A stretch of 33,646 nucleotides of DNA from positions 48,172 to 81,817 of the forward strand of contig NHCB01000005.1 in assembly GCA_002167745.1 (NCBI GenBank), in the 5' to 3' direction. Shown piece after piece: positions 1 through 33,646 of the stretch. Every line of letters begins with the position of its first letter. Within the stretch, counting starts at the first letter, position 1. Position numbers and translations under genes: made by a program. This DNA is from Betaproteobacteria bacterium TMED22 (GTDB lineage Bacteria > Pseudomonadota > Gammaproteobacteria > Burkholderiales > Eutrophovitaceae). Under the pieces are notes generated by a model, which was not told the DNA's origin, made no database searches, and was given only the letters and a program-made list of their open reading frames with translations.

Positions 1-7
1 TCCTCCT
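1..7 (-). promoter_or_regulatory. Shine-Dalgarno of the next leftward gene (outside window)
   Basis: On the minus strand the bases right after the TGA stop of the first SDR gene read TCAGGAGGA, a near-perfect Shine-Dalgarno. This shows that another gene starts just beyond the left edge and is probably co-transcribed with the SDR. Its identity cannot be seen here. Confidence 0.6.
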
Positions 8-9
8 GA

Positions 10-786
10 TCACATGAGACCCTGCAGATCTCCGTCTACGTTTAAAGCTTGACCGGAAATAGTTCTGCCTAATGGCGAAGCAATAAATGCAATTAGATCG
101 GCAAGCTGTCTCGGGTCAACCAACTCCTTTATAGATGCCATTGATAGCCATGTTTTAGTAAATGTCTCTGAAGTCTGTCCTGCAGCGTTCGCCTTTTCCT
201 TAATAACCGCTTGAATACGCGGTCCATCGACTGGGCCGGGCAATATCGCATTACATCTAATCCCGAAATCACCCAATTCCATCGATAAAGTCTTAGTAAA
301 ACCAATAACACCCCACTTTGCTGCAGAGTACGGTGCTCGGTTAGGGAATCCGAATCGTCCAGCAGCAGAGGATAAATTTATAATGGACGCATTATTCGAC
401 TGCTTTAAGTGTTCAACCGCTAAGCGTGCGCAATTAAATTGTCCAGTAAGGCAAACCTGAATGCAGCGGTCCCAGTCCTCGGGATCAATTTCATGAAAAG
501 CTCCAGTAGGTCCAGCAATGCCGGCATTATTAACCAAGCAATCCAAGCCACCCAAACTCGACATCGCCTCATCAAACGTGTGTGTAACCGACTCCCTATC
601 AGCAACATCACAAATGCCCGTCTCTAATGATGGGTTCTTTTCTTGGGCCTCATCTAAAGCATCTTCGTTAATATCACAAATGAAGACCGATGCTCCTTCA
701 GCCAAGAGCCTTTCGGTAATTTTAAGTCCTATGCCACTAGCTCCAGCTGTGACCATTATCCTTGAGCCTGTTAGTCCCAAATCCAC
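10..786 (-). CDS. SDR family NAD-dependent oxidoreductase
   Basis: This is a classical short-chain dehydrogenase/reductase of 258 residues, the normal family length, and probably a cytosolic alcohol or 3-hydroxyacyl dehydrogenase. The cofactor loop TAGASGIG lies at residues 13-20. Asp38 at the end of beta-2 favours NAD over NADP. NNAG is at 86-89 and the catalytic Ser140, Tyr153 and Lys157 are all present. The usual helix-4 Asn of the SDR tetrad is replaced by Cys112. Translation probably starts at GTG, with AGGAG six bases upstream. The gene lies downstream of the leftward catabolic operon but is separated from it by a gene on the opposite strand, so it needs its own promoter in 787-903. A strong ribosome site just after its stop shows that the transcript continues out of the window. 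The substrate is not predictable. Confidence 0.93.
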   Translation of the reverse strand: MDLGLTGSRIMVTAGASGIGLKITERLLAEGASVFICDINEDALDEAQEKNPSLETGICDVADRESVTHTFDEAMSSLGGLDCLVNNAGIAGPTGAFHEIDPEDWDRCIQVCLTGQFNCARLAVEHLKQSNNASIINLSSAAGRFGFPNRAPYSAAKWGVIGFTKTLSMELGDFGIRCNAILPGPVDGPRIQAVIKEKANAAGQTSETFTKTWLSMASIKELVDPRQLADLIAFIASPLGRTISGQALNVDGDLQGLM

Positions 787-815
787 ATCTCTCTCCTATA
801 TGGCTACTCATCGAA

Positions 816-858
816 GGTGATTCAACTTTTTTTCCAGTGTATCCGATTTTTAATCACC
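816..858. promoter_or_regulatory. Wide inverted repeat in a divergent intergenic region
   Basis: GGTGATT (816-822) and AATCACC (852-858) are perfect 7-base inverted arms 36 bases apart centre to centre. They lie in the 117-140 base gap between the leftward SDR gene and the rightward small membrane-protein gene. This could be a pair of operator half-sites or chance; no matching regulator gene is visible in the window. Confidence 0.25.
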
Positions 859-927
859 ACTTTCTAAACCCAAAGGATTTAAAAGCATGTCAACATACTC
901 AATATGACAAGGATAAACGGCGCCCCG

Positions 928-1488
928 ATGACTCAAGTTCAAATTAAAATTATTACTTTGTTTGTTGTTGGCATCCTTTTAGGTCCGACCTATCACGCCT
1001 ACTGTTATTTCTTCAGCGGAGAGTCCTTGAGTAAAGATATGCTTGATGAGATCAGTGATCGATGGGTGCTCGATGACGAGTCAATATTTCGTATTAGCTC
1101 CGGCAAGAGCTATCGACCAATAGAGTTGCCGTTGACATCCATTGAAAACGCTATTCTCATTCAAATTACTTGCATAAAAAACGCATGTAATCAAATTAAT
1201 GAATCAATATTGTCTATATCCAGCGGATCGAGCGTAACATTTCAGGAGACAATAAGGATCAATTCATTCCTACCTTTTCGTGATTTCACAACTGAACCTA
1301 TCTCAATCGTTCATCCGGAAAAATACATGATTTTAGTCGAGCCAAAAGTAGAAACTCAAAGTCCTCCCTCGATCGTACTTAGCATTAAAAAAAACGTGAC
1401 TTCGCCTAGTATTATTTTGCTCTCGATTGGATACGGGTTCTGCTTACTTCCGTTATTGCTCTTCCTGAAAACCTTTCGTACGAGTTAA
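928..1488 (+). CDS. Hypothetical membrane-anchored protein with two terminal TM helices
   Basis: I do not recognise this protein. From the ATG at 928 it has 186 residues; an in-frame ATG at 904 lacks a ribosome site. A hydrophobic helix near the N-terminus (about residues 6-24) and another at the C-terminus (about 160-180) flank a soluble middle of roughly 130 residues. The middle holds Ser-rich stretches and a pair of Cys in IKNACNQ and IQITC that could form a disulfide if periplasmic. The two-helix layout with a polar centre suggests an extracytoplasmic domain anchored at both ends. It lies on the plus strand between two leftward SDR genes, convergent with one and divergent from the other, so it interrupts the catabolic gene series. 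No function is proposed. Confidence 0.65.
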   Translation: MTQVQIKIITLFVVGILLGPTYHAYCYFFSGESLSKDMLDEISDRWVLDDESIFRISSGKSYRPIELPLTSIENAILIQITCIKNACNQINESILSISSGSSVTFQETIRINSFLPFRDFTTEPISIVHPEKYMILVEPKVETQSPPSIVLSIKKNVTSPSIILLSIGYGFCLLPLLLFLKTFRTS

Positions 1489-1521
1489 AAAAGTAGCATT
1501 TTTCGAGAGTATCTAAAATGC
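1487..1521 (-). terminator. Candidate rho-independent terminator of the leftward operon
   Basis: On the minus strand GCATTTT, a 12-base loop, AAAATGC, then TAC and six T residues follow each other. The left stem covers the last codons and stop of the SDR gene that ends at 1513. The stem is only seven pairs and AT-rich, so strength is uncertain. Its position at the end of an eight-gene leftward series, facing an opposing gene, supports the call. Confidence 0.4.
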
Positions 1522-2295
1522 ACCACCTCTCGAGCCATGTCCGCCATCGACGTTAATAACGATTCCACTCATATATGAAGCGCGATCAGAAGCAAGAAAT
1601 GTCACCACATCAGCAACCTCACTGGTTTTTGCTGCGCGGCCGTGTGGTAAGCCCTGCAGTAATTCTTGCCATCGGTCTTCGCTACCTAACTCTGAGCTCG
1701 CTTTAGTCTTCATTAGCGTCACTAAACGATCCGTCTCAACTGCGCCTGGACTAACCGCCAAACAACGAATGCCATCTTTGAAACTATTACTTCCCAACGT
1801 TCGAGAAAAAGCATTCAAAGAAGCGTTCGCTGAAGACCCTGCAATGTAATGCGTATCTAATCGGTCGGCAGCTAACCCAGTCACATTAATGATGACTCCA
1901 GACTGTTTTTCCATCATCATTTTATAAATAGCACGACTCAAATTGATATAACCAAACACTTTTAATTCCCAAGCATTACGCCACTTTTGTTCATCGATAC
2001 TCTGTAAATCCCCTCCAGCTATTGCCCCAGCGTTATTGACCAAAATATCGATCGGTCCTGACGCATCCAAAAGTATCGGGATATTCTCTGATTTCGACAA
2101 ATCAAGAGCGCTATAAGTAATCCGGCCTTGAGCAGACTCATTTAGCTGAGACGTTAAATCCCTTAAAACATCGTTGGAACGAGCAACCATGTGAACAGTA
2201 CAGCCTTCTGCTAAAAGGCTCCGCGTAATGGCCAAACCAATACCCTTGGACGCACCAGTCACAATAACGCGTTTTCCACTCAAATTTAGGTTCAT
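1513..2295 (-). CDS. Atypical SDR family protein lacking the YxxxK lysine
   Basis: This 260-residue protein has the SDR Rossmann fold: TGASKGIG at 13-20, Arg39 in a position that suits NADP, NNAG at 87-90, and a C-terminal NVDGG. The active site is unusual. Where classical SDRs have Tyr-x-x-x-Lys this one reads Y150-I-A-G-S154, and the region three residues after Asn137 has Gly140 rather than the usual Ser. The helix-4 Asn of the tetrad is replaced by Lys112. It may be an SDR subfamily with a rearranged active site, or a binding or regulatory relative. The start is supported by AGGGG six bases upstream of ATG. It is the last gene of the leftward eight-gene series, 39 bases after the acyl-CoA dehydrogenase, and its stop overlaps a candidate terminator. 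Confidence 0.9.
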   Translation of the reverse strand: MNLNLSGKRVIVTGASKGIGLAITRSLLAEGCTVHMVARSNDVLRDLTSQLNESAQGRITYSALDLSKSENIPILLDASGPIDILVNNAGAIAGGDLQSIDEQKWRNAWELKVFGYINLSRAIYKMMMEKQSGVIINVTGLAADRLDTHYIAGSSANASLNAFSRTLGSNSFKDGIRCLAVSPGAVETDRLVTLMKTKASSELGSEDRWQELLQGLPHGRAAKTSEVADVVTFLASDRASYMSGIVINVDGGHGSRGGAF

Positions 2296-2334
2296 AAAAT
2301 ACCCCTAATTAAGTTCGATGTTCTGAGGTGCGTC

Positions 2335-3495
2335 TTAGAAAGACCGAGGCATACCAAGAATATGCTCCGCGGTGTAAGACAAAATTAAATTGGTAGATAT
2401 TGGTGCCACTTGGTAAAGTCGGGTTTCTCGAAACTTCCTCTCAATATCATATTCAGAAGCGAAGCCAAATCCACCATGGGTTTGGATACAAACGTTAGCC
2501 GCTTCCCAAGACGCTTTAGCAGCCAAATATTTCGCCATATTAGATTCTGAACCACATGGCCTGTTTACATCAAATAGTTCGCATGCTTTCCAGCGCATGA
2601 GATTGGCCGCCTCAACCTCAATGAAAGACTCAGCGATCGGAAACTGAATCCCTTGATTCTGACCAATAGGTCTATCAAAAACAATTCTCTCATTCGCATA
2701 ATTAGTTGCTCGATCAATAAACCAATAACCATCACCAATACACTCGGCCGCGATCAAAGTTCTCTCTGCATTTAACCCGTCCAAGATGTACTTAAAACCT
2801 TTACCTTCCTCTCCAATTAAATTCTCGACAGGAATCTCTAATTCATCAAAAAACAATTCATTAGTTTCATGATTCACCATATTTTCAATCGGCCGAACCG
2901 TGAGCCCATTCTTAATGGCATGGTGTAAATCAACTATAAAAATCGACATGCCTTCAGACTTTTTCTTCACCTCTTGCAACGGCGTTGTTCTCGCAAGCAA
3001 AATCATAAGATCGGAGTGTTGCACCCTAGAGATCCACACCTTCTGGCCATTGACCACATACCGATCTCCTTTCTTTATCGCGACTGTTTTTATTTTTGTT
3101 GTATCCGTGCCTGTAGTGGGTTCCGTCACCCCCATAGATTGCAAACGAAGGGCACCTTTAGCAATTGCGGGTAAATATTGCTTTTTCTGCTCATCGGAGC
3201 CATGGCGCAATAACGTACCCATATTGTACATTTGACCATGGCAAGCACCCGCGTTACCACCTGACCGATTGATTTCTTCCATGATCACAGATGCCTCCGC
3301 AAGACCCAGTCCGGAACCACCGTACCCCTCAGGAATCATTGCCGACAACCAGCCAGCCTCGGTTAACGCCTTCACAAACTCCTCTGGATACCCTCTTTGA
3401 GAATCGATCGATCGGTGATATTCGTCCTTAAATTGACTACAAACTGCTCTAACACCATCTCTTATTTCTTGATATCGATCTTCATCGATAGACAT
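2335..3495 (-). CDS. Acyl-CoA dehydrogenase family protein
   Basis: This FAD-dependent acyl-CoA dehydrogenase of 386 residues (family-typical) introduces an alpha,beta double bond into an acyl-CoA and passes electrons to ETF. The N-terminal helical domain spans about 1-115. The FAD-binding strand region includes MGVTEPTTGTD (121-131) and KVWIS (152-156). The C-terminal helical domain has QTHGGFGF (338-345). The C-terminal position that holds the catalytic Glu in short- and medium-chain enzymes reads QVAPIST and has no acid. Glu244 in GLNAER instead aligns with the helix-G glutamate used by isovaleryl-CoA and long-chain dehydrogenases, which is compatible with a branched substrate. An AAGGA site precedes the ATG. 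It lies 29 bases after the MaoC-type hydratase gene, so the two likely act on successive intermediates. Confidence 0.93.
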   Translation of the reverse strand: MSIDEDRYQEIRDGVRAVCSQFKDEYHRSIDSQRGYPEEFVKALTEAGWLSAMIPEGYGGSGLGLAEASVIMEEINRSGGNAGACHGQMYNMGTLLRHGSDEQKKQYLPAIAKGALRLQSMGVTEPTTGTDTTKIKTVAIKKGDRYVVNGQKVWISRVQHSDLMILLARTTPLQEVKKKSEGMSIFIVDLHHAIKNGLTVRPIENMVNHETNELFFDELEIPVENLIGEEGKGFKYILDGLNAERTLIAAECIGDGYWFIDRATNYANERIVFDRPIGQNQGIQFPIAESFIEVEAANLMRWKACELFDVNRPCGSESNMAKYLAAKASWEAANVCIQTHGGFGFASEYDIERKFRETRLYQVAPISTNLILSYTAEHILGMPRSF

Positions 3496-3524
3496 AGTTT
3501 TTTGTCCTTATAATTTCAATTGTA

Positions 3525-4376
3525 TTAGCGCTCACACGTGGCCTGCGCTTCCATAGCAGTATGGCCTAAATAGTCCGTCGCCCACAAATTATAAACGCCC
3601 GGTGTTTCTTCCCTCCCGTGCATGACAAAAGCGTGATTATCAAACAACGGCTTTATGGCTCGAAAACGAAAACCAGTGAGCTTTATGTCGTTACTTTGGG
3701 ACAATAGAAGTTGCGCCAAATGAGTCGCAGTCAAGGGACCATGAAATACAAGTCCAGGATAACCCTCCTCTTCATTACAATATTTGCGATCATAATGAAT
3801 ACGATGACCGTTAAACGTTAACGCGGAATATCGAAATAACGTAACTGGATTTGGAAAAATTTCGAGCGAGAAGTCAGAAGACATCTCAGCCGTTTGATAA
3901 CTGGGTACAGAAACGCCCTCCGGCATCAAGTCGCGATAAACAATGTCATGCTCTTCATTAATCAACACACCATGATCATCAAGAATCTGATGCGCGACGG
4001 TCACAAAAACCATTTCTCCAGTGCGTCCCTTCTTAGAAACAATATCTTTAATGCTTGATACTCGGCGAATCTCTTCACCCACTTTGATATGACGATAAAA
4101 ATCTAGTCGGCCCCCTGCCCACATCCTTCTTGGCAAATCAACTGGAGGTAAAAACCCTCCTCGCTCCGGATGACCATCGTAACCCAGTTCCGCAAACGGC
4201 ACAGCCGGCGCAAAAAACATCCAATGCCACAAACTTGGCAGCTCTTGACCATGGATTGGCTTAGGACATGGCATATTTAACGTAGCGTACATCTTAGATA
4301 CACGCGACTCATCCACAAAATCCATGCTGGTTTCAGAACGACCTATCCACTCGCTGAAAGGTTTTTCAGAATTCAT
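3525..4376 (-). CDS. MaoC/HTD2-type double-hotdog acyl-CoA hydratase (mesaconyl-C4-CoA / itaconyl-CoA hydratase-like)
   Basis: This 283-residue protein has the two-hotdog layout of the COG3777/HTD2 hydratases. The N-terminal FAS1-like dehydratase half (about 1-145) contains the family segment around LPPVDLPRRMWAGGRL. The C-terminal MaoC half carries ALTFNGHRIHYD followed by GYPGLVFHGPL, with the His/Asp pair of the hydratase active site. Characterised relatives hydrate mesaconyl-C4-CoA (3-hydroxypropionate bicycle) and itaconyl-CoA (itaconate catabolism); closely related enzymes in other clusters act on other branched enoyl-CoAs. It lies between the aldehyde dehydrogenase and acyl-CoA dehydrogenase genes, with a CaiB-type CoA-transferase two genes upstream. 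This resembles the hydratase/dehydrogenase pairing next to a CoA-transferase in itaconate gene sets. No CitE-type citramalyl-CoA lyase is present in the window. There is no strong ribosome site at the chosen start. Confidence 0.88.
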   Translation of the reverse strand: MNSEKPFSEWIGRSETSMDFVDESRVSKMYATLNMPCPKPIHGQELPSLWHWMFFAPAVPFAELGYDGHPERGGFLPPVDLPRRMWAGGRLDFYRHIKVGEEIRRVSSIKDIVSKKGRTGEMVFVTVAHQILDDHGVLINEEHDIVYRDLMPEGVSVPSYQTAEMSSDFSLEIFPNPVTLFRYSALTFNGHRIHYDRKYCNEEEGYPGLVFHGPLTATHLAQLLLSQSNDIKLTGFRFRAIKPLFDNHAFVMHGREETPGVYNLWATDYLGHTAMEAQATCER

Positions 4377-4422
4377 TAAATCGAACGACTAAGGGTAGCA
4401 AGCGTAAGGCGTGTCATCGTTA

Positions 4423-5877
4423 TCATTCGTGAAAATGAACGATGGTCTTGGTCGTTGTGAAATGTTCCAGCGCCACGAAACCTTTTTCTCGTCCGTGCCC
4501 ACTTTTTTTCATCCCACCGAAAGGTAGTTCAACCCCTCCACCAGCGCCAAAATTATTGATAAATACCTGCCCGCAATTCATACGCTTGGCGACTCGCTGC
4601 TGCCGATTACCATCCTTTGTCCATACTGAACCGACCAAACCATAATCAGTTGCATTAGCTAAATAAATAGCATCGGACTCATCCTCAAAAGGAATGGCTG
4701 AAAGCACTGGACCAAAAACCTCATCACACGCTAAGCGGTGATCGCGAGGTACATTTCCAAAAAGTGCCGGCTTCACCCAAAAACCGCTTTGATCTAAACC
4801 TTCGGCAAACTCTCCCTCAGCGAGTAATTCAATACCCGAACTGATTGCATCTGCCCTGAATCCCTCTACAAGCTGTTGCTGTTTGGCATTCATGACAGGA
4901 CCACAATCAAGATCCATGTCAGGCGTACCAACTCGCACCTTGGAGAACTGAGCACTTACTTGAGTCATAAATTCGTTATAAATTTCGTTCTGAAGCAAAA
5001 TTCGGCTTCCTGCTGAACAAGTCTGTCCCGCGTGTTGGATAATTGCCTTCACAACAACGGGGAGTGCCTTATCTAAATCAGCATCTGCAAATACAAGTTG
5101 CGGCGACTTTCCACCCAACTCCAATGTACAACCGACGAAATGATTCGCCGTGGCCTGCTGAACCAGAGTGCCAACTCGAGGAGATCCCGTAAAACTCATG
5201 AAATTGATCCCTGGATGATTGGCCAAAGCAGCGCCCGCGCGATCTCCCAATCCAGTAACTATATTCAAAGCACCAGCCGGAAGGCCAGCTTCTAGGGCAA
5301 GTTGAGACATAACTAACGTACTCAAACATGCATCTTCAGACGGTTTAACCACCGCCGCGTTCCCAACTGCCAAAGCTGGACCGACACTGCGGCCGAACTG
5401 TTGAGCGGGATAATTCCAAGGAATAATGTGTGCCGTTACGCCATAAGGTACTCGGTGCACATTGACGCTGTATCCATCTAAGTACGGAATAACCTGACCA
5501 TGAAGCTTATCCGCCGCTCCTGCGTAGAATTCAAAATAACGGGCGGTTGCAGTAATATCAGCTCGACCAGCGGTAATAGGCTTTCCTGTATCCTTAGATT
5601 CGAGCGCAGCTAACTCTTCAAAGTTTTCCATAATGAGTTGAGACCAACGATGCATAATTCGACTGCGCTCCACAGGAGCCATCCTGCCCCAACTGCCATC
5701 TAACGCACTCTGTGCCGCGCAAACGGCACTATTGATATCAGCATCATCACTATCGGGAATCGTTGCGAAAGCACGTCCGTTACATGGATCAATCATATCT
5801 AAAGAACGGCCGCTCTGAGCCGAGATGGATTTGCCGTCAACCAAGTTTGAATACGTTTTTGATTGTGTTTCTGACAT
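4423..5877 (-). CDS. NAD(P)-dependent aldehyde dehydrogenase
   Basis: This full-length ALDH superfamily protein (484 residues) oxidises an aldehyde to a carboxylic acid. Asn155 (IIPWNYP), Lys178 (VVKPSE), general base Glu253 (LELGGKSP) and nucleophile Cys287 (GQTCSAGSR) are all present, so it should be active. Overall it resembles betaine-aldehyde or gamma-aminobutyraldehyde dehydrogenases, but ALDH substrates cannot be read from motifs. GGAG seven bases before ATG supports the start. In the leftward operon it follows the split ThDP decarboxylase and CoA-transferase genes. An economical reading is that the decarboxylase makes an aldehyde, this enzyme oxidises it, and the transferase adds CoA. 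Confidence 0.95.
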   Translation of the reverse strand: MSETQSKTYSNLVDGKSISAQSGRSLDMIDPCNGRAFATIPDSDDADINSAVCAAQSALDGSWGRMAPVERSRIMHRWSQLIMENFEELAALESKDTGKPITAGRADITATARYFEFYAGAADKLHGQVIPYLDGYSVNVHRVPYGVTAHIIPWNYPAQQFGRSVGPALAVGNAAVVKPSEDACLSTLVMSQLALEAGLPAGALNIVTGLGDRAGAALANHPGINFMSFTGSPRVGTLVQQATANHFVGCTLELGGKSPQLVFADADLDKALPVVVKAIIQHAGQTCSAGSRILLQNEIYNEFMTQVSAQFSKVRVGTPDMDLDCGPVMNAKQQQLVEGFRADAISSGIELLAEGEFAEGLDQSGFWVKPALFGNVPRDHRLACDEVFGPVLSAIPFEDESDAIYLANATDYGLVGSVWTKDGNRQQRVAKRMNCGQVFINNFGAGGGVELPFGGMKKSGHGREKGFVALEHFTTTKTIVHFHE

Positions 5878-5944
5878 TTCTCACTCCATAATATTTCTAG
5901 TTTATAAAAATAATCTTCGGATTTACTGCGCTAATTGAACGCCA

Positions 5945-7123
5945 CTAGATGACGCGCGAGCTCTCTAACTCCTTAATGTCCTCATCGCTGTAACCTAATT
6001 CCGAAAGGATCCGCTTTGAATGCTCCCCAGGATCGGGAATAGGGTCCATACGCGGAGAAAACTCTTCCGGCGCACCTGGAGGAAGCATCGCTTTGACGGG
6101 CCCATTCGATGACCGCACAAATCTCCATCTATCTCGCGCGGCAAGCTGCGCATGATCCCAAACTTGCTTCATTGAGTTCATGGAGGCATTCCCAATTCTC
6201 GCAGCGTCTAATCGCTCAGTAACTGTGGTTAACGTCATGTCAGAAAAAACTTCTTCAATAATGGAATGAAGTGCACTACGAGATTCTGACCGTCGGGTAT
6301 TAGATGAGAATCGAACATCGTCTCTCAGTTCTGGTTGTTGGAGCACCTGATCACAAAATATTGCCCACTCACGCTCATTTTGCAGCCCCAACATCACCGT
6401 GTTCCCGTCGCCAATGGGGAATGGCCCATATGGATAGATGGTTGCGTGAGAGGCACCAGTTCGCGCAGGTGGCTCTGCTTCTTGGTAAGCGTAATACAAT
6501 GGGAAGCTCATCCACTCAGTCATTGTTTCAAGCATCGATATGTCTATACGACATCCTGTCCCCGTTTTTTGACGACGAATAATTGCTGCAAGAATATTAC
6601 TGAATGCATACATCCCAGCAGAAATATCAACAATCGAACACCCTGCCTTTGCGGGCTCATCATCGGAACCCGTAACGGACAAAAGTCCCGACTCTGCTTG
6701 GATCAACAGGTCGTATGCCTTCTTATCTCGATAAGGTCCGTTTGATCCGTATCCAGAAATATCACAAACAATTAATTTTGGATAACGCTCTTTCAACTGC
6801 TCATAGGAGAACCCCATTCGCTCTGAAGCGCCCGGCGCTAAGTTTTGCAGAAGTACATCCGCCCTCTCCAAAAGTTTACGAACAACTTCGATACCCTCAG
6901 GTTGTTTCAAGTCAAGAGTGATACTTTCTTTGGATCGGTTTGTCCATACAAAATGGGAAGCCAATCCACTCACTCGGTCATCATAAGCTCGGGTAGGGTC
7001 ACCGCCTCCAGGTCTTTCTATCTTGATGACTCGAGCTCCGAGATCTGCTAACTGTCGCGTACAAAATGGACCTGCTATGACATGCTCAAGCGCGACAACC
7101 GTTATTCCTTCAAGTGGACGCAT
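5945..7123 (-). CDS. CaiB/BaiF family CoA-transferase (class III)
   Basis: This 392-residue family III CoA-transferase moves CoA between carboxylic acids through an aspartyl-CoA anhydride. The N-terminal signature AGPFCTRQLADLGA (17-30) is followed by the strand IKIERPGGGDPTR. Asp138 in KAYDLLIQAESG matches the catalytic aspartate. The motif and length resemble the subgroup that includes succinyl-CoA:mesaconate/itaconate-type transferases, but also many unassigned members. It would activate a free acid made or imported by the pathway, feeding the acyl-CoA dehydrogenase and hydratase encoded just downstream. The upstream gap of 77 bases is the widest in this operon and the ribosome site is weak. 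Confidence 0.93.
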   Translation of the reverse strand: MRPLEGITVVALEHVIAGPFCTRQLADLGARVIKIERPGGGDPTRAYDDRVSGLASHFVWTNRSKESITLDLKQPEGIEVVRKLLERADVLLQNLAPGASERMGFSYEQLKERYPKLIVCDISGYGSNGPYRDKKAYDLLIQAESGLLSVTGSDDEPAKAGCSIVDISAGMYAFSNILAAIIRRQKTGTGCRIDISMLETMTEWMSFPLYYAYQEAEPPARTGASHATIYPYGPFPIGDGNTVMLGLQNEREWAIFCDQVLQQPELRDDVRFSSNTRRSESRSALHSIIEEVFSDMTLTTVTERLDAARIGNASMNSMKQVWDHAQLAARDRWRFVRSSNGPVKAMLPPGAPEEFSPRMDPIPDPGEHSKRILSELGYSDEDIKELESSRVI

Positions 7124-7200
7124 ATTTGCTTTTTTCCTGTTACGTTACTCTTGGTATTCTTAGATGCAGATGAATGCTGCGACGCTACCCTGACGAAATC

Positions 7201-7788
7201 TCAATTCGATAAATGACATTGATCTCCAAGCAAGGCTTCTCTAAATCGATTTTTCAACAATGCCCCGTCTCTCGGTGGAAGCACGAGTTCATCTGATTGA
7301 GGATCAACTTTGACTTGGGCAAAAATTAATCCCGAACCGTCTAAATCTTTTTTCAGAGCAACAAGTTCAGAATTGCTCCTAATTATAGAAGAATTTGAAA
7401 ATCCACATGCACTTGCGATAGACATTAAATCAACTCCAAAACCCGTATGTGTTTTTTGTTTTCCTGTCTCTCCGTAAATCTCATTATCCAAAACAACAAT
7501 TGCAAGATTTTTCGGTTGACTCACACCAACGGTTGCTAGCGAATTAAGCCCCATCAATAACTCCCCGTCACCCGTGACAACCAAAACACGCTTTCGAGGT
7601 TGCGCTAATGCTAGCCCAAGTCCAGTTGTGATTGCTCCGCCCATTCCTCCCCACATTGGAAAATTTAACGCGTGATCACCTGCCGCCGTTATATCCCAAG
7701 CAGGCGCACCTAATCCAGCAATTACCAAAAGATCGTCTCTAGGACTCAATAAACATGCCACCACTTCTCTACGATTTAATAAGGTCAT
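7201..7788 (-). CDS. ThDP-dependent decarboxylase, PP-domain subunit (ComE / sulfopyruvate decarboxylase beta-like)
   Basis: This is a stand-alone pyrophosphate-binding domain of a thiamin diphosphate enzyme (195 residues). The ThDP/Mg signature GDG (73-75) followed by Asn102 in VVLDNEIYG is clear, and MWGGMGGAITTGLGLA (45-60) is the usual strand-helix before it. The protein has no Pyr domain of its own; the adjacent upstream gene supplies it. This split is known for sulfopyruvate decarboxylase (ComD/ComE of coenzyme M synthesis, also in sulfonate catabolism), with fused relatives acting on phosphonopyruvate. The active enzyme should be a heteromer that decarboxylates a 2-oxoacid to an aldehyde. 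No sulfoacetaldehyde acetyltransferase (Xsc) or coenzyme M gene is nearby, so sulfopyruvate is not assured as substrate. Confidence 0.88.
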   Translation of the reverse strand: MTLLNRREVVACLLSPRDDLLVIAGLGAPAWDITAAGDHALNFPMWGGMGGAITTGLGLALAQPRKRVLVVTGDGELLMGLNSLATVGVSQPKNLAIVVLDNEIYGETGKQKTHTGFGVDLMSIASACGFSNSSIIRSNSELVALKKDLDGSGLIFAQVKVDPQSDELVLPPRDGALLKNRFREALLGDQCHLSN

Positions 7789-7829
7789 CTTTTTTTTCCA
7801 GACTATATGCGATTTTTATCATGTCCAAA

Positions 7830-8351
7830 TTAACGGCCAAAAGTCTTCGCCCCCAGCACTCGCTGACCAATTAGTAACGCAGTCGGTCTATATGTATTAA
7901 ACGCCAGACGGATGCTGCCCTCGGCGCAAGCTTCGACCTGGTTATTTTCTTGAGCTTTAAAGGTCGTTACGCCCATCTCTTTCAACACAGACTCGGTCCC
8001 TTGGCCCATTGGTACTTGCCAAGGGTTAAACTCACCCCAATCGCCACGCATGGTCACAATCATAGGCAAAGGCACCTGACACGTATTCAACATAGAGAGC
8101 ATATTGACGCAATTACCAACCCCACTTGACTGCATCAGTAGCATACTTTTCTTACCACCGAGCCAGCCACCCATTGCCAAGGAGATACCCTCCTGCTCAG
8201 AAGTCAGTCGCACAGTCTGGATAGGATTGTGCGCAACGCATAACTCAATTAACTGAGAAAGACCTGCATCAGGAACAAAACTCACCAAAGAGATATCATG
8301 ATCACAGATTAAGTCGAATACTGATTCACTCCAATGTTTTTCAAGACCCAT
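7830..8351 (-). CDS. ThDP-dependent decarboxylase, Pyr-domain subunit (ComD / sulfopyruvate decarboxylase alpha-like)
   Basis: This 173-residue protein is a free-standing Pyr domain of a ThDP enzyme. The segment LTSEQEGISLAMGGWLGGK (49-67) holds the acidic residue (Glu52 or Glu54) that activates the thiazolium, as in ComD. QSSGVGN followed by a Met/Leu-rich helix is the second family hallmark. It pairs with the PP-domain gene 41 bases downstream, in the same order as comD-comE. The expected role is decarboxylation of a 2-oxoacid, perhaps one with an extra charged or branched group. No clear ribosome site precedes the ATG, and only 15 bases separate it from the upstream oxidoreductase gene, which suggests translational coupling. 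Confidence 0.88.
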   Translation of the reverse strand: MGLEKHWSESVFDLICDHDISLVSFVPDAGLSQLIELCVAHNPIQTVRLTSEQEGISLAMGGWLGGKKSMLLMQSSGVGNCVNMLSMLNTCQVPLPMIVTMRGDWGEFNPWQVPMGQGTESVLKEMGVTTFKAQENNQVEACAEGSIRLAFNTYRPTALLIGQRVLGAKTFGR

Positions 8352-8366
8352 AATATTTTAAAAAAA

Positions 8367-9383
8367 TTAAATTTCTAAAACTATCTTCCCGACATGTTTA
8401 GCCGACTTTAAGTGCTCGAAGGCTTCAGCAGTTTTTTCTAAAGGAAAACTCGAATCAATAACTGGCTTAATCCCAACGTGATCAATAGCGCGCACCATAG
8501 CCTCAAATTGCAAGCGCGACCCAACAGCAATGCCTTGTACCCTAACGAACGGCCCCAACAATGACTTAACTGAAATTGTCGCCTCATGTCCCCCTACAAA
8601 TCCAATCACGCCAACGAACCCGCCAAAACATACGCAAGACAACGATTCCGCCAACGTGTATCCAGTTGTTTCGATAACAATATCGACACCTCTGCCACCA
8701 GTTGCCTCTTTAGCTAATGCACCCCAATTCTCATGTTTAGAATAATTGATTCCAACGTCAGCACCCAATAGTTTTGCTTGAGCAATCTTCACGTCGCTGG
8801 ACGAAGTTAATATGACTTTAGCGCCCGCCATTTTCGCAAACTGTAATGCATACAAAGCCACCCCACCTGTGCCCTGAACCAGCACAGTATCTCCAGATTT
8901 AATACCACCTTGTTCAAGGGCATTCCAAGCTGTGAGAGCCGCAATTGGCAATGTTGCACATTCCTGAGGACTCAACGACTCAGCCGCCATAACTGCCTCT
9001 TGCTCTGGAACAACAATGTACTCTTGCAATACACCTGATAAAGGAGCACCAAGGGTCTTCGTCGTTCGTTGTTGTTGCGTTGGCTTTCCGCTGTACCAAC
9101 CCTGGGTATACACCGGAATGACTCTATCCCCCTCTTTAAACCGAGTAACGCCATCGCCAATCGATACAACCTCCCCTGAGCAATCGGAGCAAGGAACGTA
9201 AGGTAACTTTAAATGTGGCATGAATTTTTGATCCAAGATAGCTAGATCACGGTAGTTGAGACTGGCCGCTTCAATCCGAATTAGAACCTCTCCATCCCTA
9301 ACTGTCGGAACAGGTCTGTCACACAGACGCAAACTACCGATTGAAAAATCAACTGCTTCTACCGCTCTCATATGTTCCGACAT
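8367..9383 (-). CDS. Zinc-independent MDR family oxidoreductase (quinone reductase-like)
   Basis: This 338-residue medium-chain dehydrogenase/reductase has the GroES-like domain (about 1-130, with ASLNYRDLAIL) and a Rossmann domain with GTGGVALYALQFAK (about 171-184). It lacks the catalytic Cys/His/Glu zinc ligands and the four-Cys structural zinc loop, which places it with quinone oxidoreductase or enoyl reductase-type MDR enzymes using NADPH. It is the first gene of the leftward operon, with a textbook AAGGAG five bases before ATG, and faces the D-malate/tartrate-type dehydrogenase gene across the divergent control region. Its likely job is reduction of an activated double bond or oxidation of an alcohol in the pathway; the substrate is unknown. 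Confidence 0.92.
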   Translation of the reverse strand: MSEHMRAVEAVDFSIGSLRLCDRPVPTVRDGEVLIRIEAASLNYRDLAILDQKFMPHLKLPYVPCSDCSGEVVSIGDGVTRFKEGDRVIPVYTQGWYSGKPTQQQRTTKTLGAPLSGVLQEYIVVPEQEAVMAAESLSPQECATLPIAALTAWNALEQGGIKSGDTVLVQGTGGVALYALQFAKMAGAKVILTSSSDVKIAQAKLLGADVGINYSKHENWGALAKEATGGRGVDIVIETTGYTLAESLSCVCFGGFVGVIGFVGGHEATISVKSLLGPFVRVQGIAVGSRLQFEAMVRAIDHVGIKPVIDSSFPLEKTAEAFEHLKSAKHVGKIVLEI

Positions 9384-9464
9384 TGAAACTCCTTAAATAA
9401 ATTTTTAACATTTACTTCTTTCATCTTCGCTTCCAACACCAGACATTATAAAAGTAAATTTTAA

Positions 9465-9478
9465 TCAAGATTTCTTGA
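9465..9478. promoter_or_regulatory. Palindromic candidate operator between the divergent operons
   Basis: TCAAGA-TT-TCTTGA is a perfect 6-base inverted repeat with a 2-base centre, in the 173-base gap between the two arms of the catabolic island. It is well placed to be bound by a regulator of both operons. No regulator gene lies next to it, so the controlling protein would be encoded elsewhere. Confidence 0.35.
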
Positions 9479-9556
9479 AGCGAGTTAAAATTGGACGTGA
9501 ATCATCACCTGGATAAACACTATAAACCAATTCAGAATCGCACAAGGAAATACATT

Positions 9557-10618
9557 ATGAAGTCATACAAAATTGCAGTTATCGCTGGTGACGGCATCGG
9601 AAAAGAAATCATGCCCGAGGGTGTACGAGTACTGAATACTGTAGCCAGCAGGTTTAATTTCGAACTGAAGTTTGATGAATTTGACTGGAGCTGCAATAAC
9701 TATGAAACTCGCGGTTGGTGGATGCCCCCCTCTTGGCGAGAAGACATAGGCGGTCATGATTCTATTTTTTTTGGTGCCAATGGGTGGCCAGCGTTAGTAC
9801 CGGATCACAAAGCCCTGTGGGACTCGATAATAAAGTGGCGAAGAGAATTTGATCAATACGTAAACTTACGACCGGTGAAGTTACTTCCCGGCGTGAAATG
9901 TCCACTTGCTGATTGCAAACCAGGAGACATAGATTATCTCGTTGTTCGCGAAAATACGGAAGGAGAATACTCTTCCATAGGCGGCAGAATGTTCGAAGGC
10001 ACCGACCGAGAAACTGTCACACAACAATCTGTATTTACACGAAAAGGTGTAGACAGAATCATGAGATACGCGTTTGGACTGGCAGAAAAACGAGAGGGGA
10101 AGCATGTAACGTCGGCTACTAAATCCAATGGAATTGCAATTACCATGCCTTACTGGGATGAGCGTTTCAAGGTGATATCTGACGAATTCGCCGATATAAG
10201 TACGGACCAATACCATATTGATGGACTAATGATCCAACTGGTATTAAAACCGCAGCGTTTCGACGTTATCGTTGCATCTAACTTGTTCGGTGACATTATT
10301 TCTGATCTTGGTCCCGCTACAGCAGGTACTATCGGCATAGCTCCATCCGCCAATATTAATCCTGAGCGCACCTTTCCTTCCCTTTTTGAACCAGTCCATG
10401 GATCAGCTCCTGACATCTATGGAAAAAATATAGCTAATCCGATCGCACAAATATGGTCGGGAGCTATGATGTTAGAGCACTTGGGTGAACATGCTGCTGC
10501 TAAGGCAATTACCGAAAGTATCGAGGAATGCTTAATCTCTGGTCCAGTTACCCCAGACCTTGGCGGTTCTGCTTCAACCTCTGACGTGGGCAAAGCCATA
10601 TCCAATTCTCTTACTTAG
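9557..10618 (+). CDS. D-malate/tartrate dehydrogenase-type decarboxylating oxidoreductase
   Basis: This member of the isocitrate/isopropylmalate dehydrogenase superfamily has 353 residues from the ATG at 9557, which has AAGGA upstream; an earlier in-frame start at 9491 is less likely. It oxidises a 2-hydroxy diacid and removes the beta-carboxylate with NAD and Mg or Mn. The subgroup is shown by RGWWMPPSW near residue 55 and by the long block from NLFGDIISDLGP through GIAPSANINPERTFP and EPVHGSAPDIYGK, which is typical of DmlA/TtuC/YeaU. NLRPVKLLPG and RENTEGEYS give the substrate-binding Arg residues and loop. Known relatives use D-malate, tartrate and, in pseudomonads, 3,3-dimethylmalate. 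As first gene of the rightward operon it may supply a 2-oxoacid to the split ThDP decarboxylase of the opposite arm. Confidence 0.93.
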   Translation: MKSYKIAVIAGDGIGKEIMPEGVRVLNTVASRFNFELKFDEFDWSCNNYETRGWWMPPSWREDIGGHDSIFFGANGWPALVPDHKALWDSIIKWRREFDQYVNLRPVKLLPGVKCPLADCKPGDIDYLVVRENTEGEYSSIGGRMFEGTDRETVTQQSVFTRKGVDRIMRYAFGLAEKREGKHVTSATKSNGIAITMPYWDERFKVISDEFADISTDQYHIDGLMIQLVLKPQRFDVIVASNLFGDIISDLGPATAGTIGIAPSANINPERTFPSLFEPVHGSAPDIYGKNIANPIAQIWSGAMMLEHLGEHAAAKAITESIEECLISGPVTPDLGGSASTSDVGKAISNSLT

Positions 10619-10654
10619 ACATCTTGTAAATAACCCAATTAGGAAATAAAAGTA

Positions 10655-11446
10655 ATGTCAACGTTTCTCAACATTCAAGAAAGTGGCTCTATCATGACAC
10701 TGACCATGAACGAGCCTGCCACCCGAAATGCGTTAACAGGAAATACCGCAGCAGATGAATTTGTTGCTATTTGCGAACGCATCAACTTGAGCAAACACAT
10801 AAAAGCTGTAATCGTTACAGGAAGTGGGCCTGTATTCTCTGCGGGCGGCAATCTGAAAGACATGAAGCAGATGCTAGACGACGATCTATCGAGCGAAGTC
10901 ATTCGTGAGAGTTACCGTCAAGGGATTCAACGTATACCACTCGCCTTGTATGATCTCGAGGTCCCCACTATAGCTGCCGTAAACGGTCCAGCTATTGGCG
11001 CCGGGTGCGATTTAGCGTGTATGTGTGACATCCGCATTGGCTCCAGCATATCGAGTTTTGCAGAAAGCTTTGTCAAGGTCGGGATTATTCCCGGGGATGG
11101 CGGAGCATGGTTTTTACCCCGAGTTATAGGCATGGCGAAAGCGGCCGAACTAAGTTTTACAGGTGATAGAATCGACGCGAAAGAAGCTTTAAGAATCGGA
11201 TTAATTTCTTATCTAACTGCGCCCGAAACACTTATGGCTGAAGCCGAAGTGCTGGCAACTCGTATCGCAGCTAACCCAGGACTCATTTTGCGTATGACTA
11301 AAAAATTACTTCGAGAAGGGCAGCGTCAAGACTTACCAAGTTTACTGGAACTGTCGGCTAATCTGCAATCTATTGCGCAAAAAACGCCAGACCATCACGA
11401 GGCAGTTAATGCTTTCTTGGAGAAACGAACACCAAAGTTTCAATAA
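10655..11446 (+). CDS. Enoyl-CoA hydratase/isomerase (crotonase) family protein
   Basis: This 263-residue crotonase-fold protein has the oxyanion-hole segments SAGGNLKDM (about 66-74) and GPAIGAGCDLACMCDIRI (about 110-127). Against rat mitochondrial enoyl-CoA hydratase, the first catalytic Glu position (Glu144) is taken by Phe in AESFVKVGIIPGDGG, whereas the second (Glu164) is kept in AKAAELSFTG. Single-Glu crotonases may be hydratases, isomerases or hydrolases, so the reaction is uncertain. It starts 36 bases after the D-malate-type dehydrogenase, with AGGA about ten bases before the ATG, and probably shares its transcript. Confidence 0.92.
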   Translation: MSTFLNIQESGSIMTLTMNEPATRNALTGNTAADEFVAICERINLSKHIKAVIVTGSGPVFSAGGNLKDMKQMLDDDLSSEVIRESYRQGIQRIPLALYDLEVPTIAAVNGPAIGAGCDLACMCDIRIGSSISSFAESFVKVGIIPGDGGAWFLPRVIGMAKAAELSFTGDRIDAKEALRIGLISYLTAPETLMAEAEVLATRIAANPGLILRMTKKLLREGQRQDLPSLLELSANLQSIAQKTPDHHEAVNAFLEKRTPKFQ

Positions 11447-11638
11447 TGATTGGGATGTAAGCCAGATAGCATCTCATCGCTATGTACATGTTCATTTTTT
11501 TGGACAGATAGGGCTTGAGCGTTGTAGGATACTTGCCCGACTAAAATTTGGATTTAGCCAGACTCGGTAAAGACGGTCACTAAAAGCGATGAATAAGTCT
11601 TTTCGATTCAGTTATCAATAAAAATATGGGGAAATACA
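11447..11638 (+). other. 192-base gap without a recognisable gene
   Basis: I see no protein or RNA gene here. It is the widest gap in the rightward arm and is AT-rich towards its end, so a secondary promoter for the VOC gene is plausible. An 8-base palindrome ATGTACAT is present near 11481. No convincing terminator hairpin follows the crotonase gene. Confidence 0.4.
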
Positions 11639-11965
11639 GTGTCTGACTTCCGTTTAGAGCATGTCAACATTCCGTCTCAAAATCCTAATGATTTAGCAAA
11701 ATGGTATGCCGAAACTTTCGGGCTGTCTGCGGATCAACATGTCGCACGGGGCGATGGTATCTTAATAGCATTCCAACAAGGCACTCCCATCAAGCAACCT
11801 GATTTACTTCACATCGGTTTTAAAGTTCATGGAATGGCAAAACTCCATGAATGGAAAAATCGATTTGAAAAGCCCTTAAAAATTGGTCCCGAATTCACTT
11901 CTTTTCAAATTCTCGACCCCGAGGGTAACTGTATCGAAATATATGCTCAAAATACCAGCTCATAA
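11639..11965 (+). CDS. VOC (glyoxalase/bleomycin-resistance) fold protein
   Basis: This 108-residue single-module vicinal oxygen chelate protein starts at GTG after a GGGGAAA ribosome site. The first strand LEHVNIPSQNPNDLAKWYAE (His8) and the closing FQILDPEGNCIEIYAQ (Glu near residue 102) give the His and Glu positions normally used for metal binding. At this size it should dimerise to form a complete site. Relatives include glyoxalase I, methylmalonyl-CoA epimerase and ring-cleavage dioxygenases; none can be chosen from sequence. A small VOC enzyme between acyl-CoA and carboxylate genes would suit an epimerase or isomerase step. Confidence 0.85.
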   Translation: MSDFRLEHVNIPSQNPNDLAKWYAETFGLSADQHVARGDGILIAFQQGTPIKQPDLLHIGFKVHGMAKLHEWKNRFEKPLKIGPEFTSFQILDPEGNCIEIYAQNTSS

Positions 11966-12028
11966 TTGAGGCTGAGACGAGCGAAACACTAAGCAAAAAA
12001 ACTTTACTTTTTGATGTGGAGAAGTGAA

Positions 12029-12955
12029 ATGAAAATTGCAATATTGGGATGTGGAGCTATGGGGAGTGTCTACGCCGCTCTTTTGGGAGACGCAGGCCAT
12101 GAGGTGTGGGCAATAGACTCATGGCGAGAGCACATAAAAGCAATAAAAGAAAAAGGGCTCCGATTGGAGGGAGCGTCAGGCTCAAGACGAGTCAAACTAA
12201 ATGCAACAAGCAACACAAGCGAAGTTGGGGTTTGCGATTTAGTTATTATTGCAACTAAAGCAATGCATGTAGAGCAAGCCGCACAATCGGCATTACCATT
12301 GCTAGGTGCTGATACAGCCGTCCTATCTATTCAAAATGGCTTGGGGGGGCCTCAAGCCGTTGCAAAAATACTTGGGACCGACAAAGTAGCAGTTGGTGTT
12401 GTTGGTGGTTTTGGAGCATCGATCAAAGAAGCGGGATACGCTCATCATAATGGCTGGGAACTGGTTCGCTTGGGTGAGTTATCGGGCCCGATAACTGAGC
12501 GCCTAAAAACAATTGCTTCTGCGTGGGAGTCCGGTGGATTCCGAGTTGAATGTTTCGACGATATCGACCAATTAATCTGGGAAAAGTTAATTTGTAACGT
12601 CTGCTTCTCTGGCACGTGTACGCTGACTGGGCTAAATATAGGAGAAGTTATGGCCGAGCCTGAAGCGTGGGTCTGTGCTTCGAACTGTGCTCGAGAAGCA
12701 TACACCGTAGCCATTACAAAAAACATCAATGTGCGAATTGATGACCCTATCAAGTATGTCAAAAACTTTGGCTCGAAGATTCCGAATGCAAAGCCTTCAA
12801 TGCTGCTCGATTCTCTGGCTGGTCGAATTTCGGAAGTTGATGTCATCAATGGTGCAATACCAATTGCGGGGCTTGAGGTAAATATTGAGACACCATTTAA
12901 TTCAGCAATCAGCGCTCTAATTAGAAATAAAGAAAAACAAATGGGTGTCCGATAG
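12029..12955 (+). CDS. Ketopantoate reductase (ApbA/PanE) family oxidoreductase
   Basis: This NADPH-dependent 2-oxoacid reductase-like protein has 308 residues from the ATG at 12029; GGAG lies nine bases upstream, so an in-frame TTG at 12011 is not used. The Rossmann motif is GCGAMG (8-13). Residues matching E. coli PanE catalysis and binding are in place: Lys77 (ATKAMH), Asn103 (QNGLGG), Lys186 and Asn190 (WEKLICN), and an acidic SEVDVING near the C-terminus. Biosynthetic PanE makes pantoate from ketopantoate, but paralogues in catabolic clusters often reduce or oxidise other 2-oxo/2-hydroxy acids. Its place between the VOC and aldehyde dehydrogenase genes argues for a catabolic role. Confidence 0.92.
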   Translation: MKIAILGCGAMGSVYAALLGDAGHEVWAIDSWREHIKAIKEKGLRLEGASGSRRVKLNATSNTSEVGVCDLVIIATKAMHVEQAAQSALPLLGADTAVLSIQNGLGGPQAVAKILGTDKVAVGVVGGFGASIKEAGYAHHNGWELVRLGELSGPITERLKTIASAWESGGFRVECFDDIDQLIWEKLICNVCFSGTCTLTGLNIGEVMAEPEAWVCASNCAREAYTVAITKNINVRIDDPIKYVKNFGSKIPNAKPSMLLDSLAGRISEVDVINGAIPIAGLEVNIETPFNSAISALIRNKEKQMGVR

Positions 12956-12989
12956 CGATCATCAAAAGTAATCAATACAGGAGATGGAG

Positions 12990-14468
12990 ATGGAACGATT
13001 TAAGATGTACATTAATGGTGAGTTTGTGGAGGCCTCATCTGGCAAATGGTTTGATAGCTATGATCCATTCAGCGGTGAGGTTTGGTCCCAAGTGGCCGAG
13101 GGCGGGCCCGCAGACGTAAATCGTGCGGTAGAGGCAGCACATGAAGCATTCGCCACTGGTCCATGGTCAGAAATGACGGCAAGCCAACGTGGCATGCTCG
13201 TGCACAAACTTGGCGATCTAATCGCGCGTGACGCTCAAAAACTTGCGCAGTTAGAAGTACAAGACAATGGAAAACTCATTGCGGAAATGCAAGGCCAAGT
13301 CAATTATGTTCCTCAATGGTATTACTACTTTGGTGGACTTGCCGACAAAATTGAAGGCGCGGTCATCCCAATCGACAAAAAGGGTTACTTCAACTTCACA
13401 CGTCATGAGCCAATCGGTGTTGTTGCGGCGATTACCGCATGGAATTCACCACTCTTACTACTGGCTTGGAAATTAGCACCGGCTCTTGCCGCAGGTTGTA
13501 CAGTTGTCATTAAACCTTCAGAGTTCACATCGGCATCTACCCTCGAGTTTGTGACATTGGTTAAAGAAGCCGGCTTCCCCGACGGAGTTGTCAATGTAGT
13601 CACTGGTTTCGGGAGAGATGTTGGTGAACCACTCACGAATCACCCCCTCGTTCGAAAAATTGCATTCACTGGTTCCGATGCCACAGGAAGAGTAATTAAT
13701 GAGGTTGCGGCAAAATCATTCAAACGCGTCACGCTTGAACTTGGAGGAAAATCTCCCAATATTGTGTTTGATGATGCTAATTTAAACGACGCAGTTAACG
13801 GAGCAGTATCAGGCATATTTGCAGCCACTGGACAAACTTGTATCGCTGGATCCCGTTTGCTTCTGCAAGAAACTATCTATGACGAATTTATGGATAAATT
13901 GATCTCGCTCGCGAAAACTGCGCGTATGGGAAACCCGATGAGTACCGAAACTCAGGTGGGTCCCATCACAACAAAACCACAATATGAAAAAGTACTCGGC
14001 TACATTGATATAGCCAAAACCGAGGGCGCTAAGCTAGCGCTTGGAGGTACACCAGCGACCAGACCCGAATGCGGGAATGGATGGTTCATTGAACCGACAG
14101 TCTTCACAGGAGTTACAAATGATATGAGGATTGCCCAAGAAGAGGTGTTCGGCCCGGTGCTTTCAGTCATTAAGTTTAAAGATGAGGAAGAGGCAATAAA
14201 AATCGCAAATGATGTTCGATTTGGTTTAGGCTCAGGCGTTTGGACAAGTGACATAGGACGCGCAATACGGATGTCCGAAAAAATTCAAGCAGGAACGGTT
14301 TGGGTTAACACATATCGAGCTGTGAGTTACATGTCTCCATTTGGAGGATATAAAGATTCGGGTGTAGGTCGAGAAAGCGGTATTGAGGCGATATATCAAT
14401 ACCTTCAAACCAAGAGTGTATGGATTAATACCGGCGCAAAAACCGGCAATCCGTTTGTTCTCAAATAG
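12990..14468 (+). CDS. NAD(P)-dependent aldehyde dehydrogenase
   Basis: This is the second full-length ALDH of the island (492 residues from ATG 12990, eight bases after AGGAG; an ATG at 12984 sits too close to that site). Asn at TAWNSP, Lys at VIKPSE, Glu at LELGGKSP and the nucleophile Cys at GQTCIAGSR (about residue 284) are all present. It differs clearly from the ALDH of the leftward arm, so the two should have different aldehyde substrates. It sits 34 bases after the ketopantoate-reductase-like gene and 26 bases before a zinc alcohol dehydrogenase. An alcohol to aldehyde to acid sequence by these neighbours is the natural reading. Confidence 0.95.
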   Translation: MERFKMYINGEFVEASSGKWFDSYDPFSGEVWSQVAEGGPADVNRAVEAAHEAFATGPWSEMTASQRGMLVHKLGDLIARDAQKLAQLEVQDNGKLIAEMQGQVNYVPQWYYYFGGLADKIEGAVIPIDKKGYFNFTRHEPIGVVAAITAWNSPLLLLAWKLAPALAAGCTVVIKPSEFTSASTLEFVTLVKEAGFPDGVVNVVTGFGRDVGEPLTNHPLVRKIAFTGSDATGRVINEVAAKSFKRVTLELGGKSPNIVFDDANLNDAVNGAVSGIFAATGQTCIAGSRLLLQETIYDEFMDKLISLAKTARMGNPMSTETQVGPITTKPQYEKVLGYIDIAKTEGAKLALGGTPATRPECGNGWFIEPTVFTGVTNDMRIAQEEVFGPVLSVIKFKDEEEAIKIANDVRFGLGSGVWTSDIGRAIRMSEKIQAGTVWVNTYRAVSYMSPFGGYKDSGVGRESGIEAIYQYLQTKSVWINTGAKTGNPFVLK

Positions 14469-14494
14469 CAGCGTTAAATTTAGGGAGTTTTAAC

Positions 14495-15547
14495 ATGAAA
14501 GGTATTGTTTTCCCCGGTAGCAAAAAACTCGAAATTCTAAACTTTCCGGATCCGACACCAGGCCACGGAGAGGTTGTTTTAGAGATCAAAGCATCTGGCA
14601 TGTGCGGTAGTGACCTTAAGTTCTATCGAGCGGAAGGTGGTGCGTCCTCTCTAGGCCTAGGAGATCTTGATGGACCAATAATTGCAGGCCATGAACCCTG
14701 CGGTATTGTTGTAAGCGTTGGCGAGGGAGTCCCTGAGAACGTTGCCAAAGAAGGTATGCGCGTTATGCAACACCACTACCGAGGTTGCGGATCTTGTGAG
14801 CACTGCTCCACCGGTTGGGAACAGCTATGCATTGAAGGAGTAAAAGATGTCTTCGGTGTAACTGGGCACGGAGCGCATGCCAAGTACATGAAATGTCCAG
14901 CGAGAACTCTTGTGTCCCTTCCTGAAGAACTGTCATTCAAGGCAGGAGCAGCGATATCATGTGGCACGGGTACTGCCTGGGGTGCATTGCAACGCCTAGA
15001 ACTGAAGGGAGATCAAACAATCGCCGTTTTTGGTCAAGGACCTGTTGGCTTATCCGCCACACTGCTTGCCTCCCAAATGGGAGCTCGCGTAATCGCTCTT
15101 GATACGGGTGAAGAACGATTACAAAGAGCAAAAGAATTTGGAGCGGCAATATTGATTAATCCAACCAAAACGGAAGATGTCGTTCAAGCTATAAGAGACG
15201 TTACACACGGCCATGGTGCTCACGGGTCATTAGATTGCTCTTCAGCTCCGATCGCACGCAGTCAAGCTGTACAGTGTGTTCGAACTTGGGGCAAAGCATG
15301 CTTTGTTGGTGAAGGTGATATCGTTACGCTGAATGTCAGTAACGATATGTTGCGACGCCAAGTGACTATTATCGGTTCATGGACATTCTCAAAGGTAGGT
15401 CAGGCTAAGTGTGCCGAATATGTGGCGGATAAAGAAATTTCTTTGGATGCGCTATTTACACATGAATGGAAACTAGACCAAGCTCAAGAGGCTTACGAAC
15501 TCTTTGATCTGCAAAACACAGGAAAAGGCGTGATTGACCCCTCATGA
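14495..15547 (+). CDS. Zinc-dependent alcohol dehydrogenase (MDR, threonine/sorbitol-dehydrogenase-like)
   Basis: This 350-residue medium-chain dehydrogenase keeps both zinc sites. Catalytic ligands are Cys37 (GMCGSD) and His66/Glu67 (AGHEP). The structural zinc loop has Cys98, Cys101, Cys104 and Cys112 in GCGSCEHCSTGWEQLC. The NAD-binding domain has FGQGPVGLSA, and the acidic end of beta-2 (VIALDTGEE) favours NAD. It should oxidise a primary or secondary alcohol, or a hydroxy acid. Located between an ALDH and an alpha/beta hydrolase in a tight rightward operon, it probably supplies the aldehyde for the neighbouring ALDH. Confidence 0.94.
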   Translation: MKGIVFPGSKKLEILNFPDPTPGHGEVVLEIKASGMCGSDLKFYRAEGGASSLGLGDLDGPIIAGHEPCGIVVSVGEGVPENVAKEGMRVMQHHYRGCGSCEHCSTGWEQLCIEGVKDVFGVTGHGAHAKYMKCPARTLVSLPEELSFKAGAAISCGTGTAWGALQRLELKGDQTIAVFGQGPVGLSATLLASQMGARVIALDTGEERLQRAKEFGAAILINPTKTEDVVQAIRDVTHGHGAHGSLDCSSAPIARSQAVQCVRTWGKACFVGEGDIVTLNVSNDMLRRQVTIIGSWTFSKVGQAKCAEYVADKEISLDALFTHEWKLDQAQEAYELFDLQNTGKGVIDPS

Positions 15548-15586
15548 TCATAAATGTCTTAAAGCTAATATGGGAGAAGTGTGTCC

Positions 15587-16453
15587 ATGTTTAAGGGCTT
15601 TAAACTAAAAACCATCGAGGTCAACCATACTTCGATTCGAATAAGGATTGGAGGAGAGGGCCCCCCTATTCTCTTATTACATGGCAACCCCCAAACACAC
15701 GTCATGTGGCACGCAGTAGCGCCAGAACTCAGTAAACGATTTACAGTCATTGCTGCTGACCTGACGGGATACGGTGATAGCTATAAACCTCAGTCCACTG
15801 AAGACCACATCGCGTACAGCAAGCGTTCGATGGCGAATGATCAAGTCAATATGATGCTTGCACTTGGATTTGAGACATTCAGCGTTGCTGGACATGACCG
15901 AGGTGGTCGAGTCGCGTACCGGATGGCACTTGATCACCCAACTGTCGTCGAAAAACTGGCGGTTCTGGACATTATTCCCACATTAGAATCATTCCAACGC
16001 TGTGATACAAAATTTAGCTTAGGGTATTATCACTGGTTTTTCTTGGCTCAACCCAGTCCATTCCCCGAAACTTTGATTAGTCAGAACCCAGAGAAATTTT
16101 GGCGCTGGCACACAAATCGCGTCTCGCGAGATTTCTTCACTCAAACTGCGGTAGAGGATTACCTTAGATGCTTTAGGAATCCTGAAACGGTCCGAGCTAT
16201 TTGCGAAGATTATCGAGCAGCCATATCAATTGATTGCGAACATGACCTTATTGATCAACAAAATAATCATAAAATTACCTGTCCAGTTCTAGCGTTATGG
16301 GGTAAGCAAGCGAAACTAGAGCAGTGGTACGATACAATTGAAGTTTGGCGATCATGGGCTACCAAGGTTGAAGGATTCGGAATTGATTGCGGACATTACT
16401 TAGCCGAGGAAGAGCCAGAACAAACCACTCAGGCGCTAAGTGATTTCTTTTAG
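15587..16453 (+). CDS. Alpha/beta hydrolase, haloacetate (fluoroacetate) dehalogenase-like
   Basis: This 288-residue alpha/beta hydrolase has the full active-site set of fluoroacetate dehalogenases. Counting from the ATG at 15587 (GGGAGAA eight bases upstream; GTG at 15581 is an alternative), the nucleophile Asp104, carboxylate-binding Arg105 and Arg108 lie in GHDRGGR. Asp128 in VLDIIPT is the acid. His149-Trp150 in YYHWFF and Tyr209 in EDYRAA form the halide and substrate pocket, and His270 in DCGHYL is the base. The oxyanion segment is LLHGNPQTH. Spacings match Burkholderia FAc-DEX and Rhodopseudomonas RPA1163 almost residue for residue. Relatives hydrolyse fluoro- or chloroacetate to glycolate, though natural substrates of many members are unknown. 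It is followed 26 bases later by a second hydrolase of the same fold. Confidence 0.9.
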   Translation: MFKGFKLKTIEVNHTSIRIRIGGEGPPILLLHGNPQTHVMWHAVAPELSKRFTVIAADLTGYGDSYKPQSTEDHIAYSKRSMANDQVNMMLALGFETFSVAGHDRGGRVAYRMALDHPTVVEKLAVLDIIPTLESFQRCDTKFSLGYYHWFFLAQPSPFPETLISQNPEKFWRWHTNRVSRDFFTQTAVEDYLRCFRNPETVRAICEDYRAAISIDCEHDLIDQQNNHKITCPVLALWGKQAKLEQWYDTIEVWRSWATKVEGFGIDCGHYLAEEEPEQTTQALSDFF

Positions 16454-16479
16454 AATAAAAATTACTTTGGATCAAAGCA

Positions 16480-17346
16480 ATGATTGATGTAACTCATCAC
16501 CACTTCGAGACCAGAGATGTTCGGTTACACTACGTAACAGCAGGCTCGGGCTATCCCATAGTATTACTGCATGGTTGGCCTCAAAGTTGGTATTCCTGGC
16601 ATAAATTAATACCGACACTGGCAAAAAAATACTCCATCATTGCGCCCGACCTAAGAGGACTTGGTGATTCTTCGAGACCATCATCAGGGTACGAAAAGGC
16701 AAATATTGCCGAAGATATTAGACTTTTAGTTCAGGAGCACCTCGGGATTGATCAATATTATTTAATAGCTCATGACTGGGGCGGTCCAGTAGCGTTCGTG
16801 CTCGCATCGGAGAACGCCCAGTGCGTTAAGAAGCTAGTAATGCTAGACACAGCCGTTCCGGGCGATGGAAGCGGAACTTTCTCTCAAAACGGTAGACGCT
16901 GGCACCACGCCTTTCATCAAACAAAAGGGCTTCCAGAGGCTTTAGTCTCAGGAAGAGAAGAAATTTATTTTGGGTGGTTTTACGATAATTATGGTTATCA
17001 AAAAAATGCAATCAGCCAAGAGGATCAAATTGAGTACCTGAGGACTTATAAAAAGCCTGACACACTTCGATCCGGCTTTGCCTATTACCGTGCTCTTGAT
17101 GAGGACGTCCGCTATAACGAAGAGCTACTTCGACTAAATGGAAAACTTACTATGCCGGTTTTAGCCTTCGGTGGCGGGAGCACTTTTGGTCGGGGAATAG
17201 AAACTTTTGAATCACTTACGCGTGTTAGCAAAAACGTCAGTGGTGGTGTCATCCAGGACTGTGGTCATTGGATACAAGAAGAAAAACCTACAGAGGTTCT
17301 AGACTACATTATGCCCTTTTTTGAATCAGAGTCATTAACCATTTGA
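16480..17346 (+). CDS. Alpha/beta hydrolase, epoxide hydrolase-like
   Basis: This 288-residue alpha/beta hydrolase has oxyanion motif LLHGWPQSW (29-37), nucleophile Asp99 in AHDWGGPVA and base His263 in DCGHW. An Asp nucleophile followed by Trp-Gly-Gly is typical of epoxide hydrolases and haloalkane dehalogenases, not esterases. The Arg residues that bind carboxylate in the neighbouring dehalogenase-like protein are absent here. A tyrosine-rich lid with GWFYDNYGY and AYYRAL is compatible with epoxide opening. It is the last gene of the rightward operon and ends five bases before the stop of the convergent SDR gene. Epoxide hydrolase is the best guess; a dehalogenase or C-C hydrolase role is possible. 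Confidence 0.9.
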   Translation: MIDVTHHHFETRDVRLHYVTAGSGYPIVLLHGWPQSWYSWHKLIPTLAKKYSIIAPDLRGLGDSSRPSSGYEKANIAEDIRLLVQEHLGIDQYYLIAHDWGGPVAFVLASENAQCVKKLVMLDTAVPGDGSGTFSQNGRRWHHAFHQTKGLPEALVSGREEIYFGWFYDNYGYQKNAISQEDQIEYLRTYKKPDTLRSGFAYYRALDEDVRYNEELLRLNGKLTMPVLAFGGGSTFGRGIETFESLTRVSKNVSGGVIQDCGHWIQEEKPTEVLDYIMPFFESESLTI

Positions 17347-17351
17347 AGAAA

Positions 17352-18131
17352 TCACTGTGCGGTCCAACCTCCATCTACGATCAGGTGGGTACCAGTAACC
17401 ATTGAGGCTGCAGGCGATGCAAGATAGACCGCTGCAGCTGCAACATCCTCTAATTTCGCCAGACGTCCCATGGGAATCCTCGACGTGACGAACTCTTTTT
17501 TCTCAGGAGTGTCAACGATACGCTTGACCATAGGTGTCTCAGAAAATGTAGGCCCAATGCTATTGATACGGATATTTTGTTCGGCCAACTCCACCGCCAT
17601 CGCTTTAGTAAGCCCCTCTATCGCGTGTTTAGTCATGCAATAAACCGTTCTGTTAGGTGAGCCTACATGTCCCATCTGAGAGGACATATTAACGACACAC
17701 GCACCTTTTTCATGTATGTCTTCAGACCTCAACATCACTTGGACTGCTGATTGCGCAGCCACAAAACAAGCCCGAACATTTAAATCCAGCATTCTGTCCA
17801 GATGGTGGTCGCTGACCTCAAGAAAAGGTTCTGGAAAATTTGTACCCGCGTTATTAACCAGGATATCCAAACGCGTTAAACCGCCTATCGCACTTCGCAA
17901 TTTTTGATCGTCTGTCACGTCACACACGATGACGGAGGCGTCACCGCCATCTTGACGAATAGAATCTGCAGTTTCTTGGAGGTGACTTTCGGTCCGTCCT
18001 AATAAGATAACGGACGCACCAGCCTTAGCATAAGCCTTGGAAATCGACGCTCCTAAACCTTGACCCGCCCCTGTCACCAACGCAACACGCCCATCGAGGC
18101 GGAAAGAAGTCATTGAAAACTGGTCCACCAA
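17352..18131 (-). CDS. SDR family oxidoreductase
   Basis: This is a classical SDR of about 254-259 residues. TGAGQGLG is the cofactor loop, Arg in LLGRTESH suggests NADP, NNAG is present, and the Ser, Tyr and Lys triad is visible in NMSSQMGHVG and VYCMTK. DLNVRACF keeps the tetrad Asn. It is closest in style to gluconate 5-dehydrogenase and 3-oxoacyl reductase-like SDRs. The start is uncertain: TTG at 18131, GTG at 18128 or ATG at 18113 are in frame, and GGTGG ten bases before the ATG makes 18113 reasonable. It follows the sodium:solute symporter gene, with a strong hairpin between, and probably acts on the imported compound or its first product. Confidence 0.92.
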   Translation of the reverse strand: MVDQFSMTSFRLDGRVALVTGAGQGLGASISKAYAKAGASVILLGRTESHLQETADSIRQDGGDASVIVCDVTDDQKLRSAIGGLTRLDILVNNAGTNFPEPFLEVSDHHLDRMLDLNVRACFVAAQSAVQVMLRSEDIHEKGACVVNMSSQMGHVGSPNRTVYCMTKHAIEGLTKAMAVELAEQNIRINSIGPTFSETPMVKRIVDTPEKKEFVTSRIPMGRLAKLEDVAAAAVYLASPAASMVTGTHLIVDGGWTAQ

Positions 18132-18151
18132 CTCTACCTACCTATTTCCTT

Positions 18152-18190
18152 CCTCACGAAGTACTTAAGCTACTCGCTTACTTCGTGGGG
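18152..18190 (-). other. Intercistronic stem-loop between the symporter and SDR genes
   Basis: On the minus strand CACGAAGTAAGC, a 5-base loop, and GCTTAAGTACTTCGTG pair as a 12-base-pair stem with one 4-base bulge. It covers the symporter stop codon and ends beside the purine-rich ribosome site region of the SDR gene. There is no T-run after it, so it is not a normal terminator. It looks like an mRNA-stabilising or processing hairpin, or an attenuating structure, that sets a different level for the two genes. Confidence 0.6.
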
Positions 18191-19725
18191 TTAGCAGGCA
18201 CAGACTCACCGAACATATCGTCAACATGCGCCTGCGGCAGCTTTTTGGTAAAGAGGCTGACTACGATCATTGTTACCGCTGCAGCGATAATACATGTACC
18301 CGCGATCGCAAACGGATTTTTAAAAGGTACGTCTTTCAGCACGAAGCAGTAAATGATACCCACCCCAAAGCTAATAACGCCTACGAGGAAAGAAGCGATC
18401 GCGCCAGTTTTTGTCGCTCCCTTCCATAAAGAGCCGACTAATAGTGGTCCAGTAGCACCGGCTAAAATACCGCCAACTCCAATCCAAAGCAGTACCACTA
18501 AGAACTGAGGTGGATTCCAAGCTAACCAACAAGCAACCACGCCCACGACTACAATTGCAACACGGGAAATATTAAGAGCAATCTGCTCAACCTGCTCTTT
18601 GGACTTATTTTTATGTATCACAGGGGCAAACGTTTTTTTATACAAATCATTACTGAAAATCACGGCTATCGAGATGAATAGCCCATCAGAGGTAGACATT
18701 ATTGCCGACAACACACCAACACCTAACAACCCAGCAAGAAATGGTGGGAAGAGCTGCGTGAACAAAACAGGAATCGCTTGATCCGGTCTGATGACATCAC
18801 CAAAATCGGCACCAAATAACGCCCGGGCATGCAAGCCGCCTAAAACAGTGAAACCCAAAATTGAGCCCACCGGAATAGCGATTAATAAAAAAGTTCTTAT
18901 TTGTTTGGGATCCTTTAACGCAAATGCCAGTTTGCCAATATGAGGATTCATTGCAAATGGAATGTGTGCGATGAAAATCAGAGAAATTAACCAGAAACTG
19001 CCAAAGACAACATCTCCTTCCTTAAAGTAATTATCCCAACCCAAACTTGGATCTTGTTTCACAAGCGCATCATTAATTAAAGACGGACCAGTTCCTTCAA
19101 AACCGACGCCCAAGAAGAAGATCACTCCGATAATGAGTCCGATCAAAACCATCATCACACCCTGAATCCCGTCAGTCATAATGTCGGCGTGAGAACCACC
19201 CATCGTAATGTACAGCGCAATAACAGCGACACTCGCCAAAATTCCATGCTGGTAATTCAAACCGAGCAGTACCTCAAAAATGGTCGCAGCCGCTACGATT
19301 TGAGCGGCAATGTAGTAAACAAGCAGCATTGAGACCAGTGCAAATGCGATTCTCAGGAAATTACTGTTGTAACGCTGCCCCATGAATTCAGGTAAGGAAT
19401 TTGAGCGAAATTTATCTCCGGCTCGCTTAATTAATTTAATCGCTAAAATCATTCCAACGTATATGGCAATTGGATACGTCGCTGGATACCAAAGGGTCGC
19501 GAATCCCTTCGAATAGGCCATGCCGGGCAAACTCATAAAAGTCGCACCACTGGCAATTGTTGCCGCAAAAGCAAACGCCAAAGTAACAGGGCCGTAAGAC
19601 CCACGAGCAACTGCGAAGTCCTCATCGTTACTCGTCTTTCGCATACCCCAAATTCCAATTCCGATGAATAGTGCCAAAAACACAACTACCCACGCCCATC
19701 CCCAGAGTCCGATATATGTATCCAT
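18178..19725 (-). CDS. Sodium:solute symporter (SSF family)
   Basis: This 515-residue, strongly hydrophobic protein has about 13 predicted membrane helices and sits in the inner membrane. SSF hallmarks include the early FAATIASGATFMSLPG segment (TM2) and the GVLSAIMSTSDGLFISIAVI region (TM8), which carries the Ser/Thr residues used for sodium in the family. The family imports organic acids, pantothenate, proline, sugars and more, so the substrate is open. A small one-helix protein gene lies directly upstream and an SDR gene directly downstream. Its position beside the catabolic island suggests it brings in the substrate of that pathway. Confidence 0.94.
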   Translation of the reverse strand: MDTYIGLWGWAWVVVFLALFIGIGIWGMRKTSNDEDFAVARGSYGPVTLAFAFAATIASGATFMSLPGMAYSKGFATLWYPATYPIAIYVGMILAIKLIKRAGDKFRSNSLPEFMGQRYNSNFLRIAFALVSMLLVYYIAAQIVAAATIFEVLLGLNYQHGILASVAVIALYITMGGSHADIMTDGIQGVMMVLIGLIIGVIFFLGVGFEGTGPSLINDALVKQDPSLGWDNYFKEGDVVFGSFWLISLIFIAHIPFAMNPHIGKLAFALKDPKQIRTFLLIAIPVGSILGFTVLGGLHARALFGADFGDVIRPDQAIPVLFTQLFPPFLAGLLGVGVLSAIMSTSDGLFISIAVIFSNDLYKKTFAPVIHKNKSKEQVEQIALNISRVAIVVVGVVACWLAWNPPQFLVVLLWIGVGGILAGATGPLLVGSLWKGATKTGAIASFLVGVISFGVGIIYCFVLKDVPFKNPFAIAGTCIIAAAVTMIVVSLFTKKLPQAHVDDMFGESVPANPTK

Positions 19726-19783
19726 GATTATTTGCTCTTTTTGAATTTATTTAAAATGACTGCATATTGTTTCGATATATGCT

Positions 19784-19879
19784 TTATTCCCAATCGGACT
19801 CAGATACTTTTGCGATCCAGGTCATCCCGATTACCCAGTAAGCTACAACGACGATGCAAACGAGTGTCAAAACGTTCAT
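19784..19879 (-). CDS. 31-residue single-helix membrane peptide upstream of the SSF symporter
   Basis: This short gene begins at ATG 19879, eight bases after GGGGG, an excellent ribosome site, and ends with TAA at 19784. The peptide has a helix MNVLTLVCIVVVAYWVIGMT followed by a charged tail WIAKVSESDWE. One membrane helix with a short acidic C-terminal tail directly before a sodium symporter gene matches small transporter-accessory subunits such as MetS for the MetP transporter or small proteins next to SSF symporters. It probably binds or stabilises the symporter encoded 58 bases downstream. A second in-frame ATG at 19885 sits too close to the ribosome site. Confidence 0.72.
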   Translation of the reverse strand: MNVLTLVCIVVVAYWVIGMTWIAKVSESDWE

Positions 19880-20062
19880 GTACATATCCCCCTACTAAAT
19901 TTTTGTACTTTTAATTAGTTTCCAGAATGCTAACACTAAAGAGAAAAAGGCAGTAAACTTTTAAATAATATTAGGTTTTGCGGAGCACAAATACGCACTT
20001 GAAAACCAGGCTTATGCAATTCGTCTTAGCTTAAACGCAAATCGGATCACAACTTTTATCTC

Positions 20063-21100
20063 ATGCCATCAGTCAAAAGCACTTCAATAAAGTATCTATT
20101 AATGTTGTTATCACTACTTTTTGGAATTGGGCCAGGCAAGGCCGCGTACGCGGATACAGTGAAAGCTTCAATTATTGAACTTAGTGAAATTGCGATCTAT
20201 CCAAGCAGGAGCGCATTCGCATCGGTCATTACATTAAACAACAGCAAGCTTTCCGCGGAAGTTCCGGCGAAGATCAAGTCAATTACAGCAGAGGTAGGTC
20301 AAGTGGTCAACAAGGGGGACATCTTGATTCAACTTGACTCAACTGACTACAATCTTGCGCTGCAACAAGCCAGTGCTAATTTAATCGCTGCACAATCAAA
20401 TCTTGAGCTGAGTAAAAAACAGTTAGAGCGCGCTGAAAAATTGGTGTCCGATGGATTTATATCGTCCGAGCGACTTAATCTAAGAGAAACCGAATTTACT
20501 AATGCAAAATCTGATGCCGCTTTGCGCCGGGCGCAATATAACGTTGCGAAACGAAATGTCGCTAAATGCTCAATTAAGGCGCCTTTTAAATCAGTTATCC
20601 GAGAACGTATCGGACAAGTTGGCGAGATTACAACGCCTGGCTCCCCTCTTCTCCATTTAAGTGATCTGAGTACAGTCGAGATTGACGCTAAAATCCAGCC
20701 TCGAGATATTGAATCACTCACCCTAAGCTCAGTGATTATATTTACAAGCAGCGGGATAGACTTCCCAGTCACCATCAAAAGAATCGTACCCGTAGTCAAC
20801 GAGGAAAATCGCAATCAAACAGTCCGCTTAAAATTTATAAAAAGTCAACCGTCAATAGGTTCGGCCGGTACCATCACGTGGACTACAGATCAGCCTCATG
20901 CACCGACTGATTTAATAGTCCAAAGAAACGATCAACTCGGCGTTTTCATATTTGAACAAGAAAAGGCAAAATTCTTTGTACTATCTAATGCGCTGGAAGG
21001 CAGCCCGGCAGCAATTAATCTCCCAGCCGATACCTTAGTCATATATCAAGGTCAACATAGACTGCAAGACGGTGAATTTGTGTCTACTGCTAGTGATTAG
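20063..21100 (+). CDS. RND efflux periplasmic adaptor subunit (membrane fusion protein)
   Basis: This 345-residue periplasmic adaptor has an N-terminal hydrophobic signal region (about 9-30) ending near AAYAD, with no lipobox Cys. A lipoyl-like half follows (VPAKIKSITAEVGQVVNKGD), then an alpha-helical hairpin rich in Ala, Gln and Glu (about 95-170). The second lipoyl half is near KCSIKAPFKSVI with GQVGEITTPGSPLL, and a beta-barrel domain follows. It would join the inner-membrane pump encoded 26 bases downstream to a TolC-type outer-membrane channel, whose gene is not in the window. There is no clear ribosome site at the ATG. Confidence 0.93.
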   Translation: MPSVKSTSIKYLLMLLSLLFGIGPGKAAYADTVKASIIELSEIAIYPSRSAFASVITLNNSKLSAEVPAKIKSITAEVGQVVNKGDILIQLDSTDYNLALQQASANLIAAQSNLELSKKQLERAEKLVSDGFISSERLNLRETEFTNAKSDAALRRAQYNVAKRNVAKCSIKAPFKSVIRERIGQVGEITTPGSPLLHLSDLSTVEIDAKIQPRDIESLTLSSVIIFTSSGIDFPVTIKRIVPVVNEENRNQTVRLKFIKSQPSIGSAGTITWTTDQPHAPTDLIVQRNDQLGVFIFEQEKAKFFVLSNALEGSPAAINLPADTLVIYQGQHRLQDGEFVSTASD

Positions 21101-21126
21101 TAACAGAAAAAGAGACCTCGATACTC

Positions 21127-24100
21127 ATGTCGCTACTTAAGCAATTCTTATCTAATCATGTAATCGCAAATCTAACTTTTGCGATAGTCATTTTCATGGG
21201 TGTTGGTGGCTACCTCACGATGCCACGAGAACAAGACCCAGAAATTAATTTTAATTGGATAAACGTCACTACTGTTTTAAGAGGTGCCTCAACAGAAGAC
21301 ATTGAAAAATTAGTCACTAAACCACTGGAAGATGCAATTCGACAAGTTTCTGATATTCGTTATGTGTCCTCGCGAAGCCAAGAGGGCATCTCAACCCTCC
21401 TAATTAGATTTGAGGATCTTTCGAGCGCCAATTTTGACAAACGTATTAACGACTTGCGTCGGGAAATACAGAACAAAGCAAACCAAGAATTACCAGCCGA
21501 GGTCAACGAACCCTTCATTATGGAAGTCACTACGTCCAACGGATTTCCATCTGCAATGGTGCTGGTGTTAGGCCAAGATGATGATGAGCTATTGCGCAAC
21601 TCTGCAAGGCAAGTACGAGATGATTTAGAACGATTACAGGGCGTAGATGACGTCTTCGCAGTAGGATTACATGATCCAGAACTACTTATTGAATTTAACC
21701 CTGACAAGCTAGAAGCCTACCAAGTATCCCCAACTCATGTTGCAGACTCAGTGGCATCATGGTTCCGCGATGTATCCGCTGGAGGCATTACCGTTGGCTC
21801 CCAAGATTGGTCCGTTCGATTAGTAGGCAAAGATAAAAACCCCGCGAACCTGAATTCAATACCGGTCAAGTTAATTCAAAACGCGGACTATGTGCCTTTA
21901 TCAGCCGTCGCGGATGTCTCAAACTCAAGAGAAAAAGCGATTCAGCTCGCGGCTCAAGACGGACAGCATGGAGTGCTCCTATCGATCACAAAAAAAAGCT
22001 ATACAAATACGATAGAGCTAGTTGATCGAATAAGTGCATATTTAGCAGAGAAAAATACGATACTGACAACAAATGGGATCGCGATCAGCTTAGTCGATGA
22101 TCAAACCATTCCCACCAAAGAAGCAATCAATGTCATGCAAATTAACGCTGGCTTAGGTTTATTGTTAGTTCTATTAACAACTTGGGCTTTTTTAGGTGGT
22201 CGCATGGCTATATTGCTGAGCCTTGGAATCCCATTTTCCATCGCGGGCGCCTTCGCCATCGTCTATGCCATTGGTTGGACGCTCAACGTTTCAATTCTAC
22301 TGGGAGTCGTAATCGCGTTAGGAATGTTAGTCGATGACACAGTCGTTGTTGTCGAGGCCATTTACTACAGAATTTCCAGAGGAATCGATACTGCAACCGC
22401 CTGTATCGAAGGACTTCGAGAGGTCTTTGCCCCTGTCTTGACCTCGGTACTTACTACGGTCGCCGCGTTTTTACCACTCATGTTATTGCCTGGAATCGTT
22501 GGAAAATTCATGCTTGTCGTACCCGCTATGGTAACGCTTGCATTGGCATTTAGCCTCTTTGAGGCATTTTGGATGTTACCTGCACACATTATGGGACTTA
22601 AGCTTAACTTCAACAATAAATCTCGTGTGCAACTAATCAGAGAAACTAAAACCCGTTTGATACGACATAAATATAGTAAGGCACTTGTATTTGTTCTAAG
22701 ACGCCCTAAGTCGTTTTTGTCAGTTGCTGTCCTGAGTTTTTTTATCGCGATATCCTCAGTTGGCGCTGGATTAGTAAATATTCAATTTTTTGCATTTGAT
22801 CCGATAAGACTTTTTTATGTCAACGTTGATATGCCCTCTGGCACCCCACTGCAAGAAACAATGAAGTGGACTCAAAGAATCGAAGGACAAGTCAGAAATT
22901 ACATTTCGCCGGAGGAAGAGCGAGCAATTACATCGGTCGCGGGTATCAAATATACCGATCAAGCTGCATTATTTGAAAGTCGATTTGGACAAGTAATCGT
23001 GAGCCTTGAACCCCAGGAAGGTATTCTTAGAGACGTAGATACCGTCATCGATGATATGCGAATTAATATCGGCGGCAATAACGGGCCCGCAAATGTAACA
23101 TTTACCCGAATCTCAGGTGGGCCCCCTATCACTAAACCCATTAGCGTCAAAATTAGAGGTGACAATTTCGACGAATTAAGATCCGTTACAACGCATCTGG
23201 GGCAATTTCTAGGGGCACTCGACTCAGTTTCGGATGTCAGCAATGACGATAGTCCGGGCCGACATGAACTAAATTTAAGATTGAATTACGAATCAATCAA
23301 CAGACTCGGGATCGATCCATTATTAGTCACTCGATCAATCCGCTTATTCCTTGATGGGGAAGTCGTAACATTCCTCCAGTCAGGGGGCGAAAAAATAGAT
23401 GTTCGGGTCAAATCACGCCTGACCAATTTAGAGGATATCGATGAATTATTGTCTCAGTTCATCACAACAACAACTGGAGAAAAAATTGCTTTAAGACAAT
23501 TGGTCCACTTTGATACCGGCAGATCTCGCGAGAGTATCCGACACTATAACTTTCGACGGACCATTACCCTTGAGGCAGATATCGACCGAGAGATCATTAA
23601 TGAGGTGCAAGTCAATGACTTAATTAAAAAGGAGTGGGAAAGAATCAAATTCGACCATCCTAACGTTTCGCTAGATTTCTCAGGAGCACTCGACGATATC
23701 CAAGAAAGTCTCGATGCGATGCTATTACTTTTCTTGCTTGGAATTAGCCTAATTTATCTGCTGATCGGAACGCAATTTAAAAGTTACTTTCAGCCACTAA
23801 TGATTCTAGCCACGGTCCCCTTAGCTTTTATTGGGGTCGTAATTGGTTTAATCATCACGCAAAATCCGCTTAGCCTATATACGATGTACGGCATTGTCGC
23901 GCTTACTGGTATTTCGGTAAATAGCGCGATTGTATTAATTGATGCTGCTAACTCGAGAAAAAAAGGTGGGATGAACAGTGTGCATGCGATTGTCTTCGCA
24001 GCACGGCGCCGAGTTGTTCCTATTTTAATTACCTCCTTTACAACAATCGCGGGGCTACTATCGTTAGCATTAGGTCTGGGCGGAAATTCGCTACTATGGG

Positions 24101-24201
24101 GACCAGTTGCCTCAGCAATCATGTGGGGATTAGCAGTCTCCACCATGATGACGCTTTTTGTAATTCCACTACTTTATAAAACGTTCTCTCGTCAGATTTA
24201 A
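21127..24201 (+). CDS. RND family efflux transporter permease
   Basis: This 1024-residue inner-membrane pump has the HAE-RND layout: TM1 near the N-terminus (FAIVIFMGVGG), a large periplasmic loop, TM2-6 at about 335-500, TM7 near 550, a second periplasmic loop, and TM8-12 at about 855-1020. The proton-relay Asp403-Asp404 pair lies in GMLVDDTVVVVE, matching Asp407/408 of AcrB. The repeat-two partner GISVNSAIVLID is present. It forms a drug/solute-proton antiporter with the adaptor just upstream. The Ser-Arg-rich first porter segment and MPREQDPEI fit the broad MdtB/AcrB-like group, but no substrate can be given. Its stop overlaps by four bases the stop of the convergent LOG gene. Confidence 0.95.
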   Translation: MSLLKQFLSNHVIANLTFAIVIFMGVGGYLTMPREQDPEINFNWINVTTVLRGASTEDIEKLVTKPLEDAIRQVSDIRYVSSRSQEGISTLLIRFEDLSSANFDKRINDLRREIQNKANQELPAEVNEPFIMEVTTSNGFPSAMVLVLGQDDDELLRNSARQVRDDLERLQGVDDVFAVGLHDPELLIEFNPDKLEAYQVSPTHVADSVASWFRDVSAGGITVGSQDWSVRLVGKDKNPANLNSIPVKLIQNADYVPLSAVADVSNSREKAIQLAAQDGQHGVLLSITKKSYTNTIELVDRISAYLAEKNTILTTNGIAISLVDDQTIPTKEAINVMQINAGLGLLLVLLTTWAFLGGRMAILLSLGIPFSIAGAFAIVYAIGWTLNVSILLGVVIALGMLVDDTVVVVEAIYYRISRGIDTATACIEGLREVFAPVLTSVLTTVAAFLPLMLLPGIVGKFMLVVPAMVTLALAFSLFEAFWMLPAHIMGLKLNFNNKSRVQLIRETKTRLIRHKYSKALVFVLRRPKSFLSVAVLSFFIAISSVGAGLVNIQFFAFDPIRLFYVNVDMPSGTPLQETMKWTQRIEGQVRNYISPEEERAITSVAGIKYTDQAALFESRFGQVIVSLEPQEGILRDVDTVIDDMRINIGGNNGPANVTFTRISGGPPITKPISVKIRGDNFDELRSVTTHLGQFLGALDSVSDVSNDDSPGRHELNLRLNYESINRLGIDPLLVTRSIRLFLDGEVVTFLQSGGEKIDVRVKSRLTNLEDIDELLSQFITTTTGEKIALRQLVHFDTGRSRESIRHYNFRRTITLEADIDREIINEVQVNDLIKKEWERIKFDHPNVSLDFSGALDDIQESLDAMLLLFLLGISLIYLLIGTQFKSYFQPLMILATVPLAFIGVVIGLIITQNPLSLYTMYGIVALTGISVNSAIVLIDAANSRKKGGMNSVHAIVFAARRRVVPILITSFTTIAGLLSLALGLGGNSLLWGPVASAIMWGLAVSTMMTLFVIPLLYKTFSRQI

Positions 24202-24779
24202 TCTCTATCCGTCATCCATACGGATTCTAATGTTCGCTCGCTCAGATTTAAGTCATGGACTAAGGTTGCAGGACACTCAGAAATACACAAGTCGCCAAAA
24301 TGGTCTTTACTTAGGAATCCTTGATCTACCATCGTGTGGAGGTAATTGATCAAACTATCAAAGTAACCTTCCACATTCAAAATTCCTACTGGTTTTTCGT
24401 GAATGCCTAATTGATACCAGGTCCAAGCTTCAAAGAATTCATCCATCGTGCCAATACCGCCAGGCATTGCGATGAATGCGTCTGCTAAATCAAGCATTTT
24501 TGCCTTGCGTTCGTGCATATCCGTAACAGTTATTAATTCCGTTAGGTTTTGATGCGCCACTTCTTTAGTGCTTAGCCCAATTGGTATCACTCCAGTCACC
24601 TTACCGCCGTAGCCAATAACATTATCAGCTAACACACCCATCAATCCAACTTTACCTCCGCCAAAGACTAACTCGATATTAGCTTCTACAAGAGCCTTTG
24701 CGAGTAGTTTTGCCGTTGACTCATACTGTGCCATAAGACCTTTTTTTGACCCACAATACACAGCGATGCGTTGAATCAC
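24198..24779 (-). CDS. LOG family protein (cytokinin riboside 5'-monophosphate phosphoribohydrolase-like)
   Basis: This 193-residue Rossmann-fold protein belongs to the family once misnamed lysine decarboxylase. Signature motifs GGGKVGLMG (about 40-48) and PGGIGTMDE (about 106-114) form the phosphoribohydrolase active site, which cleaves nucleotide 5'-monophosphates to free base and ribose 5-phosphate. The start is GTG directly after the TAG of the upstream Lrp-type regulator gene, with AGGAGG inside that gene's end, so the two are translationally coupled. The gene is convergent with the RND pump and overlaps its stop by four bases. Confidence 0.93.
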   Translation of the reverse strand: MIQRIAVYCGSKKGLMAQYESTAKLLAKALVEANIELVFGGGKVGLMGVLADNVIGYGGKVTGVIPIGLSTKEVAHQNLTELITVTDMHERKAKMLDLADAFIAMPGGIGTMDEFFEAWTWYQLGIHEKPVGILNVEGYFDSLINYLHTMVDQGFLSKDHFGDLCISECPATLVHDLNLSERTLESVWMTDRD

Positions 24780-25250
24780 CTATCCATTACCTCCTGGTAG
24801 CGGCAACGCAGTTTTGTACTTAACTTGTTTGAGTGCGAAGCTAGATTTGATGTTACCTACCCCTGGGATCTTTGATAAAAAGTTTAGAATAAATTCTTCC
24901 AACACTTGGATATCGGCTACAACCACTCGAATCAAATAATCCGACTCTCCCGTCATTAAATAGCACTCCATGACCTCGGGGCGAGTTTTAATCGACTCTT
25001 CGAACCGCTCTAACGCGGACTCCACCTGACGCTCTAATGCCACATTGATGAAAACACTCACTTTTAGCCCGACCTTTAAAGAATCAATCAAGGTTACATA
25101 GCGGCTGATGTGGTCAGACTGCTCAAGCGCTTTTACACGTGCCAAAGTAGGAGAAGGAGAGAGCCCGATAGCTTTTGACAGCTCGATATTCGTGATTCTA
25201 GCGTTTTCTTGCAGTAATCTTAATATTTCCCAATCAATTGTATCAATCAT
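24780..25250 (-). CDS. Lrp/AsnC family transcriptional regulator
   Basis: This 156-residue regulator (from ATG 25250; an in-frame TTG at 25259 is an alternative) has an N-terminal helix-turn-helix beginning [18 protein letters not shown] and running through [20 protein letters not shown] (about 1-48). A RAM ligand-binding domain follows (about 65-145) with [13 protein letters not shown]. Such proteins form dimers or octamers that sense amino acids. It is divergent from an E1-type 2-oxoacid dehydrogenase gene, the arrangement seen for MdeR and methionine-catabolism genes in Pseudomonas putida. Four GTGCTT(W)AA repeats lie between the two genes and are likely its binding sites. No Shine-Dalgarno is visible, and the putative 5' leader is short. 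Confidence 0.93.
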
Positions 25251-25265
25251 AATAAACAATATTAT

Positions 25266-25370
25266 GTGCTTAATTTATTATTATAATAGCATAATTATTT
25301 CGTATAAAGACGTATTTTAAAGCACAAAAAGAATCACGTGCTTAACAAATTTCGATATGATGTGCTTTAA
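25266..25370. promoter_or_regulatory. Four GTGCTT(W)AA repeats: likely Lrp-type operator array
   Basis: GTGCTTAA occurs at 25266-25273 and 25338-25345, GTGCTTTAA at 25362-25370, and the reverse-oriented TTAAAGCAC at 25317-25325. Centres are about 51, 21 and 24 bases apart, near whole helical turns, as expected for an Lrp/AsnC multimer wrapping DNA. The array fills the divergent region between the regulator gene and the E1 dehydrogenase gene. One site overlaps the likely start of the regulator transcript, so autorepression is plausible. Confidence 0.6.
25280..25285 (-). promoter_or_regulatory. Candidate -10 box of the Lrp-type regulator gene
   Basis: A perfect TATAAT on the minus strand lies about 30 bases before the regulator ATG, with a weak TTTATA hexamer 17 bases upstream. 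The region is very AT-rich, so chance matches are easy. A start near 25273 would overlap the leftmost GTGCTTAA repeat. Confidence 0.4.
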
Positions 25371-25409
25371 ATACAAAAGATAAACGTCAAACAAGCTGGA
25401 GCAATACAC

Positions 25410-28106
25410 ATGACCGATATGTCCGATCAAAAACAAATGCATGTATCAGCATTTTGGCGCGTACTACCCCAAGATTTAGATCCCATCGAAACGCAGGAAT
25501 GGGTAGACGCCTTTAACCAACTCGTGGCAATCGAAGGCGAAGAACGCGCAACATTCTTACTAATGAAGTTGCTAGAGCAAGCAAGACGACTTCGCGTTCC
25601 AATGCCCCCAGTACTCAATACGCCTTACTCCAATACAATATCGCTAGCAGATCAACCTCCATTCCCAGGCAATCTTGATGCAGAGGCTAAGCTTTCGGCA
25701 ATCATTCGATGGAATGCCTTAGCCATGGTTGTGAGGGCAAACCGAGTGAACTCTGATTTGGGCGGACACATTGCGACCTACACCTCGTCAGCCGATCTCT
25801 TTGAGGTAGGCTTCAATCATTTTTTCAAAGCCGGACTGGAGGGTGACTGTGTATATTTTCAACCACACTCAGCTCCCGGCGTTTACTCAAGGGCTTTTCT
25901 AGAAGGACGACTAAGCGAAGAAAACGTTTCTAACTATCGTCAAGAAACCGGGGGCGTTGGTCTTTCCTCTTATTGTCATCCATGGCTCATGCCGGATTTT
26001 TGGCAATTCCCGACGGGATCAATGGGCTTAGGAGCAATAACCGCCATTTATCAAGCTCGCTTCATTCGGTACCTAGAGAATAGAAATCTTCACAGCACTA
26101 GTGACCGAAAAGTTTGGTGCTTCGTGGGGGATGGCGAAATGGATGAGCCAGAGTCTATTGCTGGGCTCTCTCTGGCTTCACGCGAGGGACTCGACAATCT
26201 CATCTTCGTTGTGAACTGTAATTTACAACGTTTAGATGGACCTGTACGTGGCAACAGCTCGATCGTACAAGAACTTGAAGGCCTTTTTGCAGGCGCTGGT
26301 TGGAATGTGATTAAGGTAATGTGGGGCTCTGATTGGGACCCACTATTTGCGATTGACCAAGAGAACGTGATTATCAAGAGACTGCATGAAACAGTTGACG
26401 GTGAATTCCAAAAGTATGCGGCGACAGATGGGCAATTTAATCGTGAAACATTTTTTAATAAATACCCAGAGTTGCAGAAGTTGGTTTCACACTTATCCGA
26501 TGAAGATATTGATCGACTTGAGCGAGGCGGACACGATCCAATAAAAATATATTCTGCTTACCATGCGGCGGTTCATCATAAAGGAAGGCCAACGGTAATT
26601 CTTGCTCAAACCAAAAAGGGATACGGGATGGGCCATTGGGGTCAAGGGAAAATGACATCCCATCAACAGAAGAAACTAGAGAACGACGCATTATTCGCAT
26701 TCAGAGATCGCTTTTCTATTCCCCTATCTGATGAGGACGTTGAAAATCTTCGATTTTATAAACCCTCAGACGATACGCCGGAGATGAAATATCTTCATGA
26801 ACAAAGACATAATCTCGGCGGATACTTGCCAGCACGGATCAAGAACACCGAAAACTTAACTGCTCCGAAGCTGGACGACTTTGCCAAACTAACCGGCGGC
26901 TCAGGAGAAAGGCAACAATCAAGCACGATGGTATTCGTACAAATGCTCTCTCAGCTATTAAAAAATAAGGAATTGGGTAAACGAGTAGTGCCTATCGTGG
27001 CCGATGAGGCACGTACGTTTGGCATGCAGTCATTATTTCGACAAGTTGCAATTTACTCGCCTTTTGGCCAATTGTATGATCCTGAAGATCGGGATGAATT
27101 GCTGTACTACAAGGAAGCAAAGAATGGTCAAATTCTCGAGGAAGGAATCACCGAAGCGGGCGCCATCTCATCATGGATAGCTGCAGCAACATCCTACTCG
27201 ACGCACGGCACTACTATGTTGCCTTTTTATATTTTCTATTCTTGCTTTGGCTTTCAGCGAATTGGGGATTTGATTTATGCCGCTGGGGATTCGAGAGCGC
27301 GAGGGTTCTTGCTTGGAGCGACAGCAGGTCGAACAACACTTTCGGGAGAAGGATTGCAACATGAGGACGGATCCAGCCACCTCTTATTCTCAACGGTTCC
27401 AAACTGCGTAGCATATGACCCGACATATGGTTATGAAGTCGTAACAATCATTCAGGATGGAACGAGGCGAATGCTAGAAAAGCAAGACGATGTGTTCTAT
27501 TACGTGACGGTAATGAATGAAAATTATTCTCATCCGAGTATGCCCGATGGCGCTAACGAAGGAATCATTAAAGGAATGTATTGCCTCCAAAAAGGTGAAA
27601 AGTCATCAGGTCCTCGGGTACAATTACTTGGGTCTGGCACGATCCTAAGGGAGACATTAGCAGCGGCGGATTTACTGCAAATCGATTGGAATGTATACGC
27701 GGATGTATGGAGTGTTACAAGCTTTACCGAGCTAAGACGTGATGGCCTCAGCGTCGATCGACAAAATACATACAATCCCGGCCTGACGGAAAAATCAACT
27801 TGGGTAGAGCAATGCCTTAAATCTACAGTCGGCCCGATTATAGCGGCGACCGATTATATGCGCGCCGTACCCGACATGATTCGCACCTGGGCCCCAAGGC
27901 GTTACGTGACGTTGGGCACAGACGGATACGGTCGAAGCGACACAAGAAAATCTCTAAGGGATTTTTATGAGGTCGATCGATTCCACATAACACTTGCAGC
28001 ACTTAAGTCTCTAGTCGCTGATGGTTCAATTAAAAAGTCTGTGCTCGGCCAGGCAATCAAAAAATATGGACTAAAAGGAGATCGGCCAAATCCATGGGAC
28101 ATTTAG
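25410..28106 (+). CDS. Homodimeric E1 2-oxoacid dehydrogenase (AceE-like; MdeB-type 2-oxobutyrate/pyruvate dehydrogenase E1)
   Basis: This 898-residue protein matches the homodimeric pyruvate dehydrogenase E1 (E. coli AceE is 887). The ThDP/Mg motif GDGEMDEP is at 240-247, followed by the Asn in VVNCNLQRLDG. The transketolase-like second domain includes VADEARTFGMQSLFRQVAIY and EGITEAGAISSW. It decarboxylates a 2-oxoacid and passes the acyl group to a lipoyl E2. No E2 or E3 gene is adjacent, unlike housekeeping aceEF-lpd. With a divergent Lrp-type regulator, the best parallel is MdeB of Pseudomonas putida, an AceE homologue serving 2-oxobutyrate from methionine breakdown; a methionine gamma-lyase gene (mdeA) is missing here. 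GGAG eight bases before ATG supports the start. Confidence 0.92.
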   Translation: MTDMSDQKQMHVSAFWRVLPQDLDPIETQEWVDAFNQLVAIEGEERATFLLMKLLEQARRLRVPMPPVLNTPYSNTISLADQPPFPGNLDAEAKLSAIIRWNALAMVVRANRVNSDLGGHIATYTSSADLFEVGFNHFFKAGLEGDCVYFQPHSAPGVYSRAFLEGRLSEENVSNYRQETGGVGLSSYCHPWLMPDFWQFPTGSMGLGAITAIYQARFIRYLENRNLHSTSDRKVWCFVGDGEMDEPESIAGLSLASREGLDNLIFVVNCNLQRLDGPVRGNSSIVQELEGLFAGAGWNVIKVMWGSDWDPLFAIDQENVIIKRLHETVDGEFQKYAATDGQFNRETFFNKYPELQKLVSHLSDEDIDRLERGGHDPIKIYSAYHAAVHHKGRPTVILAQTKKGYGMGHWGQGKMTSHQQKKLENDALFAFRDRFSIPLSDEDVENLRFYKPSDDTPEMKYLHEQRHNLGGYLPARIKNTENLTAPKLDDFAKLTGGSGERQQSSTMVFVQMLSQLLKNKELGKRVVPIVADEARTFGMQSLFRQVAIYSPFGQLYDPEDRDELLYYKEAKNGQILEEGITEAGAISSWIAAATSYSTHGTTMLPFYIFYSCFGFQRIGDLIYAAGDSRARGFLLGATAGRTTLSGEGLQHEDGSSHLLFSTVPNCVAYDPTYGYEVVTIIQDGTRRMLEKQDDVFYYVTVMNENYSHPSMPDGANEGIIKGMYCLQKGEKSSGPRVQLLGSGTILRETLAAADLLQIDWNVYADVWSVTSFTELRRDGLSVDRQNTYNPGLTEKSTWVEQCLKSTVGPIIAATDYMRAVPDMIRTWAPRRYVTLGTDGYGRSDTRKSLRDFYEVDRFHITLAALKSLVADGSIKKSVLGQAIKKYGLKGDRPNPWDI

Positions 28107-28179
28107 TGGATTCGATAAAACTTTAAGTCTAAAAGCGAGTCTCACGTGACCTTACCACTCAAAGTAATTTACGTCAGCC

Positions 28180-28680
28180 ATGTATAAATTCGGACTCATA
28201 ATCACCAGCATGATCGCAACGATAGCAGTTGGCGCACCGATCGATAAATTTGTTGTTTGGGATAAAAGTCCAGCGCCACCACCGCTCAATGTGGCAACTT
28301 TAAGCGGGGGAAAAGTCAGTCTCACGGATTTCTCAGGACGAAATATCGTGCTAAACTTTTGGGCATCTTGGTGCGCTCCATGTCTAAAGGAAATACCGTC
28401 ACTCTTAGAACTCAAGAGACAACTTCCAGATGAAAAATTTGAAGTTTTGTTCGCCAATTACGGCGAATCAAAAGAACAAGTCAAGAACACGTGGCTGAAT
28501 ATAGGTGAAGGTGCTGTGACATTCATTGATCCAGGGGGCAAAGGGACAAAAGCTTGGATTGATATAGGTCTTCCCACAACAGTAATTCTTAATAAAGAAC
28601 ACGAAATCATTTACAAGATCGTCGGGGACATCGATTGGTCCACGACTGAGGTTGTAAATATCATAAAAAGCATTCCTTAG
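28180..28680 (+). CDS. TlpA-like thioredoxin-fold protein
   Basis: This 166-residue periplasmic or membrane-tethered thioredoxin-like protein has a short N-terminal hydrophobic segment (about 4-20) that may be an uncleaved anchor or signal. The redox motif WCAPC is at 64-68, inside LNFWASWCAPCLKEIPS, and the cis-Pro loop is GLPTTVIL. It resembles TlpA/ResA reductases that maintain cysteines in cytochrome c or other exported proteins. The upstream E1 gene ends 73 bases before and the ribosome site is weak, so independent expression is possible. A 15-base palindrome overlaps its stop. Confidence 0.9.
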   Translation: MYKFGLIITSMIATIAVGAPIDKFVVWDKSPAPPPLNVATLSGGKVSLTDFSGRNIVLNFWASWCAPCLKEIPSLLELKRQLPDEKFEVLFANYGESKEQVKNTWLNIGEGAVTFIDPGGKGTKAWIDIGLPTTVILNKEHEIIYKIVGDIDWSTTEVVNIIKSIP

Positions 28681-28691
28681 CAGACTGCTAA
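28677..28691. repeat. 15-base palindrome overlapping a stop codon
   Basis: TTAGCAG-A-CTGCTAA is a perfect 7+1+7 palindrome that includes the TlpA-like gene's TAG. The one-base centre is too tight for an RNA hairpin with all pairs formed, so a DNA-binding site is a better reading than a terminator. It may be chance. Confidence 0.3.
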
Positions 28692-28808
28692 AATATGAAT
28701 TCCGAAAATATGAAAATTTGGCGATATTCGATCAATATATTATGAAAATATTTGAGTAAGTCGGTCGATTGATATCAGAGAAGGCAATCTATAAATACGA
28801 GATCAAAA

Positions 28809-29597
28809 ATGAACTTAAGCGAAACGACAATTAATGATTTAGCCGACCAATTACATCAGGCCGGGAAGAACGCATCTCAAATTCCACCAATTACAGAGTT
28901 AGTTCCCAGCATTACGGTTGAGGAAGCCTATCAAGTACAACTAAGAACGGTTACTAAACGACTCACCGATGGAGAGTCCATTGTGGGAAAAAAAATAGGT
29001 ATAACCGCAAAAGTCGTAATGAACATGCTGGGAGTTGATCAACCAGATTTTGGACATCTTACTTCGGGAATGGAATTTAAGGACTCTCAAAAACTTCCAT
29101 TTAAAAACTTTTGTCAGCCAAAAGGAGAGGGTGAAATTGCATTCCTACTCAAGAAAGATCTAAGCGGACCTGGTATTACTCGTGATCAAGTCATCCAGGC
29201 AACTGAGTGCGTAATGCCTGCGTTTGAAATAGTTGACTCCCGCATTAAAGACTGGAATATTAAAATTCAAGATACGATCGCTGATAATGCTTCCTCAGGG
29301 GCTTTCGTACTCGGATCTAGCAAAAAAAGTCCTAATGGCATTGATCTAGCGACTTGTGGCATGGTGCTGAAAAAAAATGGAGACATAATCGGTACAGGTG
29401 CCGGGGCCGCTACACTTGACCATCCATTGAATGCAGTAGCTTGGCTTGCCAATATGCTGGGTAGCTTAGGTATGAGCCTCAAAGCTGGAGAGATCATCCT
29501 TTCAGGTTCTCTATCGATCATGTTTCCTATTGAATCTGGCGATACGCTTGAGATGGAAATTGGAGGGATCGGTAAAGCCATGTGTCAATTTGATTAG
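28809..29597 (+). CDS. 2-oxopent-4-enoate hydratase / 4-oxalocrotonate decarboxylase family protein (MhpD-like)
   Basis: This 262-residue enzyme belongs to the MhpD/DmpE/DmpH family, which hydrates 2-hydroxypenta-2,4-dienoate or decarboxylates 4-oxalocrotonate with a divalent metal in aromatic meta-cleavage pathways. Glu107 and Glu109 in PKGEGEIAF and Glu140 in PAFEIVDSRI are the metal-site acids. The family block around TIADNASSGAFVLG (about 154-167) is present. No ring-cleavage dioxygenase, semialdehyde hydrolase or aldolase gene is nearby, so it is an orphan of that pathway or serves another 2-oxoacid. The 128-base leader is very AT-rich and contains two AAAATATGAA repeats 15 bases apart. 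Confidence 0.92.
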   Translation: MNLSETTINDLADQLHQAGKNASQIPPITELVPSITVEEAYQVQLRTVTKRLTDGESIVGKKIGITAKVVMNMLGVDQPDFGHLTSGMEFKDSQKLPFKNFCQPKGEGEIAFLLKKDLSGPGITRDQVIQATECVMPAFEIVDSRIKDWNIKIQDTIADNASSGAFVLGSSKKSPNGIDLATCGMVLKKNGDIIGTGAGAATLDHPLNAVAWLANMLGSLGMSLKAGEIILSGSLSIMFPIESGDTLEMEIGGIGKAMCQFD

Positions 29598-29656
29598 CGT
29601 GAAGTAACCAACATAATCCAATCAGCCCATCAACGAACAGTCATTCTTTAGAGACT

Positions 29657-30745
29657 TCAACGCCTCCAAACATTAGGGTGACATCTCTGATAGTTAGGCA
29701 CGTACTCTAGATCCACCCCTAATTCTTGAGCGGCATGCCAAGCCCACCGAGGATCGTCCATTGCTCCTCGGGCGATTGCTATTAGGTCTGCGGAGCCAGA
29801 AGAAATCGCCTTCTCTGCTTGGCTAGGTGTTGTAATCATACCAACACCCATAGCTGCCATCGCTACTTCGCTCTTAACCTTACTGGAAAACGGTAAGTTA
29901 AAACCAGGCGCAAATTGAATTTGCTGTCGTGAGTCTAACTGCCCTGATGTTACGTCCACAAAATCACACCCTCTTTGTTCTAACGCCCTGGCGAAAACAA
30001 CCATCTCTTCAGGGTTTAGCCCATCCTCCACCCAATCGGTTCCCGAAATTCGTGCGCCTAATGCAATACGCTTCGGTACAACCTCCTTGATAGCATCAAA
30101 AACCTCTAACGGATAAGCTAATCTTTTCGACAATTCCTTGCCGCCGTACTCATCAGCCCGATGATTCGAAAGGGGTGATGTAAATTGATTGAGTAAATAC
30201 CCGTGTGCAGCATGGAGCTCGATAACATCAAAGCCAAGGTGTACCGCCCTTCTCGCTGATTCAACAAATTCAGATTTAACTTTTACTAAGTCTTCTTCGT
30301 TCATACTTTTGGGTATATGCCATCCATCAGCAAACGCCAGCGCACTTGGAGCGATCGTTTCCCATGGGTTTTCGCTCTCTTGCAGGGCGGTGCCGCCATG
30401 TATAGGGGTTCTAGCTGACGCTTTCCGACCAGCATGTGCAAGTTGAATGCCTAACTTAGCTTGACCATATTGCCTACAAAATGACACCACGCGCCGTAAT
30501 GCGTCCTCTGTTTCTTGATCATAGAGGCCAAGACATTGATGTGTGATGCGACCTTGAGGAGAAACGTGAGTTGCCTCAAAAATTAACAAAGCACCTGCTC
30601 CAATCGACAAATTCCCGTAGTGCATCAAATGCCAATCGTTAGCCCTCCCATGATTGGACATGTATTGACACATTGGAGAGACAACAATTCTATTGGGCAG
30701 ATCAATCGGACCTAATTGAAATTGCGAAAAAAGCTTGGATGCCAT
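29657..30745 (-). CDS. NADH:flavin oxidoreductase, old yellow enzyme of the YqjM/NamA class
   Basis: This 362-residue FMN TIM-barrel ene-reductase reduces activated C=C bonds with NAD(P)H. From ATG 30745 (AAGGA seven bases upstream; an in-frame ATG at 30763 has no such site) Cys26 and Tyr28 in SPMCQYM fall exactly where YqjM has its redox-tuning Cys26 and Tyr28. The substrate-binding His pair is in ELHAAHGYLLNQF. The FMN phosphate region is DLIAIARGAMDDP and the arginine finger segment NYQRCHPNVWRR closes the chain. It is convergent with the MhpD-like gene and transcribed alone. Role: detoxification of electrophilic enones or reduction of a catabolic intermediate. Confidence 0.94.
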   Translation of the reverse strand: MASKLFSQFQLGPIDLPNRIVVSPMCQYMSNHGRANDWHLMHYGNLSIGAGALLIFEATHVSPQGRITHQCLGLYDQETEDALRRVVSFCRQYGQAKLGIQLAHAGRKASARTPIHGGTALQESENPWETIAPSALAFADGWHIPKSMNEEDLVKVKSEFVESARRAVHLGFDVIELHAAHGYLLNQFTSPLSNHRADEYGGKELSKRLAYPLEVFDAIKEVVPKRIALGARISGTDWVEDGLNPEEMVVFARALEQRGCDFVDVTSGQLDSRQQIQFAPGFNLPFSSKVKSEVAMAAMGVGMITTPSQAEKAISSGSADLIAIARGAMDDPRWAWHAAQELGVDLEYVPNYQRCHPNVWRR

Positions 30746-30816
30746 TTGGAGTTCCTTAACCAAAAATTATGATTGCTTAATAACGAAAGAGTGTTAGGCA
30801 AAATGATACAGTACTG

Positions 30817-31071
30817 CTAACCTCTGTTCGTTGGACAATCCCCGCACGCGCCCGTCGGCGCACATCCAAAACAACCACTTGAGCCTTTAGCGTTGACAAC
30901 AGTTGCCGAACCACTCTCAGCACGGAATAAGCGACTTACTCTTGGAAATCGGTTAAAAAATACCTCCATGACCATATTCTTTAGCACTGGGAACCAACGA
31001 CTTAGAAGGTAAATGAGACTCCCGGACGCGATAGCTAAAATAACAATTGTTTCAATTAAGTGGTAATACAT
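30817..31071 (-). CDS. Small FeoB-associated Cys-rich membrane protein (DUF6587-like)
   Basis: From ATG 31071 this is an 84-residue protein with one N-terminal membrane helix (about 5-26), a basic amphipathic middle and a Cys-rich tail, CFGCAPTGACGDC, with a C-x2-C-x5-C-x2-C pattern able to hold a metal or Fe-S cluster. Small proteins of this layout commonly follow feoB and are annotated as FeoB-associated (PF12669 or DUF6587). It lies nine bases after the feoB stop; an in-frame TTG at 31080 would abut it exactly. It probably assists ferrous iron uptake, for example by chaperoning or sensing iron at the membrane. Confidence 0.8.
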   Translation of the reverse strand: MYYHLIETIVILAIASGSLIYLLSRWFPVLKNMVMEVFFNRFPRVSRLFRAESGSATVVNAKGSSGCFGCAPTGACGDCPTNRG

Positions 31072-31080
31072 GAGATCCAA

Positions 31081-32901
31081 TTAAGCAAATATTTGATAAA
31101 CCAACAAAGATGCCAAATACGCCAGGCCAAACAAATACGTCGTGGCAATCAATACAACTCTCCATGACTGTGTTTCCTTCTTTATCACAGCTAATGTCGC
31201 CAAGCACTGCGGTGCAAAGATATACCAAACGAGTAATGACATGCCAGTAGCAAAACTCCAATCCGCCGACACAATGGGCAGCAACTGAGCTGTGGGATCC
31301 TCCACAGCTGCAGAAATCGCATAAACCGTCCCAAGCGCACTTACTGCCACTTCACGAGCGGCCAAACCTGGTATGAGTGCAACACAAATTTGCCAGTTAA
31401 ATCCGAGCGGTTGAAATATCCATTCAATAGCGTGCCCTATGCGACCAGCAATACTGTAATCAATCGGCACACCGACCCACCCCTCTGGAGGCGTCGGATA
31501 AGTTGACAGTACCCACAACACAACAGTGATAGACAGAATTATCGTACCCACTCGGGCGATAAATAAGCGCCCGCGTTCCCACAAGCCAATTAGAACATCT
31601 CGAGCACTTGGTAATCGGTACGAAGGTAACTCTAACAGCAATGATTGGGTGTGAAGACCACGTCTGACCCGTTTCATTACAAAAGAGACAATTAAAGCAC
31701 TGATAATACCCGCAGCGTAGAGCGCGAAAAGCGTAATTCCCTGAAGATTAAATAAGCTCCATACCGTCTGGTCAGGGATGAAGGCCGCGATTAAGAGCGC
31801 ATATACTGGAAGTCTTGCTGAACATGTCATCAATGGTGCCACGAGAATAGTGGTAATCCGATCTCTCGGATCCTGAATCGTTCGAGTTGCGATAATTCCC
31901 GGGATTGCACACGCGAAACTAGACAATAGAGGTATGAATGAACGCCCTGATAACCCTGCTCCAACCATAAATCGATCTAATAGAAATGCTGCTCGAGGAA
32001 GATAACCAGACTCTTCTAAAATTAAAATGAATAAAAATAGCAATAAAATTTGAGGCAAAAATATTACGACACTACCGACTCCACCGATTAACCCCTCAAC
32101 AATAAGAGCTCTCAAAGGCCCATCAGGTAGAGTTGATTCCACCACACTTCCAAAGCCACTAATACCTGAATCAATCATATCCATGAAAGGCGCCGCCCAA
32201 GAAAATACCGCCTGAAACATCAAAAACATGGTTACCGCTAAAATCAAAAGCCCTGCTACCGGATGTAAAAAAATACGATCTAACACATCATCAGTTCGAG
32301 ACGTCCTGCTGGGCATCACGACACAATCGACAATTATTTGCCTTACTTCAGCATGATAGTCGGTAGAGTCCATCATCTTTGCTGCTGTTTGAGGTGGGTT
32401 TTGCTTAATCTCCGCTATTAAATCGTCTGCACCATTTTTACGAACAGCTATCGTTTCTATAACCTTTACGCCCAACTTATCAGACAAGCGCGCAACATCA
32501 ATTTTTATGCCTCGCGCCTTAGCAGCATCAGACATATTGAGCGCTAAAACCATTGGAATTCCAAGAGCCTTAACTTCCAAGACAAACCTCAGATGCAACC
32601 TTAGGTTAGTCGCATCCACGACACAGACAATAAAATCGGGTTCTCTCTCTCCAGCAACATTCCCAAGACAGACATCTTTAGTAATCAGCTCATCTAAACT
32701 GTCGGTATCAAAAGAGTACGCTCCAGGTAAATCTAAAATCTCCCATTTTTTGTCTTGATCTACCCGGAACATGCCAGATTTCTTCTCAACAGTAACTCCA
32801 GGATAATTTGCAACTTTTTGCCGACTACCCGTCAACAGATTAAAAAGTGCTGTTTTACCCGAATTTGGATTACCAACCAATGCCACTCTTAACGGTGTCA
32901 T
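31081..32901 (-). CDS. feoB: Ferrous iron transporter FeoB
   Basis: This 606-residue inner-membrane Fe(II) transporter has an N-terminal G-protein domain: G1 GNPNSGKT (10-17), G2 Thr37 in NYPGVTVEKKSG, G3 DLPG (57-60) and G4 NMSD (122-125). A short helical GDI spacer follows, then membrane helices from about 215 onward with the paired Gate motifs, each with conserved Cys (SSFACAIPGI and TCSARLPVYAL). It is shorter than E. coli FeoB (773) because the C-terminal extension is missing; the small Cys-rich gene downstream may replace it. A strong AGGAGGAG precedes the ATG. It is cotranscribed with feoA, 14 bases upstream, under a Fur box. Confidence 0.97.
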   Translation of the reverse strand: MTPLRVALVGNPNSGKTALFNLLTGSRQKVANYPGVTVEKKSGMFRVDQDKKWEILDLPGAYSFDTDSLDELITKDVCLGNVAGEREPDFIVCVVDATNLRLHLRFVLEVKALGIPMVLALNMSDAAKARGIKIDVARLSDKLGVKVIETIAVRKNGADDLIAEIKQNPPQTAAKMMDSTDYHAEVRQIIVDCVVMPSRTSRTDDVLDRIFLHPVAGLLILAVTMFLMFQAVFSWAAPFMDMIDSGISGFGSVVESTLPDGPLRALIVEGLIGGVGSVVIFLPQILLLFLFILILEESGYLPRAAFLLDRFMVGAGLSGRSFIPLLSSFACAIPGIIATRTIQDPRDRITTILVAPLMTCSARLPVYALLIAAFIPDQTVWSLFNLQGITLFALYAAGIISALIVSFVMKRVRRGLHTQSLLLELPSYRLPSARDVLIGLWERGRLFIARVGTIILSITVVLWVLSTYPTPPEGWVGVPIDYSIAGRIGHAIEWIFQPLGFNWQICVALIPGLAAREVAVSALGTVYAISAAVEDPTAQLLPIVSADWSFATGMSLLVWYIFAPQCLATLAVIKKETQSWRVVLIATTYLFGLAYLASLLVYQIFA

Positions 32902-32915
32902 ATGCGCCTCTCCTC

Positions 32916-33155
32916 CTACCTAATTTCTACGCGGTTTGCTTCGCTATACCTGAGTGCGAATCGCGTAAATCCAATTTGTACCAAGAGCGGATCTCGGCCA
33001 AGGGGCCCATAACTTACGAGCGTTATCTCTTCGCCTTCAACAAAACCGAGATTTCGAAGTCTCCGCGCTATAGAGTCGTCCTCAGAATGCTGGATAACAT
33101 TCTTTATTACTGCTAACTGTCCGAGTTTCATGCCAGAGAGATATTTATTTGTCAT
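32916..33155 (-). CDS. feoA: Ferrous iron transport protein FeoA
   Basis: From ATG 33155 this is a 79-residue cytosolic protein with the SH3-like FeoA fold: SGMKLGQLAVIKNVI, then RRLRNLGFVEGEEITLVSY, GPLGRDPLLVQIG and TRFALRYSEANRVEIR. The LGxxxGE segment and the closing ALR-x3-A block are typical. FeoA aids FeoB-driven Fe(II) uptake, probably by contacting its G-domain. An in-frame TTG at 33164 is an unlikely start. The Fur box lies 14 bases upstream of the ATG. Confidence 0.95.
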   Translation of the reverse strand: MTNKYLSGMKLGQLAVIKNVIQHSEDDSIARRLRNLGFVEGEEITLVSYGPLGRDPLLVQIGFTRFALRYSEANRVEIR

Positions 33156-33168
33156 TTCTACCAACCTA

Positions 33169-33187
33169 AATGAGAATGATTTTCATT
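33169..33187 (-). promoter_or_regulatory. Fur box of the feo operon
   Basis: The 19-base sequence AATGAGAATGATTTTCATT is nearly palindromic, with only one mismatched symmetric pair beside the centre base, and closely matches the Fur consensus. It overlaps the candidate -10 box and start point of the feo transcript, so iron-loaded Fur would block transcription. It could also affect the divergent hydrolase gene at 33301. Confidence 0.85.
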
Positions 33188-33190
33188 ATA
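33185..33190 (-). promoter_or_regulatory. Candidate -10 box of the feo operon
   Basis: A perfect TATAAT on the minus strand lies about 30 bases before the feoA ATG and overlaps the Fur box. No good -35 hexamer is visible at 16-18 bases upstream, in a very AT-rich stretch. Confidence 0.55.
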
Positions 33191-33300
33191 GCTATATTTT
33201 TTAGTTAAGATTGACTCTTAATTCAATATTTTCTGTTTCAATAATTAAATCAAATCAAGTTTTTAACTAAATACAACAGATTAGAAAAAGTACGTCAGTC

Positions 33301-33646
33301 ATGAAAATCAAAATAATCCCGGTTACTCCATTCGCTCAAAACTGCTCATTACTAATATGTGAAAGAACTAAAAAAGCGGCCCTAGTCGATCCTGGCGGTG
33401 ACATCGAAAAGATATTTGGAGCTATTGAGGAAGAGGCAATAACAATAGAAAAAATTTTGCTCACCCACGGTCACCTCGACCACTGCGGCGCGAGCAAACA
33501 GATTCGAGATCAACTTAATGTACCGATAGAGGGACCACATATAGCAGATCAATTTTGGATCGACCAATTAGAGGAGCAAAGCAGACAATTTAATTTACCA
33601 AATTCATCGTCGTTTATCCCTGACCGATACTTAACTGACGACGAGA
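33301..33646 (+). CDS. MBL-fold metallohydrolase (YcbL/glyoxalase II-like), partial
   Basis: The gene starts at ATG 33301 and runs open off the right edge, so only the first 115 residues are seen. KIIPVTPFAQNCSLLI and ALVDPGGD open the fold. The metal motif H-x-H-x-D-H is at 56-61 in THGHLDHCG. The N-terminal style is that of small YcbL-type hydrolases related to glyoxalase II, which cleave glutathione thioesters or related substrates. It is divergent from the feo operon. The second half, with the remaining metal His and Asp ligands, is outside the window. Confidence 0.88.
   Translation, partial: MKIKIIPVTPFAQNCSLLICERTKKAALVDPGGDIEKIFGAIEEEAITIEKILLTHGHLDHCGASKQIRDQLNVPIEGPHIADQFWIDQLEEQSRQFNLPNSSSFIPDRYLTDDE

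Follow-up and report, generated by a model that had tools for sequence, protein, structure and literature searches.

A gene island in a small-genome marine betaproteobacterium suggests a hub for branched C5-dicarboxylate catabolism

A single block of about 19 genes in the small-genome marine bacterium Betaproteobacteria bacterium TMED22 is, on balance, probably a catabolic hub for branched C5-dicarboxylates, in which a methylsuccinate/itaconate trunk is supplied by two aldehyde-forming feeders. The basis for this reading consists of the gene identities, the likeness to characterised trunk enzymes, and the finding that both feeders are linked elsewhere to genes of the trunk. From it we infer all substrates, which way TTC runs, and what ABH1, ABH2, PanE, VOC, ECH, the SDRs and the SSF symporter do. 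The block lies in a window of 33,646 nucleotides, the whole stretch of DNA that was analysed. ORF calls and NCBIfam/Pfam scans bore out the gene content and order of an earlier sequence-only reading, which had described two tight divergent arms and a transport unit (Table 1). The left arm extends from the first SDR to the MDR reductase, with intergenic gaps of 15-77 bp, and about 170 bp separates it from the right arm, which extends from TTC to ABH2 with gaps of 26-63 bp except for 192 bp upstream of the VOC gene. The second SDR and the symporter follow on the minus strand. The 31-residue symporter partner noticed earlier is real; similar peptides (MNVLTL...) occur directly upstream of SSF genes (L031, L092, L095, L102, L104, L106, L107, L109). 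Such peptides are seen in the genus and its sister genus.

Table 1. Predicted genes of the island, with window coordinates, strand and basis of assignment
Gene product	Position	Strand	Basis
SDR oxidoreductase, PRK06125 subfamily	1513..2295	-	NCBIfam NF004779, 340.9 bits vs cut-off 261
ACAD: acyl-CoA dehydrogenase, Mcd-type ((RS)-methylsuccinyl-C4-CoA dehydrogenase)	2335..3495	-	Identity to Mcd of L076 and Variovorax
HTD2-type hydratase, Ich type (itaconyl-CoA hydratase / mesaconyl-C4-CoA hydratase)	3525..4376	-	PDB 8khg match; likeness to Pa_Ich
ALDH1, aldehyde dehydrogenase	4423..5877	-	Pfam Aldedh; adjoins ComDE in sister genus g3 too (76%)
CaiB family CoA-transferase, Ict-type	5945..7123	-	Identity to Ict of L076
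ComE-like ThDP decarboxylase beta subunit	7201..7788	-	TIGR03846, 137.1 bits, under cut-off 221.5
ComD-like ThDP decarboxylase alpha subunit	7830..8351	-	TIGR03845, 117.6 bits, under cut-off 147.95
MDR zinc-type reductase/dehydrogenase	8367..9383	-	NCBIfam/Pfam; relatives in Ict clusters elsewhere
TTC: tartrate/D-malate-type decarboxylating dehydrogenase	9557..10618	+	TIGR02089, 531.8 bits vs cut-off 470.4 (query 9491-10618)
ECH: crotonase/enoyl-CoA hydratase family, PRK09245	10655..11446	+	NF006699, 400 vs cut-off 354
VOC/glyoxalase-like protein, 108-aa ORF	11639..11965	+	Weak extradiol-dioxygenase matches; sequence reading
PanE/ApbA-type reductase	12029..12955	+	TIGR00745, 228 bits vs cut-off 141 (query 12011-12955)
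ALDH2, aldehyde dehydrogenase	12984..14468	+	63.7 and 70.5% to ComDE-adjacent ALDH of Bosea and Variovorax
ADH, zinc alcohol dehydrogenase	14495..15547	+	Pfam ADH_N/ADH_zinc_N
ABH1, alpha/beta hydrolase, fluoroacetate-dehalogenase-like	15581..16453	+	PDB 3qyj 5.8e-96; 5k3d/3r3u ~3e-86
ABH2, alpha/beta hydrolase, epoxide-hydrolase/dehalogenase-like	16480..17346	+	NCBIfam/Pfam
SDR oxidoreductase	17352..18131	-	NCBIfam/Pfam; beside SSF in g1 and g3
SSF sodium/solute symporter	18178..19725	-	Pfam PF00474; 76-77% relatives in g3
31-residue membrane peptide, symporter partner	19784..19879	-	Translation; similar peptides elsewhere

Three left-arm products resemble characterised trunk enzymes. ACAD shares 76.7% identity over 386 aa with the dehydrogenase encoded in a P. 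aeruginosa plasmid cluster (L076) and 82.2% with its Variovorax counterpart, and the CaiB protein reaches 62.5% over 389 aa to the itaconate/(R)-methylsuccinate CoA-transferase (Ict) of L076. The HTD2-type hydratase matches itaconyl-CoA hydratase (PDB 8khg, E=1.2e-70) and keeps the TFN-HRIHYD and EGYPGL motifs of Pa_Ich from the P. aeruginosa plasmid. By these likenesses the three are predicted to be the Mcd, Ict and Ich of a P. aeruginosa-type methylsuccinate/itaconate cluster. The likeness to Pa_Ich is a mere 44%, which was counted against the trunk reading. The Mcd, Ict and Ich activities are those of the methylsuccinate/itaconate breakdown enzymes of 2025, as given in the accessible part of PMC12290011. 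The island clusters these gene types as does the ich-mcd-mmgE-ict-ccl cluster of P. aeruginosa and C. necator, so far as the accessible portions of PMC12290011 and PMC9875883 describe it. In contrast to that cluster, the window contains neither Ccl nor Msi, has an SSF instead of a TRAP transporter, and adds the ComDE-like decarboxylase, two ALDHs, TTC, MDR, ADH, the hydrolases and PanE.

In the proposed trunk, Ict-type CaiB would load CoA onto methylsuccinate (or itaconate), Mcd-type ACAD would form mesaconyl-C4-CoA, and the Ich-type hydratase would form (S)-citramalyl-CoA, which a lyase encoded outside the window would split into acetyl-CoA and pyruvate. No citramalyl-CoA lyase (Ccl) was found within the window, and no close one in its genome (best match to the Variovorax Ccl, 34%) or in the f1 genomes listed. 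The candidate lyase is a RipC/Ccl-like gene (G000:C8) scoring 247.4 bits with the RipC_Ccl model, under the cut-off of 375; the P. aeruginosa Ccl itself scores 157.7. For the (S)-(R)-methylsuccinate isomerase Msi, an MmgE/PrpD protein, this roughly 95% complete genome has a single PF03972 gene, and a tblastn comparison of its locus (L083) with Pa_Msi yielded nothing at 1e-5. The missing lyase, also without a close counterpart in the f1 genomes listed, would be accounted for if ComDE acted downstream: Ich and a thioesterase would give 3-methylmalate, TTC 2-oxobutyrate, ComDE with ALDH1 propionate, and the methylcitrate cycle would finish the route. TTC is one of the decarboxylating dehydrogenases of malate-type acids, and the genome's MmgE/PrpD gene, which lies outside the island, could be part of that cycle. 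However, such a route appears improbable. Bosea, Variovorax, Mesorhizobium, Haematobacter and Deinococcus QL22 pair ComDE and ALDH with a CoA ester lyase, with no tartrate dehydrogenase annotated in the stretch; decarboxylation of 2-oxobutyrate would be more wasteful of energy than oxidative routes; and the RipC/Ccl-like gene, though under its cut-off, outscores the P. aeruginosa Ccl.

In the hub reading, both feeders would lead to the semialdehyde of the trunk's acid. In the first, TTC would carry out an oxidative decarboxylation to a 2-oxo acid, the ComDE-like split ThDP enzyme would decarboxylate this to an aldehyde, and ALDH1 or ALDH2 would oxidise the aldehyde to the acid. The GDG and DN positions of ComE are invariant among 18 aligned sequences. 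Like sulfopyruvate decarboxylase, the pair is a two-subunit ThDP enzyme matching the same alpha and beta models, but both subunits score under the cut-offs (Table 1), and it is surrounded by dicarboxylate-CoA genes instead of the coenzyme M genes that usually accompany ComDE. The phosphonopyruvate decarboxylase model TIGR03297 is not reached either (ComE 106.1 and ComD 67.9 against 312.5 bits), and the island has two separate chains. TTC passes the tartrate dehydrogenase model; its closest solved structure, which it matches full length, is the tartrate dehydrogenase 3flk (503 bits, query 9554-10618), and it may simply handle tartrate or D-malate. Unlike ordinary tartrate/D-malate dehydrogenases, in genera g1 and g3 it is divergently oriented next to ComDE and genes of the trunk. 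Passing that model would also suit ordinary sulfopyruvate, phosphonopyruvate or tartrate/hydroxypyruvate metabolism, in which ComDE and TTC would turn tartrate-derived hydroxypyruvate into glycolaldehyde and the remaining genes would be incidental, and on a plasmid of a peanut Bradyrhizobium, ThDP genes and a tartrate dehydrogenase have an ALDH2-like gene next to them. We consider this very unlikely, given the sub-threshold ComD and ComE scores in both models and its failure to explain why ComDE is repeatedly found linked to Mcd, Ict and Ich in different lineages.

The substrate of the ComDE-like pair is most likely a 2-oxoglutarate analogue, with 4-methyl- or 4-methylene-2-oxoglutarate as the best guess, because annotated neighbours at Mcd/Ict-linked ComDE loci are enzymes of glutamate/2-oxoglutarate/isocitrate shape. 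These comprise a glutamate-family dehydrogenase (L084), an aminotransferase with a 5-oxoprolinase subunit (L087), a 5-oxoprolinase subunit (L071, L088), and isocitrate dehydrogenase with MmgE/PrpD (L077). The peanut Bradyrhizobium locus L084 has Ich and Ict and lacks Mcd in the stretch covered, as expected if its ComDE locus delivers itaconate. A split ThDP decarboxylase has been recruited for an unusual substrate in lumichrome catabolism (LumK/LumL; accessible part of PMC12746152). LumK/LumL and RhiEF are split like the island pair, but act on quinoxaline and phosphonopyruvate substrates, and LumKL sits in an aromatic-degradation cluster.

The second feeder would be the VOC-PanE-ALDH-ADH-hydrolase operon, in which ABH1 and ABH2 would free a hydroxy acid, ADH would oxidise it, ALDH2 would complete the oxidation, and MDR, PanE and VOC would adjust the carbon skeleton. 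The symporter and its 31-residue partner would be the probable importer. ALDH2 is closer than ALDH1 (38-40%) to the ComDE-adjacent ALDHs of Bosea and Variovorax and, judged by sequence, is of the ComDE-adjacent type; its relatives are found in other contexts too. In other families, MDR relatives (63-64%) belong to Ict-Mcd or Ict clusters (L197, L205, L206). The 108-aa ORF looks like a VOC/glyoxalase-fold protein, with relatives (48-56%) beside PanE in L198 and L204. ABH1 aligns full length with fluoroacetate dehalogenase (5k3d, 3r3u family) and matches at the positions that we take to be the nucleophile Asp, the Arg pair, the acid, the His-Trp, the Tyr and the base His, including those for catalysis and for carboxylate and halide binding. 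It thus has a predicted fluoroacetate dehalogenase active site, whereas its gene belongs to an ALDH-ADH-PanE operon. For the front end (ComDE-like pair, TTC, ADH, hydrolases, PanE and VOC), no experimentally described counterpart was found. The earlier view that the combination fits no described pathway holds for these genes, and has given way for ACAD, CaiB and the hydratase.

Gene order is largely kept in other assemblies of the genus. Relative G018 has a contiguous block (L031+L032) without ECH and ABH2 in the stretch covered, G109 has every island gene split over two contigs, and L114 has the same order as far as ADH, where the stretch ends. The block is therefore not an assembly accident. 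The complete contiguous set is found only in the window itself, and G246 gave no ComD or Mcd match. In the sister genus g3, the left arm minus its first SDR stays together with TTC (L038, L040). From there to the right arm the distance is 98 kb in G148 and, along the contig of G185, 2.1 Mb (about 1.5 Mb if the contig is circular); in G185, about 110 kb separates the symporter from ABH1. Both genomes are single contigs, and with the arms this far apart in them the single island is specific to the genus. Arms and symporter that do not travel together had been named beforehand as speaking against one pathway, and this is what g3 shows. The unlinked arms of g3, and the G018 block that manages without ECH and ABH2, count against the hub reading.

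The g3 arrangement would suit two unrelated pathways that stand side by side by chance because the genome is streamlined: on the left a methylsuccinate/2-oxo-acid module, on the right, together with the symporter, genes for an unrelated alcohol, ester or halo-acid. SSF-SDR and ALDH2-ADH-ABH1-ABH2 are kept there without ComDE alongside, and the dehalogenase-like positions of ABH1 agree with it. We nevertheless regard it as doubtful, since ALDH2 is of the ComDE type and right-arm genes meet the trunk in other families. In f29 (L195, L196), ALDH2-ADH-ABH1-PanE come after Mcd-Ict-Ccl within about 2 kb, and in f23 (L205) ADH and PanE stand on either side of a full trunk, Ict-Ccl-MDR-Ich-Mcd; therefore both arms connect to the same trunk. 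The single pathway proposed from sequence thus gains support outside the family and loses it in the nearest relatives.

Returning to the hub reading, each feeder is linked to the trunk in other lineages. ComD lies within 10 kb of Mcd in 19 of 54 genomes. Beyond the genus this holds for 14 of 49 genomes of the same order (g3, f46/g48, f13/g15), where the controls ComD-ADH and ComD-ABH1 (all 126 ABH1 places) both gave 0/49. Of the 22 genomes that carry ADH (at least 70% identity), 9 have it no more than 15 kb from Mcd; with the genus left aside, the count is 6 of 16. In 134 loci, nearly all picked for ComDE, neighbour clustering gave CaiB/Ict (21), ACAD/Mcd (21) and ALDH2 (20) as the commonest neighbours. 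ComDE and Mcd probably became associated, or lost their association, on more than one occasion, because the Mcd label changes 12 times on a quick ComE tree (24.8 in shuffles), at least 4 of these forced by starred branches. Among the 77 non-genus loci nearest by ComE, Mcd occurs in 6, Ict in 5 and ALDH2 in 9 in the stretch covered; most ComDE relatives therefore work in other contexts. Genome-level co-occurrence is unspecific (Mcd in 53/54 ComD genomes, the control ABH1 in 47/54). The co-occurrence of the ComD/E-like pair with CaiB, the HTD2-type hydratase and the DmlA-like gene, which the sequence-only reading had proposed to look for, is thus kept in g3 as the left arm with TTC and is missing from most ComDE relatives, which have no trunk genes nearby.

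Methylsuccinate/itaconate genes are common in saprophytic bacteria, and where methylsuccinate comes from was unclear before gut bacteria were found to reduce itaconate (accessible part of PMC12290011). We suggest, tentatively, that the ComDE-like pair may be the first 4-methyl-/4-methylene-2-oxoglutarate decarboxylase, and may form with ALDH a route, widespread among bacteria, by which branched natural products resembling glutamate, pyroglutamate or isocitrate are turned intracellularly into methylsuccinate or itaconate. If so, methylsuccinate would have one of its sources here, and a C5 hydroxy acid or lactone would reach the same semialdehyde by a second way in, the ADH/hydrolase operon. That the trunk is repeatedly joined to one of two units, a 2-oxo-acid decarboxylase or an alcohol/hydrolase operon, gives a pointer to the substrates upstream of it. 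It would also mean that one chemistry is shared by small-genome marine Betaproteobacteria, a Pelagibacterales-labelled MAG (L169), rhizobia and Deinococcus plasmids.

The left arm of the gene block encodes relatives of the enzymes of methylsuccinate and itaconate breakdown. A P. aeruginosa plasmid carries a copy of the itaconate cluster; the dehydrogenase encoded there shares 76.7% identity with the ACAD protein over 386 aa, the transferase 62.5% with the CaiB protein and the hydratase 44% with the HTD2-type protein. Among solved structures, itaconyl-CoA hydratase 8khg is the nearest in sequence to the HTD2-type protein. Judged by their gene order and annotation, the plasmid proteins used for comparison probably correspond to PA0878-PA0883. 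PMC12290011 describes the cluster enzymes of C. necator and P. aeruginosa, and PMC9875883 reports transfer of the same cluster into P. putida, whose wild-type strain KT2440 grew on none of the branched acids tried there. The three genes are referred to below as Mcd, Ict and Ich, which together with citramalyl-CoA lyase (Ccl) form the trunk of the pathway.

The exit of the trunk lies elsewhere, if it is present. A close citramalyl-CoA lyase was not found among the genomes of the window's family that were listed, the best identity being 34-37%. The best candidate for the last enzyme of the pathway in the window's genome is a RipC/Ccl-like lyase gene that adjoins an MFS transporter at G000:C8:66372-67172 (locus L080). 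It reaches 247 bits with the RipC_Ccl model, below the model's cut-off of 375 but more than the 158 of the P. aeruginosa enzyme itself. A methylsuccinate isomerase was sought in this draft genome (1.88 Mb, 17 contigs, about 95% complete) and not found. A methylcitrate gene within the island was rejected, the genome's only MmgE/PrpD gene being on contig C11.

The association of the split decarboxylase ComDE with the trunk was examined across the order. ComD relatives occur in 65 of 300 genomes (E <= 0.001) and also on plasmids. At a cut-off of 1e-40, chosen after inspection of the match list, ComD is present in 54 of the 300; Mcd accompanies it in 53 of these 54 and occurs in 34 of the remaining 246. 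ABH1, the control, is nearly as frequent (47/54 versus 49/246), so mere co-occurrence says little, and it was rejected as evidence. Co-localisation is a sharper test of the association. Distances were counted from 56 ComD places (<= 1e-40), 95 listed Mcd places and 30 ADH places. The distance between ComD and Mcd is 10 kb or less in 19 of 54 genomes. Outside the window's genus this holds for 14 of 49, and these 14 are not independent but confined to three genera: g3 in the same family, g48 in family f46 and g15 in family f13. ComD and ADH are this close in three of 54 genomes, none of them outside the genus. ComD and ABH1 gave the same figures, first with ABH1 from 47 of 96 genomes and then with all 126 ABH1 places. 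Of 22 genomes with an ADH of at least 70% identity, 9 have it within 15 kb of Mcd; outside the genus the count is 6 of 16, and these six again are not independent and come from two genera.

Neighbour clustering of 134 loci gave CaiB/Ict (21 loci), ACAD/Mcd (21) and ALDH2-type genes (20) as the commonest partners after ComE and ComD. The independent number behind these counts is smaller, because the set includes seven loci from the window's genus (L115 is on the same contig as L033, and L116 probably on that of L035, the two contigs being of equal length) and four chosen by ACAD similarity (L075-L078), two of them without ComDE. Antisense ORFs in GC-rich genomes masked many ComE and ComD genes in this clustering (clusters of 75 and 47 loci). 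Among 126 distinct ComE loci, reduced from 131, Mcd is found at 26, Ict at 24 and ALDH2 at 28. When loci were picked by ComE similarity alone (n=80, three from the window's genus), the other 77 had Mcd at 6, Ict at 5 and ALDH2 at 9. The ComDE family is therefore a broad one, in which linkage to methylsuccinate genes recurs but in a minority of cases. Mcd is present in 8 of 13 ComDE plasmid regions, which were hand-picked. Contig ends may conceal neighbours at cut loci, including those in the window's genus. In a quick tree of ComE, the presence of Mcd requires 12 changes, against a shuffled mean of 24.8, and at least four are forced by starred branches. No trunk genes surround ComDE in the f23 genomes examined. 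A plain sulfopyruvate or phosphonopyruvate decarboxylase was rejected, since both ComD and ComE fall under the curated family cut-offs. The Pelagibacterales MAG SP94, labelled SAR11, carries ComDE with Mcd-type (64% to a Sphingobium gene), Ict-type and Ich-type genes (L169); its ComE row has an unusual composition, and contamination or transfer is possible. ComDE-like loci L128, L151, L152, L175 and L133 come from MAGs whose deposited names, Bordetella parapertussis or Klebsiella pneumoniae, look wrong.

The sequence-only reading had taken the two arms and the symporter to be one island and one pathway. In the window's genus, the block is largely kept together. Genome G018 has it on one contig (L031) without ECH and ABH2, which may therefore be dispensable. 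All block genes are present in G109, spread over two contigs, and contig ends interrupt the block in G276, G216 and G301. ComD is present in five of the six genomes of the genus; G246 has no ComD or Mcd match. Neighbourhood comparison in the sister genus g3 showed that the arms do not travel together. There the left arm, minus its first SDR and plus TTC, stays together (L038, L040), and ADH lies 98 kb from Mcd in G148 and 2.1 Mb from it on the contig in G185 (about 1.5 Mb if circular). The g3 symporter is present as two tandem copies adjoining an SDR, about 8 kb from the right-arm genes in G148 and 110 kb in G185, where a transposase adjoins a shortened ALDH2. A VOC-PanE-ALDH2-ADH-ABH1 run is seen again in G084 and G148. 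Outside the family, the run Mcd-Ict-Ccl leads into ALDH2-ADH-ABH1-PanE in G029 and G284, and a stretch of about 10 kb in G023 contains PanE, Ict, Ccl, MDR, Ich, Mcd and ADH. The order in G118 is Mcd-Ich-MDR-Ict. In G070, Ict, MDR, ABH2, ABH1, ADH, ALDH2 and PanE form a cluster whose sequence is read as also encoding a TRAP transporter. All plasmid records matching ADH, PanE and ABH1 are below 60% identity, and the Salipiger and Acidovorax plasmid regions contain no annotated trunk genes. Since the right arm rejoins the trunk outside the family while the arms lie apart in g3, the single pathway stands, but the single island is peculiar to this genus.

The neighbours of ComDE give clues to the substrates that enter the trunk. 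ALDH2 is 63.7% (Bosea) and 70.5% (Variovorax) identical to ComDE-adjacent aldehyde dehydrogenases, and ALDH1 only 38-40%. For at least 9 of 40 listed plasmid records with an ALDH2-like gene, ComE lies within 10 kb; ALDH2-like genes also exist with other neighbours. That ALDH2 is of the type found beside ComDE elsewhere suggests a common aldehyde product of ComDE and ADH. In ComDE clusters linked to Mcd or Ict, the annotations include a glutamate-family dehydrogenase (L084), an aminotransferase and a 5-oxoprolinase subunit (L087), 5-oxoprolinase subunits (L071, L088), and isocitrate dehydrogenase together with MmgE/PrpD (L077). At L085, where ComDE has no trunk genes beside it, the neighbours are aconitase, MmgE/PrpD and tricarballylate dehydrogenase. 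Since these enzymes handle glutamate-, 2-oxoglutarate- or isocitrate-shaped molecules, our best guess for the ComDE substrate is 4-methyl- or 4-methylene-2-oxoglutarate. Peanut is rich in 4-methyleneglutamine. Locus L084, on plasmid p53363 of Bradyrhizobium guangxiense from peanut, has ComDE, ALDH, Ich, Ict, 5-oxoprolinase and biotin-carboxylase genes and no Mcd within the stretch, as expected for a 4-methylene substrate; it is a candidate 4-methyleneglutamate-to-itaconate cluster of peanut symbionts. An open-access literature search on methyleneglutamate and the substrate names gave nothing useful.

In the window, the tartrate/D-malate-type dehydrogenase TTC would make the 2-oxo acid for ComDE, but tartrate, D-malate and 3-methylmalate are equally possible substrates. 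Catabolism of pantoate or dimethylmalate is compatible with PanE, ADH, ALDH and TTC but at odds with Mcd, Ict and Ich, and was left aside, as were butenolide or tulipalin-type lactones and isoprene-derived diols as substrates. On Rhizobium phaseoli pRphaR744a (L210), an ALDH2-like gene adjoins an isocitrate/isopropylmalate-family dehydrogenase and a type II haloacid dehalogenase, a set that echoes TTC, ABH1 and ALDH2 of the window. On plasmid p1 of Bradyrhizobium sp. 62B from peanut nodules (L214), an ALDH2-like gene lies next to a pair of thiamine pyrophosphate genes, and a tartrate dehydrogenase and a glycerate kinase are encoded close by.

Symporter peptide and flanking features of the window
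Feature	Position	Strand	Context
29-31 residue single-helix-like peptide (MNVLTL...)	19784-19879	-	directly upstream of SSF symporter, two genera
RND adaptor + permease pair	20063-24201		near SSF; LOG, AsnC, aceE next
feoB + feoA iron-transport genes	31081-33164		right end of window

The 31-residue partner proposed for the symporter proved to be a genuine and conserved peptide, present also at L031, L092, L095, L102, L104, L106, L107 and L109. It matches no NCBIfam family, and nothing on it was found in the open-access literature. The RND pair and the genes that follow it have the same placement in g3 (L104). Every other gene listed from sequence was likewise recovered by ORF calls and family scans, and the right arm has an additional VOC-like gene, previously unnamed. 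The closest named relatives are marine-type 'Betaproteobacteria' MAGs, such as North Sea HE361-14_B37 (ComE identity 93%). No paper on the exact gene combination was found among those listed in searches of the open-access literature. The gene block is real, and its most fitting reading is that a known trunk stands here in a new arrangement, with a novel, testable front end.
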